Source of the DNA: Rhodococcus sp. AW25M09
GTDB lineage: Bacteria; Actinomycetota; Actinomycetes; Mycobacteriales; Mycobacteriaceae
Assembly (NCBI RefSeq): GCF_000333955.1
Contig: NZ_CAPS01000009.1
Location: forward strand, 1 to 64,000
Length of the DNA stretch: 64,000 nt
Direction of reading: 5' to 3'
The first letter of the stretch is position 1; each line of letters begins with the position of its first letter. Shown here in pieces: positions 1 to 64,000 of the stretch. The notes below the pieces were generated by a model. It worked only from the letters and a program-made list of their open reading frames with translations, was not told the origin of the DNA and did no database searches. The position numbers and the translations under genes are program-made.

Positions 1-1201
1 TCCCCGGCCGGGTGCCCGTGTAGATGCCCGGAATCCGAAAGCGTAGTGGCGATTCTTCGTATTCCTCGAGGGCATGTGCGGTCCACCCGACCATGCGTGC
101 GAATGCGAACAGCATTTCCGGCGTATCCGGCCTGAGCCCGTAGGCACAGGTGAACGTGGCGAGAGCGAAATCCGAGTTGGGAAACGTATCGAATCGATCG
201 CTCACCTCCTCGATGACGACATCTGCAGCCGCGATCACGGCGGTTTGCGCACCGTGAGCGGGGTCGCGGAGCACCCGAAGTAGTTCCTCGGCGCGGGGGT
301 CTCGATCCGTGTACACGACGTGCCCAAAGCCGGGGACTCCCGTTCCTGACCTCAATTGTGTTGCAATAGCGGCTATCGGATCGTCGATCGCCGTCATCAA
401 GAACCGATAGACGGGATCGGCAGCCGAACCGTGCAGGGGCCCGTCGATGCATCCGAGCCCCGCTGCGAGAACCGAATAGAGATTGGCCCGGGTACTCGCA
501 GCCACCCGGACTCCGAGCGTCGACGCAGCAAGTCCGTGATCGGCCATCAACACCAGCGCAACCTGCAGTGGCGCGAGGCCGCGCGGGTCGGACTCTTCGG
601 ATTTTATTGCTGCCCAGATAGATTCGGCCACGGACTGTTGCGGGGCCACGCCAACGAGGGCCGCTGCCACTGTTGCCAGCAGGTGGCCCGCCTCGCGGAC
701 GACCGACGTGTACCCGGTGTCGAAACGCAGTGGGCGGTAGGTGGACGCGATGTCGACGGCGATACGTATCCGGTCCATCGACCGAGAATCCGGTGCCATG
801 AGTCCTACGGCTTCTCGACACCGTTGCACCACAACGGGATCAGCGTCGAACTGCACGTCGTCGAGCAGTTCGCCGGTCCAGACGAAGTGCGCGACCGACT
901 CGAACGGGTGCGAGCTCAGTTCGACCGCGTCACGGCCACGAAAGTAGAGATGCCCGTCGTCGAGCAACGTGATCTGGGTCCGAATACGTTCCACTGCACC
1001 GATGTCGGTGCGGCGGGCCGTGTCGCGGCCGGCGAGCGCTTCCACCTCGTCGACGTCGAACACGCTCCCGCGCACTCCGGACAATCGGCTGCTGGTCAAC
1101 AATCCGCGGCTGACGTAGGCGTACACGGTCTCCGGTTTGACGCCCAGCCGCGCCGCGGCCTGGGAGGTGGTGAGCAGATTTCGTCCGTCGGAGGGTGCCA
1201 T
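1..1201 (-). CDS. Citrate synthase-family enzyme with N-terminal helix-turn-helix (3' end outside window)
   Basis: About 400 residues are visible on the minus strand, starting at ATG 1201 and running off the left edge without a stop. The first 40 or so residues form a MerR/excisionase-like helix-turn-helix (LLTTSQAAARLGVKPETVYA), followed by a citrate synthase fold with the motifs GPLHGSAADP and GFGHVVYTDRDPR around the active-site histidines. The family condenses acetyl-CoA (or propionyl-CoA) with oxaloacetate. The HTH suggests DNA binding or autoregulation, which is inference. It is divergent from a second, HTH-less citrate synthase, and the shared 90-bp gap holds direct repeats. Citrate versus methylcitrate synthase cannot be decided here. 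Confidence 0.85.
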   Translation of the reverse strand, partial: MAPSDGRNLLTTSQAAARLGVKPETVYAYVSRGLLTSSRLSGVRGSVFDVDEVEALAGRDTARRTDIGAVERIRTQITLLDDGHLYFRGRDAVELSSHPFESVAHFVWTGELLDDVQFDADPVVVQRCREAVGLMAPDSRSMDRIRIAVDIASTYRPLRFDTGYTSVVREAGHLLATVAAALVGVAPQQSVAESIWAAIKSEESDPRGLAPLQVALVLMADHGLAASTLGVRVAASTRANLYSVLAAGLGCIDGPLHGSAADPVYRFLMTAIDDPIAAIATQLRSGTGVPGFGHVVYTDRDPRAEELLRVLRDPAHGAQTAVIAAADVVIEEVSDRFDTFPNSDFALATFTCAYGLRPDTPEMLFAFARMVGWTAHALEEYEESPLRFRIPGIYTGTRPG

Positions 1202-1211
1202 CTTCACACTT

Positions 1212-1251
1212 TCACATTGACTCGATCAACATTGACAACAATCAACATTAA
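1212..1251. promoter_or_regulatory. Direct-repeat operator between divergent citrate synthase genes
   Basis: TCAACATT occurs at 1226-1233 and again at 1242-1249, 16 bp apart. A degenerate copy (TCACATTGA) lies at 1212-1220. The repeats fill the gap between the two divergent citrate synthase starts, the normal place for a shared operator. The bound factor is unknown; the HTH domain of the left-hand enzyme is one candidate. Confidence 0.4.
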
Positions 1252-1291
1252 CGCGGATCGTGGGGGTTGACCAGCGCAAAGGAGATCAGTC

Positions 1292-2437
1292 ATGACCGTT
1301 CTCGAAGCCCCGCGAGGGCTCCACAACGTCGTCGTCACCACCACGTCGATCGGCGACGTGCGGGGGGACGAGGGTTTCTATCATTACCGCCAGTACTCGG
1401 CGATCGACATCGCGCGCACTCTGACATTCGAGGACGCATGGTTCCTCATGGTCGAGGGTCGGTTGCCGGACGATTCCGAGCGAGTCGAGTTTCTGCGTGC
1501 GGTGGCACCACTGCGAAAGCTACCGGACGACGTCGCCGCGGCCGTGAAGACTGTGGCGCGATCAGGCCCCGAGCAGCCACTTCTCGCGTTACGGACGGTG
1601 TTGTCGGGGATGGCAGGTGCGATACCGCTCTACGAATCGTCGGAGTCGGACAAGCGCGCGACCGCACAGCGCCTGTGCGCGATGACTCCGACCATTTTGG
1701 CTGCGGTGCACAGGATTCGGTCCGGTAAGGAACCCATCGAGCCGCGCGAGGATCTGACGACGGCTCAGAATTGGTTGTTCATGATCACCGGAGATGTGCC
1801 CGCTACCGATCGTGCCCGAGCCGTCGATCGCTACCTGACCGCCACGATCGATCACGGATTCAACGCATCGACGTTCACTGCGCGAGTCGTGGCGTCCACA
1901 GGCTCGGATATCGCCTCGGCCGTGTGTGCTGCCATCGGCGCCTTTGCCGGACCACTCCACGGGGGCGCTCCCGATCGCGCCCTGGACGGACTGGACGAGA
2001 TTGCCGATGTCGAGTCGGCCGATGCGTGGGCACGCTCGAAAATCACGGCCGGCGAACGCATCATGGGGTTCGGGCATCCGGTGTACAGGACCGATGATCC
2101 CCGGTCGGTGATGCTCCGCGAGACGGCGCAGGAGATGGGCGGTGAGTTGATCGACAAGGCCGTGCAGGTCGAGAAGGTCATCATCGCTGCGCTCGCAGAT
2201 CTGAAGCCGGATCGGAAGCTGTACGCCAATGTCGAGTACTACGCAGGCGTCGTGATGGAACTGTGCGGAATCCCTCGCTCGATGTTCACCCCCACCTTCG
2301 CGTGCAGTCGAATGATCGGGTGGTGCGCCAACATCGTCGAGCAGTCCCACGACAACAAGATCATCCGCCCGATCGCCCGCTACGACGGTCCAGTGCCTTC
2401 GGCAGTGGCACGGTTGAGTTCCACCCAGGGCTCTTGA
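1292..2437 (+). CDS. Citrate synthase (citrate synthase 2-like)
   Basis: A 381-residue citrate synthase with the active-site segments GPLHGGAPDRAL (near residue 220) and GFGHPVYRTDDPR (near 260), and a C-terminal CxR-containing region. It condenses acetyl-CoA and oxaloacetate in the cytosol, or acts as methylcitrate synthase if propionyl-CoA is the substrate. The ATG at 1292 has a strong AAAGGAG site about 8 bp upstream. It is divergently paired with the HTH-fused paralogue. The family call is secure; the substrate is not. Confidence 0.92.
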   Translation: MTVLEAPRGLHNVVVTTTSIGDVRGDEGFYHYRQYSAIDIARTLTFEDAWFLMVEGRLPDDSERVEFLRAVAPLRKLPDDVAAAVKTVARSGPEQPLLALRTVLSGMAGAIPLYESSESDKRATAQRLCAMTPTILAAVHRIRSGKEPIEPREDLTTAQNWLFMITGDVPATDRARAVDRYLTATIDHGFNASTFTARVVASTGSDIASAVCAAIGAFAGPLHGGAPDRALDGLDEIADVESADAWARSKITAGERIMGFGHPVYRTDDPRSVMLRETAQEMGGELIDKAVQVEKVIIAALADLKPDRKLYANVEYYAGVVMELCGIPRSMFTPTFACSRMIGWCANIVEQSHDNKIIRPIARYDGPVPSAVARLSSTQGS

Positions 2438-2501
2438 GCACGCCACTGCGGCGCAGCCGCAATTCGGTATGCAATCATGGATGTGCGCCTCGGCGCGCAG
2501 C

Positions 2502-2558
2502 GGCGGTGGGGCTCGCCGTAACCGAACCTCGGCCTTCGAGCCGACAACAGTCCCTGTC
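2502..2558 (+). ncRNA. Probable fluoride (crcB-motif) riboswitch
   Basis: The leader before the crcB pair reads GGCG-GTGGGGCT-CGCC (2502-2517), then GTAACCG, then a hairpin with arms TCGGC and GCCGA (about 2529-2544), then CAACAGTCCCTGTC (to 2558). GGGGCT can pair with AGTCCC, forming the expected pseudoknot. This order (P1, AACCG, P3 hairpin, pseudoknot strand) matches the known fluoride riboswitch. One conserved base differs (GGTGG instead of GATGG). It lies about 40 bp before the first crcB start. I folded it by eye only. Confidence 0.55.
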
Positions 2559-2594
2559 TCGGCAGTCGCATGTCCGCAGATAGGGAGCAGGTAA

Positions 2595-3095
2595 ATGAAC
2601 GATTTCGACGAGATGCACGGCGGTGCCGCCGACCGATCCGTGCCAGTTGACCCGGACAGCCCGACACCATCGCGTCCACTACATATCCAGCCCGCTGCGA
2701 TCGCCGCGGTAGCACTCGGCGGTCTGGTGGGCACCGGCATTCGCTACGGGGCGGAGTCGGCGTTCCCAACCGGCTCCGGCTCGTTCCCGTTCACCACCCT
2801 CCTCATCAATCTCACCGGAGCCTTCGTCCTGGGGATGTTGTTGGAACGGCTCGTGCTGTCCGGTCCCGATGACGGCTGGCGACGTCGAATCCGGCTGTGC
2901 GTCGGCACCGGGGTACTCGGCTCGTACACCACCTACAGTTCGTTCGCCCTCGAGACCGTGGAGTTGCTGCGAGACCATCGAGTGGTGGCGGCCGGGGTGT
3001 ACATGGCCGTCAGCGTGATCATCGGCACGATCGCTGCCGGAGCGGGCATCGTTCTCGCACAACGAATCGGGTCCCGGGCGGAGGAGCAGCGATGA
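2595..3095 (+). CDS. crcB: Fluoride ion channel/exporter CrcB, first subunit
   Basis: A 166-residue membrane protein with four predicted hydrophobic helices and CrcB/Fluc signatures: a GTGIRYG segment, FPFTTLLINLTGAFVLGML, and GTGVLGSYTTYSSFALETVEL, where the family usually has G-TTFS. The first 35 residues are a polar N-terminal extension. Actinobacterial Fluc channels are often pairs of adjacent genes forming a heterodimer, and this gene overlaps the next crcB by 4 bp (ATGA). The putative fluoride riboswitch upstream supports the role of expelling fluoride from the cytoplasm. Confidence 0.9.
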   Translation: MNDFDEMHGGAADRSVPVDPDSPTPSRPLHIQPAAIAAVALGGLVGTGIRYGAESAFPTGSGSFPFTTLLINLTGAFVLGMLLERLVLSGPDDGWRRRIRLCVGTGVLGSYTTYSSFALETVELLRDHRVVAAGVYMAVSVIIGTIAAGAGIVLAQRIGSRAEEQR

Positions 3096-3460
3096 TCGCA
3101 CTGTGGGTTGTTCTCGCCGGAAGTGCTGGGGCAGTGAGCAGATTCGTGCTCGACGGCGTCATCCGATCGCGACTGAAGACCGACTTTCCCTTCGCCACAG
3201 TGTTGATCAACGTGACAGGGTCGGCGATCCTCGGTGTGGTGGCGGGGTTGGTGGCGTTTCGTTCGGCACCGGAGCAGGTACAGGCGATCGTCGGCGTCGG
3301 ATTCTGTGGCGGCTTCACCACTTTCAGTACCGCGAGCGTGGAGACAGTTCGACTGCTCGAACGACGCCTCTACAGACCCGCGGCATACAACGCCATCGGT
3401 ACGGCACTAGCTACCACCGCAGTGGCCGGCGCGGCAATGGTTGCAGCGGCGTACATCTGA
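3092..3460 (+). CDS. crcB: Fluoride ion channel/exporter CrcB, second subunit
   Basis: A 122-residue protein with four hydrophobic helices and a canonical Fluc core: a VSRFVLDG segment near residue 15, FPFATVLINVTGSAILG near 35-51, and VGFCGGFTTFSTASVETVRLL near 75. It starts with ATG at 3092, overlapping the stop of the first crcB, with GGAGGAGC upstream, so the two are translationally coupled. A longer frame starting at 2897 is only overlap with the previous gene. It is expected to pair with the first CrcB as a heterodimeric fluoride channel. Confidence 0.92.
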   Translation: MIALWVVLAGSAGAVSRFVLDGVIRSRLKTDFPFATVLINVTGSAILGVVAGLVAFRSAPEQVQAIVGVGFCGGFTTFSTASVETVRLLERRLYRPAAYNAIGTALATTAVAGAAMVAAAYI

Positions 3461-3526
3461 GGGCGATGTCGAGCACAGTGGCCCCGAGGGTCGTGCGGAC
3501 ACCGCGACCCTGCCGGAGCCACAGAA

Positions 3527-5011
3527 TCATCGGGTTTCGAGAAGATCCTTCTTGGTGATCTTTCCGACGGAGTTCTTGGGCAGCGCGTCGTGGACGTCGA
3601 TACGAGCAGGCCGTTTGTACTTGGCAAGATTCATTTCACAATGCGCAGCCAACAACTCGACCGAGATTGCTCGGCCGGTTCGTGCCACTACGTGCGCGAC
3701 CGGAACCTCCCCGTAGATGGCGTGCGGTTCGCCGACGACCGCGGCCTCGAGAACGTCCGGGTGGGTTTGAAGGACATGCTCGATCTCGCTGGGCGCGATG
3801 TTCTCTCCACCTCGGATGATCATGTCTTTGAGCCGATCGACAAGTGTGAGATAGCCGTCGCCGTCGAGGTATCCGATGTCGCCGGTGTGCAGCCAACCAT
3901 CGCGGATGGTGTTTTCGGTGATCTCGGGTAGGCCGAGATACCCGCGCATGACCGTTGCTCCGCGCACGAGCACTTCTCCCGTGTGCCCGGGGTTGTCGTT
4001 CGGCCCGTCCGGTGTATCGATAGCGATGGCGATACCTGGAAGCGCGATTCCCACGGTGCCGGGCTTCCGTGGTCCAGCTGGCGGATTGATGGTCGCTGCG
4101 ACCGTGCATTCGGACAATCCATACCCTTCCACGACGGGGATGCCGAACGTCGACTCGACCGAGGCGATCAAGCCGGCCGGCATCGGGGCAGCGCCGCAAA
4201 TAGCAAAACGCAGCGACGAAAGATCGTGCTCGGTGCGCCCTCGGTCCGCCAGAAGCGAGTACATGGTCGGTACTGCGGAAAAATAGGTGGGTTTGACGTG
4301 TTCGATGTTGCCCCAGAACGAATCCGGGGAGAATCGATCGGCAACGTGAACGTTGCCGCCTGCACGCAACGGAGCCACGGTGCCGACGACGAGTCCGTTG
4401 CAGTGGAACAGAGGCAATATCAACAGGCTGGTGTCCTGCTCGCTCAAGTCGCAGGCCGAAACGATTGCGGCACTCATGGAGTCGATGTTGCTGTGGGTCA
4501 GGACGCATCCTTTCGGGCGACCTGTCGTTCCTGAGGTGTAGACGATCAACGCGGGGTCCTCGGCGGTGACGGCCGCTGCTCGGGTATCCGACGCGGGCTG
4601 GGGAGTGTCACCTTCCGCGTCGACGTCGAAGTGTCCTATTCGGAGTTCGGAGGCAAGAGAGTGTGCACGCCGTTCGCCGACGATCACTCGCGCATCCGAG
4701 TCCGCGAGCTGGTAGCGAACCTCCTCGTCGGTCAGCGCCGGGTTGATCGGTGTCATCGTCGCCCCCGCCGCCCAGCTGGCGTACATGGCGACGATCACGT
4801 CGATTCGGTTCGGGAGCAGAACCGCCACCACGTCTCCGGGCTCGACCCCCAATCCGACGAGACGGCGGGCCGCACCGGCGACCGCGATACCGAATTCTTC
4901 GTTGGTCATTCGCCCATCGGAATCGGACAGGCATTGTCCATCCGGGTCGTGCTCGATGCGGGCGTACAGCGAATCCAGCACAGGCACGGAGGTGGCTAGA
5001 GGTGACAGCAT
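3527..5011 (-). CDS. Class I adenylate-forming acyl-CoA synthetase (AMP-dependent ligase)
   Basis: A 494-residue ANL-superfamily enzyme. The P-loop-like A3 motif VYTSGTTGRPKG is at about residues 158-169, GYGLSECT near 300, the YLDGDGYLTLVDRLKDMII hinge region near 390-410, and the catalytic C-terminal lysine lies in NSVGKITKKDLL close to the end. The family activates a carboxylic acid to acyl-AMP and then acyl-CoA; the substrate cannot be read here. It is divergent from the PucR regulator, which may control it. It lies 29 kb from the NRPS genes, so I do not link it to them. Confidence 0.88.
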   Translation of the reverse strand: MLSPLATSVPVLDSLYARIEHDPDGQCLSDSDGRMTNEEFGIAVAGAARRLVGLGVEPGDVVAVLLPNRIDVIVAMYASWAAGATMTPINPALTDEEVRYQLADSDARVIVGERRAHSLASELRIGHFDVDAEGDTPQPASDTRAAAVTAEDPALIVYTSGTTGRPKGCVLTHSNIDSMSAAIVSACDLSEQDTSLLILPLFHCNGLVVGTVAPLRAGGNVHVADRFSPDSFWGNIEHVKPTYFSAVPTMYSLLADRGRTEHDLSSLRFAICGAAPMPAGLIASVESTFGIPVVEGYGLSECTVAATINPPAGPRKPGTVGIALPGIAIAIDTPDGPNDNPGHTGEVLVRGATVMRGYLGLPEITENTIRDGWLHTGDIGYLDGDGYLTLVDRLKDMIIRGGENIAPSEIEHVLQTHPDVLEAAVVGEPHAIYGEVPVAHVVARTGRAISVELLAAHCEMNLAKYKRPARIDVHDALPKNSVGKITKKDLLETR

Positions 5012-5106
5012 GTGACGTAGGTTACCGGTACGGTTTCATTGAATCTTCGTTCCCGCAGCACAAAATGCTCGTTGCACCTTGTTTCCTCGAATCATGAAGG
5101 ATCACC

Positions 5107-6414
5107 ATGATCGCACCGACCGACCCCTCTCCCGACGCCTCGAACACGGTGCGCGCACATGTGGCCGCAGTTGCAGCCATGCTGAACGCCGACCTGTCTA
5201 CGTTGGTCGGCGAGATGCGAGCATCACTGGCCAGCGAGATCGCGGAGTTGAACAGCGAACCGTCGCTGATCGACCTATTGGGTTCGAGCATCGAAGGAAA
5301 TGTCGACACCATCCTGCATGCTCTGCAGTACAACATCGGCGAAGACGGCTTCGAGCCACCGGCAGCAGCCTTCGAATACGCGAGACGGCTGGCCCAGTGG
5401 GGTGTCTCGGTCAACGCTCTCGTGCGCGCCTATCGGCTGGGTCAACAATTTCTGATCGGTCGAGCGTTCGAAACGTCACTGGCAATCGACACATCGGACA
5501 GTATTCGGGTCCGCGCTCATGACCTGATCGTGGATTCGGTGTTCGACTACATCGACTGGATCTCCCAGCGCGTGGTCGTGGTCTACGAAACCGAGCGGGA
5601 ATCGTGGCTTGCGGACCGCGAGAACGCCAGACTCGATGCAGTACTCGATCTCCTCGGCGGCACCGGTTCGGTCAAGTCCGTAGAGCGGGTGACCGGCTAC
5701 CGTCTCCACGGTCGCCACCTGGCGGTGGTGGCGTGGACGGATGGAGCGACCATCCGTGACGACCGGCTCCGCCGCTTCACCACCTCTATTCGCAGCTTGG
5801 CCGGCGAACTGGGCAGCCCTGTGCCACCGCTGGTCGTCGGCCGTGACGGCGCGACCGCGTGGGGTTGGATCCAGATCACCGACGGCGACGCCGTGGCAGT
5901 GTTCGACCGACTCAATTCCCGTCCGAGGACGGCAGATGCACCTCTTCTCGCAGCCGGCACAGTTGCCACCGGCGCTGACGGTTTCGTCCATTCCCATCAG
6001 CAGGCGCAGCGCGCGCACCACGTCGCGGTGTTGGGTCGCCGCGGCAGGTCCATCGAACGATACGACGACCCCGGTCTGGCCGTGGTGGATCTGTGCGCGC
6101 ACGATCCGTCGGCGCTGCAGGCCTGGGTCCTCGACGTTCTGGGGCCCGAGTTGGCCGCCGACACCGATCAATCCGAACGTCTGCGCACGACCTTGCGGGT
6201 CTATCTCGCCTGCGAACGCAGCCTGACCGCCGCAGCCTCCGTCATGACCATGCACAAGAACTCGATTCGATACCGCGTCGACAATGCCGAGAAGCTCTTG
6301 CCTACACCCATCTCCGGTAACCGGCTCGCGGTCGAGGTCGCGCTCACCGCCTGTCATTGGCTCGGTGCCCGCGTTCTGACTGATGACCAATTGGTTCCCC
6401 AGCACAAATTGTGA
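5107..6414 (+). CDS. PucR/CdaR-family transcriptional regulator
   Basis: A 435-residue protein. The N-terminal half looks like a sensor region typical of actinobacterial PucR-type regulators, and the middle has the degenerate GGDEF-like fold seen in this family. The C-terminus carries the diagnostic PucR-type HTH (LTAAASVMTMHKNSIRYRVD, near residue 380). The start has AAGGA upstream. It is divergent from the acyl-CoA synthetase and 170 bp before the DUF3556 operon, so either may be its target. The ligand is unknown. Confidence 0.85.
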   Translation: MIAPTDPSPDASNTVRAHVAAVAAMLNADLSTLVGEMRASLASEIAELNSEPSLIDLLGSSIEGNVDTILHALQYNIGEDGFEPPAAAFEYARRLAQWGVSVNALVRAYRLGQQFLIGRAFETSLAIDTSDSIRVRAHDLIVDSVFDYIDWISQRVVVVYETERESWLADRENARLDAVLDLLGGTGSVKSVERVTGYRLHGRHLAVVAWTDGATIRDDRLRRFTTSIRSLAGELGSPVPPLVVGRDGATAWGWIQITDGDAVAVFDRLNSRPRTADAPLLAAGTVATGADGFVHSHQQAQRAHHVAVLGRRGRSIERYDDPGLAVVDLCAHDPSALQAWVLDVLGPELAADTDQSERLRTTLRVYLACERSLTAAASVMTMHKNSIRYRVDNAEKLLPTPISGNRLAVEVALTACHWLGARVLTDDQLVPQHKL

Positions 6415-6584
6415 CGCGAGCCTCAGTCTCGTGAGCCATTGGGGTGGCCGATGAGATGGCCGTAGCTTTCTGTGGTGCAGGACACACAGTTCGTCGATCG
6501 GCACCTACGCGGTGTGTATCACTCGACGAGTGGGGCTGGCTCCTGCTTCTCCTTCGTCCGCGCTTGCGCACAGAAAGCTCACAC

Positions 6585-8471
6585 ATGGGATTCAAGAACG
6601 GTCAGTTCCCACCTGTCGACCTCGAGACATTTCTCGATCGACCGCTGCTGGAACGAGTCAAGGCCTTGGCACTGCACTGGGTAGATCACGGATTCGGTTC
6701 ACCGAAAGTGATTCCGACGACATACGTGGTCAAACTCGTCGTGCTCTATCTGGGAGTCGGCTTGACCTTGGTCACGTTGACCTCCGACGTGGGGTTGCCC
6801 TGGCAGGTCGGTCAGTGGTGGAACGAGATCATCGTTTATCAGAAGCTGGTCTTCTGGACGATGCTTCTCGAAACCATCGGTGTCGCGGGTTCATGGGGCC
6901 CTATCGCGGGCAAGTTCAAGCCGATGACCGGTGGCGTGCTGTTCTGGGCGAAACCTGCCACCGTCCGCATGCCGCCGTGGCCGGGCAAGGTGCCCTTCAC
7001 TTCCGGAGATGCCCGCACGCCTCTCGATGTCGTGCTCTACCTTGTTCTGTTGATCAGCTTGGCGATCCCTGTGGTCGCTCCCGGCGCGGCGTCGAGTGCA
7101 CTCGCCTCGCTACTCCCCGACTCGACGGGCACCCTGGTCGACCCGCGCTTGGCGATCGCGCCGATTCTGCTGACAATCGTGCTGGGTCTTCGCGACAAGA
7201 CCATCTTCATTGCCGCGCGCGCCGAGCAGTACGGTCCCCCCATCGTCCTGTTCGCCTTGGTCGGAGCCCTCGGGAACAACGCGATCGTAGATCTCGTCGT
7301 CGGGCTCAAGCTGGTGATCTTTTCGGTGTGGGTCTGCGCCGGAGTGTCCAAGTTCGGAGCGCACTTCGCCAACGTCGTCCCGCCCATGGTCTCCAACAGC
7401 CCCTGCATTCCCACCCGATGGGCCCGCCGCAAGCACTACCGAGATTTCCCGGTCGACATCCGGCCGTCGGCAGCCGCCAAAACCATCGCGCACGTCTTGG
7501 GAACTACCGTCGAGATCGCGGTGCCGATCGTTCTGCTCTTCACCACCAACACCGCGATCGCCCTTGCCGGCGCACTGTTGATGGTCACATTCCACTTGTT
7601 CATCGTCTCGACGTTCCCGCTGGCCGTGCCGCTGGAGTGGAATCTGCTGTTCGCGTACGGGGCCGTCTTCCTGTTCGTCGGTTTCCCTGCAGGACAGGGC
7701 TTCTCGGTGTTCGACGCGTCGCCGTGGTTTGTTGCCGCAGCTCTGTTCTGCCTGTTCTTCTTCCCCGTCCTGGGCAATCTCCGACCCGACCTCGTGGCCT
7801 TCACCCCCTCGATGCGCCAGTATGCAGGCAACTGGGCGTCCGGGCTGTGGGCGTTCGCCCCTGGTACCGAGGACAAGCTCGATCAGATCGTGCGCCCGAC
7901 TCGTAATCAGGTCCGCCAGCTCGAGGCCATGGGGTACCCGCCGGTGGTTGCAGAGATAACGATGCAGCAGACCGTCGCGTGGCGTTCGATGCACAGTCAG
8001 GGCCGCGGACTGCTGTCGCTGCTCATCGACAACATCCCGGACATCGATCGGTTCACCGTGCGTGAAGGCGAATTCGCCTGCAACTCCATCATCGGATTCA
8101 ACTTCGGCGACGGGCATCTCCACGACGCTTCGCTCATCGAGGCGATCCAACGGCGCTGCAACTTCGCACCCGGAGAACTCGTGGTCGCCTGGGTCGAGTC
8201 CCAGCCCATCCACCGAAAGACTCAGTCCTACAAGCTCATCGATGCTGCACTCGGGGTGATAGAAACGGGCACCTGGAACGTGGACGATGCAGTCTCGACG
8301 CAGCCCTGGCTACCCGACGGCCCCATTCCCATGAATGTCACGTGGCGTCGTCGGTCCGGCTCCGCACCGTCCCGCCACTCCACCGATGCCCCAGCGGCAC
8401 CGTCGGCTGCCCCTATGCCGAACACGATGCCGCGCCGAACGGCTGCGACCGCAGGGGATTCGACGCTGTGA
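6585..8471 (+). CDS. DUF3556 multi-pass membrane protein
   Basis: I choose ATG 6585 (MGFKNGQFPPVDLETFLDRP), which fits the family start; an upstream in-frame extension to 6444 has no family-like content. This gives 628 residues with about ten hydrophobic segments between residues 45 and 420, then a soluble C-terminal domain of about 200 residues. It looks like the DUF3556 proteins of Rhodococcus and Mycobacterium, whose activity is unknown. Its stop overlaps the next gene's GTG start, so it is co-transcribed with an FAD oxidoreductase and probably an SDR. The last 50 residues are proline/alanine-rich and low in complexity. Confidence 0.75.
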   Translation: MGFKNGQFPPVDLETFLDRPLLERVKALALHWVDHGFGSPKVIPTTYVVKLVVLYLGVGLTLVTLTSDVGLPWQVGQWWNEIIVYQKLVFWTMLLETIGVAGSWGPIAGKFKPMTGGVLFWAKPATVRMPPWPGKVPFTSGDARTPLDVVLYLVLLISLAIPVVAPGAASSALASLLPDSTGTLVDPRLAIAPILLTIVLGLRDKTIFIAARAEQYGPPIVLFALVGALGNNAIVDLVVGLKLVIFSVWVCAGVSKFGAHFANVVPPMVSNSPCIPTRWARRKHYRDFPVDIRPSAAAKTIAHVLGTTVEIAVPIVLLFTTNTAIALAGALLMVTFHLFIVSTFPLAVPLEWNLLFAYGAVFLFVGFPAGQGFSVFDASPWFVAAALFCLFFFPVLGNLRPDLVAFTPSMRQYAGNWASGLWAFAPGTEDKLDQIVRPTRNQVRQLEAMGYPPVVAEITMQQTVAWRSMHSQGRGLLSLLIDNIPDIDRFTVREGEFACNSIIGFNFGDGHLHDASLIEAIQRRCNFAPGELVVAWVESQPIHRKTQSYKLIDAALGVIETGTWNVDDAVSTQPWLPDGPIPMNVTWRRRSGSAPSRHSTDAPAAPSAAPMPNTMPRRTAATAGDSTL

Positions 8472-9886
8472 GTCGAACGGCTACCGTCGTCGGCAGCGGG
8501 CCGAACGGGCTCGCTGCCGCCCTGGCCCTGGCAAGGGCCGGCCTGGAAGTCACTGTCCTCGAGGCCGCTGACGAGATCGGCGGCGGGACAAGAAGTCACC
8601 GTCCGTTCACCTCCGCCGATCTTCTGGTCGATCACTGCGCAGGCTTCCACCCGATGGCAGTGGGATCGCCTGCTCTGGGCGACCTGCAGAACTACGGCTT
8701 GAAATGGGTGTGGCCCGAGATCGATTGCGCTCATCCACTTGTCGATGATGCGGCGGGGTTGCTGCATCGTTCGGTCGAGAAAACGGCCACCGGGTTGGGT
8801 TCGGACGGACGGCGATGGAAAAGGGTGTTCGGGTATCCCTCCTCGAGGTACGGCAAACTCTCTACCGACCTGCTGGGCCCCGTCGTTCACGTTCCTCGTC
8901 ATCCCTGGCTGTTGGCCCGCTTCGGCGCACCGACGGCACTGCCGGCGGCCACCCTGGCGCGCCTGTTCACCACGCCTCAGGCACGGGCATTGTGGATCGG
9001 TGCGGCGGCGCACGCAATGAGGCCACTGACCGAGGTGTTCTCCTCGGCCATCGGCGCTGGCATCCTCACCGCCGGCCATCACAACGGGTGGCCGGTGGCC
9101 GAGGGTGGAACGTCGGCGATCTCCCAGGCAATGCACCACGCACTCCTCGATCATGGGGCATCGGTGCAGACCGGGACCACCGTGACCTCCCGAGCGGATC
9201 TACCCACTGCCGACGTCACCCTGTTCGATACCAGCCCTACGGCGGTGACATCGATACTGGGCGAAGCCCTGCCGAGCGCGACTCGACGTTCGTACGGTCG
9301 GTTCCAGTACGGGCCGGCGGCATTCAAGGTAGACATCGCCGTCCGAGGCGGCGTCCCGTGGAGCGATCCTCGGGTTGCGAAGGCCGGGACGGTCCACGTC
9401 GGGGGAAGCGCCGACGAGATCGTCACCGCCGAAGCGGATGTGGCCGCAGGGCGGATGCCGGACCGTCCCTTCGTACTCGTCGGTCAGCAGTACGTGGCCG
9501 ACCCTCAGCGTGCAGATGGCGATGTCGTCCCCGTCTACGCCTACGCGCACGTCCCTGCCGGCCTGGACATCGATATCACCGAAGCGGTGATCGAACGAAT
9601 GGAACAATTCGCACCCGGTCTCCGATCACGAGTCATCGAAACCGTCACCACTACCCCGAACAGCTTCTCCGCCGGCAACGCCAACTTCGTCGACGGCGAC
9701 ATCCTGTGCGGCGCATCGTCGCCGACACAACTGCTGCTCGGCCCGAGGCCGGGGCGCGATCCCTACCGCACCGGCACCCCCGGGCACTACCTGTGCTCGG
9801 CGGCGGCACCCCCTGGCCCTGGAGCGCATGGCATGGCCGGTCTGAACGCCGCCCGCAGAGCCTTGCACGACCTGAACCGACACTGA
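8468..9886 (+). CDS. FAD-dependent oxidoreductase (phytoene desaturase-like)
   Basis: It starts at GTG 8468, overlapping the previous stop (GTGA), giving 472 residues. The N-terminus is a clean Rossmann dinucleotide fold (VVGSGPNGLAAALALARAGL followed by an acidic end, VLEAADEIGGGTRS). The C-terminus has the FAD-contact region around PGHYLCSAAAPPGPGAHGMAG. It belongs to the NAD(P)/FAD amine oxidase-phytoene desaturase superfamily. The longer frame from 8342 overlaps the upstream coding region and is unlikely. The substrate is unknown; the operon with DUF3556 and an SDR suggests lipid or envelope redox chemistry. Confidence 0.85.
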   Translation: MSRTATVVGSGPNGLAAALALARAGLEVTVLEAADEIGGGTRSHRPFTSADLLVDHCAGFHPMAVGSPALGDLQNYGLKWVWPEIDCAHPLVDDAAGLLHRSVEKTATGLGSDGRRWKRVFGYPSSRYGKLSTDLLGPVVHVPRHPWLLARFGAPTALPAATLARLFTTPQARALWIGAAAHAMRPLTEVFSSAIGAGILTAGHHNGWPVAEGGTSAISQAMHHALLDHGASVQTGTTVTSRADLPTADVTLFDTSPTAVTSILGEALPSATRRSYGRFQYGPAAFKVDIAVRGGVPWSDPRVAKAGTVHVGGSADEIVTAEADVAAGRMPDRPFVLVGQQYVADPQRADGDVVPVYAYAHVPAGLDIDITEAVIERMEQFAPGLRSRVIETVTTTPNSFSAGNANFVDGDILCGASSPTQLLLGPRPGRDPYRTGTPGHYLCSAAAPPGPGAHGMAGLNAARRALHDLNRH

Positions 9887-9943
9887 CCGAGCGATCACGT
9901 TCACCATCAACTCATTTCCACCCCGAACTCGAAGGATTACGAC

Positions 9944-10699
9944 ATGACCGAACTGGACGGCAAACGTTTCTTCATCACCGGATCCGCAGCCGGAATTGGC
10001 AGGGGCATAGCAGAACTCGCTATCAGCCGCGGTGCCCGCGTCGTTATCAGTGACATCGACGCCGACGCCGCCGAACGTACAGCCCACGACATCGGCGCAG
10101 CCGGAGTGGCCAACTGCGACGTCACCGACGAAGCCAGCGTGGTCGAAGCCATCGCCGCAGCCGAGGGCCTGCTCGGGGGAATCGACGTCCTGGTCAACAA
10201 TGCCGGTATCGAGGTCGCAGCGCCCTTGGCGGAGCAGTCGACCGAGAGCTTCGACCGAATCTTCGCCGTCAACGTCCGCGGACCGTTCGTCGCGACGAAG
10301 GCCGCTGTTCCCGCCCTGAAGCGCAGTGGTGGCAACATCGTCAACATTGCATCGATCGCGGGTACTGGAGGCAGCCCGTTGTTGGGCTCGTACTGTGCCA
10401 CCAAAGCTGCACTGATTCAGCTCACCCGCGTCGCCGCAGTCGAACTCAGGGCTTCGGGCATCCGCGTGAACGCAGTCTGCCCTGGGTTCGCCGACACCAC
10501 GATGGTCGATCGCCTTCGACCCGAGTTCGAGGCAGCAACAGCGGTTCCGTTCGGTGATCTCGTTGCAGCACAACAAGGCAGACTCGGCACCGCGAAGGAC
10601 ATTGCAGAGGTCGCCTGCTTCCTCGCCTCCGACCGGGCAAGCTGGGTGACCGGAAGCCACTACGTCCTCGACGGTGGCCTGACCGCCTCGCTGATCTGA
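9944..10699 (+). CDS. Short-chain dehydrogenase/reductase
   Basis: A 251-residue classical SDR. It has the TGSAAGIGRG cofactor motif near residue 12, VNNAGIE near 85, a catalytic serine in NIASIAG, the YCATK catalytic Tyr-Lys pair near residue 150, and the C-terminal DGG signature (VLDGGLTA). It is preceded by AAGGATT and lies 57 bp after the FAD oxidoreductase, so it probably belongs to the same operon. It catalyses NAD(P)-dependent oxidation or reduction of an unidentified alcohol or ketone. Confidence 0.9.
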   Translation: MTELDGKRFFITGSAAGIGRGIAELAISRGARVVISDIDADAAERTAHDIGAAGVANCDVTDEASVVEAIAAAEGLLGGIDVLVNNAGIEVAAPLAEQSTESFDRIFAVNVRGPFVATKAAVPALKRSGGNIVNIASIAGTGGSPLLGSYCATKAALIQLTRVAAVELRASGIRVNAVCPGFADTTMVDRLRPEFEAATAVPFGDLVAAQQGRLGTAKDIAEVACFLASDRASWVTGSHYVLDGGLTASLI

Positions 10700-10919
10700 T
10701 ACCGCACCCTCGAACAGCAAGGAAACGCCTCTGGTGCTGAGGAAGTCGACGCAGTCGTTGCCTTCTCCGCCTTAGCGTAGTCATCGTGGTGTATGGGCAG
10801 CAGCCCCATATTCGGCGGCCGTCTCGTCGCGTCTTTGCTGTAGATCACAACTTCTGTCATCGATCGACACCACACGCGTATGCGTTCCACCCACATATAC
10901 GACGGATTCTGTCGTGCGC

Positions 10920-11255
10920 TCACAAGGCCTTCATCTTGGCAAAGGGATAGCCACCGATGACCACGACGACGAATACATAGCCTGTCAGACAGAGCAATTC
11001 CCACGTCGTTCTGTCACGCTGAAATTCCAGAAATATCCAAATGAGAGGAGCCAGAAGCAAAATGGCAGCGGCGATGCCGCAGACCGCGAATGACTTGTTC
11101 GCCACAGCGCGTAGGTGCGGCGTGGTCTTCACTCGGTCCGATACTTCGCCGCCGTAGTAGTCGGAATGGAGCACCTTCCCTCGCAACCCCACTGCTGCCC
11201 CGTAGCTGAACGCGACGATGCCCACCATCAGTCCTAGAGCAAGTGCAGTGTTCAC
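10920..11255 (-). CDS. Hypothetical small membrane protein
   Basis: 111 residues from a GTG start. Three hydrophobic segments are visible: residues 4-24, 57-76 and 87-102. A polar loop separates the first two. No family is recognised. Composition and codon use fit the surroundings. A possible 37-residue frame ends 3 bp before its start. Confidence 0.55.
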   Translation of the reverse strand: MNTALALGLMVGIVAFSYGAAVGLRGKVLHSDYYGGEVSDRVKTTPHLRAVANKSFAVCGIAAAILLLAPLIWIFLEFQRDRTTWELLCLTGYVFVVVVIGGYPFAKMKAL

Positions 11256-11257
11256 GG

Positions 11258-11371
11258 CTACAGGATTCCCTCGGCTGAACCGGGCAACCTGAACGACCGG
11301 TGCATCTGGATTCCTGCCTGCACGACGACGATCAGCGCGGGACGATCGAGTTCGATCGATGGTGTGTCCAT
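11258..11371 (-). CDS. Possible 37-residue small ORF upstream of membrane protein
   Basis: The frame begins at ATG 11371 (MDTPSIELDRPALIVVVQAG) and stops 2-3 bp before the GTG of the downstream gene, an arrangement typical of translational coupling. Third-position GC is fairly high. There is no clear Shine-Dalgarno site and no recognised family, so it may be chance. The rest of 11372-11626 shows no feature I can support. Confidence 0.2.
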   Translation of the reverse strand: MDTPSIELDRPALIVVVQAGIQMHRSFRLPGSAEGIL

Positions 11372-11626
11372 GCCATCCAGGCTATCTACGATCAGTCTCC
11401 GAGACCACAATGCCGGGTGGCCCCTTGCCCACCCTCGTTACCGTTCGACCAGCACACGGTGATGTGATGTGCGCGGTATGCCGTACTGCGTGAATTGTAC
11501 TGAGCTGCACTGTTACCGGGCGAATACCCGGAACGCTGCTCACCACGCAGGGAGAGGGCCGGAAGACCGCCGACCCACGGCACGTGCTCGCTTCGAACGA
11601 AAACTACCCACTACCCGGCATATTGC

Positions 11627-12103
11627 TTACTCCTCGATCAGGTCGAACTCCCAGTTGACTCGTTGGATTTCCAGGTCCACCAGACGGATTCGTTTGGCAA
11701 TATCGTCTGCAGTGGAACGTAATTCGGAGACCGGTAGTGCCGCTACGTAGACCAACTCCGATCGCAGTTGCCGCGGCCCGTAGCGGCGGTCCTGATCACG
11801 TCCCGATGCCGCATCCGCGGCCGCAGAGATCGCCTTGTGGCGCATACGCAGCACGTCACGAGACGCGAGTGCGTCGGTGATGGTTCCATCTCGCACCGTG
11901 GCGGCACTGTTGGTCCGGTTTATCCGGCGAATGAGCACTTCGAGTCGATCGAGTCCGATGGTGTACTCCGACAGCAGAGCTGATGCATCCTCGGCCGGTG
12001 ATTCACCGTCCTGATGACGTGCGTTCGCCAGAATCCGAACCTTCAGGTGTTCGGAGCGCTTGATCAATTCCCCTCGTTCGGCGAGGGCCTCTGCAAGTTT
12101 CAT
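11627..12103 (-). CDS. DIP1984 family protein (septicolysin-like)
   Basis: About 158 residues, mostly charged helix. MKLAEALAERGELIKRSEHL at the start and a C-terminal segment RLVDLEIQRVNWEFDLIEE are characteristic of the DIP1984 family, sometimes labelled septicolysin, whose role is not established. ATG 12103 is preferred over GTG 12112 because a GAGG site lies 8 bp before the ATG and the family begins MKLAEAL. No signal peptide is visible. Confidence 0.75.
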   Translation of the reverse strand: MKLAEALAERGELIKRSEHLKVRILANARHQDGESPAEDASALLSEYTIGLDRLEVLIRRINRTNSAATVRDGTITDALASRDVLRMRHKAISAAADAASGRDQDRRYGPRQLRSELVYVAALPVSELRSTADDIAKRIRLVDLEIQRVNWEFDLIEE

Positions 12104-12252
12104 GATCTGCACCTCGGACCAGTGGACCCGAAGGTGGTCTGAATGCGGGCGCTCATGCGCCTTTCGACGTGTCGAATCTGTTCATGGATCTACAAGTACC
12201 ACAGTTCTTCGAACTACGAAAGAGCCTGTGCGAGCCACTGATCGCCGCGCCA

Positions 12253-12750
12253 CTACCGAAGATCAAGAAGTAGTCGCTTCAACAAGCCGGCGAGTTGGGC
12301 TCGTTCGTCCGGATTCAGAGACCCCAGCAGAGCCTCCTCGTTGGCCACGTGCGCGGGCAGTGCGGCATCCACTGCAGCAATCCCGGCCGGAGTCAGTTGC
12401 ACGATGACCACCCGCCGATTGGTCGGATCGATTTCGCGTTCGATCAACCCCTTGTCGGTCAGACGGTTCAACCGGTGCGTGACGGCGCCCGAGGTCACCA
12501 TCGCACTGTCCAGCAACTGACCCACCGTGAGACGATGCGGAGACCCAGCGCGTCGGAGCGTAGCAATGAGGTCGAATTCCCCTGGCTGCAAACCGAATTC
12601 AGCCAAAACGGCCTGTGTTCGTTTGTCCAGAACGGACGCCGCTCGGCTTATCCTGCCGATCACAGCCATCGGACTCACGTCCACATCGGGCCGCTCGGCG
12701 CGCCACTGCTGCACAATCCGGTCCACTGCGTCGACAATGTCGTCCGCCAT
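12253..12750 (-). CDS. MarR-family transcriptional regulator
   Basis: 165 residues with a winged helix core: FDLIATLRRAGSPHRLTVGQ, LLDSAMVTSGAVTHRLNRLT as the recognition region, and the wing DKGLIEREIDPTNRRVVIVQ. It binds DNA as a dimer, typically repressing adjacent genes until a small ligand binds. It is divergent from an EamA transporter across a 127-bp gap that carries direct repeats, so it probably regulates itself and the transporter. Confidence 0.9.
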   Translation of the reverse strand: MADDIVDAVDRIVQQWRAERPDVDVSPMAVIGRISRAASVLDKRTQAVLAEFGLQPGEFDLIATLRRAGSPHRLTVGQLLDSAMVTSGAVTHRLNRLTDKGLIEREIDPTNRRVVIVQLTPAGIAAVDAALPAHVANEEALLGSLNPDERAQLAGLLKRLLLDLR

Positions 12751-12815
12751 CGGTCAACCACCCTTCAATACTTCAGCGCTTAATTGTTTGACATTCTCGC
12801 ACGCCGGTCCTAGCG

Positions 12816-12840
12816 TTCAACGTTAGATAGTTCAACGTTA
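12816..12840. promoter_or_regulatory. Putative MarR operator (direct repeat TTCAACGTTA)
   Basis: TTCAACGTTA occurs at 12816-12825 and 12831-12840, a 15-bp period, in the gap between the divergent marR and EamA genes and 38 bp before the transporter start. AACGTT is itself palindromic, so each repeat half could hold a symmetric site. Binding by the neighbouring MarR is inferred from position. Confidence 0.45.
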
Positions 12841-12877
12841 AGATATTGCCGAAACCCATCCTGGAGATGAGCCCACG

Positions 12878-13825
12878 ATGCAGACACCTCACCAGCAGGC
12901 GCAACCAACCGATGCTCGACGCCTCATCCCGCCGCAGGTCACACCGTCGGCTCTCGCATTCACTGCCACTGCGGCACTAGCTCCCATCCTGTGGGGAACG
13001 ACCTACCTGGTGACCACCGAACTCCTTCCGCCGGATCGGCCCATGACCGCCGGCGCTCTGCGAGCAGTTCCCGCCGGGCTACTTCTGCTGCTCATAGCAC
13101 CGGGCATTCCGGCGAAGGGCTGGCGACTGAAGACCGCGACCCTCGGCGTGCTGAACATCGGATTGTTCTTCCCCATGCTGTTCGTGGCGGCCTACCGACT
13201 GCCCGGAGGCATCGCCGCCGTCGTCGGGTCTGTTCAGCCGCTCGTCATCATCGCGATATCGGCCGCCGTCGGTTGGGGACGAACCCGTCCTGTGCAGATC
13301 GGATGTGCGGGGGTCGCTGTCGCAGGGGTTGCCTTGACTGCAGCGGCGGGCACCGTCCGGCTCGACGGGATCGGACTCGCCGCGGCAGTAGTTGGGACGG
13401 TAAGCATGGCAACGGGTATCACCCTCACCAAACGGTGGGGCGTGGCTCCGAACACCAACCCGCTCAATTCCACTGCGTGGCAACTACTCGTCGGCGGGAT
13501 TGTCATCGGCCCGTTGATTCCGATCGTCGACGACGGCCCGTGGGCCATCGATGGAAAGGCTGTTGTCGGCTACACCTGGCTGGCGGTAGTTGGCGGGGCT
13601 GTGGCCTACTCGCTCTGGTTTCGCGGTGCACGCCATCTTCCGTCCACCAACATCGCACTCCTCGGCGTGTTGAGCCCGCTGACGGCGGCCGTACTCGGAT
13701 GGATCGTGCTGGGACAGGACATGACCGGACTGCAGTGCACGGGTTTCGGTATCGCTCTCATCGGGTCGATAGCCGGCCAGCTCGTCGCGACCGGCCGACG
13801 TGATCGGTCGGGAAACGGGAGATGA
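12878..13825 (+). CDS. EamA/DMT-family transporter
   Basis: 315 residues with ten hydrophobic helices in two repeated EamA halves. LAPILWGTTYLVTTELLPPD at residues 36-55 is the family's N-terminal signature, and ALLGVLSPLTAAVLGWIVLG marks the second half. These proteins export or exchange small metabolites across the plasma membrane; the substrate is unknown. The divergent MarR and intervening repeats suggest inducible efflux. GGAG lies upstream of the ATG. Confidence 0.87.
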   Translation: MQTPHQQAQPTDARRLIPPQVTPSALAFTATAALAPILWGTTYLVTTELLPPDRPMTAGALRAVPAGLLLLLIAPGIPAKGWRLKTATLGVLNIGLFFPMLFVAAYRLPGGIAAVVGSVQPLVIIAISAAVGWGRTRPVQIGCAGVAVAGVALTAAAGTVRLDGIGLAAAVVGTVSMATGITLTKRWGVAPNTNPLNSTAWQLLVGGIVIGPLIPIVDDGPWAIDGKAVVGYTWLAVVGGAVAYSLWFRGARHLPSTNIALLGVLSPLTAAVLGWIVLGQDMTGLQCTGFGIALIGSIAGQLVATGRRDRSGNGR

Positions 13826-14050
13826 CAAGAGTGCGTCGTCTTCCCTCTTCGATCTTTGTCGACTGCGGTACGCGAATCATGCTGATTGCGAACAACATTT
13901 CTTCTTTCGGGCAAAGACCAGGTAGGGCATCCGATTCGTGCTCTCGTTTCAGGGACGGCGGTATCCACGCGCAAGGGACCGAAGTACAAAACGACCGGTT
14001 CGTCCGTGTCGTACACCTGGACGCAACAACAACGATCTATCGTGACCCCT

Positions 14051-15379
14051 ATGACCTCGTCCAGGTACATGCCGCCACGAACCGAACCTGGATCGCGTAG
14101 GCCTGTCGAGCAAGGGTCGATCGCCGGAGATTCGCACGCTCAGGTCGGCCCGCGCTCTTCTGCGCGGACGGCACAGAAGCGCCGACTCGGTCGACGTTGG
14201 CTGGCGGGATCGGTGTTCGCTGCGTGCATCGCCCTTGCAGCGCACGCGTTCTTCCTGGGATGGGCGGGCCCGTTCGGACTTTTCGGTAACGGTATCGATT
14301 CCATCGTCTACCGACACGGTGGCGAGGTAATCCTGCACGGTGAGCCGTTGTACGACTTCGCCCTGTTCGACATCGGATTGCCGTTCACCTATCCACCTTT
14401 CGCGGGGTTGATGTTCACTCCGCTTGCGCTTGTCACTGTGGCGAGCGCCGTGACACTGCTGCAAGTGATCAATGTGTTGTTGGTCTACGCGGCGGTGGTG
14501 CTGAGCTGGCGCGCTCTCGGACACCGCAGCGGTATGACGTATCTCGTCAGCGCGGGGATGGCGATCGCGTTCACCTGGCTCGAGCCGGTGCGCATGACCA
14601 TCTGGCTCGGCCAGATCAACCTGCTGCTACTCGTCTTGGTCTTGTTCGATCTGAGCCGAGGCGAGGGCAGCCGCCTGCGCGGCGTCGGCGTGGGAATTGC
14701 CGCGGGACTGAAGCTGACCCCCGCATTCTTCGTCCTCTACCTGCTGGCCATCAAGCAGTGGCGTTCGGCGACCATCGCGTGCGCCGCGTTCGCAGTCACA
14801 GTCGCCGCCGGATTCCTGTTCATCCCCGGCGATTCCTGGAAATTCTGGACCACGACGATGGTCGACTCCGAACGGATCGGAGCGCTCGCATCACCGGCGA
14901 ATCAGTCGATCCACGGCGCTCTGGCCCGCCTGTGGCCGGGCCACACGCCGCCGTTCCTGGTCTGGTTTCTCCTCGCCGCCGCCGTTGCCGTCCTTGCTCT
15001 ATGGACGGCTGTGCGCGCTCACAAAGCAGGGAAGGCGTTGCTGGCCTTGGTAATCACCGGACTCGCGACACCGATGGTTTCTCCGTTCGCATGGGGCCAC
15101 CACTGGGTGTGGTGCATACCGTTGACCATCGTCGCTCTCGATTATGCGAATGGACGCCGCACCTGGTGGAGCTGGCTGGCACCGCTCGCGGTGACCGCAC
15201 CCATGATCGCCTGGTACTTCACCGACTACCGCGGCATCGAGGCGATCGGCATCTTCATGTTCGAGGGATCGCCAGCATTCGAGTTCGCGGTTCAATTCAC
15301 CTATCCGGCGGTGTTTCTGGCAGTCCTCGCCGCAACACTCGTCTCCTCGTTTCGGCAATCGAGCCCGGCCACCGTCTGA
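14051..15379 (+). CDS. GT87-family polyprenol-phosphate-mannose-type glycosyltransferase
   Basis: The frame is open from 13886, but the family-like protein begins around residue 50 of it. I place the start at ATG 14051 (ATG 14069 is also possible, and no good ribosome site is visible). About 442 residues have roughly ten membrane helices. The first extracellular loop holds YRHGGEVILHGEPLYDF and FTYPPFAGLMFTPL, typical of GT87/DUF2029 alpha-mannosyltransferases that use a lipid-linked sugar outside the membrane to build lipomannan or related glycans. The acceptor is unknown. Confidence 0.75.
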   Translation: MTSSRYMPPRTEPGSRRPVEQGSIAGDSHAQVGPRSSARTAQKRRLGRRWLAGSVFAACIALAAHAFFLGWAGPFGLFGNGIDSIVYRHGGEVILHGEPLYDFALFDIGLPFTYPPFAGLMFTPLALVTVASAVTLLQVINVLLVYAAVVLSWRALGHRSGMTYLVSAGMAIAFTWLEPVRMTIWLGQINLLLLVLVLFDLSRGEGSRLRGVGVGIAAGLKLTPAFFVLYLLAIKQWRSATIACAAFAVTVAAGFLFIPGDSWKFWTTTMVDSERIGALASPANQSIHGALARLWPGHTPPFLVWFLLAAAVAVLALWTAVRAHKAGKALLALVITGLATPMVSPFAWGHHWVWCIPLTIVALDYANGRRTWWSWLAPLAVTAPMIAWYFTDYRGIEAIGIFMFEGSPAFEFAVQFTYPAVFLAVLAATLVSSFRQSSPATV

Positions 15380-15439
15380 GTTGCCGGTTAACGGCGACGA
15401 CAGAATCGTGTGCAGTCGACCGCGCGCAGCGCGGCTGGC

Positions 15440-15698
15440 TGCACCGGATTTGGTCGACGGTGGCGATGATGTGGGCAACAACCTGCTCGATTCGCTCGGT
15501 CAGGTCCAACCAGGTGTACCGAAGGATCGGCCAGCTCTGCGACAGGGCATTCTGCCGAACCCGATCACGTTGAAATGCGTCGCGATCGTTGTGAAATACC
15601 CAGCCGTCGATCTCGATCGACACCATGTCCGCCAGCAACGCGATGTCGAGTTCGTACCCGCAACTATCGAAATCGCCGACATCCCGCTACTATCCTCG
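15440..15698 (-). pseudogene. Remnant of DUF559/Vsr-like endonuclease domain
   Basis: The minus-strand frame encodes YELDIALLADMVSIEIDGW followed by VFHNDRDAFQRDR, RQNALSQSWPILRYTWLDL and a helical tail. This is the C-terminal half of the DUF559 (very-short-patch repair endonuclease-like) domain common in actinobacteria, with the catalytic-type E-x-DGW and QRDRxRQN features. The frame meets a stop just upstream of residue R at 15698, so the N-terminal AbiEi-like part is missing. No start codon fits a complete domain. I read it as a decayed fragment. Confidence 0.5.
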
Positions 15699-15738
15699 GT
15701 ACATCAGACCGGATGGTCTCGAACGTGGAGGACTCGAA

Positions 15739-16116
15739 ATGCCGTACTTCGGTGTGTTGGTGATGTTGCTGTGGGTGTTCTGCCTGATCGACGTGATCAC
15801 CGCCGACGATGGTGGCGTGCGGTATCTCCCGAAAATTGTGTGGCTGCTGCTCGTGGTGTTTCTTCCCTTGGCGGGATCGCTCGCCTGGCTGTTCGCAGGA
15901 CGCCCGATAGGCGGCGGGATCTGGGGAGGCCCTGGCGGCGGGTCCCACTACCAGCGAGCGGGCAACTCCGCGTTTCCGGAATACGAGACCCGTCCGGGCC
16001 GTCAAGCCGCGCAGAACTCTGAAGCAGACGCCGAGTTTCTGCGCCGCTGTCGGGCTCGGGCAGAGGAGCAACGCCTACTCGAACGCGAGCGACGCAAGCG
16101 CGATCTCGGGCTCTGA
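15739..16116 (+). CDS. PLDc_N-domain small membrane protein
   Basis: ATG 15739 follows GGAGG by 8 bp, giving 125 residues. The first 60 residues hold two hydrophobic helices, an acidic loop (IDVITADDGG) and KIVWLLLVVFLPLAGSLAWL, matching the PLDc_N (phospholipase D nuclease N-terminal) membrane domain, usually found alone in such short proteins. The C-terminal 40 residues form a highly charged helix rich in Arg and Glu. The function of stand-alone PLDc_N proteins is not known. An upstream in-frame extension to 15625 overlaps the DUF559 remnant and is unlikely. Confidence 0.75.
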   Translation: MPYFGVLVMLLWVFCLIDVITADDGGVRYLPKIVWLLLVVFLPLAGSLAWLFAGRPIGGGIWGGPGGGSHYQRAGNSAFPEYETRPGRQAAQNSEADAEFLRRCRARAEEQRLLERERRKRDLGL

Positions 16117-16117
16117 C

Positions 16118-16855
16118 TCAGCGCTGCTGAATCGACGGCGAATCGATCGTTCCCCACCGGGAGGGCGGCAACACGATCAGGCGCGCCTTTCCGATCACAT
16201 CGTCCACCGGAACCGTCCCACCCAGTTCGTCACTGGCATGAGCTCTGGAATCGGCTGAGCCGCTTCGGTTGTCGCCCATCACCCACAGATTGCCGGACGG
16301 AACGGTCACCGGCCCGAAGCAGCGACCGGATTGCGGCGCGGTCTGGCACGTGAGCGCGTCGTCGACAAACGGGAAGTCCATGACGACATACGGCTCTTCG
16401 AGTGGGCGACCGTCGACCTCGACGCGACCCTGCGAGTCGCAGCATTGCACGGTCTGCCCTGCGACAGCGACGATTCGTTTCACGAGATCGTTCTCGTCGG
16501 GCGCGACCAGCCCCGCCCATGAACCGGCATCCTGCAGCGCCTTCGCAATCGCGTTGGTCGACCTCGTCGAGCTGTAGCCGATGTTCCATGATGAGGTCGG
16601 TGCCCGGAACACCACGACATCACCGGGGTGCGGATCACCGAAGCGGAATGCCATCTTGTCCACTGCGATTCGATCACCGACAAGAAGCGTTGGTTCCATC
16701 GACCCGGACGGAATGTAGTACACCCGTCCGACGAAAGTCTGCAACAGAACACTGAGAACCAACGCCACAACGACGAGGACGGCGGTCTCTCGCAGCCAGG
16801 TCGGGATTCTGCGTCGAGGCGCGTTGTCGATGTCGTGGTTGTCGGCAATCACCAT
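16118..16855 (-). CDS. lepB: Signal peptidase I
   Basis: 245 residues. One N-terminal transmembrane helix (about residues 24-44) is followed by the catalytic serine in PSGSMEPTL (Ser52) and the catalytic lysine in DLVKRIVAVAGQ (Lys126). The box E-like motif MGDNRSGSADSR is near residue 190. It cleaves Sec and Tat signal peptides on the outer face of the membrane. Length and motif order are normal for Gram-positive LepB. It ends 2 bp from the convergent PLDc_N gene. Another LepB elsewhere in the genome is possible. Confidence 0.93.
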   Translation of the reverse strand: MVIADNHDIDNAPRRRIPTWLRETAVLVVVALVLSVLLQTFVGRVYYIPSGSMEPTLLVGDRIAVDKMAFRFGDPHPGDVVVFRAPTSSWNIGYSSTRSTNAIAKALQDAGSWAGLVAPDENDLVKRIVAVAGQTVQCCDSQGRVEVDGRPLEEPYVVMDFPFVDDALTCQTAPQSGRCFGPVTVPSGNLWVMGDNRSGSADSRAHASDELGGTVPVDDVIGKARLIVLPPSRWGTIDSPSIQQR

Positions 16856-16896
16856 CCTGACAGCTTAGAGCCCGACTGTTGCGTATCGTACTGAGC

Positions 16897-17229
16897 ATGC
16901 TGTTTCTGGGCGTCGTACTGGCTGCGGTGGGAGCGTTCATGATAACCATCGCAACCAGGCAACTGTCACGCGTGAACGAGGGCCACCATCTGCCGATGAT
17001 CATCGGCCGTTTCGCAGTCCCTTCCCCCTCGAAGGTCACCGCTCTTCGGGTGGGCGCGCAAGCCGTCACTGCAGTCGCTGCGTGGATCGTCCTCGGGGCG
17101 ACGTGGGATTACCTGGCACCCTGGCCGTCCCTCATCGGAACCGCGATGACTCTCGTTGCAGCAGTTGTGATTCCAGTCGTCGCCATAACCTCAGCGCACA
17201 ATCGACGTCTAAGGACCCCAGCCGGATAG
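16897..17229 (+). CDS. Hypothetical membrane protein
   Basis: 110 residues from ATG 16897 (a TTG at 16879 is in frame). Three hydrophobic segments are visible: an N-terminal one (MLFLGVVLAAVGAFMITIA), AVTAVAAWIVLGATW, and IGTAMTLVAAVVIPVVAITS. No conserved family is recognised. It is transcribed away from lepB and lies 56 bp before the SMI1/KNR4 gene. Confidence 0.6.
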   Translation: MLFLGVVLAAVGAFMITIATRQLSRVNEGHHLPMIIGRFAVPSPSKVTALRVGAQAVTAVAAWIVLGATWDYLAPWPSLIGTAMTLVAAVVIPVVAITSAHNRRLRTPAG

Positions 17230-17285
17230 TTCGGCGACACTCGCGTCCCAATCCTGTCCTGCTCGCGAACGAGGAGAAATCTCAG

Positions 17286-18167
17286 ATGAAGTGGTTCGTA
17301 TCGGCCCGCAGTGCAGAGACCACCAGCAGCACAATTCGCACGGGCGAGGCGACGGGGTGGGACGAGGCCGTTGCGCAGGCGATACAGACCGGTCGCGAAT
17401 TGACGCACGCGGACGACGGCTCGCAGCTCGGCCTCGCGAGAAACTATCGAATCGGCGACGGCGAGGGGGTGTCGACCGACAACGGTAGCCACACCGCGAG
17501 CGAGGACGACCTACGACGCCGCATTCAACTGCAAACCGAGTACGACGCCGGAACGGTGAACCCAGCTCCACCTCAGGCCGCATCCATGACTCCAGCGAGA
17601 TCGGTTGTCGAACAATGGAACCGAGTTACCCAGTGGCTCGCGGACAACCTCTCGTCCGTCCCGATCGTCGGTGCCACCGACGAACAGATCACGGACGCAA
17701 TGCGCGCAACCGGTGGCCTGTGGCCCGAGGAATTGACTTCGCTGTTCAGTCTGGTCAACGGCTTTCCCCGCGAAAGCTGGGTATCGATCTTTCCCGGGCA
17801 CGAGTTGTTCGACCTCGACCGCGCTGTCAGCGAGCGTCAGCTCGAGCTCGACATCTGGAGTGAAATAGACGCCGAGATGGGTGCCGAACCTCAGACCGAT
17901 TCGCCCGCTGGCGACTACCTCGGGACCTACTCGCCCTACTTCATTCCGTTCGCGGGAGCAGACGGGTACCTGCTGTTCGTCGACGCTCGCCCGGGGCCCC
18001 TGCATGGGTGCGTCCTAGAATTCGAGAAAGTCGACGCCGACGGCGCAGGCCCCAAGTGGCCATCGTTGAGCGCCATGTTGACGGACTTGGCCGACAGCTT
18101 CCAGACCGGCAGAGCCTTCGACGGTCGGACTCCTGCCGTCGTCGACGGCCAATTACGTTGGCAATAA
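17286..18167 (+). CDS. SMI1/KNR4-family protein
   Basis: ATG 17286 follows GAGGAG by 9 bp, giving 293 residues. The first 100 residues are polar and unrecognised. From about residue 110 there is an SMI1/KNR4 (SUKH) fold: VTQWLADNLSSVPIVGATDE, LWPEELTSLFSLVNGFP, a central PGHELFDLDRA segment, YFIPFAGADGYLLFVDARPG, and a C-terminal WPSLSAMLTDLADSF helix. SUKH proteins are often immunity proteins against contact-dependent nuclease toxins, but no toxin gene is adjacent. The longer frame from 17082 overlaps the previous gene and is not used. Confidence 0.75.
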   Translation: MKWFVSARSAETTSSTIRTGEATGWDEAVAQAIQTGRELTHADDGSQLGLARNYRIGDGEGVSTDNGSHTASEDDLRRRIQLQTEYDAGTVNPAPPQAASMTPARSVVEQWNRVTQWLADNLSSVPIVGATDEQITDAMRATGGLWPEELTSLFSLVNGFPRESWVSIFPGHELFDLDRAVSERQLELDIWSEIDAEMGAEPQTDSPAGDYLGTYSPYFIPFAGADGYLLFVDARPGPLHGCVLEFEKVDADGAGPKWPSLSAMLTDLADSFQTGRAFDGRTPAVVDGQLRWQ

Positions 18168-18237
18168 GCAGTAATGGCGTGAGTATCGGTGCACACCGAG
18201 TTGCTGGGAAGGCGACCCCGACGAACCACCGATCGAA

Positions 18238-18444
18238 TCACTCTGGGATCTCAGATCTGTAGGAGCCGTCGACCCTTCCGCGGATGCGTCGCAGTGCCTT
18301 CCACCCTGCGGGTGTCACTACTGTGCTGACGATTACTCCGAGCATGACGCCCTGCGACAGCGCCGACCATTGACCCGGACTGTCTCCGAACAGCGGCCAC
18401 TTGTACACAACGCCCAGTACTACGAAGAAGATCACCCCACGCAC
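18238..18444 (-). CDS. Small hypothetical membrane protein
   Basis: 68 residues if started at GTG 18444, which has GAGG about 9 bp upstream. It has two hydrophobic stretches (GVIFFVVLGVVYKWPLF and LSQGVMLGVIVSTVVTPAGW) and a basic C-terminus. A longer in-frame reading to 18579 has low-complexity, non-hydrophobic sequence and would overlap the divergent gene. No family is recognised. Confidence 0.5.
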   Translation of the reverse strand: MRGVIFFVVLGVVYKWPLFGDSPGQWSALSQGVMLGVIVSTVVTPAGWKALRRIRGRVDGSYRSEIPE

Positions 18445-18526
18445 TGCTTCACCACCTCGTCGTAATGGAGGAATTCGACCGATCGGTATATTGTCGCAGT
18501 ACCGACTGCACCACAGAAGGATCGAC

Positions 18527-18778
18527 GTGTCGAACCAGCGATCGTTTCGCAAGTACGTGACGGCCGTCCCGTTGAACAAGAAAGACGGCGCGACTCGCAG
18601 CGACTACCGCAACGCGATCGTGTTGGCTCCCACGGTCGGAATCGGTTTCTTCCTGGCTCAACTTGTTGTGCAGTCCGATTCGAAGCCGCTCGACATCGCT
18701 GTCGGATGCGTGGGTGGCGCAATCACCGGATTCCTGTACCTCTATCTCGCATACCGGGTCGACAGTCGGCCGACCTAG
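18527..18778 (+). CDS. Small hypothetical membrane protein
   Basis: 83 residues from GTG 18527, preceded by AGAAGG. A polar N-terminus of about 28 residues is followed by two hydrophobic helices (APTVGIGFFLAQLVV and VGCVGGAITGFLYLYLAY). It is divergent from the 68-residue membrane protein and overlaps the convergent gene on the minus strand by about 55 bp at its 3' end. No family is recognised. Confidence 0.5.
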   Translation: MSNQRSFRKYVTAVPLNKKDGATRSDYRNAIVLAPTVGIGFFLAQLVVQSDSKPLDIAVGCVGGAITGFLYLYLAYRVDSRPT

Positions 18779-19196
18779 GCGCACCGAACTCGACGGCGCG
18801 CGCCGGCGCGAGGGCGTAAGCGAACATGTAGCTCACTGCACCGAGCACCCCCAGCACAATTAGTGAATCCGGAACGCCGGATGCCCCGGCCGACGCGGCC
18901 ACCAACCAGGCGAACACGCCACCCACCAGCAACACCACCGACGCAGCAGAGCAGAGCGCGAATCGATGTCTCCACCTGTTTCGGCTGCGAGGTGGCCAGT
19001 GCACCGCGGTGCGTATTGCGTAGCTCCCACCCGCGACCGCAACAAGGCCCACTATCAGCCCACAGAGCCCGCCGATGATGACGGGGAGAGTCAGATTCCA
19101 CCATCGGCCGTCGACGACGATCGGCAGCATCATCACCGCGGCCGTACAGCCACCGCAGACTGCGGCCACGCACAGCTCCTTGGCGATCCATTCCAT
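18723..19196 (-). CDS. Hypothetical membrane protein
   Basis: 157 residues from ATG 19196. Four hydrophobic segments are visible: CVAAVCGGCTAAVMMLPIVV, LPVIIGGLCGLIVGLVAVAG, ALCSAASVVLLVGGVFAWLV, and LIVLGVLGAVSYMFAYALA. The frame extends upstream to 19361, but that part lies in the CG-rich repeat region and is not family-like. Its 3' end overlaps the convergent small membrane protein gene by 56 bp, so one of the two stops may be misjudged. Confidence 0.5.
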   Translation of the reverse strand: MEWIAKELCVAAVCGGCTAAVMMLPIVVDGRWWNLTLPVIIGGLCGLIVGLVAVAGGSYAIRTAVHWPPRSRNRWRHRFALCSAASVVLLVGGVFAWLVAASAGASGVPDSLIVLGVLGAVSYMFAYALAPARAVEFGAPRSADCRPGMRDRGTGIR

Positions 19197-19242
19197 GGAC
19201 TGACTCAAACATACGACGGGTGCTCGATCGAATCGCCCGCAC

Positions 19243-19516
19243 CCCGCCGCCGCAAACGCGCGCGCATTCGCTGAACGCTCCCGAAATCGCCACCCATTCG
19301 GGCCTATTCCCCGCGCACCTGACAAACGCGCGCGCATTCGCGAACTGCCGACCCCACTCACGCCCCCAACCTATCCGCCCGCACCCCGCCCGCACCCGCC
19401 CGCACCCCCGCCGCCGTAAACGCGCGCGCATTCGCCGAACGCTCCCGAAATCGCCACCCATTCAGCCCTATTCCCCGCGCACCTGACAAACGCGCGCGCA
19501 TTCGCAAATTGCCGAC
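19243..19516. repeat. Two imperfect copies of a CG-rich repeat holding four AAACGCGCGCGCATTCGC words
   Basis: The 18-mer AAACGCGCGCGCATTCGC occurs at 19254-19271, 19324-19341, 19418-19435 and 19488-19505. The pairs are both spaced 70 bp apart, and the whole unit, about 105 bp, is repeated with a 164-bp shift. The spacer between the two words in each pair (containing GAACGCTCCCGAAATCGCC and CCTATTCCCCGCGCACCTGA) is almost identical. Between the units lie runs of CCCGCAC. The region is noncoding between a membrane protein and a GGDEF gene. Its function is unknown; it could be a dispersed genomic repeat. Confidence 0.8.
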
Positions 19517-19539
19517 CCCCCGAACACCACCCGGACGGA

Positions 19540-20766
19540 TCAGGCTCGCTTCGACGAGTACATTCGCGCGTCGGCCATTTTCAGTAGCCTGTCGGGGTTG
19601 ACGGTCGGTTCCCAACTCCATCCGACGCTCACGGTCACCGGGATCTCTGTGCCATCGATCTCGTAGGGGCCGGCGAGCAGGCCGACGACTCGGCCGGCCA
19701 GATGTTCGACGCCATCGAGTGAGCGGGCGCTGCGCAGTAGGACGACGAATTCGTCTCCGCCGATGCGGCAGGCGACGTCGTCGGCGCGGACGTTGTCCAT
19801 GATGCGGCGGCCGATCGCCTGCAGAACCAGATCGCCCACCGAGTGCCCGAACCGATCGTTGATGGATTTGAACGCGTCGACGTCCACGAAGAGAACTCCA
19901 ACCGAAGTACCCTCGGCCGTGTCTCGCAGTGACTGCAGCTCTGCCATCAGTCGTCGTCGATTGCCCAGTGAGGTGAGATCGTCGAGCAGCAGTTGGCGTT
20001 CGAGTGCTGCCTCGGCGGCTTTGCGCGCGGTGATGTCCTGGATCTGAGCAATCACCACGTCCCCCGCGGCGTCGTCGCGGACCACTGTGGCGTTGCGCTG
20101 CACCCAGATCGTCGCGCCGTCCTTGCGGATGTAGCGCTTCTCCGAGGCGACGCTCGTCAGTGTGCCCTCGGCCAGTCCTTTGAGGTGTTCGTCTGCGATG
20201 ACGACGTCTTCGGGATGGGTGAGGTCTCGAAAAGTTCTCTGCTGCAATTCTTCCGCGGTGTAGCCGAGCAGCGTGCACAGAGCCTTGTTCACCTCGAGCA
20301 AACGGCCGTCCACCGTGAGGATCGCTTTGCCGATCGGGGCGTGCTCCATCGCGATCCGAAAGAGCCGGATCGCTCGGTCCCGCTGACGCTCGACTTCGAC
20401 TCGTCCACTGACATCGACGACCATCACCGTGAATCCGACGACAGCGTCGTCGACGATATCGGGAACGTAGGTGGCCGCAGTGGTGCGCACGGCACCGTGG
20501 ACGTCGATGAGGGTGCGATCGAACTGCTGCTCACCCCCGGCGAGAACACCGGATATGTGCGGCAGATTCAATTCGTACAGCGTCTCACCGAGGAGATCAC
20601 TGAGGTGCATACCGACCATCTGCGCGGGCTCGATACCGAAATATTCGGCATAAACCTTGTTGGCGAATACGTTCCGGAGCGAGCTGTCCCAATATCCGAT
20701 CATCGACGGTAATTGGTCGACGGCTCGCGAGACACCCTCGGTCGCGGGCATACACGGATCGGCCAT
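19540..20766 (-). CDS. PAS-PAS-GGDEF diguanylate cyclase
   Basis: 408 residues. Two PAS domains (about residues 15-120 and 135-250; the second has MEHAPIGKAILTVDGRLLEVN and an ITARKAAEAALE linker) precede a GGDEF domain. The GGDEF active-site motif is intact (CRIGGDEFVVLL, near residue 340), and the upstream RADD gives an RxxD product-inhibition site with normal spacing. It should make cyclic di-GMP in response to a PAS-sensed signal. There is no transmembrane segment, so it is cytosolic. Confidence 0.92.
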   Translation of the reverse strand: MADPCMPATEGVSRAVDQLPSMIGYWDSSLRNVFANKVYAEYFGIEPAQMVGMHLSDLLGETLYELNLPHISGVLAGGEQQFDRTLIDVHGAVRTTAATYVPDIVDDAVVGFTVMVVDVSGRVEVERQRDRAIRLFRIAMEHAPIGKAILTVDGRLLEVNKALCTLLGYTAEELQQRTFRDLTHPEDVVIADEHLKGLAEGTLTSVASEKRYIRKDGATIWVQRNATVVRDDAAGDVVIAQIQDITARKAAEAALERQLLLDDLTSLGNRRRLMAELQSLRDTAEGTSVGVLFVDVDAFKSINDRFGHSVGDLVLQAIGRRIMDNVRADDVACRIGGDEFVVLLRSARSLDGVEHLAGRVVGLLAGPYEIDGTEIPVTVSVGWSWEPTVNPDRLLKMADARMYSSKRA

Positions 20767-20853
20767 TAACCACCCCTGGATGCTCGACGTGATCGACAGG
20801 AATCACGTTACCGCAGGTAGGGCGGTCTGGCAGCGGATCGGACAAAGCTGTAC

Positions 20854-20869
20854 GTGCGCACTTGCGCAC
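20854..20869. promoter_or_regulatory. Palindrome upstream of MFS-arsR operon
   Basis: GTGCGCA (20854-20860), a 2-bp spacer, then TGCGCAC (20863-20869) form a perfect inverted repeat ending 19 bp before the MFS start at 20889. The operon includes an ArsR-type regulator, whose family typically binds such palindromes over its own promoter, so this is a candidate autoregulatory operator. Confidence 0.45.
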
Positions 20870-20888
20870 ATATGTGTACGTTGAAGCC

Positions 20889-22094
20889 ATGCTTTTCGCC
20901 AATCTCGCGTTCCGACGCCTCTTCACGGCTCAGGTTGTCGCGCTGGTGGGTACCGGACTGTTGACGGTTGCATTGGGGCTCCTCGCCTACGACATCGCCG
21001 GGAGTTCCGCTGGAGCCGTACTGGGTACCGCACTGGCGATCAAGATGATCGCGTATGTGTTTGTCGCTCCGATCGTTTCGTCTCTGACGAACTCACTACC
21101 CCGCAAGCTGGTTCTGGTCACTGCAGACACCGTCAGGGCGCTAACGGCCTTGGCGTTGCCCTTCGTCGATCAGGTGTGGCAGATCTACGTTTTGATCTTC
21201 GTTCTGCAGGCGGCGTCGGCAACCTTCACGCCCACCTTCCAGGCCGTCATCCCGTCGGTGGTGCCCGACGAAAAGCAGTACACCCGCGCCCTGACGCTCT
21301 CTCGCCTCGCCTACGACCTCGAATCTCTGGTGAGCCCGCTGATCGCCGCGGCGTTGTTGACGGTCATCGGATTCCACACGCTCTTCGTCGGCACCGCGGC
21401 AGGGTTCGTCGTCTCCGCAGTGATGGTGCTCGGCACCGCACTGCCGAAACATACTGCAGTGCACCGTGAACGGCCGACCACCGGCATCGTCACCTTCACC
21501 AAGAACCACGAGCTGCAAGGACTGCTCGCGCTGAACACCGTGGTCGCCGCAGCAACGGCACTGGTCATGGTCAACTCCGTGGTCTACGTTCGCGACCTGT
21601 TCGGCGGCGGGTCCAGCCAACTGGCCATCGCACTCGGCTTCTACGGCGCAGGCTCGATGGCGGCGGCACTGCTGATTCCCAGGGCCCTCGAACGCATCTC
21701 CGACCACACCCTCATGCTCGCCGGGGCCGCAGTAGCCGTCGCCGGCGCCGCGGCAGCAACTGCAGTGGCAACCCTGCACGGAGGATCGGCAGCCTGGTTC
21801 GCGCTGGCGACAACCTGGTTGCTACTGGGCATCGGCACCTCGATGATCAACACCCCGTCGGCCAGGATTCTGCGTCGTGAATCGAACGAGAGAACTCGGA
21901 CGTCGATCTTCACCGCGCAGTTCTCACTGTCACACGCTGCGTTTCTGGTCACCTATCCGGTGGCCGGCTGGGTCGGCGCGCAATTCGGACAGTTCACTGC
22001 GGCGGCGGTGCTCACGGCCTTGGCTACACTTGCGGCATTGTCCGCAGCACGCCTGTGGAGTCGCTCCCGTGATCCGGTCGTCGCCTCCGCGTAG
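20889..22094 (+). CDS. MFS transporter
   Basis: About 401 residues with twelve hydrophobic helices. The start is ATG 20889 (MLFANLAFRRLFTAQVVALV); a TTG nine codons upstream is in frame but lies in the operator palindrome. The RRLFTAQVVALVGTGLLTVA N-terminus and central loop around residue 190 match drug or metal-efflux type MFS proteins. It is 14 bp upstream of the arsR gene, so expression is probably released by the ArsR ligand. The substrate is unknown. Confidence 0.87.
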   Translation: MLFANLAFRRLFTAQVVALVGTGLLTVALGLLAYDIAGSSAGAVLGTALAIKMIAYVFVAPIVSSLTNSLPRKLVLVTADTVRALTALALPFVDQVWQIYVLIFVLQAASATFTPTFQAVIPSVVPDEKQYTRALTLSRLAYDLESLVSPLIAAALLTVIGFHTLFVGTAAGFVVSAVMVLGTALPKHTAVHRERPTTGIVTFTKNHELQGLLALNTVVAAATALVMVNSVVYVRDLFGGGSSQLAIALGFYGAGSMAAALLIPRALERISDHTLMLAGAAVAVAGAAAATAVATLHGGSAAWFALATTWLLLGIGTSMINTPSARILRRESNERTRTSIFTAQFSLSHAAFLVTYPVAGWVGAQFGQFTAAAVLTALATLAALSAARLWSRSRDPVVASA

Positions 22095-22108
22095 GGAGAA
22101 GACAGTAG

Positions 22109-22465
22109 ATGCCACCGAAGAAGGAACCGCGCATCAGTCTCGATCATGCTGTCCAACCGGACTCCGACCGCTTGGCGACGGCCAGCGACACCTTTCGGAT
22201 GCTGTCCGATCCCACCCGACTGCACATCCTCTGGCTACTCGACCGCGGCCCCGCAGACGTCAGCGCACTGACCACAGCCACCGGAACGTCGCGTACTGCC
22301 GTCAGCCAGCACCTGGCCAAGCTTCGATTCACCGGACTGGTCGAGACCCGTCGGGACGGCCGCAACGTCATCTACCGCCTGTCCGACGGTCACCTCGCTC
22401 GTCTCGTGCGTGAAGGCCTCAACTTCGCCGACCACAAGGTGACCGGCGAGCCCCCACACCAATAG
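22109..22465 (+). CDS. ArsR/SmtB-family regulator
   Basis: 118 residues with a winged-helix: FRMLSDPTRLHILWLLDRGP, DVSALTTATGTSRTAVSQHL and LRFTGLVETRRDGRNVIYRL. No cysteine ligand motif (such as CxC in the alpha-3 helix) is present, so it is not a classic ArsR or CmtR metal sensor; a histidine site towards the C-terminus (DGHLARLV, FADHK) is possible. It lies between the MFS gene and the CopC gene and probably represses this operon. Confidence 0.9.
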   Translation: MPPKKEPRISLDHAVQPDSDRLATASDTFRMLSDPTRLHILWLLDRGPADVSALTTATGTSRTAVSQHLAKLRFTGLVETRRDGRNVIYRLSDGHLARLVREGLNFADHKVTGEPPHQ

Positions 22466-22492
22466 CCCTGCACCACAACCAGAAAGCACCCG

Positions 22493-23026
22493 ATGAAGCG
22501 CCTGGCCGCGATCACCGCCATCACTCTCGCCGCGACGGCACTGTCGATAGCCCCGGCGTCTGCACACGCATCGCTGCAGTCGAGCAATCCGGCCGAGAAC
22601 GCGGTGCTCGACGCCGCTCCGGACGAGGTGACCCTGACGTTCAGTCAGGACCTGCAGTCCACGTTCGCGACGGTCACCGTCGTCGGATCCGATCGAAGCC
22701 AATGGGGAGCATCGGAACCCGTCGTGGACGGCAACACTGTGACCGTCGATCTCGACGGCCTCGGTGACGCGGGCGAGTACACCATCGGCTACCGAGTGGT
22801 CTCCGGCGACGGGCATCCCATCACCGGTGCCATCCCGTTCCAACTCACCCAGGCGTCCCCGGTGCCGGTAGCACCGCCGGCCACCGACCTGTCCTTCACC
22901 AACGAGGCCGCACCGGCCGCGGCCGAGGACACCGACAGCGGCTTTCCGCTATGGGTCATCGCGGTGGTCGTCGTCGCGGTTGGGGCGTCGGGCGTGCTGT
23001 TCGCGCTGCGCAAACGTACGCACTGA
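22493..23026 (+). CDS. CopC-domain copper-binding membrane-anchored protein
   Basis: 177 residues. The signal peptide ends in PASAHA, so the mature protein starts with His, the copper ligand typical of CopC. The beta-sandwich follows (HASLQSSNPAENAVLDAAPD, VTLTFSQDL, GEYTIGYRVVSGDGHPITG, which contains the second His). A single C-terminal transmembrane helix (FPLWVIAVVVVAVGASGVLF) and a basic tail anchor it. It lies 27 bp after arsR, so copper handling may be part of this operon's job. Confidence 0.88.
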   Translation: MKRLAAITAITLAATALSIAPASAHASLQSSNPAENAVLDAAPDEVTLTFSQDLQSTFATVTVVGSDRSQWGASEPVVDGNTVTVDLDGLGDAGEYTIGYRVVSGDGHPITGAIPFQLTQASPVPVAPPATDLSFTNEAAPAAAEDTDSGFPLWVIAVVVVAVGASGVLFALRKRTH

Positions 23027-23062
23027 CGGTCCTCTCGGGCGCGGACGTGAGAACATGCAGCC

Positions 23063-23815
23063 ATGAGCGACGGTGGGTCACACCCCAAGTCCGATGGCCG
23101 CAAGCGGCGTTGGGAACAGCACAACACCGATCGCCGACGTCATATCATCGAGGCCGCCATGACGGTGCTGGCCCGCGATATCGCCCCCGGTGAGCGGCTC
23201 ACCACCGCTCAGATCTCGGCGGAAGCAGATGTGCATCGCACCGGGCTCTACCGTCATTTCAAGGATCGCACCGATCTCGATACGGCCATCCAGCGAGCCA
23301 TCTGCGAGCAGCTGTCCGCGGCCCTGGTCACCTCGTTCGCGTTGACCGGCACTCCTCGCGATGTGGTGCATCGGGTGGTGAGCACCTATGTGCGCTGGGT
23401 TGCCGAGCATCCCGCCTGGACGCGTTTCGTCGAGCAGGATGTCAGCGCCGAATCACCGACGCCGCTCGAACAGACCAACGCTCTGCTGGCCGAGCAGCTG
23501 GAAGTGAGCGTCGCGGCATTCCTTGCGCTCGTGCACGCGGATCTGTCGACAGATGATTGGTCGTTGGTGCGGCCGTGGGTGGCGGGCCTGGTCTCCGGAT
23601 GCATGGGCGCAGTGCGCAGTTGGAGTGCACAGGCCGAATCACGCACCGGCCTGGACCATTTCGCGACGTTCCTGGCCGACACCATCTGGCTTCAGGTCAA
23701 GGGCCTAGGGGCTTCCCGAGGCATCGCCATCCCCCAGATTCCGCTCGAAACCGTCCCTCTCGACACGGTTCCGAGCGAGACAGCGACTCAGCCGAACGAC
23801 GGCTCACTGCGGTAG
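23063..23815 (+). CDS. TetR-family transcriptional regulator
   Basis: 250 residues. The N-terminal HTH (IIEAAMTVLARDIAPGERLT, TAQISAEADVHRTGLYRHF, KDRTDLDTAI) is typical of TetR. The ligand domain contains WVAEHPAWTRFV. The last 30 residues are low-complexity. It is convergent with the AurF-type gene, overlapping its 3' end by 28 bp. The regulated gene is not evident from position. Confidence 0.88.
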   Translation: MSDGGSHPKSDGRKRRWEQHNTDRRRHIIEAAMTVLARDIAPGERLTTAQISAEADVHRTGLYRHFKDRTDLDTAIQRAICEQLSAALVTSFALTGTPRDVVHRVVSTYVRWVAEHPAWTRFVEQDVSAESPTPLEQTNALLAEQLEVSVAAFLALVHADLSTDDWSLVRPWVAGLVSGCMGAVRSWSAQAESRTGLDHFATFLADTIWLQVKGLGASRGIAIPQIPLETVPLDTVPSETATQPNDGSLR

Positions 23816-24756
23816 CGCGACGGCCGTCCGTCGATACCGAGTGCGCGCCAGACGCGTCGGGACACGCGGTTCATCAGGCCCAGTTCGTCGGCGAGCATCC
23901 GCACGTCACCGAATGTGTCGCGCAATGTCTTTCGTGACGAGTCACTGTTCCACCAGACGGCGTCGACGACGTCGTCGGGAATGGCGAGTTCGCGTCGCAT
24001 CCGCTTGCTCGGCTTCATGATCATGTCGCACAGCAGTCGCATGATGACCGGCGTCAGAACCGAGATCGCACTCTTCTGGACCGGTCCGAGCCGCGGGGCC
24101 TTGTGCTTCAAGTACTGATGCGCGAAGCCGATGTGGCGCGCTTCCTCGGCGATGTGAATCTGCATCACCCGCATCACCAAGGGGTGCCCCACAGCTCCGC
24201 TGCGCAGAATCCCCTTCTGCATGTGGTCGATCGGTTCCTCCCCGGCCAGGACGCCGACAAAGAATCCGAACGGTGCCGATCGGCTGGCGAACAGCGCGAG
24301 CACCGGCACGATCTTGCGGAACCACGCAGGTCCGCCGGGCACGTCGATGCCGATGCGGTTGACCAGTTCCTGGAACATCTGGGTGTGGTGGCACTCTTCG
24401 GTCGCCTCGTGCGTCGAGTACCGGAATTCCGGTGAATCGTTCGGCAACGTGAGGGCGTAGTGCATCAGCCCGCTGATCAGGATCTGCTCGAACTGCAGTC
24501 CGACCTTCACCATGCTGGCCTGGCGATACATTCCGACGTGGATCTGCCGGTCCAGCGGCAGCGACTTGTACCAGTCGGTGTGGCCGAGCGGATCCTCGTC
24601 GGGCAGAACCCAGCGGGGATCGTCGGGAACTATCGCGTATTCGGGTTCGTCCCACGGAATGTCGAGGAAGGCGTCGAAGTGCTGATGCACCGATGCCGTC
24701 GACAGAGAGTGCAGGTTGTCTCGATAGAGCGTTCGTGCGTCGTCGACTGCAGTCAT
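23788..24756 (-). CDS. AurF-family diiron oxygenase
   Basis: 322 residues, with a GGAAGGA site before the ATG. It carries the diiron ligand motifs of the AurF (p-aminobenzoate N-oxygenase) family: EATEECHHTQMF near residue 118, an FVGVLAGEEPIDHM segment near 168, and IHIAEEARHIGFAHQYL near 200. Members oxidise arylamines or other substrates; many actinobacterial homologues are uncharacterised. No biosynthetic genes are adjacent. It overlaps the convergent tetR by 28 bp. Confidence 0.87.
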   Translation of the reverse strand: MTAVDDARTLYRDNLHSLSTASVHQHFDAFLDIPWDEPEYAIVPDDPRWVLPDEDPLGHTDWYKSLPLDRQIHVGMYRQASMVKVGLQFEQILISGLMHYALTLPNDSPEFRYSTHEATEECHHTQMFQELVNRIGIDVPGGPAWFRKIVPVLALFASRSAPFGFFVGVLAGEEPIDHMQKGILRSGAVGHPLVMRVMQIHIAEEARHIGFAHQYLKHKAPRLGPVQKSAISVLTPVIMRLLCDMIMKPSKRMRRELAIPDDVVDAVWWNSDSSRKTLRDTFGDVRMLADELGLMNRVSRRVWRALGIDGRPSRYRSEPSFG

Positions 24757-24892
24757 GGTGGTCCTTCCGCCTGCGTCCCAACAATCTTTACGCTACACAG
24801 CGTCACACATAAAACGAGTTAGTGCAACGGTCCGTCGCAGACACATGGAGAATTCTCTTCGAATCGACCAGGGCACAAAAAAGACTATCCAG

Positions 24893-24907
24893 ACCAGTGC
24901 TACTGGT
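24893..24907. promoter_or_regulatory. Palindromic operator upstream of vapBC-like operon
   Basis: ACCAGT-GCT-ACTGGT is a perfect inverted repeat with 6-bp arms, ending 8 bp before the antitoxin start. Toxin-antitoxin pairs of this type usually repress themselves through such a site, so it is likely the autoregulatory operator. Confidence 0.55.
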
Positions 24908-24914
24908 TTAACCT

Positions 24915-25154
24915 GTGGCGATGAGGACGATCACCAGCACGGAAGCCAAGACGCGGCTCAATGCGATTTTGGCCGAGGTGGAGCAGACCGGCATTTCGGT
25001 CACCATCACCAACCATGGTCGACCGGTGGCTGTGTTGACACCCGCGCAGCCGAGACCGCGAGTCTTCGGCCACCTGCGCGGCCTCGTTGTCCCGGAATCG
25101 TTCGACGAACCCCTGCCCGCATCGGAACTGGCGGCATGGGGGTCGCCGGCGTGA
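24915..25154 (+). CDS. Phd/YefM-type antitoxin
   Basis: 79 residues (GTG 24915; ATG 24921 is also in frame). The N-terminal ITSTEAKTRLNAILAEVEQT and SVTITNHGRPVAVLTPA segment is the Phd/YefM DNA-binding fold. The C-terminal 30 residues (HLRGLVVPESFDEPLPASEL) are the likely toxin-wrapping tail. Its stop overlaps the start of a PIN-domain toxin (GTGA), the usual antitoxin-toxin order. Confidence 0.88.
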   Translation: MAMRTITSTEAKTRLNAILAEVEQTGISVTITNHGRPVAVLTPAQPRPRVFGHLRGLVVPESFDEPLPASELAAWGSPA

Positions 25155-25549
25155 CCTCGTTTCTCCTCGATACCAATGCACTGCTGTGGCTCGTCACCGA
25201 TTCGGACAGGATGTCAGACGACGTGCGGAACACCCTCGCCGATCAGGGCAACGAGTTGACGGTCTCGGCAGCCTCGGCGTGGGAGATCGCCATCAAGACC
25301 CGAATCGGCCGACTCGACGGCGGGCCTCTCCTGTCGACGTGGGCCGAGACATTGTCAGCGATGAACGCGACCGATCTTGCGATCGACTCTGCGGATGCGT
25401 CGGCGGCCGGGCGACTCGACTGGCATCACAACGATCCGTTCGACCGAATGGTCGTGGCTCAAGCCCTCCGTCGCCATCTCACGATCGTCACGAGCGACCG
25501 CATCGTCCTGGACGGGGCATTGACCCCGACGCTCGACACTTGCGCCTGA
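25151..25549 (+). CDS. vapC: VapC-type PIN-domain ribonuclease toxin
   Basis: 132 residues from GTG 25151. The PIN signature is LLDTNALLWL near the N-terminus (catalytic Asp), SAASAWEIAIKTRIGRL (conserved Glu), and HNDPFDRMVVAQAL with TSDRIVLDG (further acidic residues). VapC toxins are Mg-dependent endoribonucleases that cut tRNA or rRNA. The four acidic positions look intact, so it is probably active and held by the overlapping antitoxin. Confidence 0.9.
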   Translation: MTSFLLDTNALLWLVTDSDRMSDDVRNTLADQGNELTVSAASAWEIAIKTRIGRLDGGPLLSTWAETLSAMNATDLAIDSADASAAGRLDWHHNDPFDRMVVAQALRRHLTIVTSDRIVLDGALTPTLDTCA

Positions 25550-25562
25550 GATTTCGGCGAGG

Positions 25563-25994
25563 TCAGCCCCACAGATGCCGTTGCCCGACAGCCGCTGCCA
25601 TCGGTCCCAGATCGAATGTCGTCGAATCGGTCATCAGGTACGGCACGCGGATCTGGATCGCGTACTCGCGGTGCTCGAGCAGAACCTCGAGATGTGTGTC
25701 CGACGCCTCCTCGACCGTCCCGTCGGAGACGATGGCGTAAGACCGTATTTCGCCGGATCCGGATCGCAACCGGTCGACGAGTTTCTCGCACAGCACCGCG
25801 TTCGACGAGTCATCCCCATCAGGGATCGACGCCAGCACCCGCTGCCCGCCCGAGATGGCGTTGACGACGGCCACGGGGTCGAGTCCCCATTTCTCGGTGA
25901 TGCGTTCGGCAGCGATCTCGATACACACGTCGAGTAGGTCGTCGAAATCCCGCTGGCACTCGGCGCTCGTCACTTCTCGCCACTTGGTCATCAT
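25563..25994 (-). CDS. Hypothetical protein
   Basis: 143 residues from ATG 25994 (MTKWREVTSAECQRDFDDLL), preceded by a G-rich GGGGG stretch. The frame extends upstream to 26099 without resemblance to a start. The protein is soluble, with an acidic helical first half and a beta-rich second half (EIRSYAIVSDGTVEEASDTH, YAIQIRVPYLMTDSTTFDL). No family is recognised. It is convergent with the vapC gene. Confidence 0.55.
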   Translation of the reverse strand: MMTKWREVTSAECQRDFDDLLDVCIEIAAERITEKWGLDPVAVVNAISGGQRVLASIPDGDDSSNAVLCEKLVDRLRSGSGEIRSYAIVSDGTVEEASDTHLEVLLEHREYAIQIRVPYLMTDSTTFDLGPMAAAVGQRHLWG

Positions 25995-26140
25995 CGAAAA
26001 CCCCCATCGTCGACCGGCTACCCACCACTTCGACGGTTCGCGAGAGCAAACGGTTCCCGAAAGTCGTACATTCGTGCCACTTTTCTCGACGGCAATCAAC
26101 GTCGACGCTTCGATGTGGCCCGTTCACCCCCGGGCGACGG

Positions 26141-26959
26141 CTATAGGGGGATCTGGTTCACCAGCAGTCGCGGTGGAGTCGACTCGGTGACCGTCGGTTC
26201 GTCGAGTCGATGCAGTACATAGCCGCCGAGGGTGACCGCGCATGCCGCGAGGAGAGCGCCTGCACAGACATCGGTCAACCAGTGGACACCGAGATACATT
26301 CGCGTGCAGGCAACGACAACGGTGACCGCGACGGCGATCCCGAGCAGCAGTGTTCGCACGGCCTTCGACCGCCGCGCACCGGCCATGAGGGCGAGCATCA
26401 TCAGCAGGGCAGCGGTCCCCGTCACGTGCCCCGAGGGGAACGAGGCATCGGTCTCGACCATCAGCTGGATCGATTGCGGCGGCCGCTCGCGACCGACGAT
26501 CAGTTTCAGGATCGCGCACAGCATCGATGCCGAGCCGACAGTCACCAGCATCACCAGTGCCGGGCCGTACCGTTTTGTTCGCCACACCTGAATGACGGCA
26601 ACCACCAGGCCCAATGCGGCAGTCTCCGCCGGGCCACCTGCAGTGGTCACGGCCGTTGCCCACTCACTCAGCGCGTGCGATCGATGATCGACGAACCACT
26701 GGGCCACAGCCGCGTCGGCCCCGGTCAGCCACCCGTTGCTGTGCACCGCGAGGGCCAGAACCAGAACAGCGAAGGCGTAGCCCAGGGCGGAGAAGATCGT
26801 CGCGCCGGCTCGGTCACCGCGAATCCGCAGCACCGCCCCGAGCACGACGACGGCAGCTGCGATCGCCAGTCCTGCGGCTTCGACGTCGGCGGTGGCGACT
26901 TCGGTGAACATTTCGGTGGCCGTGGCATGCACGGCGGACATCGATGAGGAGGCAAGCAC
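26141..26959 (-). CDS. PAP2-family membrane phosphatase
   Basis: 272 residues from GTG 26959 (ATG 26941 also possible). Six hydrophobic helices are present, plus the three PAP2 motifs: KLIVGRERPPQ, SFPSGHVTG and RMYLGVHWLTDV. It dephosphorylates lipid phosphates such as phosphatidate or undecaprenyl pyrophosphate at the membrane. It is divergent from a PAS-GGDEF gene. Confidence 0.9.
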   Translation of the reverse strand: MLASSSMSAVHATATEMFTEVATADVEAAGLAIAAAVVVLGAVLRIRGDRAGATIFSALGYAFAVLVLALAVHSNGWLTGADAAVAQWFVDHRSHALSEWATAVTTAGGPAETAALGLVVAVIQVWRTKRYGPALVMLVTVGSASMLCAILKLIVGRERPPQSIQLMVETDASFPSGHVTGTAALLMMLALMAGARRSKAVRTLLLGIAVAVTVVVACTRMYLGVHWLTDVCAGALLAACAVTLGGYVLHRLDEPTVTESTPPRLLVNQIPL

Positions 26960-27063
26960 GGAAGTCAGTGTGCTGGGTAGCTCCTGAAGAACCGCTGAGA
27001 GCGAACCTTCGCTGCCGGGACGCAGCTGTCGCTGAGCCTGACCCGACCTCGACTAGACTCCCG

Positions 27064-27945
27064 ATGCAGGAAGGGGAGAAAGCGGGTCGTCGCGTCGTGG
27101 AGGAACACCGATACAGGCGCATGTTCGCCTCCAGCCCCGTCGCGCAGGCTCTCTCCGACGCCGACGGATTGTTCGTCGACGTCAATGCCGCCTACTGCGA
27201 ACTCGTCGGCTTGGCCTCCTCGGAGCTGATAGGTCGATCCGCGACGGTGCACACTCACCCGGACGATCTCGTACTCCACAGCAGCGTCGAGGATCTGATG
27301 GCCGTCGGGATGTCCGCAGACAAGCCTGTGAAGGTCGAGGTGCGGTTCGTACGACCGAACGACGAGATTCGCTGGGTTCTACTGACTCTCGTCCCCTTCA
27401 CCGGCCCGTCCGATGCCGAGTGGACGCTCGCCGCCGTTCTGGATATCACCGAACGAAAGGAGGTCGAGGACGGCATCCTGAATGCGTCCAGAACAGATCA
27501 ACTGACCGGGGCACTCAACCGTCGCGGCTGGTCGGACTACGCGGTGTCTGTCGTCGACAACGGTTCGGTCGACACAGTCGTCGCGGTTCTCGATCTGGAC
27601 CATTTCAAACAGTACAACGACAGCTACGGCCACGCAGCCGGCGATGCGCTGCTCCGCGACTTCGCGTCGACAGCCCGCAGGTGCATCGGCCCCGACGGGC
27701 TTCTGGCACGATGGGGCGGAGAGGAATTCGTGATCACTCTGCGCAACTGCGATCGACGCGGCGCTCTCCTGTCGCTCGAAACTCTTGCCGCTGCCACCGC
27801 GTCTTCGGGTGTGACGTTCTCTGCGGGATATACACATCAGCGACCGAACGAAGGTCTTCGCCACACACTCGACCGAGCCGACGCACTGATGTTTCAGGCG
27901 AAGCGCGCCGGCCGAAACCGAATGGTCACCGACGAACCTCGCTGA
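27064..27945 (+). CDS. PAS-GGDEF diguanylate cyclase
   Basis: About 293 residues from ATG 27064; a GTG at about 27097 is an alternative, and the longer frame to 26944 overlaps the PAP2 gene. A single PAS domain (YRRMFASSPVAQALSDADG to ITERKEVEDGI) precedes a GGDEF domain with GGEEF active site (LARWGGEEFVITL, about residue 222). The RxxD inhibition site is absent at the usual spacing, unlike the other cyclase in this window. It is predicted to be cytosolic. Confidence 0.85.
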   Translation: MQEGEKAGRRVVEEHRYRRMFASSPVAQALSDADGLFVDVNAAYCELVGLASSELIGRSATVHTHPDDLVLHSSVEDLMAVGMSADKPVKVEVRFVRPNDEIRWVLLTLVPFTGPSDAEWTLAAVLDITERKEVEDGILNASRTDQLTGALNRRGWSDYAVSVVDNGSVDTVVAVLDLDHFKQYNDSYGHAAGDALLRDFASTARRCIGPDGLLARWGGEEFVITLRNCDRRGALLSLETLAAATASSGVTFSAGYTHQRPNEGLRHTLDRADALMFQAKRAGRNRMVTDEPR

Positions 27946-27966
27946 CACGCGGCAGGCGTCGAGTTG

Positions 27967-28524
27967 CTAGTTCGTGTACTCGTCCTGATCCGACAGGTTG
28001 AGGTGACATCCTGTTTGCGCGAACAGCGCAGCGGCCTCTCGTGATCCGAATCCGAATTGCACCTTGTCTGCACCGATCAATTGGACGTCGTGGTGACCGG
28101 GCTCGTCGACACGTACCCGCAATTGCGTCGCACCGACCCGAGCGCTCACATCTTTCACCACCGAAAGGGCCTGCGGCCATGCGCCGTCGGGGATCGGGCC
28201 GTCGAACACCACGTTGCGCAAGGCCAGTGCAGACGCGCTGCCCGGGTCGCCGGGAACGGCCTCGCAGGGGATTCTCAGCGGCTCTCTGTTCCACCGCCAG
28301 CTGAGTCCGGGCACGACGCCGACGACCCCATCCGCCATCTCGATCACCAACGGCTCGAGCCGCGCCGCCTCTTCCTCCGCGGTGCCCTTCGCATACAGCG
28401 CATCCTTGATCGCTGCCACGTCCTGATCGTTCACCGTCGGCTCCTCTACATCGGCACCGCATCCTGCAACTACGCCGACAATCGCGAGAGCTGCTGCGGC
28501 CACGCGAATTATTGTGCGATTCAC
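27967..28524 (-). CDS. Secreted lipoprotein (LppA-like)
   Basis: 185 residues. A signal peptide ends in a lipobox, VVGVVAGCGAD, with the acylated Cys at about residue 22. The mature protein resembles mycobacterial LppA-type lipoproteins (a C-terminal QFGFGSREAAALFAQTGCHL segment), but I make this link from pattern only. Its start overlaps the stop of the DUF1023 hydrolase gene (ATGA), so the two are co-translated. Confidence 0.7.
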   Translation of the reverse strand: MNRTIIRVAAAALAIVGVVAGCGADVEEPTVNDQDVAAIKDALYAKGTAEEEAARLEPLVIEMADGVVGVVPGLSWRWNREPLRIPCEAVPGDPGSASALALRNVVFDGPIPDGAWPQALSVVKDVSARVGATQLRVRVDEPGHHDVQLIGADKVQFGFGSREAAALFAQTGCHLNLSDQDEYTN

Positions 28525-30221
28525 TGCATTACCAAGTCTGGTCTACCGATTCCGATGACCGCGAGGTTGTATCCCGACGTTCTCAGCATGCCGTTGTCTC
28601 CTGATCTGGTGTATTCGGAATGGCCGGACGACCCGTCGCGGAGGACTCCTTCCGCGCTGATACCTGCCTCGGAGGAGAGCTGTTGGAAGTTGTTGTTGTA
28701 CGGCCCGGCTTCGAAGAGCGCGAACGGTCCGAAGTGACCGGCGGTCGTCACCATGTCTCCGTCGGCGTCTATCGCCCACACGTGCTCGTACGGCATCCCC
28801 ATCGACGACGGGGCGACAGCGTTCAACCCGGGTGAGCCGTAGAACACCGCGTCGTCGACCACCTCGGATCCGCCCTGCTGCAACGCTTCCGAGGTGGTCA
28901 AGGAGCCATAGGAGTGCCCGAACGCGCTGATGTGCGGATCGGCAACCGTGGACGCCGCGTCGAGGCCCCGGTAGTACGAGGAGAGCGTTCCGCCTGCCTC
29001 TGTCGCTCTGTCGTCGGACAGGACGTCGCCGATTCCATCGACTGCGTCGAGCAGTCCCGGACGATTCGAGCTCTGGGGTGGTTCGTAACCGATCCAGGCG
29101 ACATTGGCCACGGTGTCGTCGACGTTTCCTTCCAAGTCCAACTGGTTTCTCATCTCCCCGTTCAATACCGCGGCCTCACTCACCATCGACGTCAACGATC
29201 CGTGCACGGTGGTGTCGAAGCCGGGAGTGGTGACGGTCACGTGGTCGGCCGTGTCGGGATTCCCGATGGCCACGGCCGCGAGAGCTCGTTCGTGGTCGCT
29301 GACGTCGTACACCGTCAGCAGTGCCTCCGGGTGGTCTCTCAGCGCCTGATCGATGGCGTCGAGACTCGCGAGCTTGTTCCGAACCAGCGTCAGCCCGGCG
29401 TCGTCGTTGGATGCCCATCCCCCGAAGGTGTTGGAGTCCAGCTCGGCCCGCAGCTGCGCCTCGAGTGCCTGCAGGTGCTCGCGGTCGCCGGGGATCCGGC
29501 TGATGTTGGCCTCGCTCCGTGCGACGGAGGGAATGCCGTCGAGGTTGCCGATGACGGTAGGATGCTCGGCGATCATTTCGGCGCGCTGAGCCTCGGGCAG
29601 CGCGTCCCAATAGGCATCGATCTGCTGCGGGCTCGCGCCCTCGGGCGGGTACGGCGCAGACAACTCCCCCAGCCTGGATCCTGCGTCCAGGCTCGAGGTC
29701 AGATCGGTTGCCCCATCCGCCTGCAGCGTTCCGGCCGCGATACTGGAAAATACCTGCGCCCCATCGGAATCGACGTCGAAAGCCTGCATGATGAGGGCAT
29801 GTGCGCCATCGTGCAGTTCCCGCTTCACAGCCTCGCGGGCGGCGAGGGCCACCGGGTCGGTCGGCAACACCGCGAACGACGCATCGACGACCGATCCGTC
29901 CGAAGCGATCAGCATCAGGTCGGCAGAGGCCCTCGCTCGTAATCCAGCGAGCTGCGCTTTGAGGTGGGTGACGGCATCGATTGTCTGCTGGGTGAGTGTT
30001 CTGATGGCCCCGAGTTCGACGGCTTCGCGGTTCACTTCGTCCTGCGTCATCCCGTATGCGCCGCGAGCGGTGGCAGCGGCCTCACCGTCCCAGCCGGGCA
30101 GCCTGGCCAGGGACGCCAGATCTGCCTGAACGGTGGTCAGAGCATCCACTCGTGCGGTCAGTGAGGATTCGGTCGCGTCGAGCGCGCCGATGTCCCAGTT
30201 GTCTATCGCGGTCAGATCCAT
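28521..30221 (-). CDS. DUF1023 alpha/beta hydrolase with WXG-like N-terminus
   Basis: 566 residues from ATG 30221, preceded by GGGGGAG. The first 100 residues are helical with a W-x-G turn (LPGWDGEAAATARGAYG), as in ESX/WXG100-type substrates. The C-terminal half is the DUF1023 alpha/beta hydrolase with nucleophile elbow ISAFGHSYGSLTTSEALQ near residue 430 and an EYTRSGDNGML segment near the end that may provide the His/Asp region. It follows a type VII target-like gene and overlaps a lipoprotein gene, suggesting a secreted enzyme. The substrate is unknown. Confidence 0.85.
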   Translation of the reverse strand: MDLTAIDNWDIGALDATESSLTARVDALTTVQADLASLARLPGWDGEAAATARGAYGMTQDEVNREAVELGAIRTLTQQTIDAVTHLKAQLAGLRARASADLMLIASDGSVVDASFAVLPTDPVALAAREAVKRELHDGAHALIMQAFDVDSDGAQVFSSIAAGTLQADGATDLTSSLDAGSRLGELSAPYPPEGASPQQIDAYWDALPEAQRAEMIAEHPTVIGNLDGIPSVARSEANISRIPGDREHLQALEAQLRAELDSNTFGGWASNDDAGLTLVRNKLASLDAIDQALRDHPEALLTVYDVSDHERALAAVAIGNPDTADHVTVTTPGFDTTVHGSLTSMVSEAAVLNGEMRNQLDLEGNVDDTVANVAWIGYEPPQSSNRPGLLDAVDGIGDVLSDDRATEAGGTLSSYYRGLDAASTVADPHISAFGHSYGSLTTSEALQQGGSEVVDDAVFYGSPGLNAVAPSSMGMPYEHVWAIDADGDMVTTAGHFGPFALFEAGPYNNNFQQLSSEAGISAEGVLRDGSSGHSEYTRSGDNGMLRTSGYNLAVIGIGRPDLVMQ

Positions 30222-30294
30222 GGCTCCCCCCGGCACCTCGCCCGTCCCCACCGGCCCCGGTCATTAGATCATTCGGGTCGCGGCAGAGGTGGGT

Positions 30295-30615
30295 CTACAG
30301 CCGCAAACCCGAGTCCGACGCGGCAGCCACTACCGCGCTCTGCGTCGCGTCATCGGTCTGCTCGTAGCCGTGCGCTGCGCTGGCCAGGCCCGATGCGAGG
30401 TTCTCGCATGCATCCGCGAGGGTACGGCGGCGAACCGAGAGCTCATCGACGAAGTCCTCGAAAGCCGGCCGCGCACTCGGACCCCAGCCCTGCCCGCAAC
30501 CCGCCAGCACATCCTCGGTCGCCCTGAGCCGCTGATCGGCGTCATCGGCAGCAGAGCGTGTGTTCGACGCGGCCGCCCACAGCACCGCAGGATCGACAGT
30601 TACCCCCTCCCCCAT
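30295..30615 (-). CDS. Type VII secretion target-like (EspC/DUF2580-like) protein
   Basis: About 106 residues starting at ATG 30615 or 30618. The start VTVDPAVLWAAASNTRSAAD and the central helix-turn-helix (GWGPSARPAFEDFVDELSVR, then the second long helix) match short ESX secretion-associated proteins. It lies 74 bp upstream of the DUF1023 hydrolase on the same strand, so it may be its secretion partner. The upstream in-frame extension to 30714 is not family-like. Confidence 0.7.
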   Translation of the reverse strand: MGEGVTVDPAVLWAAASNTRSAADDADQRLRATEDVLAGCGQGWGPSARPAFEDFVDELSVRRRTLADACENLASGLASAAHGYEQTDDATQSAVVAAASDSGLRL

Positions 30616-30701
30616 CATGTGCGGTCCCGCACCACTCCCCCTGGCGAATGCCCACTGTACAGAGGCAGCCGGCCGATGGTCGGAACGATGAAAGAGGGAC
30701 G

Positions 30702-31754
30702 ATGGGTGACACATTCGGGCATGATGTAGCGATGACTACCAGCGTCTTGGCTGCTTCGGAGTCGGGTGTGTCCGCAATTGCGTTGTGGACCTTGATCATC
30801 GTGGTGCTCGCGGCGATCGGTGCCGCGTGGGCGGCGCTGAGTGTGCGTCGTGTCGGCGCGAACGAGGATGTCATGTCCCGGGAGATGGCGGCACTGCACA
30901 CGGCCGTCGACCGTCAGGTGCGTCAGTCGAGTGACAACGACTCGTGGAATCGCGACGAGGTGACCGCGCGATACCAGGAATTGCTCTTCGCCCTCTCGAA
31001 TGTCGATCGGGTTGTGTCCGAAGAGATTTCGGCTGCCGTGGTGTCGACACCGGTGGGCGATCTCGGCGCTGCGACCCGATCACTGAACAAGGCCTACGAC
31101 CAGCTGAATCTGGCGCTCACCGCGGCGCTGGTGGTTGCCCGCAGACGCGTCCATCCATTGGCGTTGGAATTGTCGACGGGTATCGATCGCCGGGTGCTGA
31201 CGCCGCTGGCACCCGAATCCGGGATCCCCGCTCCCGCACACGAACGGCTGCAGAGCGAGCATGCGTACATCAAGAAGATGCATTCGTTGTTGCTGCAGGC
31301 GATGCGTGCCGATCTGGGTCTGCTCGATCCCAGTGTCGAGGCGACACTGATCTTCACCACGAAAGAAGTGGAATCGGGACTGCTGGCCGATCGGTCGACG
31401 GCGGCCGGGCGCAGTGGCGTGCAGCTGATCGACCTCCTCGAAGACTTCGGTGTGACACCGTTGCTCGGCGCGGACGACGACTACGTGATGTCCGACGACC
31501 TGCTGATCCAGTGCGAAGTGCTCTACGCCGCGGTGAGCACCACTTTCCAGGCGGTGATGCGCCACATCGGCGACGAGATCCATCTCGCGGTTCGCCCCGA
31601 TCTCACCGACGAACGACTCGGCGAAATCTACGAGATCGCCGTCCGACTGGTCGAAGCCGGATTACGCGGAAACATCCACCGCAGAGACGGACTCGACGGC
31701 AGCAGCCTGTTCCTCGTCGAGCCGACGCATCGAGCCGGAATGGATCGGGTGTAG
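30702..31754 (+). CDS. Hypothetical membrane-anchored protein
   Basis: 350 residues from ATG 30702, which follows AGAGG by 4-5 bp (ATG 30732 is an alternative). One N-terminal transmembrane helix (IALWTLIIVVLAAIGAAWAA), then a long helical, acidic cytosolic domain. No family is recognised. It is divergent from the type VII-like operon with very little spacing, so the two share a promoter region. Confidence 0.7.
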   Translation: MGDTFGHDVAMTTSVLAASESGVSAIALWTLIIVVLAAIGAAWAALSVRRVGANEDVMSREMAALHTAVDRQVRQSSDNDSWNRDEVTARYQELLFALSNVDRVVSEEISAAVVSTPVGDLGAATRSLNKAYDQLNLALTAALVVARRRVHPLALELSTGIDRRVLTPLAPESGIPAPAHERLQSEHAYIKKMHSLLLQAMRADLGLLDPSVEATLIFTTKEVESGLLADRSTAAGRSGVQLIDLLEDFGVTPLLGADDDYVMSDDLLIQCEVLYAAVSTTFQAVMRHIGDEIHLAVRPDLTDERLGEIYEIAVRLVEAGLRGNIHRRDGLDGSSLFLVEPTHRAGMDRV

Positions 31755-31761
31755 CGCCGAG

Positions 31762-32430
31762 CTAGACCGGCCGAAAGCCCGCCCCCGGCGCTCCCGATGC
31801 GCTCAGCAATCGCAGCGATTCGGGTGCGGACGCATATGCGGTGGGACTGATCAGTGGCTCGCCGGAGGCGTGACTGGCGATGCCGACGAGCGTGGTTCCG
31901 ATCACCAGTGGCCCACCGGAGTCGCCCCAGACGGTGATGGCGTCGGACATCAGGTCGCTGCCACGAGCGTCGACGATGCTCCCACAGGTCAACCCACTGC
32001 CGAGGCCGGTTTTGCAGACCTGCTGGCCCACCGATCCGGTGCCGACGTCCGTCACGGTGACGCCGCCCAAGCTGGAGACGGGCGTGACGGCGGCGGGATC
32101 GAGAACGATGACGCCGTAATCCGGCCCCCAATGCTCGACGGCCGTGGTGCCGACCGGCGCGGTCGGCGATCCCACGAGAGTGACGGGGAGGCCGGGCCGG
32201 AGGATGCAGTGACCTGCGGTGAGGGCAACGAGCCGGCCGGCATTGTCGTATCCGACGGCAGCGATGGAGCACACCGTCAGGTCGTCGAGGCCTCCGGTGG
32301 TGACGAAACCACTACCGGGTCCGACGACCGGTAGTGGTGCGGCAGCAGCGGTTCCGGGGGCCATCGCGCTGACCGCCAGCACCGCGGCAGCGAACAGTCC
32401 ACTGACACAACCGAGTCGAGCCTTCTTCAT
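31762..32430 (-). CDS. Secreted chymotrypsin-fold serine protease (copy 1)
   Basis: 222 residues from ATG 32430, with AAGGA 9 bp upstream. A signal peptide ends near AAAAPL. The chymotrypsin-type triad is present: LTAGHC (His), DYGVIVLDP (Asp) and WGDSGGPLV (Ser). Two Cys pairs fit the fold. No propeptide is apparent, unlike streptogrisins. A close paralogue lies at 45587-46243 (a shared segment such as FVTTGGLDDLTVCSIAAVGY corresponds to YVTTGGLDDLTACSFAAVGY), after the second NRPS-methyltransferase pair. Confidence 0.87.
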   Translation of the reverse strand: MKKARLGCVSGLFAAAVLAVSAMAPGTAAAAPLPVVGPGSGFVTTGGLDDLTVCSIAAVGYDNAGRLVALTAGHCILRPGLPVTLVGSPTAPVGTTAVEHWGPDYGVIVLDPAAVTPVSSLGGVTVTDVGTGSVGQQVCKTGLGSGLTCGSIVDARGSDLMSDAITVWGDSGGPLVIGTTLVGIASHASGEPLISPTAYASAPESLRLLSASGAPGAGFRPV

Positions 32431-32517
32431 GGTGGGCATTCCTTGTCGACGAACGTTCGGGGCGGGACGCACATCGGCGGCCCGATCCTGGCCCTGTGAA
32501 CGTACTTCAGGAACGCA

Positions 32518-32694
32518 TCACGAGCGAACCGTGCGACATCGAATCAGCACCGCAACTCCCATCCCGATCGAAGCCAGGATCAACGGTGCAGCTATGGCCA
32601 TGTTTGCGCCGATGGCGATGAACAGGACGAGAAGCGCCAGAGCCGCGAGAAAGTACACAGCGGCGAAACGTGGCGTCCAGAGAACTGTGCTCAT
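32518..32694 (-). CDS. 58-residue membrane protein
   Basis: The frame runs from ATG 32694 to TGA 32518 and is preceded by a strong GAGGAGG site. It has two hydrophobic segments, FAAVYFLAALALLVLFIAIG and MAIAAPLILASIGMGVAVLI, ending in a basic tail (RCRTVRS). The start site quality and composition support a real gene. It lies between the NRPS-1/methyltransferase pair and protease copy 1. No family is recognised. Confidence 0.6.
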   Translation of the reverse strand: MSTVLWTPRFAAVYFLAALALLVLFIAIGANMAIAAPLILASIGMGVAVLIRCRTVRS

Positions 32695-32839
32695 GGATCC
32701 TCCTCAGCAGAAGCTATCTCACTCGGACAATGGACGAGACAGTCCCCGACCACGACCGTGGTCATGGAGCCCGGACCACGCACCCTTTCGTTAGCCAGAG
32801 TACTTAGTTGAACCCTCCAGTCAAGCGTCGGTCGCAACA

Positions 32840-33718
32840 TCACTTCGCAGGTATGTCTCCGGCTTCGAGCGTGAACTGCACGACGTCGATGCGTGAATTC
32901 TTGAATCGTTCCGACGACCCGGTGAGGTACTGAACGTACTTGTCGTACGTAGCCTCCGAGGACACGGCAATCGCCGCCTCCCGCGAAGCAATCAGTTTCT
33001 CGGCCCACGTGTCGAGGGTCCTCGCGTAGTGCAGCCTCAGGGGATGCTCCCGAAGTAACTCGAAGCCTGCCTCGGCCGCCTTCGCTTTCACGGTCTTGAC
33101 CAGCGTCAACTGCCCGCCGGGGAAGATGTCGCGCAGAATGAAACGGGAGAAGTGCGCATCCTCACGGGTGAGTCCACCCCCGCCGGAGGCCGGATCGGGC
33201 GGCGTGATCACGATGGTGTGCAACAACATTCGCCCGCCTGGCCGCAACACCGAGCGGCACTTGGCGAAGAAGGCAGAGTATCGCTGACGCCGAAAGTGCT
33301 CGAAGGCGCCGATGCTGACGATGCGGTCGACGGGCTCGTCGAATTCCTCCCACCCCTGCAACCGGATGTCGACGACGCGCTCGCTCGGCAGCTCGGCTAC
33401 CAGCGCTCGGGCCTTGTCGTGCTGATTTCGGCTCAAGGTCAGACCGATGACGTTGACGTCGTACTTCTCGACGGCCCGCTTCGCGAGAGCGCCCCATCCA
33501 CAACCGATGTCGAGCAGCGTCATCCCCGGCTCGAGGTCCAGCTTGCCCAGGGCCAGGTCGATCTTGGCGGTCTGCGCCTCCTCGAGCGTCATGTCCTCGC
33601 GCTCGAAGTAGGCGCAGCTGTACGTCATGCTCGGATCGAGGAACAGCGCGAAGAAATCGTCCGACAGGTCGTAGTGTGCCCGGACGTCATCGACGAACGG
33701 CTCCAGTTGTTCGCTCAT
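32840..33718 (-). CDS. Mycolic acid cyclopropane synthase-family methyltransferase (copy 1)
   Basis: 292 residues. The start ATG 33718 overlaps the NRPS-1 stop by one base (TGATG). It is a class I SAM methyltransferase: YDLSDDFFALFLDPSMTYSC near the N-terminus, the SAM-binding GMTLLDIGCGWGALAKRAVE near residue 65, and the C-terminal LTGSSERFKNSRIDVVQFTL. Length and motifs match mycobacterial CmaA/MmaA/PcaA proteins, which add cyclopropane or methyl groups to long acyl chains. The NRPS linkage suggests action on an NRPS-bound or NRPS-destined lipid, which is inference. Confidence 0.9.
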   Translation of the reverse strand: MSEQLEPFVDDVRAHYDLSDDFFALFLDPSMTYSCAYFEREDMTLEEAQTAKIDLALGKLDLEPGMTLLDIGCGWGALAKRAVEKYDVNVIGLTLSRNQHDKARALVAELPSERVVDIRLQGWEEFDEPVDRIVSIGAFEHFRRQRYSAFFAKCRSVLRPGGRMLLHTIVITPPDPASGGGGLTREDAHFSRFILRDIFPGGQLTLVKTVKAKAAEAGFELLREHPLRLHYARTLDTWAEKLIASREAAIAVSSEATYDKYVQYLTGSSERFKNSRIDVVQFTLEAGDIPAK

Positions 33719-36700
33719 CACGCGACGCCCTTCCCCACAGAATCGGTACCGATCACTCGGCCTAGTGCCCGGGCACCGCGCTCGCCCAGCATGTCTTCGT
33801 GTTCCACATCGACCCGGTGAACCGAGATCCGGCCGTCGACGAAGTCCGTCCATTGCTGCGCACCGTGCGAGCCGCGGGCGGCAAAATAGTGCACCGGCCC
33901 CTCGAACACCGCCGGTTCGTACGACGCCACCCAGCCGGGGGACGATACGACCGGCCGGAACATCCGGCGCAGATGATCCTCGGTGAGAAAAGCCAATTCG
34001 CTTCTCGTACTGCGCAATCGATCCACGATTGCCTCGAACGAGCCGCCTTCGACCCCGAGTTGACGGGCGAGATCTTCGATCTCGAACTCCGCGACACCCT
34101 CCGGTGCCGTGAGCTGTGCATCGACGAGTGCGAGCAGTGCCACGTCCTCGCCGTCCGACTGCAGTTGCGCCGCAACAGCATGCGCGATCACGCCGCCGAG
34201 CGACCACCCGAGCAGGTGATAGGGCCCGTGGGGCTGCACAGTGCGAATCTCCTGCACGTACCTGGCGGCGAATTCCTCGATCGACGACGGTGCGGCGTCG
34301 ACGTTCGAGATACCCGGATCCTGTAATCCGTACAACGGGCGGTCTGTCTCGCCCAGTCAACGACAGGTAACTCCACGCGATTCCGATGGCCGGATGCACA
34401 CAGAACAGCGGGGCACCGACGCCGTCGGCCCGGACTGGGAGCACCACCTCGAACGCAGCATCAGAGAGGGCACCGACGCTTTCTCCTGCGTCGAGTTGCG
34501 CTGCCAGGGCGGCGATCGTCGGGTGCATCAGCAACAGGCTGATCGGAAGCCGGCGATCCAGCCGGTCCCCGAGTGCATCCATCACCTGCACCACCGAGAG
34601 AGAGTGCCCGCCGAGGTCGAAGAAGTTGTCGTCGATCCCGATGTGTTCGGCGGCAATGTCCAGAACGTCGGTGAACTGCGCGTGCACCAGGTGTTCGCTC
34701 GGTGAACGCGGGGGACGCCGTTCACTCGACAGAACCGACGGGGTCGGCAGCATTCGTACATCGACTTTGCCGGACAACGTCATCGGAAGCGCGTCGACGA
34801 CGGTGACGGTGGTCGGCACCATGAATGCCGGCACCGTTCCCGCCAAGAAGTCACGCACTGCCCGCGGTTCGACCGAGCCCACCACGTACGCAGCCAACGA
34901 GTGCGCGTGGCCGATCACGCTGGCCTGGCGCACCTCCGGGTGACGCAGCAGAGCCGCCTCGACCTCGGCCAGCTCGACGCGATGGCCGCGAATCTTGACC
35001 TGTGAATCCACTCGGGCCAGATATTCGAGTTCGCGTGCACCGGAACGAATCACCCAGCGCACCAGGTCGCCGGTTCGGTACAAACGGCCGTCGCCGAACG
35101 GATTGGCAACGAAACTGCTTGCCGTCATGCCGGTTCGACCGACGTATCCCTCGGCAAGACCTGCCCCGCCCAGGTAGAGCTCCCCCACGACGTTGTTTCC
35201 CACCGGGCGCAGACGCGTATCGAGCACCACTGCGTCGTAGCCCCGAATCGGTCCGCCGATGGTCACCGGGCCCGCCGCACCGGTCAGGCCCCAGTCACGC
35301 TGGTCCGTCGTGCAGGTACTCATGACGGTCCCCTCGGTGGGACCGAAGGCGTTGAACACCGAGCGACGACGCGACCATCGTTGCAGCAGAGCGGAATTGA
35401 CGGCCTCGCCCGCCATGACGATCACCCGAAGCGATGGAGTTGCTGCCGAATCGGTGACCTGCAGGACGGTCGGCGTGAGGCACGCGTGGGTGACTCCGTA
35501 CCGATCTATCAGCGCTTCGAGCTCCCGACCGCCGTGCACGTCGGACGGCACGATCACCGAGCCGGCCCCGGCTCCCACCGCCATCAGCATCTCGAAAATC
35601 GACGCATCGAAACTCGGTGATGCGAATTGAAGAACCCTGGAGTCCGGCTCCACGCCGAACAGCTCTCGCTGACTCTGCACGAGATTTGCGATGCCGCGGT
35701 GCGTCACCCGAACGCCTTTCGGTGCCCCGCTGGATCCAGAGGTGTAGATGACGTAGGCCACGCTGCTCAGCGGTGGTCGACGCGCCTCGACGTGGTCGAG
35801 CTCCTCACCGGTGATCGTCAGCCAGTCGCTACCGGCCGAACCGAAGTCCACGGACGAGATTCCTGTGACCGGGGCAGCGTCGTCGAGAATCTCCTGTATC
35901 CGTGCAGCAGGCTGCGACGGGTCGATCGACAGGAACCCGGCACCGGCCTTGGCCACGGCCCACACTGCGGTGACATATCCGACCGATCGTGGCAGCGCGA
36001 CCGCTACCAGATCTCCCAGCCGGATGCCCGACCGTACGAGCCTGTCTGCCAATGCATTCGACTGCCGATCCAGGTCTCGGTAGGTCAGCGCCCTCGAGCC
36101 GTCGATCACGGCGACGTTCTCGGGCCAGGTATTCGCCGCCTGCTCGAACACCGTGGCCAGTGGGTACTGCTCGGGCGCGCTCTCCTGGCGAGAGACCCCG
36201 ACCGATGGGCCCTGTCGGAAGTCCGCGCTGCCGAGGCGAATGTCCGGTGTGGTCGACACCAGATTCAGCACCGCGGTCAGACGCTCCGCGAATCCGGCGA
36301 TCACGGCGTGCGAGAACCTGGTGGCGGAGTATCCGAGCTGTCCGGTGAGCCCGGCCTCGGACTCGTCGACCAGGACCTCGAGGTCGAATTGGGTGTCGGT
36401 GATGTCCACGCGCCGCGGGACGATCGGCTGGGACTCCAGTTCGATGCTGGGAGTTGCCGTGTCTCCGAAAGCCAGCAGCACTTGGAAGAGCGGGTGTGTG
36501 TCGACGGCGCGGGTAGGTTGCACTGCGTCCACCACCGACTCGAACGGCACGTCCGAGTTCGCGAACGCATCGAGGTCCCGGTCGCGTACCTCGGTCACGA
36601 AGTCCTCGAACGTCGTCGACGGATCGACGTCCGTCCTGAGCACGACGGTACCGACGAACATGCCGACGAGGTGGTCGAGCGCCGGGTCGGCTCGTCCCGA

Positions 36701-39700
36701 CACCGGCGTCCCGATGGCGATGTCCTGGGTGCCACTGGCCTCGGCGAGTACGGCGGCCAGCGCTGCATGGACGACGACGAACACGGTCGCACCCAGCCGA
36801 TGCGCGAGCGACCGGAGTCGAGCCAGATCTTCCGGGCTCACCGAGAACTCCACCGGCGTCGCCTCGTGTGACGCGTCCGGGGTTCCGGTCGGCAGGTCGA
36901 GAAATTCGGGTAGGCCGGCGAGGGTGCGACGCCAGAGCTCGAGCTGATCGGACGCCACCGCGTCCAGGACATCGTGCTGCCACAGCCGATAGTCCGAGTA
37001 ATCGACTGCGAGCGTATCGAATTCGGGGGCCGAACCGGACGTCCTGGCCAGCAGAGCGATCTCGAGGTCTCGGGCCAAGGGGCTAAGCGACAGCCCGTCG
37101 ATCGCGATGTGATGGGCGACGACGGTGAGCACCCGCTCGCCGCCTCGTTCGGTGCACACCAATCGCAACGGCGCTTCGACGGTCAAATCGAAGCCGTGCA
37201 GTGTCGATGCATCGACGCTCGCGTGCGCGTCGTCCAACGTCGACAGCACGATCTGCGGATCGAGAACAACCGTGACGGGACCGTCGCCGGTCGAGGGGTA
37301 CACCGTGCGCAGCGGTGTGTGCCGCTCGAGTACATCCGCGATCGCAGCACGCAGGACGCCCGGATCGAGGTCGGCCGGAAGCGGCACCTCGAAGGCGATG
37401 TTGTACGCGGCCGATGCCGGATCGTATCGATTCTGCAGCCAGATTCGTCGTTCGGCCGGTGCCAGGCCGGAGTACGAGCGCGCGTCGCCGCGGTGCACCA
37501 GGGCAGGCAACGGTATGTAGTTCTCGGACAGTGATTCGATCGCCGATGCGAGCTGTGTCGCGGTGGGCGACTCGAAGATCGTGCGCACCGGAACTCGGGT
37601 GCCGAGCGCCGCACCGATCCGGGTGGCGGCCCGCGTCGCGGCGAGCGAGTCTCCGCCGAGGACGAAGAAATTGGCGTCGACGGCCGGATTCTCGATGCCC
37701 AACGTGTCGGCGAAAATCCCGAGGATGACGTCCTGCGCCAACGTGCGAACGGCACCCCCGTCGCCGACGGTGGGGTCCTGAGCATCCAACGCCCCGAGGT
37801 CCACCTTGCCGTTGTCGGTCAACGGAATCCGGTCGATCTGCGCGATGGCGGCCGGCATCATCGCGAGCGGAAGGTGCTTCAGCAGCCACTGCGCGGCCTC
37901 CTGCTCGTCGATACCCACCACCCAGGCGAGCAGTCTGTTCTCACGTACCGCCGCTGCTGCGCCGCGCACATCGGGGTGTGCGAGGAGAGCAGACTCGATG
38001 TCTCCCAGCTCGATTCGTACACCACGGACCTGAACCTGAGAGTCGCGGCGGCCCCGGTACTCCAGCAGACCCGAGACACCCCGGCGCACCAGATCACCGG
38101 TTCGGTAGAGCCGGGTGCCGCCCTGGCCTGCCACGAACCGCTCGGCCGTCGCCGCCGTACCGAATCGGTACCCGCGCGCCAACCCGACCCCGCCGAGATA
38201 CAGCTCCCCGATGCCCCCGGGTAGCACCGGGTGCAACCGGTCGTCGAGCACGAATGCACCCACGTGATCGAGCGGTCGACCGATCGTGACCGGCTCACCG
38301 GCGCGGAGCGATTCGGCCAACGTGGCCACCACCGTCGCCTCGCTGGGGCCGTAGGCGTTGAGCATCGACCGTTCGGGTGCCCACGCGTCCACGACGTCCG
38401 AGCCCAGCACGTCTCCCCCGACGGCGACAGTCTCGATACCCGCCGTCGGCGGCACCGTCGCAAGCAAAGCAGGTGTGGACAGGTAGTGAGTCACGCGATG
38501 CTCGGTGAGAAATGCCGACATCTCGTCTCCGCCGAGCAGGTCGGGCGGCGCGATCACCATCGTCGCGCGGGCCCCGAACGCCAGCACGAGTTCGAGAATC
38601 GCGGCATCGAAGTTGACCGAGTATCCCTGCAGCACTCGAGAATTCGACGATACGCCGTATGGTCCCACCACCTGCCGCGCTAGCGCGTACACACCTTGGT
38701 GCGTCACCACCACGGGCTTGGGTGTTCCCGTGGAGCCCGAGGTGTGAATCACGTAAGCCGGGTGTGCAGGGTGCAGCGTTCCCAAGCGCTCCTGGTCGGT
38801 CACGGGCTGGTCGCTCAGTGGCTCCGCCTGATTCTCGTAGAGCCAGTTCACTCCTGGTTCGAGTCCACCGAAACCTATCTCGATGTGCGCCAACATCTGC
38901 TCTCGACGAATCGCCGGATAGCGCGGATCCACGGGCACGAACGCGCCGCCGGCCTTCACCACGGCCCACAGGGCAACGATGTACTCGGCCGATCGCTCGA
39001 GCGAGAGTGCAACAAGAGTTTCCGGTCCGACGCCGTGTGCGATCAACAGTCGAGCAATCCGGTTCGAGCGAGAATCGAGCTCGGCGTAGGTCAGTGATTG
39101 CAGACCGTCGATGGCGACAGAATCCGAGAGAGCACTCGTAGGAAATACGTCGAGCAGCGTCCCCTCGGGCTGCGGCAACGGCAGAGCCGGATCGTCGGCA
39201 AGAGCGAGGTCACCGATGACGAAATTGGGGTCCGCCACGGCTGCGTTCAGTATGTTCAGAATCGCCGACGCGAACTGTTCGACGGTGGCCTGCTGGTACA
39301 GGTCCAGCGCGTACTCGATCTGCCCGGCCAACGAGGCCGAATCCTCGTGCCCATCCTCGAGCACGAGGTTGAGGTCGAATTCTGAGGTACGGGTGGGGAT
39401 CTCCAGCACCGCCACCGGCAGATCCTCCACCGATCGGTGCGGCGCGTTGGCGAAGGCCAGCATCACCAAGAACAGCGGATGCCGGTCGAGGAATCGGTCG
39501 GTGACCAGGGTGTCGACGATGCGCTCGAACGGAACGTCTGAGTGCGAGAACGCATCGAGGTCTGCGGTCCGCACTGCGCCGAGCAAGTCCGCGAAACTGG
39601 CGGCGGGGTCCACGGTGACTGCGAGAGGGAGGGTTCCGACGAACATTCCGACCATTTCGTCGAGCGCTTCGTGACCTCGCCCCGCAGATGGGGACCCGAT

Positions 39701-42700
39701 GACCACCCGGTTGGAGGTGCCGAATCGACTCAGAGCGGCAGCGACCGCAGCATGGACCACCATGAACGTGGTCGAGTTGGTCGATCGGGCCAGCTCACGA
39801 ATCCCCGCGTGCAGCTGTGCCCCGATCTCGAACGGAACCGCACCGGTGATCATCGATTGCACTGCGGGCCTGGGAAAATCGGTCGCTAGCTCGGCCAAAG
39901 CGGTATCGCTGCCGTCCAGGACCGAATCACCCAGGACCGAGGTCCAGAACTCGAGCTGCTCGTCGGCGACGGTGTCCACGTAGGCCCGATTCCATACCGC
40001 GTACTGGCTGTACTGTGCGCGCAGTCGTGGCCACGTCGGCGCGTGGCCTGCGCTGCGCGATGCGTGCGCGAAAGCGAAGTCGCGGACCAGCGGGTCGATC
40101 GACCAGCCGTCCATCGAAATGTGGTGCACGACGACTACGACAACGGTGTCACCGGATTCTTCCACGCTCAGAAGTGTTGCGCGGATGGGTACTTCGTCCG
40201 CCACATCGAATCCCTGCGCCGCAGCCGCCACTACCGCAGAGTCCAGATCGCGCTCCGACACGGCCTGTGCGGGTACGTCGACGAGGACGGTATCGGTGGG
40301 CCGCACCACCTGGCGCGGACCATCGCCGTCGTCCGGGTAGTACGTGCGCAACGATTCGTGGCGATCGGCCACGTCGCGAAGCGCCGTCAGGACCAATGCG
40401 GTGTCCTCGCCGCCGCTGACACGGATGGCAATCGGCATGTTGTATGCCGGCGATGCCGGATCGAACCGATTGACGAACCACATCCGCTGCTGCGCGTAGG
40501 ACAGCGGGATACGTTCGGGCAGAACGGTATCGAGCAGATCCAGGGATACCTCCTGCGTCGCGGACACATCGATGGCCGCCGCGACTGCGCGGACCGTGGG
40601 GTCGGCGAACAGCGCGGTCAGTGAGATCGACGAACCGAGGCGTGCGAGAACTCGAGTCGCACTGAGCGAGTCACCGCCGAGCTCGAAGAAGGAGTGCTCG
40701 CGGCCGACCTTGTCGACATCGAGGACATCGGCGAACGCTGCGGCCACCGTGCGTTCAGTATCGGTCTGGGGTGCAACGTATTCGGTGTGCGTCGGCGCGG
40801 TGGGGGCGGGAAATGCCCGGCGGTCGACCTTGCCGCCGGGCGTCATCGGCAGTGCATCGAGCACCACGATCTGGCTGGGAACCATCCACGCGGGCAAACG
40901 GTTCCGAAGGTGGCTCTCGAGACCCTCCGAGGCTCCGGTGACGTACAGGACCAGTCGGTTCTCGCGGATCACCGCCGCAGCGGCAGTCACTCCGGCGAAA
41001 GTCGTTGCCGCGAATTCGATCTCGCCGAGTTCGAGACGTCGCCCGTTCAGTTGGATCTGCTGGTCGCTGCGGCCGAGGTACTCGAGCGACGAACCGTCGA
41101 CGGCCCACCGGACGATGTCGCCCGTGCGGTACAGCCGCGCACCGTCCATGCCCGGGTCTGCGACAAACCGCAGCGATGTCGAGCCAGCCTGCCCGTCGTA
41201 TCCACGGGCGATGCCGTCACCACCGAGGTACAGCTCGCCGACGCCTCCGTGCGGAGTGGGCCGCAGCTGGGCGTCGAGCACCAATGCGCGGACGCCCGGC
41301 AGCGGCGCGCCGATGGTGACGCGGCCATCGGCCGTCATCGGGGCCGACACCGTCGCAAGTACCGTCGCCTCGGTCGGTCCGTAGGCATTGAGCATTGTCC
41401 GCTCGGCAGAGGCGAAGCGATCGCGCAACGCAGGAGAGCACTCTTCTCCGCCGACGTCGAAGACCTCGATGGAGCCGAGGTCTTCCGGGTCGAGTGTCGC
41501 CAGCACTGTGGGCGAGGTGATCAGATGCGTGATCTTCTCGTCGTCCAGCAGTTGGGCGAGGGCAGGCCCGGCGTACACGTCGGCCGGGGCGAGGACGAGG
41601 GTGCCGCCCGCAGCGAACGCGGCGAGAATCTCTTGGATGGACGCGTCGAAGACCGGCGAGGCCGCGTGCAGCACGCGTGAGTCGGCGGTGACGGCGTACC
41701 GCTCGACGACGTTGGCGGCCAGTTGCGCGAGTCCACGATGGGTGACGCTGACGGCCTTGGGTTTTCCGGTCGACCCCGAGGTGTGGATGACGTAGGCCTC
41801 GTTGTCGAGGTGCACCGCCGGCTGAGTGAACGGTAGCGCCTCCGCGTCGAGCAGGTCCTCGATGGCGAACCAGCGGATGGCGCTCGGAAGGTGTTGCAGC
41901 ACAGGTCGAGTGGTGATACCGAACTCGACGCGTGCATCAGCGAGCATGGCGGCCAACCGCTCGGCAGGCTCAGTGGGGTCGAGGGGGACGAACGATGCGC
42001 CGGTGGTCGAGACCGACCATACGGCCAATACGGATTCGTAGGAGCGTGCCAGCGCAACGGCCACGCGCGTCTCCACATCTACGCCATGCACGATCAACTG
42101 CGCCGCAACATGTTCCGCAGCCGCGGTGAACTCAGCGCTGGATCGATCGATTCCCCCTGCCCGCACCACTGCGCCACTCGTCAGCATCGAGGGCAGCAGG
42201 GCAGGTGCCGCGGTGGCCGCTGGATGCGCCTGCAGCAGTTGGGCCTTCTCCTCTTCGCCCAGCACATCCAGCTCCGACACTGTGAGTCCCTCGGGCGCAC
42301 TCACCAGCGCACGCAGCAGGACGAGGAATCGGCGGTGGTGGGCGGCCAGCTCGTCGATGGTGTAGAGGGCCGGGTCCCCGAGGAAGTCGACGCGGGTACT
42401 CGTGCCGGCGACACCGGGGTAGACGTTGACCATCATGTCGTCGATGGGGCCGCTGGAGAGCACGCGGTATTCGCCGATGACGTCGCCGAGCCGAATTGTG
42501 CTGTTGTACATCATGATGTTGACCGTGGGACCGAACACACCGCGTCCCGCTGCGGCACTGCCGGTGCCGTCGCCGGTGGACCGCTGCATGTCCTCGACGC
42601 GGAACCGCTGATGACGAAGTGCGCCGGTGAGTTCCACCTGGATCCGTCGGAGTAGTTCTTCGACGGTGACCCCTGGTTCGACACCGATACGCAGCGGCAC

Positions 42701-43603
42701 GACGTTGGACATCATGCCGGACGATTCGCGCAGTTTGGTGGTTGCTCGGCCCGATACCGGCAAGCTGAGCATGACGTCTTCGGTGTCGGTCATGCGCGCG
42801 AGATAGAGCGCGAACGTGGCGAGCACGACGGGGACATCGGAGGAGTTGTACCGATGTGCCACTGCGGCAACGGCTTCGGTGAGGTCTGCATCCAGAACAG
42901 CACCGACACTGACCGTCACTCCACTGGGGGCGGCAGGTTCGTGCGGGCTACCGGCCAGCCTGGGGGCCTCGAGGTGGCCGTCGAGTCGACCGAGCCAGTA
43001 CTGACGATCGGTCTCGTAGCGGGAGGAACTGGGGTACGCGGCCTCGTAGTCGTAGATCTCGCGCACTCCGATGGCGCGGGTCTTCGGGATCTCGGTGCCC
43101 TGGATCAAGGCGGTGTACACCGTGGCGGTGCGCTCCTGCACCGAAATTGCGCCCAGGCCGTCCATTACGATGTGGTGAGCCCGGCTGTACCAGTAGTAAT
43201 GGCATTTGCCCACCTGGATGATCTCGGACGCGATCAGTTGGTCGCGAACCAGATCCACGGGTTGCCGGTATTGCTCGTCCATGTAGCGCTGGGCATTCTC
43301 GATGGGATGCTCGCGATCGGTGAAGTCGCGGTAGATCATTGCGTACGGCACCCGGAGGTCCGACCACTGGTACGGGTGACCGTCCTCCACACCGATTCGC
43401 ACGGCCGGCGATTCGAGACGCCGGCAGGCGATGTCCGTCGCACGAATCAACACGGAGGGGTCGATATCGCCGCGGATCTCGACGTATTGAGCGATGGTGA
43501 AGGGCACGTCCGGTGCCAGTTGCTGAGCGAGGTAGATATTCATCTGAGCAGCCGACAGGGGGAAGCGGCCGTCCTCGAACCGCTCACCCGACTCTGGCGA
43601 CAC
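33718..43603 (-). CDS. Three-module nonribosomal peptide synthetase 1 (frameshifted in TE)
   Basis: The start is GTG 43603 with GAGGAGG upstream. Restored for one inserted base, it encodes about 3,294 residues: C1 (HHIVMDG near 143), A1 (TSGSTG near 605), T1 (Ser979), C2 (HHISMDG near 1160), A2 (near 1620), T2 (Ser1986), C3 (HHIAIDG near 2164), A3 (near 2619), T3 (Ser3001) and TE (GWSLGG near 3134). No E or MT domain is seen. C1 resembles the EntF-type starter condensation domain. All three A domains keep the invariant Asp and Lys. A T inserted at 34357 shifts the frame in TE, so the natural reading fuses to the methyltransferase. Confidence 0.93.
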
Positions 43604-43686
43604 TCCCCGACCTCCTCAACGCACGCGCCCTGACTACTTCGATTGGCCGGCGCGCCGCTCATAGCGTTGATGTTTCATCGCCCGTT

Positions 43687-43718
43687 ACAAACTAGTCGAC
43701 ACGGTGTGAATGCTCTAC
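43687..43718 (-). promoter_or_regulatory. Conserved promoter element upstream of NRPS 1
   Basis: A 32-bp block, about 85-115 bp before the NRPS-1 start, matches the same block before NRPS 2 at 29 of 32 positions. The most conserved part reads TGTGAATGCTCTAC on the plus strand. Read towards the NRPS, TTCACA, then 17 bp, then TAACGG could be a -35/-10 pair. It also lies about 90 bp before the divergent DUF4012 gene. Confidence 0.6.
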
Positions 43719-43806
43719 CTGGATCGAACGGCAGGTACGCCAGATCTGCTACTCCCCTTTAGGCTGTGCACTCGAATACATTTCCTCGACCGAGAGGCCA
43801 CCGACG

Positions 43807-45582
43807 ATGGCAACCAGTTCCACCGATACCCGCGGTCGGAAATCGGGCAGAAAGCGGCCGATTCTCATCGCGGTGGGGGCATTTCTGGTCATTGTCATCG
43901 CTTTTGTGGTGTGGCTTGGTTACGAGTCCTATTCCGCGCAGTCGAGTCTGACCGCTACGCGCGACTCGGCCACACAGGCCAAGGACGCATTGCTCGACGG
44001 CGACTCGGCCGGAGCCGAGGCAGCAGCGGCGCTCGCCTCCGAATCCGCGAACGATGTGGTCTCGGCGACGACGTCAATCCCGTTTTCCATAGCCAAAGCC
44101 GTTCCTTACCTCGGCAGTCCCCTGAAATCGGTAGCGCAGATCAGCGATGTGGTGCAGGGATTGGCCGACGACGTGCTTGCCCCCGCGTCGGCAGCGGGTG
44201 CCAGTCTGAATCCGAGCAGCCTCGTCGAGGGCGGCGGCAAGGTGGACACTGCGGCTCTGCGGGACGCGCAACCGGTACTGCAGCAGACGTCCGCAGCGGC
44301 CGACGAGCTCAGTGAGCGTGCCCAGCAGGTGGACGAGCCCGCCTTCCTCGGCGTGGTGGACGAGGCCCGCACGTCGCTGATCGATCAGACTCACGAACTC
44401 GCGAATCTGCTCACCAACACCCGTATCGCCAGTGAACTGCTGCCGTCGATGCTCGGCGACAACGGCCCGCGCAGTTACTTTCTCGCGTTCCAGACCAATG
44501 CCGAGGCCCGCGGCACCGGCGGATTGCTCGGCGGCTACGGAATCATCCGCGCGGAGAACGGAACCGCCAGGGTCGATACGCTCGGCAGCAACAACGAACT
44601 CGCATTCGCCCAGCAACCGATCGATCTCGGTGCGGAGTACAACGCGCTGTGGGGTCCGCGCAACACCACCACCGACTTCCGAAACTCGAACGCCAGCCCG
44701 CACTTTCCGTATGCGGGCCAGATCTGGTCGTCGATGTGGACCGAGCAGACGGGTGAGGTGCTCAACGGCACCATCGCTACCGATCCGATCGCCCTGAGCT
44801 ACATCCTCGGAGCCACCGGCCCGGTGACACTTGCCGACGGCGAGCAGATCACCGCCGACAACGTCGTCGAAATCACTCTCAGCACAGCGTATTCCAGGTT
44901 CGGTGACGATCAAGCTGCCCGTAAGGCGTACCTGCAACAGATCTCATCCGCCGTGGTCGCAAAGATGGTCAACGGCACCGCCCCCAGTAGCTCATTGCTC
45001 GACGCGGTCGGCCGGGCCGGCAGCGAGGGGCGCATCTCGATCTGGAGCGCCGATCCTGCGGAGCAGGCCGTTCTCGCCGGAACCAAGGTGGGCCATACGC
45101 TGCCCGACAGCCCCGCTCCGTACGCCAACGTGGTGGTCAACAACGCCGGCGGCAACAAGCTCGATTACTACCTGGCGCGCGACATTTCGTACACCGCTAC
45201 GTCGTGCACCGATGGCACCCGGACATCGACGGTGACGGCCACTCTCACCAATACCGTGAACCCGGACGGGTTGACGCAGTACGTGGCGAGCACCTTCCAA
45301 CCCAACGTGCCGTACGGCACCAACGAGGCGATCGTCTACCTCTACGGAACGCAGGGTGCGACCATCACCGCGATGAAAGTCGATGGTGTGACGGCATTCT
45401 CGATCCAGAGTGGTACCGAGCTCGGGCGCCCGGTGAAGGCTGCCTACGTGACGATCCCGCCCGGCGAATCTCAGACGGTCACGTGGGAGCTGCAGGAACC
45501 GTCGAGCGCGGGTGCCGCGACGGTGCCGGTCCAGCCCTTGGTGAATCCGGCAGCCGTCACCATCGACGTACCCCAGTGCTGA
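43807..45582 (+). CDS. DUF4012 extracytoplasmic protein
   Basis: 591 residues. The N-terminus is basic with one transmembrane helix (RPILIAVGAFLVIVIAFVVW). The rest is extracytoplasmic and matches DUF4012: long helical region to residue 200, then RSYFLAFQTNAEARGTGGLL, FPYAGQIWSSMWTEQTGEVL, and a C-terminal beta domain. DUF4012 proteins often sit in Gram-positive surface polysaccharide clusters, but their role is unknown. It is divergent from NRPS 1 and convergent with protease copy 2. Confidence 0.88.
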   Translation: MATSSTDTRGRKSGRKRPILIAVGAFLVIVIAFVVWLGYESYSAQSSLTATRDSATQAKDALLDGDSAGAEAAAALASESANDVVSATTSIPFSIAKAVPYLGSPLKSVAQISDVVQGLADDVLAPASAAGASLNPSSLVEGGGKVDTAALRDAQPVLQQTSAAADELSERAQQVDEPAFLGVVDEARTSLIDQTHELANLLTNTRIASELLPSMLGDNGPRSYFLAFQTNAEARGTGGLLGGYGIIRAENGTARVDTLGSNNELAFAQQPIDLGAEYNALWGPRNTTTDFRNSNASPHFPYAGQIWSSMWTEQTGEVLNGTIATDPIALSYILGATGPVTLADGEQITADNVVEITLSTAYSRFGDDQAARKAYLQQISSAVVAKMVNGTAPSSSLLDAVGRAGSEGRISIWSADPAEQAVLAGTKVGHTLPDSPAPYANVVVNNAGGNKLDYYLARDISYTATSCTDGTRTSTVTATLTNTVNPDGLTQYVASTFQPNVPYGTNEAIVYLYGTQGATITAMKVDGVTAFSIQSGTELGRPVKAAYVTIPPGESQTVTWELQEPSSAGAATVPVQPLVNPAAVTIDVPQC

Positions 45583-45586
45583 CGGG

Positions 45587-46243
45587 TTAGATAGGTCGGA
45601 AGCCCGACCCCGGCCCACCGGCGGCATCGAGCAGATCGAGCGATGCCGCCGCGGAGGCGTACACAGTCGGACCCAACACGGGTACCGAGTCCGCGTGACT
45701 CGCGATTCCGACGAGTGTGGTTCCGCTGACGAGCGCGCCGCCCGAGTCTGCCCAGACGGTCGGTGTGTCCGTGGTGATATCGCCGCCGGCGCGCACCTCG
45801 AGCACTGTCCCGCAAGTGATTCCGGACGCAGCACCACCCTTGCAGACGCGCTGTCCCGGGGTGGCCCTACCGATATCCGTCACGGTCACACCGCCGGCGG
45901 ACGACACCGGAACGACCTTCGCGGCGTCCAACACGATGACGCCGAAATCCGGACCCCAATGCCCGGAGGCGGTGGTTCCGACAGGCCCGACCTGTGGGTT
46001 ACCGATGAGGGTGACCGGCAGACCAGGTGCCAGCACACAGTGTCCGGCCGTGAGACCGACGAGCCGGCCCGCGGCGTCGTACCCGACTGCTGCGAAAGAA
46101 CACGCGGTGAGATCGTCGAGTCCCCCGGTTGTCACGTATCCGGTGCCGGGCCCCACCACTGCAATTGGTGCGGCGGTCGCCGGGGCTGCGAAAAAGAACA
46201 CGTTGGCAGCGGCCACCACGCCGAGCATCGGCAGAACTCTCAC
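45587..46243 (-). CDS. Secreted chymotrypsin-fold serine protease (copy 2)
   Basis: 218 residues from GTG 46243, overlapping the stop of the BY-kinase gene (GTGA). A signal peptide ends in PATAAP. Triad motifs: LTAGHC (His), DFGVIVLD (Asp) and WADSGGALVSG (Ser). The residue before DSGG is Ala instead of the usual Gly and the residue after is Ala instead of Pro, so substrate preference or oxyanion geometry may differ from copy 1. It is the last gene of the NRPS-2 operon. Confidence 0.85.
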   Translation of the reverse strand: MRVLPMLGVVAAANVFFFAAPATAAPIAVVGPGTGYVTTGGLDDLTACSFAAVGYDAAGRLVGLTAGHCVLAPGLPVTLIGNPQVGPVGTTASGHWGPDFGVIVLDAAKVVPVSSAGGVTVTDIGRATPGQRVCKGGAASGITCGTVLEVRAGGDITTDTPTVWADSGGALVSGTTLVGIASHADSVPVLGPTVYASAAASLDLLDAAGGPGSGFRPI

Positions 46244-47766
46244 TCTTCGTCACGCCTGACTGTCGGTGCCGCGCCCCGCCGTCTCGGGCTTGCCGCCGGG
46301 ACGGCAGATGCCGAGCCGCCATGGCCATTCCGCGCTGACGACGTCGAGTTGTCAGCAAGGAGTGTGGGGGAAGTGGTCGGCGCGGCGGGGTTCAGCGTCT
46401 GACGCCCGAGCGTCTTGTCCGTCTCGTAGTAGTACGAGTAGCCCTCTGCGCCCTTGCGTCCACTGGGCATCATGGTGAGTACCGCGCCGAGGACGCGTGC
46501 CCCGATCTTCTCCAGGTTCTCCACCGCGCGACCGACCTCGGCTTCGCTGGTGTGACCGTAGCGGGCGACAATCAACGCGCCATCGCTGTGCGCCGTCAAT
46601 ACTGCCGAGTCGGTGACCGGCAACAACGGCGCTCCGTCGATGATGACGAAGTCGAACATCCCGTGCAGATCCGCAATCACTTGACGTGCTGTTTCGGAGC
46701 CCAGAAGTTCCGACGGATTCGGCGGGATGGGACCCGACGCCAGTGCCTGCAATCCCTCGAACTTGGTGGGTTGCAACACATCCTTGAGTCCGGCCTGGCC
46801 TGCGAGGACGGTCGAGAATCCGACCGCACCGATGAGACCGAGGTACTTGGACACCCGGGGGCGTCGCAAATCACCTTCGACCAGGGCGACCTGGTGCCCG
46901 GCCTCGGCCAACGCGAGGGCGAGGTTGACCGCCACCGTGGTCTTGCCCTCGGTGGGTACGGCGCTGGTGACGACGATGACACGGGGCGGGTGATCGACCT
47001 CAAGGAACTGCAGGTTGGTACGCAGTTCTCGGAATGCCTCCGCGCTCGAAGAATGCCCGCCGCCGAAGGGCACGACTGTATTGTCTGTGAACGCCTTGTC
47101 GAATGGGATCGACCCGACGAGCGCAGCCCCGGACGCAGCCTCGAGCCGCGCTCGGGTCTTGATGGTGTTGTCCATCCTGTCGCGCAGCACGGCCAGTGCA
47201 ATACCGAGCAACAGGCCCACTGCTGCGCCGAGAGCGATGTTGCGCACCGTCTTCGGACCGATCGGTGCCGCAGCCTCCTTCGCTTCTTCCACCAGCCGGA
47301 CTCCGGCGATCGGTGCACCACCGTCCTCCGGTGTCTCGAGTTCGCGGACTAGCGTCGTGAGCTGTACCGCCAGCGAGTTCGCGATGTCGCGGGCCAGGCC
47401 GGGCGAACTGTCCACAACACACATGTCAAGCAGGACGGTGTCCGGCGTCGAGGTAGCGGTCACCTCTGCGGCCAGCTCCGCAGGGGTCATCGCCAAGCCG
47501 AGTTCCGCGATGGTGCGCGCAGCAAGTGTTTCACCGGTGACCAGTTCCGAGTACGAGGCCACCCGCTGCTGCGAGAACAGGTTGCCCTGGTAGCTCTCGC
47601 TCACCGACGTCCCACCCGAGGTGGATACGAAGACTCGACTGCAAGACTGGTAGGTGGGGGTGGTCAGTAGAGAGACCGCGAGCGCACCCAGAACGGCGAC
47701 GGCAACGGTGACGACGATGACCAGCCATCGCGTCCTCAGGATCCGGAGGTAGTCCTGGATTTCCAC
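46240..47766 (-). CDS. Polysaccharide-assembly Wzz/BY-kinase (tyrosine autokinase)
   Basis: 508 residues from GTG 47766 (VEIQDYLRILRTRWLVIVVT), preceded by GGGAG; the frame to 47811 is longer but lacks the family start. N-terminal Wzz co-polymerase domain with two transmembrane helices, then a cytosolic BY-kinase: Walker A in VPTEGKTTVAV, Walker A' in VALVEGDLRRP, Walker B in FDFVIIDGAPLLP, and a tyrosine cluster (GYSYYYETDK) before a low-complexity tail. It controls chain length and export of surface polysaccharide. It lies 67 bp after methyltransferase copy 2. Confidence 0.92.
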   Translation of the reverse strand: MEIQDYLRILRTRWLVIVVTVAVAVLGALAVSLLTTPTYQSCSRVFVSTSGGTSVSESYQGNLFSQQRVASYSELVTGETLAARTIAELGLAMTPAELAAEVTATSTPDTVLLDMCVVDSSPGLARDIANSLAVQLTTLVRELETPEDGGAPIAGVRLVEEAKEAAAPIGPKTVRNIALGAAVGLLLGIALAVLRDRMDNTIKTRARLEAASGAALVGSIPFDKAFTDNTVVPFGGGHSSSAEAFRELRTNLQFLEVDHPPRVIVVTSAVPTEGKTTVAVNLALALAEAGHQVALVEGDLRRPRVSKYLGLIGAVGFSTVLAGQAGLKDVLQPTKFEGLQALASGPIPPNPSELLGSETARQVIADLHGMFDFVIIDGAPLLPVTDSAVLTAHSDGALIVARYGHTSEAEVGRAVENLEKIGARVLGAVLTMMPSGRKGAEGYSYYYETDKTLGRQTLNPAAPTTSPTLLADNSTSSARNGHGGSASAVPAASPRRRGAAPTVRRDEE

Positions 47767-47832
47767 GTGGGGCTCCCTAATCTGTGTACAACGCTTTGAT
47801 GATGGTTCCATGTATCGGATGTTCGGGCACGG

Positions 47833-48711
47833 TTACGGCATCGGATCCGACTTTCCTGTCAGCGTGAACTGCACGACGTCGATGCGCGAATCCTCGAATC
47901 TTGACGAGCTCCCGGTGAGGTACTCGACGTACTTCTCGTAGGTCGCCTGGGAAGACAGCGCTATGGCCTGCTCGCGCGAGGCGACGAGCCTGCCCGCCCA
48001 CTCGTCGAGCGTCCGTGCGTAATGCGGGCCGAGCGCCTGCTCGCGGCGTAATTCGAATCCGGCCTCGGCCGCCTTCGACTTCACCATCTTCGCCAGCGTC
48101 AGCTGCCCGCCTGGAAAGATGTCGCGGACGATAAAGCGCAGGAAGTGTGCGTCCTCCCGGGTCAGACCTGCTGCGCCAGAGCCAGGTTGAGGCGGCGATA
48201 CGACGATGGTGTGCAACAGCATTCGCCCATCGGGCCGCAACAGCGAGCGGCACTTCGCAAAGAAGGCGGAGTGCCGCTGACGCCGAAAATGCTCGAATGC
48301 TCCGATGCTGACGATTCGGTCGACCGGCTCGTCGAATTTCTCCCACCCTTGCAACCGGATGTCTGCGACCCGTGTGCTCGACAGTTCGGCCACGACCTTG
48401 CGGCCCTGGTCGTACTGGTTTCGGCTCAGCGTCAGACCGATGACGTTGACGTCGTACTCCTCGACGGCCCGTTTCGCCAAGGCTCCCCACCCGCAGCCGA
48501 TATCGAGCAGGGTCATCCCCGGTTGCAGATCCAGCTTGCCGAGGGCCAGATCGATCTTGGCCATCTGCGCTTGTTCGAGCGTCATATCTTCATGCTCGAA
48601 GTAGGCGCAGCTGTAGGTCATGCTCGGATCGAGAAACAACCCGAAGAACTCGTCCGACAGGTCATAGTGCGCCCGAACATCATCGACGTACGGTTCCAAC
48701 TGCTTGCTCAT
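47833..48711 (-). CDS. Mycolic acid cyclopropane synthase-family methyltransferase (copy 2)
   Basis: 292 residues, the same length as copy 1. ATG 48711 lies 4 bp after the NRPS-2 stop. Motifs: YDLSDEFFGLFLDPSMTYSC, GMTLLDIGCGWGALAKRAVE, and the C-terminal LTGSSSRFEDSRIDVVQFTL. It is a SAM-dependent lipid methyltransferase or cyclopropanase by family. A long upstream in-frame reading (to 49056) is the TE in another frame and is not coding. Confidence 0.9.
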   Translation of the reverse strand: MSKQLEPYVDDVRAHYDLSDEFFGLFLDPSMTYSCAYFEHEDMTLEQAQMAKIDLALGKLDLQPGMTLLDIGCGWGALAKRAVEEYDVNVIGLTLSRNQYDQGRKVVAELSSTRVADIRLQGWEKFDEPVDRIVSIGAFEHFRRQRHSAFFAKCRSLLRPDGRMLLHTIVVSPPQPGSGAAGLTREDAHFLRFIVRDIFPGGQLTLAKMVKSKAAEAGFELRREQALGPHYARTLDEWAGRLVASREQAIALSSQATYEKYVEYLTGSSSRFEDSRIDVVQFTLTGKSDPMP

Positions 48712-48715
48712 CACG

Positions 48716-51700
48716 TCACTCCCTTCGCCGCTGAGTTTTCGACGCCGAGACGAGGCCGAGTATTCGGCCCAGTGCACGGGCACCGACTTCGCCCAACATG
48801 TCTTCGTGTTCCACATCGACTCGGTGCAGCGAGATCCCGCCGTCGACGAAGTCCGTCCAGTGCTGCGCCCCACGCGAACCGCGAGCGGCCACATAGTGAA
48901 TCTCGCCCTTGAACACCGGCGGGGTGTAGGACGCCACCCAGCTCGGAGCGTCGACAACGGGTTGATACATGCGGCGCAGATGATCGACCGTGAGAAATCC
49001 GAGTTCGCTTCTGCTCCGACGTAATTGATCCACGACTTCCTCGAACGACGCGCCATTCACACCGAGCTGACGAGCAAGATCGCCGACCCCGAATTCTGCG
49101 TTGTCGAGCTCTGCGGCGCCCTCGGGTGCGGACAGTTGCGCGTCGACAAGTGCGAGCAACGCTACCTCCTCACCGTCTGCCTGCAGGAGCGCGGCGACGG
49201 CATGCGCAATCACTCCGCCGAGCGACCACCCCAGCACGTGATAGGGCCCGTGCGCTTGAACAGTTTGGATCTCACGCACGTATCGCGCGGCGAACTCCTC
49301 GATCGACGATGGCGCGGCATCACCGTTCGCAATACCCGGAACCTGCAGCCCGTACAGCGGGCGGTCGGTCTCGCTCAGCAATGACAGATAGCTCCATGCA
49401 ATGCCGATAGCCGGGTGCACACAGAACACCGGCGCGCCGACGCCATTGGCACGCAACGGCAGCAGTACATCGAACTCGCTGCCGGATGTATCAGTACCGG
49501 CCTCGAGGTGCGCTGCCAACGCAGCGACTGTTGGATGCAGCAGCAGCGCACTCACTGGAACCCGGCGATCCAGTTGGCCTCCGAGTGCGTCCATCACCTG
49601 CACCACCGACAGGGAGTGACCACCGAGATCGAAGAAGTTGTCGTCGATGCCGATGTGATCGGCAGGTACGTGCAGCACATGGGAAAATGCGCCGTGGACC
49701 AGTAGTTCGTGCGGCGACGACGGAGCGAGCCGTTCACTCGACATCACCGAGGGCGTCGGCAGCTTGGTCGCATCGACTTTGCCGGACAACGTCATCGGCA
49801 GTGCGTCGACCATCGTCACCGTTCGCGGCACCATGAACGCGGGCACTGTAGTACCGAGGAAGTCGCGTGCCACCCGCGGATCGACGCTTCCCACCACGTA
49901 CGCGGCCAACGAATCCGCATGGCCGATCACGCTGGCCTGCTGCACATCCGGGTGACGCAGCAATGCCGCCTCGACTTCGGACAGCTCGACGCGATGTCCG
50001 CGGATCTTGACCTGTGAGTCCACTCGGCCCAGATATTCGAGTTCCCGCAGGCCGTCACGGACCACCCAGCGCACGAGATCGCCGGTCCGGTACAGCCGGC
50101 CCTCGCCGAAGGGATCTGCGACAAAGCGGCTTGCAGTCAAACCGGGTTGTCCCAGATAGCCCTCGGCCAGTCCGTCACCGCCCAGATACAGCTCCCCCAC
50201 CACGTTGTCGACAACCGGTCGTAGTCGCGCGTCCAGAACCGCGGCGTCGAAACCGCGTATCGGTCCGCCGATAGTCACCGGGCCCATCGCATCCGCGTGC
50301 TGATTCCAGTCATGCAGGTCGGTTGTGCAGGTACTCATGATGGTGCCCTCGGTGGGTCCGTATGCGTTGAACACCGACCGCGCACGCGACCACCGTTGCA
50401 GCAGAGCTGAATTGACAGCTTCACCTGCCATGACGACCACCTGCAGGGATGGGGTTGACTCTGGGTCGGTCACTTGCAGGACGGTCGGAGTGAGGCACGC
50501 GTGGGTCACCTGGTGACGATCGATGAGAGCTTCGAGTTCTCGCCCCGCGTACACCTCGGCGGGCACGATCACCGCGCGGGCTCCGGCTCCGAAGGCCAGC
50601 AGCAGCTCGAATATCGACGCATCGAAACTCGGTGATGCGAACTGGAGGACGCGAGAATCGGGCGTCACCTCGAACAGATCCCGTTGGCTCTGGACCAGAT
50701 CCGCGATGCCGCGATGCGTCACGCGCACACCCTTGGGTACCCCGGTGGAGCCGGAGGTGTAGACGACGTAGGCCAGATCATCGAGCCGCGCATGCCGCAT
50801 CTCGAAGTGGTCGAGTGACGCATCGGTGACCGTCAACCAGTCGCTACCAGCCCAGTCGTTATCAGCAGAGCCGAGGCCGCCTGACGTGATGCCGGTGATC
50901 GGTGCCGCACGGTCGAGAATCTCGCGGATGCGCGCTGAGGGTTGCGACGGATCGATCGGCAGGAAACCTGCGCCGGTCTTGGCCACAGCCCAGACGGCAG
51001 TGATGAACCCGGCAGATCGGGGCACAGCCACCGCAACCAGATGTTCGGGCCGAACGCCGCCGTGAACGAGCCTGTTTGCCAATGCGTTCGACTGCTGGTC
51101 CAATTCGCGGTACGTCAGTACGTGAGAACCATCGACCACTGCGATGTTCTCCGGCCACTGCCGCGCGGCCTGCTCGAACACCGTCGCCACTGTGTAACGT
51201 ACTGCTGCACTGTCCCGGTGGGCAACGACGGCGGGATCGACCTGAGCGAACTGGGCGCTGCCCAGTCGGATATCCGGTTGCGCTGCAACCAGTGTCAGCA
51301 CCAAGGCCAGCCGATCTGCGAGTCCGACGGCAACTCCCCGGGAGAACCGCGCTGCCGAGTAACCGAGGTTTCCGGTCAAGCCGGCCTCGGATTCTTCGAC
51401 GACGAACTCCAGATCGAATTGGGTCGATGCGATGTCGATGCGGCGCGGGATGGTCGCGCCCTCGCCGAGTTCGATTGTCGGCGTTGCTATATTGCCTACA
51501 GCGAGCAGTACCTGGAACAGTGGATGGGTATCCACGGCGCGAGCAGGTTGCACGGCGTCGACTACCCACTCGAACGGCACGTCCGAGTGGGCGAACGCAT
51601 CGAGATCGCGGTCGCGTACCTCGGTGACGAACTCCTCGAACGTGTTCGACGGCACCACCTCCGTCCTGAGCACTACGGTCCCGACGAACATCCCGACCAG

Positions 51701-54700
51701 GTCGTCGAGCGCTGGATCGGAGCGGCCGGAGACCGGCGTGCCGATGGCGATGTCCTGCGTGCCACTTGCTTCGGCGAGCACGGCTGCCAGTGCGGCATGG
51801 ACGAGAACGAAGACGGTCGCCCCGAGCCGGTGTGCGAGAGCCCGGAGGTCGGCGTGTGTGCCTGAGTCGACAGAGAACGGCACCGGACTCGCCTCGACTG
51901 TGTTCTTGACCGTGGCATCGGGGTTTCCGGTCGGCAAATCCAGGAAGTCCGGCAATCCGTTGAGGGTGCGGCGCCAGAAATCGAGTTGTTCGGCCGCGAC
52001 CGCGTCCAGCACATCCTGCTGCCATCGGCGGTAGTCAGCGTAATCGACTGCGAGCGTGGTGAATCGAGGCGCGGCTCCAGAAATCCTGGCCGTGAGTGCT
52101 ATGTCGACGTCGCGTGCCAACGGACCGATCGACAGCCCGTCGAGTGCGATGTGATGTGCGACGACGGTCAACACTCGCTGGTCGTCCCTCGTCTGCACTG
52201 TCAGCCGTATCGGTGGCTCGAGGGTCAAGTCGAATCCCTCGTTCGCCGATGTGATGGCGTGCTGCTCCCCCAACATCGAGACCACTGTCTGCGTTTCCAC
52301 GACCATCGTCACCGGACCGTCGACAGTGGCCGGAAATACCGAGCGCAACGGCGTATGGCGCTCCAGAACATCCGCTATGGCAGCGCGCAGTACGTCGAGC
52401 TCGAGGTCCGCCGGGAGCGGCACCTCGAAAGCGATGTTGTATGCAGCCGACGCCGGGTCGAAGCGATTCTGCAACCAGATTCGACGCTCGGAGGGTGCCA
52501 GACCGGTGTAGGAGTTCGCGTCCTGCCGATGCTCCAGTGTGGGGAGCGGCGTGTAGTCGTCGGACATCGCCTCGATTGCCGAGGCCAGCAGTTGTGCGGT
52601 GGGAGCCTCGAACATGGCCCGCAGCGGGACGCGGGTGCCCAATGCGCTACCGATGCGAGTGGCTGCTCGCGTCGCGGCGAGCGAGTCACCACCGAGGACG
52701 AAGAAGTTTGCATCGACCGCAGGCTCGTCGATGCCCAGTGTGTCGGCGAAGATCCCGAGGATGACCTCTTGCGCCAACGTGCGTGCAGCCGCGGAGTCGG
52801 TGTCGATGAGAGACGGCGAGGTCAGCGCCGCGACGTCCACTTTGCCGTTGGTGGTCAACGGAATTCGATCAATACGGGTGATGGCGGCCGGCACCATCGT
52901 CAGGGGGAGGCGACCCAACAGCCACAGCGCGGCGTCCTGCTCGCCCACCCCCACCACCCAGGCGAGGATCCTGTTCTCGCGCACCGCCGCCACTGCGCCG
53001 CTCACGTCGGGGTGCAACAGAAGAGCAGACTCGATGTCTCCCAGCTCGATACGCACTCCGCGGATTTGCACCTGTGCGTCGCGGCGACCCCGATAGTCCA
53101 GCAGACCCGAGACCCCTGTCCGCACGAGGTCGCCCGTTCGGTACAACCGCGCCCCACCTGGGCCGGCAACGAATCGGTCAGCGGTCGCTGCCGGGCGTTC
53201 CCGGTACCCGCGCGCCACACCGACGCCGCCGAGATACAACTCGCCTATACCGCCGGCCGGCACCGGCTGCAGCCGGTCATCGAGAACGACAGCCGCGACG
53301 TGGTCCAACGGACGCCCGATCGTGACAGGCTGGCCGCTGTGGAGTGAGTCGGTCAGCGTCGCCACCACTGTGGCTTCGGAGGGACCGTATGCATTGAGCA
53401 TCAGTCGATTCGGCGACCACTCGTCGACCACTGCCGCACCCAGCACGTCCCCTCCTACTGCAACGGTCTCGATACCGGACGTCACAGGTACCGTCGCGAG
53501 CACCGCGGGCGTAGACAGGTAGTGCGTCACTCGATGCGTGGTCAGGAACGTCGCCATCTCGACGCCGTCGATCACATTCGGTGGAGCGATGACCATCGTC
53601 GCCCGGGCACCGAAAGCGAGTATCAGCTCGAGGACGGCGGCATCGAAGTTGACGGAGTAGCCGTGCAGCACTCGCGAATTCGCAGTCACCCCATATCGGG
53701 TAACCGTCTGCCGTGCAAGTGCATGAACTCCCCCGTGTGTGACCACGACAGGCTTGGGCACTCCGGTGGAACCCGAGGTATGGATGACGTACGCCGGGTG
53801 CGCGGGTGCCAGCGTTGCAATGCGGTCCTCGTCGGTCAGAGGCAGATCACTGTATGCATCGGCCTGCCATTCCTCCAACCAGACAACATGCGCCTCGGAT
53901 CCTCCGAACCCGACGCTGATGTCGCGGAGCATCTGCTCGCGTCGGACTGCAGGGTACTGCGGATCGACGGGCACGAAGGCACCACCGGACTTCGCGACTG
54001 CCCATTGCGCAACGATGTACTCGGACGAGCGGCCGAGGGACAGGGCAACCAGAGTCTCTGGACCGACACCATGTGAGATCAAGAGCCGCGCAATACGATT
54101 CGAGCGGCGATCGAGTTGCATGTACGTCAGTCGTTCGTCGCCGTCGATGGCAACTGCATCGTCGAGGACTCCCGCACCATCCGGCAACACATCGAGCAGC
54201 GTTCCGCTCCGCATCGCAGTCGGCACCATCGGCGCGGCCGCAAGCGGCAGATCGCCGACGACGAAGGTCGAGTCCGCGACTGCCGCGCGCAGAATCGTCA
54301 GGACCACTGATGCGAACTGTTCGACGGTTGTCCCCCGGTACAGATCGAGCGCGTACTCGATTTGACCAGCGATACCCTGCGATTCGGCATGGCCGGTGAC
54401 AGTTTCGGTGAGCACCAGGTTGAGGTCGAACTCAGAGGTATGGGTGGGAACCTGCAGCACCGAGAGGGGCAGATCCTCGACCGACCTGTGCGGCGCGTTG
54501 TCGAAGGCCAACATCACCTGAAAGACTGGATGTCGGTCGAGGGATCGGTCCGTCGCCACGGCATCCACGATGTGCTGGAACGGGAGCTCGGAGTGGGCGA
54601 AGGCGTCCAAGTCAGTAGCGCGGACGGCGTCGAGCAGATCCCCGAAACTTCCGGACGGCTCCACCGTGACTGCAAGAGGAACGGTTCCGACAAACATGCC

Positions 54701-57700
54701 GACCATCTCGTCGAGTGCTTCGTGACCTCGGCCAGCAGAGGGGGATCCGATCACTGTTCGGTTGGACCCACCGAAACGACTCAACGCGGCAGCCACAGCA
54801 GCGTGGACGACCATGAACGTAGTCGAATTGGCGGTGCGGGCCATCTTTCGGATGGCTGCGTGCAACCGAGGTTCGATCTCGAACGGAATTTCCGCTGTGC
54901 GCATCGATTGCGACGCGGGGCGGGGGAAATCGGCCGGTACGGCCGCCAACGCGGAGTCGGTGTCGTGCAGCACCGAGATCCAGTACCGCAGCTGCCCGTC
55001 CGCAACGGAGTCCACGGTTGCGCGATTCCATACTGCGTACTGACTGTATTGAGCGGGCAGCCGTGGCCACGTGGGCGCATGGCCCGCGCTGCGAGATGTG
55101 TAGGCGGTAGCGAAGTCGCGTACAAGTGGATCGATCGACCACCCGTCCACGGAAATATGGTGCACTACCAGGACCACAACCGTCTCGCCCGTGTCATCGA
55201 TAGTGAGAACTGTTGCTCGAATGGGAACTTCGGCCGCGACGTCGAATCCGGCGGAGGCCAGTGCTGCGATGGCGGGCACGAGCCCCTGCTCGGAAACGGT
55301 ACGAACGGGAACGTCGGTCAGGACGTCTGCGGTAGGCCGAATCACCTGCCGCGGCCCGTCACCATCGTCGGGGAAATACGTCCGCAGCGACTCGTGGCGT
55401 TCCAGGACGTCACGCAATGCTGTGAGCACCAGGGACGAATCGCTACTCCTTGCTAGTCGCACGGCCACCGGCATGTTGTAGGCCGGCGAGCCGGTATCGA
55501 ACTGGTTGAGAAACCACATGCGTTGTTGCGCAAAAGCCAGCGGAATTCGCGGTGGCACAGGCGTATCGAGAAGTTCGAGCGATACCTCGTCCACGATGGA
55601 CGAGTCGATGACCGCTGCCACTGCTCGAACCGTGGGGTTGGTGAACAGCTCGACCAGGGAGATTCCGGGGCCGAGCCTGGCGATCACGCGGGTTGCGCTC
55701 AGCGAGTCACCGCCGAGCTCGAAGAAGGAGTGGTCGCGCCCCACTTCTTCGGCATCCAGGACCTCGGCGAATACCTCCGCAACAGCACGCTCCGTGTCGG
55801 TACGCGGAGCAACGTATTCGGCAACAAGGGTTGCGGAGGGGGTCGGAAGCGCACGGCGGTCGACTTTGCCGCCCGCCGTCATGGGCAGGGTGTCGAGCAC
55901 CACGATGTGATGGGGCACCATCCATGCCGGCAGGTTTGCCCGGAGGTGGGCGCTCAAACCCTCGATGCGTCCGGTTACGTACAGGGCCAGTCGATCATCT
56001 CGTGCAACGGTGACTGCGCCAAGCACTCCAGGGAGACACGCTGCTACGGAGTCGATCTCACCGAGCTCGAGCCGTCTCCCGTGTAGCTGAACCTGTTGAT
56101 CTCTGCGACCGAGGTACTCGAGGGAAGATCCGTCGACGGCCCATCGGACGATGTCGCCGGTTCGGTAGAGGCGCGCTCCAGGTACACCTGAGTCTGCAAT
56201 GAACCGAGTCGATGTCGCACCGGGTTGGCCGTCGTATCCGCGGGCTAGTTGATCGCCGCCGAGATACAGTTCGCCGATACCACCGTGCGGTGCAGACCGC
56301 AGGTACGTGTCGAGCACCAGTGCGCGTACCCCCGGTAGCGGCGCACCGATGGTGACTCGTTCGTCGGGCACCATCGGCGCAGACAGAGTTGCCAACACCG
56401 TTGCCTCGGTCGGTCCGTAGGCGTTGAGCATCACCCGTTCCGTGGACGCGAATCTGTCACGTAACGGCGGTGGGCATTCTTCTCCGCCTACGTCGAAAAC
56501 TTCGATGCCCTGCAGATCAGTCGGGTCGAGGGTCGCGAGAACGGTCGGCGAGGTGACCAGGTGGGTGATCTTCTCGATGTCTAGGAAACGAGCCAGAGCC
56601 GGGCCCGCGTAGACGTCGGCTGGGGCGATCACGAGCGTTGTGCCTGCCGCAAACGCCGCAAGAACTTCTTGGATCGATGCGTCGAATACCGGTGAGGCAA
56701 GGTGCAACACACGAGAGCTGCTTGTCACGGAGTACCGCTGAACGACGTTGGCCGCCAGCTGCGCGAGTCCGCGATGAGTAATGCTCACCGCCTTGGGCGT
56801 GCCGGTCGATCCCGAGGTATGGATGAGGTACGCCTCGTTGTCGAGATGTACTTCGGGCCGAGTGAAAGGGACGGGTGCGGAATCGAGGAGATCCTCGATC
56901 GCGACCCAGTCGACGGCACCTGGTAGTCGGTGCCGCAGTGCGCGCGTGGTCAGACCTAATGTCACCCCTGCATCGGTGAGAACCGCGGTCAGTCGCTCGG
57001 CGGGCTCGTGGGGATCGAATGGGAGGAACGATGCGCCGGCGGTCGAGATCGACCAGGCCGCAAGAACGGATTCGTACGACCGTTCCATTGCAATCGCGAA
57101 GCGGGACTCTGGACGGGCACCGTAAGTGCTGAGTTGCGCGGCGACATGTTCCGCGGCCGCAACGAAGCGCTCCCCGGAGCGGTCGACCCCACCGAAGCGG
57201 ACCACTGCGCCCCTACACATCAGCGAGGGCAGCAATGCCGGCGCAACGGTGGCCGAGTGATGCGCGATGGGTCGGGCTGCCTGCCCTTTTGCCTCGAGCA
57301 CCTCGAGGTCGGACACGGTGAGCCCATCCGACGCGTGAACCAGGGCGCGCAGCAGATGCAAGAAGCCCCGGTGGTGAGTTGCGAGTTCCTCGGCCGTGTA
57401 GTTGGCCGGGTTGCCGAGGAAATCAACGCGTGTGCTGGCTCCAGCCACTCCCGGGTATACGTTGACCATCATGTCGTCGATCGGGCCGCTGGAGAGTACT
57501 CGGTACTCGCCGATGACATCGCCGAGCCGGATTGTGCTGTTATACATCATGATGTTGACCGTCGGCCCAAATACTCCGCGTCCGGCCCCACCACTATTTG
57601 TGTTCACGCCGATAGCGCGCTGCATGTCCTCGACCCGAAAACGCTGGTGACGTAGCGCACCGGTGAGTTCCACCTGAATTCGGCGCAGTAGTTCTTCGAC

Positions 57701-58639
57701 CGTCACCCCACGTTCCACTCCGATTCGAAGCGGCACGACGTTGGACATCATGCCGGACGAATCCCGCAGCCTCGTGGTCGCTCTGCCGGACACCGGCAAG
57801 CTGAGCATGACGTCATCGGTGTCGGTCATCCGCGCGAGGTACAGCGCGAAGGCAGCAAGAACAACCGGGACGTCGGAGGAGTTGTACCGACGGGCCACTG
57901 CGGCCATGGCGTCGGTGAGGTCTGCGTCCAATACAGCACCTACGCTCACCGTCACACCGGATGGTGGCGTGGGTTCACGGGGGTTGCCGGCAAGGCGCGG
58001 GGCATCGGAGTGCCCGTCCAGCCTGTCGAGCCAGTAGCGCCGGTCGGTGTGATAGCGAGATGAATCTGGATACGCCGCTTCGTAGTCATAGATCTCGCGC
58101 ACACCGACAGCACGGGTCTTCTCCACCTCGGTGTCGGTTATCAGGGCGGTGTAGACCGCTGCAGTGCGTTCCTGCACAGCTATGGCACCGAGCCCATCCA
58201 TCACCACGTGATGTGCACGGCTGTACCAATAGAAGTGGGCTTCGCCGACCTGGATGATTTCGGACGAAATCAATTGGTCACGAACAAGATCGACGGGCCT
58301 GCGATATTGCTCGTCCATGTAGCGCTGAGCGTCTACGACCGCCCGGTCACGGTCTCTGAAATCGCGATAGATCATCGCGTACGGCGCGTCGAAGTCCGGC
58401 CACTGGTACGGCTGACCGTCATGCATCACAATTCGTACGAACGTCGATTCGAGTTGCCTGCATGCAATATCCGTAGCTCGGATCAGCACGGATGGATCGA
58501 CATCGCCCCGAATCTCGACGTACTGCGCGATGGTGAACGGGACATCAGGCGAGAGTTGCTGGGCGAAGTAGATGTTCAGTTGGGCAGCCGACAGGGGAAA
58601 GTGGCCGTCGTCCAACGGCTCACCCGCCTCTGGCGACAC
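48716..58639 (-). CDS. Three-module nonribosomal peptide synthetase 2 (intact)
   Basis: 3,307 residues from GTG 58639, with GGAGGG upstream. Domain order matches NRPS 1: C1 (HHVVMDG near 145), A1 (TSGSTG near 608), T1 (near 978), C2 (HHISVDG near 1163), A2 (near 1621), T2 (near 1987), C3 (HHIALDG near 2163), A3 (near 2630), T3 (near 3008), TE (GWSLGG near 3138, His in HEDML near the end). The TE is intact. C1 is EntF-like; A-domain pocket residues match or nearly match those of NRPS 1. No MbtH gene is in the window. It should make an acyl- or aryl-capped tripeptide and release it by the TE. Confidence 0.95.
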
Positions 58640-58727
58640 TTGCTGCCCTCCTCGACATCCACGGCCCGACGGCTCTGCTGATTCAGCTCACACGCCACCG
58701 AGCAACGTCGACCCACGTCGCCCGTCT

Positions 58728-58759
58728 ACAAAGTAGTCGACTCGATGTGAATGCTCTAC
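58728..58759 (-). promoter_or_regulatory. Conserved promoter element upstream of NRPS 2
   Basis: The second copy of the 32-bp block, 89-120 bp before the NRPS-2 GTG. Key words ACAAAGTAGTCGAC and TGTGAATGCTCTAC. The reverse reading offers TTCACA, 17 bp, TAGACG as -35/-10. Identity to the NRPS-1 copy is 29 of 32, higher than in the flanking noncoding DNA. Confidence 0.6.
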
Positions 58760-58840
58760 TCGGGTGGAGCCTGCCTTCAGACATTTCATAAAGCGCAGAA
58801 CGGCTCGTCCCCGCGAAGCGATGGGAGGTAAACAACGCTT

Positions 58841-58867
58841 CTAGAACTCGATCTGGACAAGATCTAG
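58841..58867. promoter_or_regulatory. Imperfect palindrome in the NRPS-2/SGNH intergenic region
   Basis: CTAGAACTCGATCTGG and the rest to CTAG form a 27-bp near-palindrome with CTAGA ends. A further TGATC...GATCA repeat lies near 58976-58995. The whole 58640-59071 gap otherwise shows no coding frame I trust. Regulatory function is only suggested by symmetry and position. Confidence 0.25.
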
Positions 58868-59071
58868 GGCTCAGTCACTTTCAGTGCAGGCAAGAAACGT
58901 GGAGTACCTGTCATTCAAAAGAATGATGCCGCAAACCCCAACATCGAGCACTTCGCCGACTTAGGCCGGTAGCGCTGATCGATCTCAGTAGATCAATTCT
59001 CGCGTTATGCGCCCGTCCGGGAGAGCCATTCGGTCGTAGGATCGAATCTGCGCTCGCACGGGTGGTACGGC

Positions 59072-59887
59072 ATGATGTCCCCCATGCCGACACTGCGCCG
59101 ACGTGACTCAAATGCCAACTCCAAGAGGCGAACTATTATCGGCTTGACAGTCGCCGCCCTGGTGCTCGTCCTGGTCGGAGCAGGTGTCTTCTACGACAAA
59201 CAACGCGCAACCACCGCAGACGGGGAGTACGAGTCAACGTTCCAGGCTCCTACGCCTGAACCACCAGCAGCAGCCGGTACCTTTGAAATGCCTGCTGACC
59301 CGCGTCTCTTGATCCTGGGTGATTCGTATACCGAGGGCTACGCGGCCGATCCACTGAGCAACGGGTACGCGTACACCGTTACGAAACAGCTCGGATGGCC
59401 GAGTCAGGTCGATGGAATCGGCGACAGCGGGTTTACCTGGGGCGGAGGACCAGACGGTAACGGTGGCAACGACTACCTCAGCCGCATCAACCGCCGTGCC
59501 GAGGCGGGCGGATTCGCTCCGAACATTCTGCTCTTGCAAGGCGGACAAAGTGACTACCGAGCAGAGTCGACCGAGGTGTACGACAAGGTGCGCCAGACGA
59601 TCGACGCAGCTCGCGCAGCGTGGCCCGACGTCCAGGTGATCATCCTTGGACCGTCACAGCCCCAACCGGGCGGGAACCTTCTCGACCGGGTGGCAACACC
59701 TATGGGTCAGGCAGCATTGTCCACTGGAGCTGCGTTCATTAACCCGATCGCACAACGCTGGCTGACAGAACAGAACAGTGAGGGCTATTCAGCAGCCGAC
59801 GGGACGCAGCTGAACACCGAAGGTCACGTGTACATGGCATCGCGCCTGATCACTGCACTCGGCTGGATCGGTGTCCCGATCGTCTAG
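59072..59887 (+). CDS. Membrane-anchored SGNH hydrolase
   Basis: 271 residues (ATG 59072; 59075 and 59084 are also in frame). One N-terminal transmembrane helix (TIIGLTVAALVLVLVGAGVF), a linker rich in Pro and Ala, then an SGNH/GDSL hydrolase: LILGDSYTEGYA (block I Ser), LQGGQSDYR (block III-like, with Ser where Asn is usual), and DGTQLNTEGHVYMASRL (Asp and His). Such enzymes often de-O-acetylate extracellular polysaccharide. It is divergent from NRPS 2. Confidence 0.85.
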   Translation: MMSPMPTLRRRDSNANSKRRTIIGLTVAALVLVLVGAGVFYDKQRATTADGEYESTFQAPTPEPPAAAGTFEMPADPRLLILGDSYTEGYAADPLSNGYAYTVTKQLGWPSQVDGIGDSGFTWGGGPDGNGGNDYLSRINRRAEAGGFAPNILLLQGGQSDYRAESTEVYDKVRQTIDAARAAWPDVQVIILGPSQPQPGGNLLDRVATPMGQAALSTGAAFINPIAQRWLTEQNSEGYSAADGTQLNTEGHVYMASRLITALGWIGVPIV

Positions 59888-60057
59888 TGGCTACACAACT
59901 GGAAGCACCATCTGGAGAAAATGAGGTCAGCGAGGTCACGAGGAAGTACGGGATCACTGCCTCGACCTCGCCGCCGAGCGTAGGCCATCTGCTGTGCACC
60001 GAGATCAACGCTTGGCGTATCGGATACTACGCTTCGTAGCCGCAGTCTAGATTATCG

Positions 60058-61434
60058 TCATGCACGGCTGATCACCTTCGCGAGCTTGCCGGTTCCCACA
60101 GCTGTCCCTGCTCCCATTGACAGCAAGATGCCAACTGACCACCAGAACGGGACGGCACCGAACGGTGATTCCAGAACCACACCGACAGCGGCGATGGGCA
60201 GGATGGAGACCGCGAGTACCGCGCAGGTGAACAGCAATTCGTTATTACCGATTCGCCTGATGTTGGTCGCTATTCGAAAGGCAGTCGCGAGCAGGACCGC
60301 GGTGACAAGAACGAAGCCGACAATTCCAAACCGTGCGTAAAGGCCGACGAACCAGTTGTGCGGACTTCGCACGTTGGCGTACTGCGTTCCTTGGAGAACT
60401 GCGGCGGAGCCGGATTCGACGATGAAGTTCGGTCCCGGTCCAGCGCCGATCGTCTGCCGTGTCGACGTTTCAGCAGTCCAGTACAGCACCTTGTTCCACG
60501 CCTCGTTGCGGGCGGCGGCGGTACCCACCGCGCTCTTGGCTTCGACAGAAGACGCGCTGGATGAATCGACCGTAGCGATCAGTCGCTGCCCCACTACGGT
60601 GGAGGGCAGGAAGATGACCGCACCGAGAACGAGCGCCCCAGCGACCATGCCGAGCGCAGGACGCATCATCGTCTTGGACTCACGGAGCACGGCGTAGGTC
60701 GCCGCCAGACCCAGGATCACCGACGCAGCGATGGCCAAGTATCCGCCACGCGTATCGAGCCCCGATACAGCCAGGACACACACCGCCAAACCGAATAGCG
60801 AGCTTTTTACCATTCGCCGGAACAGCACGTTCCGGATCAACAGTGCTGTCGTGACACCAATGACTGCGCAGTCGATGTCTGGGCGAACTGTGCCGATCGG
60901 CACTTCCGCACCGGGGAAACGCGGGAATCCCGAGGTGTCGACACCAAGGCCTGCCGCCACGGCCGTCCAGGTGAGGTGGAAGATCAGCGCTCCCCATACG
61001 ACCTTCATCGTGAGTGCCCGAGTTGCCTCGGTGGATCTCGCGAGTGAGGACGCCCCGACGATGCCGATGCCGATATAGACGTAGGGCGCTGCGTCCCGCA
61101 CCCATTCGGCACCGAAATTGCCGACGCTGACCACCAGACGGAGCACGACATAGCCGAACAGGAACCAATACAGCGCTCCTGGTGTAGGGCGCGTGAATCC
61201 GCGCAGGGCGGGTTGCTGCGAGGCGGTGGTCGTCAGGATGTGATGGACGGTGCCACACGCAAGCAGCACGTCAGTCAGATACAGACCGCTTGCACCCGCG
61301 TAGGAACCCCACTTGGTCCCGGCCAGCATCAGTGCGACCGCGAGAGTGCAGGCGACGATGTACGGTGCCCTGACGGGCGCGAGGTCGAAGGACCCGCGCC
61401 GGTTAGACCGGACCGGAGGGTTTGCCAATGACAT
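60058..61434 (-). CDS. O-antigen ligase/Wzy-like polymerase
   Basis: 458 residues with ten or more hydrophobic helices. The periplasmic-type loop contains ARNEAWNKVLYWTAETSTRQ, GAGPGPNFIVES and VRSPHNWFVGLYARFGIVGF, the hallmark of the Wzy_C/O-antigen ligase superfamily. It probably polymerises or ligates lipid-linked repeat units of a surface polysaccharide, working with the Wzz/BY-kinase 12 kb away. It is convergent with the SGNH hydrolase. Confidence 0.88.
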   Translation of the reverse strand: MSLANPPVRSNRRGSFDLAPVRAPYIVACTLAVALMLAGTKWGSYAGASGLYLTDVLLACGTVHHILTTTASQQPALRGFTRPTPGALYWFLFGYVVLRLVVSVGNFGAEWVRDAAPYVYIGIGIVGASSLARSTEATRALTMKVVWGALIFHLTWTAVAAGLGVDTSGFPRFPGAEVPIGTVRPDIDCAVIGVTTALLIRNVLFRRMVKSSLFGLAVCVLAVSGLDTRGGYLAIAASVILGLAATYAVLRESKTMMRPALGMVAGALVLGAVIFLPSTVVGQRLIATVDSSSASSVEAKSAVGTAAARNEAWNKVLYWTAETSTRQTIGAGPGPNFIVESGSAAVLQGTQYANVRSPHNWFVGLYARFGIVGFVLVTAVLLATAFRIATNIRRIGNNELLFTCAVLAVSILPIAAVGVVLESPFGAVPFWWSVGILLSMGAGTAVGTGKLAKVISRA

Positions 61435-61627
61435 GCGTGGGACTCTATCGGGCCGAAGCGGTGGTCACGCGATGTGTTATCTACACAACGCCTGTGAACT
61501 TCGATGCCGCCGAGCGGACTGCTTCGCAGCCGACTTCGTTAGGCCTAAGGCCGTCCGGCAGGATTGGAGTCTAAATACCCCGTGGATCGGCGAAGAACGA
61601 TTTGCATAGGTCAAGGTATCCCCGGCT

Positions 61628-62980
61628 CTAGCACGACGTGGCACCGGACAGTTGCGCGATCCGCTGAATATGCAGCGACCCATCGTCAGTTGTTCGGCGA
61701 GGTGCGGTGCGCGGATTCTGCCCGACCGCTGCGGCGGTCGATGTCAGGAGTCGATGTTGCACAGCCTCGGTCCACGCCTTGTACCGGTTGAGCCATTCCA
61801 CCTGACCCGCAATCGAACCTTCGTTGTGGCCGGTATAGGAGAACGACACGGGTTGCCCGTAGTCGGGTGTCTCTTTCTTTAACCGGGCCGCGTTCGCGTG
61901 GTAGGCCATCGTGGAACTGGAGCGAAAGTTGTTCATCAGCAGCAGGGTCGGTGCGCCGCCGTAACTGGTCGAGTAGTCGACATAGCGTTGCCACAGCGCG
62001 GGCAGGTACGGAGTGATGCACGGCCCGTTCACTCCGTCGCGGATCTGCGTCTCGTTGACGCACCCGTTGGGTGGGGAACCTGCGGACTGCCGGCCTTCGC
62101 CGCCTGCCTCGAAAAGTGCGTTGCCGTGGTGGTGGTGCAACGCCGACCGTGCGCGGCCACAGGACAGTATCGGGCCGACCTGCGTCCAAACGATTCCGTC
62201 GTCGGCGGGTGATATCCACGTCTTGACGGTAATGTTTCCTTCCAAGCCGTGTACAAGTTCAATGGTGGTGCGCAACCACATAGCGGTGCCGCTGACACCA
62301 GTCAACAAGACACTGGGGTAGTAATTGTTTTCGTTGTAGCTGGACCCGTTCGCGGACATCGACAGTGACATCTTGCCGTTGGCTTTGGAGTAGCCACATG
62401 GACAACGGATCCTGCACAAGGATGCCGTTGGTGTCGACGAGGTAGCGAATGGCGAGTGCTCGGTCGCCGCTGCCCGGAGCCCACGAGGAGAGGGCTCGCA
62501 CAGAATGCGGAGGTCAATATTGCCGAAGGTGAACAGTCCTTCGGCGGGGATCGCGGGCTTCCAGCGCAGCGAACCGCCGGTGAGGTCCGCGTAGCGGCTT
62601 CCTGCGGACTTCGCTTGCAGGGTGATCAATTTGCAGTGATCCTCGATGTTCGGATTCCACGTCTTGTCGATCACGTGGAAGTCGCGTAGGCCGCGCCAAT
62701 GGCCTTCGCGAGCAGGATCGAGAATCGTTCGTAGGGGATCGTGGTGCCGTCGCCGTTGTGCAGTGCACCGTTGGAGTCACCCGACGAGTCAACGGAAAAA
62801 GGTGAACGCCGCTGCGCGGCCGATGTCGAGGCTCGGTCGGATCGGGAGCACCGACCAGTCGTTCGTCCCCCATTGACAGCGTCGATCGCGCCGAAGGCTT
62901 CGCCGAACATGTTGAGCATTGACTGATAGGGAGCACTACGATCGACATGAGCGGAGTCGTGCCGCGCCGACCGACGCACG
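61628..62980 (-). pseudogene. Frame-disrupted SGNH hydrolase with LamG-like insertion (phage-tail-type)
   Basis: Pieces of one protein lie in shifting minus-strand frames. First, SVDSSGDSNGALHNGDG (block I Ser) near 62780. Next, VIDKTWNPNIEDH after a frame change near 62675. Then FTFGNIDLRI, WAPGSGDRALAIRYLVDTNG in another frame (about 62505-62400), and back to MSLSMSANGSSYNENNYYPS and WISPADDGIVWTQVG. Finally SFSYTGHNEGSIAGQVEWLN (block III-like GHNE) and GQNPRTAPRRTTDDGSLHIQ (late His block). This order, SGNH with an inserted concanavalin-like domain, is known from phage tail-associated hydrolases. At least three frameshifts make it non-functional, unless the sequence is faulty. Confidence 0.55.
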
Positions 62981-63288
62981 CAGGCAATTGGACAACTTTC
63001 GTCATTCAAACGGCATACGTCCTCGTGTCGTCCGACCGTCACCCTCGAGTAAAAGTCATATGCTCATGTCATCAACTGCCCGCGACCCGACACTGACGGT
63101 CCCTGCCGTCGCGTCATGGGCTACTACTCAGACTTGGCAGATCGCCCCGCCGACCCAATCGGACCTTCAACGCGCTAAATTGAGCCGACCAATGTAGCAT
63201 CTTCGCTGGCGATAGAGCGGAACCATCTCGAAGGCTCGACTGTCTACAACGTGAGATGGACTATCAACGTAAAGGATCGAGACTGGAC

Positions 63289-63858
63289 ATGGAAATCGTA
63301 ACCCAAACCGCCGAACATCCTAAATCTTCTGACTCGACCTCCGCTATCTATAATCAATGGCGTGCTGACATTCGAGCAAACCGGCGGGATCCGAAGGCAA
63401 TTTTCGTCATGACGACTCTCCGATTCACTAAACTCTTGATGGGGAATGGACCATCGTATCGAAAAGTCTCGATACCAGCGCAACTAGCATACAGATTCAT
63501 GACCGAATTCATTCTAGGGTTAGAAATACGACCCAAAACGCGTATCGGTGGAGGTCTGACCATCTTTCACGGATACGGACTTGTTGTTCACGATCATTGC
63601 ATCATTGGGGATAATGTGACACTGAGAAATGGAGTAACTATTGGACAAGCCAATCCCGGTGGCGGCGTACCCACTATCGGAGACAGAGTTCAAATCGGAG
63701 CGAACGCTTCAATCATTGGACAAATCTCGGTAGGCACCAACTCAGTTATTGGTGCTGGATCGGTAGTTGTGAAGAACGTACCGGCGAACTGTGTCGCTGC
63801 TGGGAATCCGGCACGCATAATTCGAACAAACCGAGAAGAAACTACCAGGACTTCATAA
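63289..63858 (+). CDS. Hexapeptide-repeat acyltransferase (serine acetyltransferase/WcaB-like)
   Basis: 189 residues from ATG 63289; the frame is open from 63256. The N-terminal helical region (YNQWRADIRANRRDPKAIFV) and the left-handed beta-helix repeats (IRPKTRIGGGLTIFHGYGLV, VTLRNGVTIGQ, IGDRVQIGANASIIGQISVG, VIGAGSVVVKNVPANCVAAG) are typical of CysE-like acetyltransferases. In a polysaccharide cluster it more likely O-acetylates sugars, as in colanic acid synthesis. Its GC content is clearly lower than the rest, suggesting recent transfer. Its TAA stop overlaps the next start. Confidence 0.85.
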   Translation: MEIVTQTAEHPKSSDSTSAIYNQWRADIRANRRDPKAIFVMTTLRFTKLLMGNGPSYRKVSIPAQLAYRFMTEFILGLEIRPKTRIGGGLTIFHGYGLVVHDHCIIGDNVTLRNGVTIGQANPGGGVPTIGDRVQIGANASIIGQISVGTNSVIGAGSVVVKNVPANCVAAGNPARIIRTNREETTRTS

Positions 63859-64000
63859 TGCCCAGGGTTAGTGTGCTGCTACCGGCAAGAAACGCAGGCT
63901 CGACCCTCGTCACTGCAATCAGGTCGACCCTACTGGCAATGCCTAGGGATAGTGAGCTGGTGGTTTTCGACGATGGAAGTACCGATTCGACCGCCGATGT
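63858..64000 (+). CDS. Family 2 glycosyltransferase, N-terminal part (runs off window)
   Basis: The first 47 residues from ATG 63858 show the GT2 start: RVSVLLPARNAGSTL and VVFDDGSTDSTADV, with the nucleotide-sugar binding DDGSTD motif. The 3' end is outside the window. It overlaps the acetyltransferase stop (TAATG), so the two are co-translated. The low GC of this segment matches the acetyltransferase. It likely adds a sugar to the surface polysaccharide repeat unit. Confidence 0.88.
   Translation, partial: MPRVSVLLPARNAGSTLVTAIRSTLLAMPRDSELVVFDDGSTDSTAD

Follow-up and report, generated by a model that had tools for sequence, protein, structure and literature searches.

A probable lipopeptide NRPS pair linked to DUF4012 and surface-polysaccharide genes in Rhodococcus sp. 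AW25M09

The 64,000-nucleotide stretch of Rhodococcus sp. AW25M09 DNA analysed here (the window) carries two nonribosomal peptide synthetases (NRPSs), each in a cassette with a mycolate-type methyltransferase (MT) and a secreted protease. A DUF4012 gene lies between the cassettes, and both are located at the edge of a surface-polysaccharide gene cluster. We hypothesize, at a level of confidence that we would call evenly balanced, that the product of the locus is a tripeptide with a long N-acyl chain, made for the exopolysaccharide (EPS) system of the cell surface, with the MT and protease as optional accessories. The starter condensation (C) domain would attach a fatty acyl group, supplied as a thioester, to the first residue of a conserved tripeptide assembled by three modules, and the thioesterase (TE) would release the lipopeptide. 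The MT could provide optional tailoring, most likely by methylating or cyclopropanating an unsaturated acyl chain. The lipopeptide may work at the envelope with DUF4012 and a Wzz/Wzc-type BY-kinase in EPS polymerisation, export or retention, and the protease would be a further accessory of the EPS system.

Rhodococci and their relatives are rich in starter-domain NRPSs whose products have not been identified; a survey of 28 strains gives 69 of 79 NRPS families as putative lipopeptides (PMC5550956). The recurrent DUF4012 and EPS setting, with either a BY-kinase or a phosphotyrosine phosphatase, offers a testable surface role for some of these NRPSs, and the NRPS linkage provides a functional lead for DUF4012, a family of unknown function. 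The recurrence of the NRPS–DUF4012 link in related genera suggests that a fatty peptide not yet explored is made for the surface coat of these bacteria.

Layout and origin of the cassettes

Both cassettes are on the minus strand and share the order NRPS, MT, secreted S1 protease. Cassette 2 begins with NRPS2 (48716..58639), an open frame of 3,307 aa with the domains Cs-A-T-C-A-T-C-A-T-TE. It is followed after a 4-bp gap by the mycolate cyclopropane synthase-type MT2 (47833..48711; 292 aa), and then by a Wzz/Wzc-like BY-kinase, or polysaccharide biosynthesis tyrosine autokinase (46240..47811; 523 aa), and the chymotrypsin-fold protease 2 (45587..46243), whose N-terminus appears signal-like by eye and whose gene shares its first 4 bp with the BY-kinase gene. 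In cassette 1, NRPS1 up to a frame break (34336..43603; Cs-A-T-C-A-T-C-A-T) and its TE domain (33718..34335) precede MT1 (32840..33718), of the same type and length as MT2, which overlaps the TE frame by 1 bp. The place before the protease, held by the BY-kinase in cassette 2, is taken here by a gene for a 58-aa protein (32518..32694) that is membrane-like by eye, has tblastn matches in loci L043 and L046 and found no match in a Pfam search. Protease 1 (31762..32472; 236 aa) is of the chymotrypsin S1 type. Coordinates, Pfam matches, MT lengths and the overlap and gap bear out the gene order, domains and sizes given in the initial annotation, which had no mention of the DUF4012 gene or of the EPS context.

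Pfam matches condensation, AMP-binding and PP-binding domains three times each in both NRPSs. A TE domain was found for both, and that of NRPS1 is in a separate frame: the NRPS1 frame departs from it near 34335-34400, and the ORF list joins NRPS1 and MT1 as a single frame of 3,587 aa. NRPS1 had been described as a synthetase of about 3,300 residues; it is not an open frame of that kind, its reading frame being broken before the TE in what may be a sequencing error or a genuine lesion. The proteins scanned between 28.5 kb and 63.9 kb include no stand-alone acyl ligase. An AMP-binding enzyme is encoded at 3527-5011, 27 kb away.

The DUF4012 gene (43807..45582, plus strand; 591 aa) is divergent from NRPS1 across a 203-bp intergenic region (43604..43806) with 84% mean column identity in a six-row alignment. 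Upstream of NRPS2 is a GDSL lipase gene, and a DUF4012 gene of its own is absent there. In the genus, DUF4012 is the partner that most constantly accompanies the NRPS.

The two cassettes were first described as duplicated, and a recent tandem duplication within this genome could be suggested by their common order and by the 74% identity of NRPS1 (without TE) and NRPS2 over 3,104 columns. The description is misleading because the trees place MT1 and the NRPS1 starter domain with relatives and their cassette 2 counterparts outside. Within these trees MT1 and the NRPS1 starter fall inside a single cassette type found in the relatives, with highest identities of 92% and 96%, respectively, whereas MT2 and the NRPS2 starter are excluded by clades supported at 98/98 (MT) and 100/98 (starter). 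The BY-kinase groups with the other cassette type, with moderate support (84/81). Contradicted by all three trees, such a duplication is barely credible; cassette 1 is the resident type of the relatives, and cassette 2 is another type.

NRPS orthologues are present in 25 of 37 genomes of the genus, and the recurrence of the arrangement across these indicates that it is more than chance. The genus counts given below are one per genome, for genomes that are related and hence dependent.

Starter domain, peptide and methyltransferase

The starter C domain of NRPS2 (57320..58639, minus strand) carries the motif SRAHH.VMDGLGA, which is identical in all 19 NRPSs read from the window and from type-A and type-B cassettes, and partly different in G006, G007 and the NRPSs read from other genera. 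As expected of lipoinitiating NRPSs, the N-terminal C domain is nearer to starter than to internal C domains and has an intact HHxxxDG. In the PDB ranking, RzmA-Cs entries occupy the first three places (7c1k, 1e-54), followed by ObiF1 in fourth, CDA (4jn3) in fifth and EntF in seventh. A lipid-capped tripeptide is a likely product because this domain is closest to the RzmA starter, with CDA in fifth place. In the sections of the RzmA study that treat its chain preference, small residues at sites 136/138/148 shift it toward C12-C16 (PMC7804268). The equivalent residues here are S/A/A. The starter domain resembles lipoinitiation domains and carries small residues at the sites where these favour long chains. 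A literature search found no description of the product of these NRPSs.

The adenylation-domain codes of the window NRPSs, taken by hand from motif anchors, are DAQ(I/V)DGAVLK (A1), DALLAGAVVK (A2) and DAFCVAA(V/I)MK (A3), for which we assume the GrsA position scheme and a final Lys. These codes gave no confident assignment of amino-acid specificity, and PDB neighbours did not decide it. When parsed by script, the code positions are nearly constant among the NRPSs read, in a comparison that excludes two of the nine positions, A1 of L040 and A2 of L108, and in which the rows from other genera are partial.

Both MTs belong to PF02353 (E 7.8e-108 and 9.9e-106) and exceed the 390-bit cut-off of mycolic_MTase (NCBIfam NF040660), with 408.3 and 411.9 bits. 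MT2 keeps the residues aligned with E140, H167 and Y232 of CmaA1 (positions counted by hand), to which we presume the functional roles generally assigned to them. Given 57% identity to a mycobacterial mycolic-type enzyme and the score above that cut-off, the MT might act independently of the NRPS product, with mycolates or an EPS-pathway lipid as its substrate and only the operon in common. MT-like genes also flank 6 of 17 DUF4012 loci that lack an NRPS in genus g29, and two relatives combine an in-frame internal MT deletion with an intact NRPS frame. The MT is found in 21 of the 25 NRPS-positive genomes, being absent from G006 and G007, and the NRPS–MT adjacency is accordingly conserved across relatives and not confined to this genome. 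Against an independent role, no cassette-type MT (at least 60% identity) occurs in the 12 NRPS-negative genomes. Also, among 15 named loci with the MT as a separate frame, the MT overlaps the end of the NRPS in 13 (by 1-4 bp) and is 8 bp away from it at L048. (A spacing of -91 at L047 was taken as a misread, the NRPS frame there ending at 10711.) We consider independence of the MT unlikely, and it may plausibly act on the acyl chain of the NRPS product.

In 19 of the 21 genomes that carry them, no matches besides the cassette MTs reach E <= 1e-60. A plasmid search recovered MT relatives in 40 records, of which 20 were listed. An NRPS–MT fusion was considered as strong evidence of coupling and then downgraded, because the one fused frame (L050, a single draft genome) results from a shift of frame within the final codons of the NRPS.

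DUF4012, polysaccharide genes and protease

DUF4012 orthologues (at least 65% identity) are present in all 25 NRPS-positive genomes and in none of the 12 NRPS-negative ones. In seven other genera, surveyed without g2, g15, g17, g20 and g31, NRPS and DUF4012 are neighbours at 85 of the 89 places sampled. The genes are divergent in g23 (31/32), g27 (16/18) and g9 (12/12), and in tandem in g8 (17/18), g10 (5/5), g18 (3/3) and g26 (1/1). Together with g1 and g28, the partnership extends to nine genera. A second DUF4012 paralogue had no NRPS link in 15 places, and neither did DUF4012 in g29 (0/17), although DUF4012 is present there and the BY-kinase mostly so. No DUF4012 relatives were detected in the viral contigs searched. 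A motif noticed by eye had suggested that DUF4012 is a LytR-CpsA-Psr (LCP) transferase. This candidate was rejected: hhalign gave probabilities of 3.1% and 2.0% in tests with four PF03816 proteins and shallow profiles, none of 13 DUF4012 proteins had an LCP match in Pfam, and a PDB profile search likewise gave no support.

The polysaccharide cluster beside the cassettes includes a Wzy_C O-antigen ligase/polymerase-like protein (60058..61434, minus strand), and further genes of the cluster lie beyond the window, up to about 102 kb on the contig. On this contig we identified two sugar transferases, a GDP-mannose dehydratase, an epimerase, a UDP-sugar dehydrogenase, a glycosyltransferase and Wzz, and the nearby priming transferase, Wzy, Wzz and sugar-nucleotide enzymes are those of a Wzx/Wzy EPS locus. 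Two Wzx candidates scanned (L057:1907-3178 and L058:9600-10928) matched nothing in Pfam. The BY-kinase is of the polysaccharide type by its Wzz domain (37.8 against a cut-off of 25.5) and TIGR01007 (161.2 against 108.05). Polysaccharide genes occur near the NRPS/DUF4012 pair in 6 of 7 places scanned, in a survey that did not take in G063, G129 and G172: G218, G163 (one of three proteins scanned), both pairs of G217, G044 and G045. At G137 (g18), neither of two proteins scanned from the 16 kb downstream was an EPS protein. Location in an EPS locus alone does not prove joint action with the lipopeptide, which we infer.

It is possible, if on the unlikely side, that the NRPS makes an ordinary free lipopeptide (a surfactant, antibiotic or signal), co-located with DUF4012 and EPS genes by shared surface or biofilm regulation and with no physical interplay. 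NRPS frames beside DUF4012 range between genera from roughly 2,000 aa to more than 8,000 aa; the number of modules differs, and the peptide is therefore not one fixed part outside this genus. The g29 loci, with DUF4012 and no NRPS, also fit a free product. On the other hand, the same partner is kept in two orientations in nine genera, and in g8 the NRPS and DUF4012 genes are separated by one for a low-molecular-weight phosphotyrosine phosphatase in 17 of 18 places. Such phosphatases counter BY-kinases.

A bolder and rather improbable version of the proposed surface role is that a Wzx/Wzy polysaccharide has the lipopeptide as its anchor in the membrane or outer layer, as its acceptor or as its terminator. 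DUF4012 would join or hand over both outside the cytoplasm, and mycolate-type MTs would tune the lipid anchor in one genus, in an undescribed glycoconjugate system of mycolate-bearing actinobacteria. A physical joining of lipopeptide and polysaccharide would represent a novel mode of anchoring or modifying surface polymers in bacteria. It might also be relevant to the fatty acids of Rhodococcus EPS, which one report gives as ester-linked stearic and palmitic acid (PMC12786566).

The secreted protease was initially placed in a single pathway with the NRPS, processing its product or an envelope partner. The expected co-occurrence holds in part, the protease being present in 21 of 25 NRPS-positive and none of 12 NRPS-negative genomes and missing from NRPS-positive G006, G007, G027 and G035 (best matches 38-41%). 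Conservation is compatible with a pathway role: the His/Asp/Ser triad is invariant in 18/18 aligned proteases, and a model of protease 2 (mean pLDDT 70) has a chymotrypsin fold, its first eleven Foldseek matches having E values between 6e-6 and 4e-5. In Pfam, protease 2 had no match and protease 1 scored 19 against a cut-off of 20.6. Position is divided, since the protease lies 14-17 bp after the MT in type-B loci L040, L041 and L042, whereas in type-A loci it overlaps or follows the BY-kinase, as in cassette 2 (a 4-bp overlap is found in 5 of 10 type-A loci). With these four absences and the tie to the BY-kinase, processing by the protease in one pathway seems very doubtful.

Comparison with known systems

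Mycobacterial glycopeptidolipids have a terminal amino alcohol and bear individual sugars. They resemble the proposed product as NRPS lipopeptides for the surface of a mycolate-bearing actinobacterium in which sugars are involved. Reductive release to an amino alcohol is not what the NRPSs here suggest, as a TE domain is encoded with each of them (out of frame for NRPS1), and the locus differs further in its Wzy-type polymer genes with a BY-kinase. The proteases share fold and triad with the streptogrisin/alpha-lytic type, which we take to be class S1E, whereas the protease 2 model reaches TM scores of only about 0.4-0.5 against known folds and the proteases score under the Rv1815-family cut-off.

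The EPS locus of Bifidobacterium longum 105-A similarly places a priming transferase, DUF4012 and wzz next to one another, and the table rows of that report covered here include no NRPS (PMC5412050). The MTs are similar to the mycolic acid cyclopropane synthases MmaA2 (1tpy) and CmaA1 (1kp9) in PF02353 and NF040660 membership and in nearly full-length alignment, and differ in their NRPS-operon setting. As in the NRPSs of rhizomide (RzmA) and CDA, an N-terminal starter C domain with intact HHxxxDG is followed by modular C-A-T units and a terminal TE; the linkage to DUF4012 and EPS genes, and the mycolate-type MT and the protease that accompany the NRPS, distinguish the Rhodococcus locus from these systems.

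Two minus-strand cassettes and their surroundings

Both minus-strand cassettes reported in the initial annotation are present, and gene coordinates and domain matches agree with its description. Cassette 1 consists of NRPS1 (from 43603), the mycolate-type methyltransferase MT1 (32840-33718), a 58-aa gene (32518-32694) and protease 1 (31762-32472). Cassette 2 consists of NRPS2 (48716-58639, 3,307 aa), MT2 (47833-48711), a Wzz/Wzc-like polysaccharide tyrosine autokinase (BY-kinase; 46240-47811) and protease 2 (45587-46243), with successive gaps of 4, 21 and -4 bp along the run. Each NRPS matches three condensation (C), three AMP-binding (A) and three PP-binding domains plus a thioesterase (TE). 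The domain set claimed for NRPS1 therefore stands, but not the claim that it is one open frame: the frame exits the thioesterase between ~34335 and 34400, and the thioesterase continues in another frame, with which MT1 overlaps by 1 bp. The ORF list fuses NRPS1 with MT1 into one entry. The break may be a sequencing error in this 166-contig draft or a real lesion.

In the 5.64 Mb host genome (G000), polysaccharide genes occupy the contig from ~60 kb onward, with Wzy_C and hexapeptide proteins inside the window and two sugar transferases, a GDP-mannose 4,6-dehydratase, an epimerase, a UDP-sugar dehydrogenase, a glycosyltransferase and a Wzz protein past it. Two flippase candidates on the contig beyond the window had no match in Pfam. 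Two more tandem genes (L058:15234-17934, contig ~99-102 kb) match the BY-kinase at 31% and 34%, and the second carries a Wzz domain. Elsewhere on the minus strand of the window are an AurF-like N-oxygenase gene (PF11583; 23788-24756) and a match to LppA (27967-28524), here in a Rhodococcus relative; Pfam describes LppA as a lipoprotein restricted to pathogenic Mycobacterium.

Distribution in the genus and origin of the pair

The cassette, first described from this sequence alone, is real and conserved. Among 37 genomes of the genus, 25 have an NRPS orthologue (TE identity of at least 52%; starter domains were also searched), MT adjoins the NRPS in 21 of these 25, and the cassette protease (identity of at least 66%) occurs in 21. 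No MT match at E 1e-60 was found in the NRPS-bearing genomes G006, G007, G019 and G029, and the protease is missing from G006, G007, G027 and G035. Cassette MTs are the sole matches at E 1e-60 in 19 of the 21 genomes that have one. Neither MT (identity of at least 60%) nor the protease (best identity at most 48%) was detected in the 12 genomes lacking the NRPS (Fisher 9.8e-7 each, which is not a clean probability given that the genomes are related). Since some NRPS-bearing genomes lack the protease or MT, neither is required for NRPS retention; both are additions observed in this genus.

Two layouts occur in the 18 named relatives, all Rhodococcus or Rhodococcoides records, including R. fascians NBRC 12155 and A44A. 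Type A (loci L047-L056) is ordered NRPS-MT-BY-kinase-protease, and type B (L039-L046) is DUF4012/NRPS-MT-protease, the fetched flank of L039 being without the protease. Two type A loci without MT, L053 and L055, retain a remnant (~10700-10800) in which its start and end are joined across an internal deletion that preserves the frame; the NRPS and BY-kinase frames are intact in both. In L050 (Rhodococcus sp. H36-A4, 806-11605), a change of frame within the final NRPS codons makes NRPS and MT a single open frame of 3,600 aa.

The type B unit (DUF4012-NRPS-MT-protease) has a BY-kinase upstream of it, and in some genomes a Wzz-like gene follows downstream. Four genomes without the NRPS were checked for the corresponding empty site. 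In G014 no gene of the unit separates the BY-kinase (L115:10926-12545) from the Wzz-like gene that comes after it (9910-10626); in G024 two other genes intervene; G010 and G013 have the BY-kinase without the unit, at sites that could not be matched. The unit may thus be gained or lost as a block, with G014 as the one clean case. A protein encoded at window 30558-31754 (plus strand), without a Pfam match over the cut-off, has matches in 11 of the 37 genomes; its gene adjoins the protease in several type B loci and is close to the empty site in G014 and G024.

The BY-kinase of the type B sort (63-67% identity in relatives) was not found in G000, where a type A run with its own BY-kinase occupies its place. 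In trees, MT1 and the NRPS1 starter domain are nested within type B. Their cassette 2 counterparts also group with type B (100/100), but outside the clades supported at 98/98 and 100/98, and the window BY-kinase groups with type A (84/81). The cassettes had been called duplicated, a reading that these placements contradict: the MT, starter-domain and BY-kinase trees all disfavour recent local duplication. Together with the type A run in the place of the type B BY-kinase, they make it most likely that the pair formed by the union of two cassette types.

DUF4012 as the recurrent partner of the NRPS

The DUF4012 gene (43807-45582, plus strand) stands between the cassettes, divergent from NRPS1 across 203 bp, a spacer with a mean column identity of 84% in an alignment of the window and five type B loci; no such gene accompanies NRPS2. 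Orthologues (identity of at least 65%) occur in 25/25 genus genomes with the NRPS and 0/12 without it.

DUF4012 matches occur in 15 genera, with g2, g15, g17, g20 and g31 outside our sample. Every place listed at E 1e-100 was taken for g23, g27, g9 and g29, along with 18 of 24 genomes listed for g8, 5 of 8 for g10, 3 of 8 for g18 and one of two places for g26; flanks of 1.5 or 3 kb were read, clipped at contig ends. An NRPS lies divergently within 1.5 kb upstream of DUF4012 in g23 (31/32), g27 (16/18) and g9 (12/12), and likewise divergently in G063 (g28); it is upstream in tandem in g8 (17/18), g10 (5/5), g18 (3/3) and g26 (1/1). Both g27 exceptions have a BY-kinase nearby. No NRPS adjoins DUF4012 at the 17 g29 places, 13 of which have a BY-kinase within 2.5 kb and six an MT-like gene in the flank, nor the second DUF4012 paralogue found in the host genus (0/15, not counting the paralogues of G006 and G007, which lie ~4 kb beyond the NRPS 3′ end). 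In two g29 genomes (G393 and G329; loci L195 and L196), an MT relative of 45% identity is a few kb from BY-kinase and DUF4012. In a DUF4012 tree of 62 rows (57 paired with an NRPS, 5 unpaired), two changes explain the labels, and the three unpaired own-genus rows form one clade (100/100). NRPS plus DUF4012 is the most widely recurring part of the arrangement.

Exopolysaccharide (EPS) genes were found at six of seven NRPS/DUF4012 places scanned outside the genus, with few proteins scanned per place. These include a sugar transferase, UDP-sugar dehydrogenases and glycosyltransferases in G218, a sugar transferase in G163, a UDP-sugar dehydrogenase and sugar transferase in G044, and a flippase and Wzy in G045. 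One pair in G217 adjoins a sugar transferase, Wzy, flippase, pyruvyl transferase and glycosyltransferase, and the other an acyltransferase, a UDP-sugar dehydrogenase and a Wzy_C match slightly below cut-off (29.7 vs 31.7). None was found among the two proteins scanned in G137. Low-molecular-weight phosphotyrosine phosphatases oppose BY-kinases in EPS systems, and such a gene (PF01451) stands between NRPS and DUF4012 in G395 (g8) and, by tblastn, in 17 of 18 g8 places; at L216:14654-15262 it overlaps the end of the NRPS.

Predicted product and comparison with known systems

Among the listed open-access PMC titles and abstracts, no description links an NRPS to DUF4012 or EPS loci in these bacteria. 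In PMC5550956, many NRPS families of rhodococci are regarded as putative lipopeptides, and families from the R. fascians clade are mentioned, so the present NRPS may already be counted there; its main text lacks the word "methyltransferase", and it is not one of the three literature matches for DUF4012. In passages of PMC12786566, Rhodococcus EPS is reported to contain stearic and palmitic acid in ester linkage, along with sugars including fucose, mannose and glucuronic acid, a composition that fits the sugar-nucleotide enzymes here; those passages are silent on a peptide. The chances are about even that the predicted lipopeptide acts together with the EPS system, and it is unlikely that the two are physically joined.

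The protease catalytic triad is invariant in 18/18 aligned rows (L043, which has a stop, omitted). The protease 2 model (mean pLDDT 70) resembles alpha-lytic and streptogrisin-type proteases (E 6e-6 to 4e-5, TM ~0.4-0.5). MT1 and MT2 score above the threshold curated for the mycolic methyltransferase family; residues 2-285 of the 292 in MT2 align with MmaA2 and CmaA1, and E140, H167 and Y232 of CmaA1 are preserved at the aligned positions. MT relatives stand near the NRPS-less DUF4012 loci of g29, and MT may be part of the EPS system and not of the NRPS pathway.

The A-domain code residues read by script from the three A domains are nearly constant across the genus. Those of A domains two and three also match G063 of another genus. 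The motif SRAHH.VMDGLGA is identical in 19/19 NRPSs of the window, type A and type B (L045 is too short) and partly different in G006, G007 and other genera. The nearest PDB match of the first C domain of NRPS2 is the RzmA starter domain (7c1k, E 1e-54), followed by ObiF1, CDA and EntF. According to PMC7804268, in which these RzmA entries are named, residue 148 of RzmA governs acyl length, and Q136A/Y138A/R148G, like related combinations, moves its preference toward C12-C16 acyl-CoA. NRPS2 aligns Ser, Ala and Ala with sites 136, 138 and 148, counted back from the HHxxxDG motif, and by analogy with this one family member its product is predicted to bear a long acyl chain.
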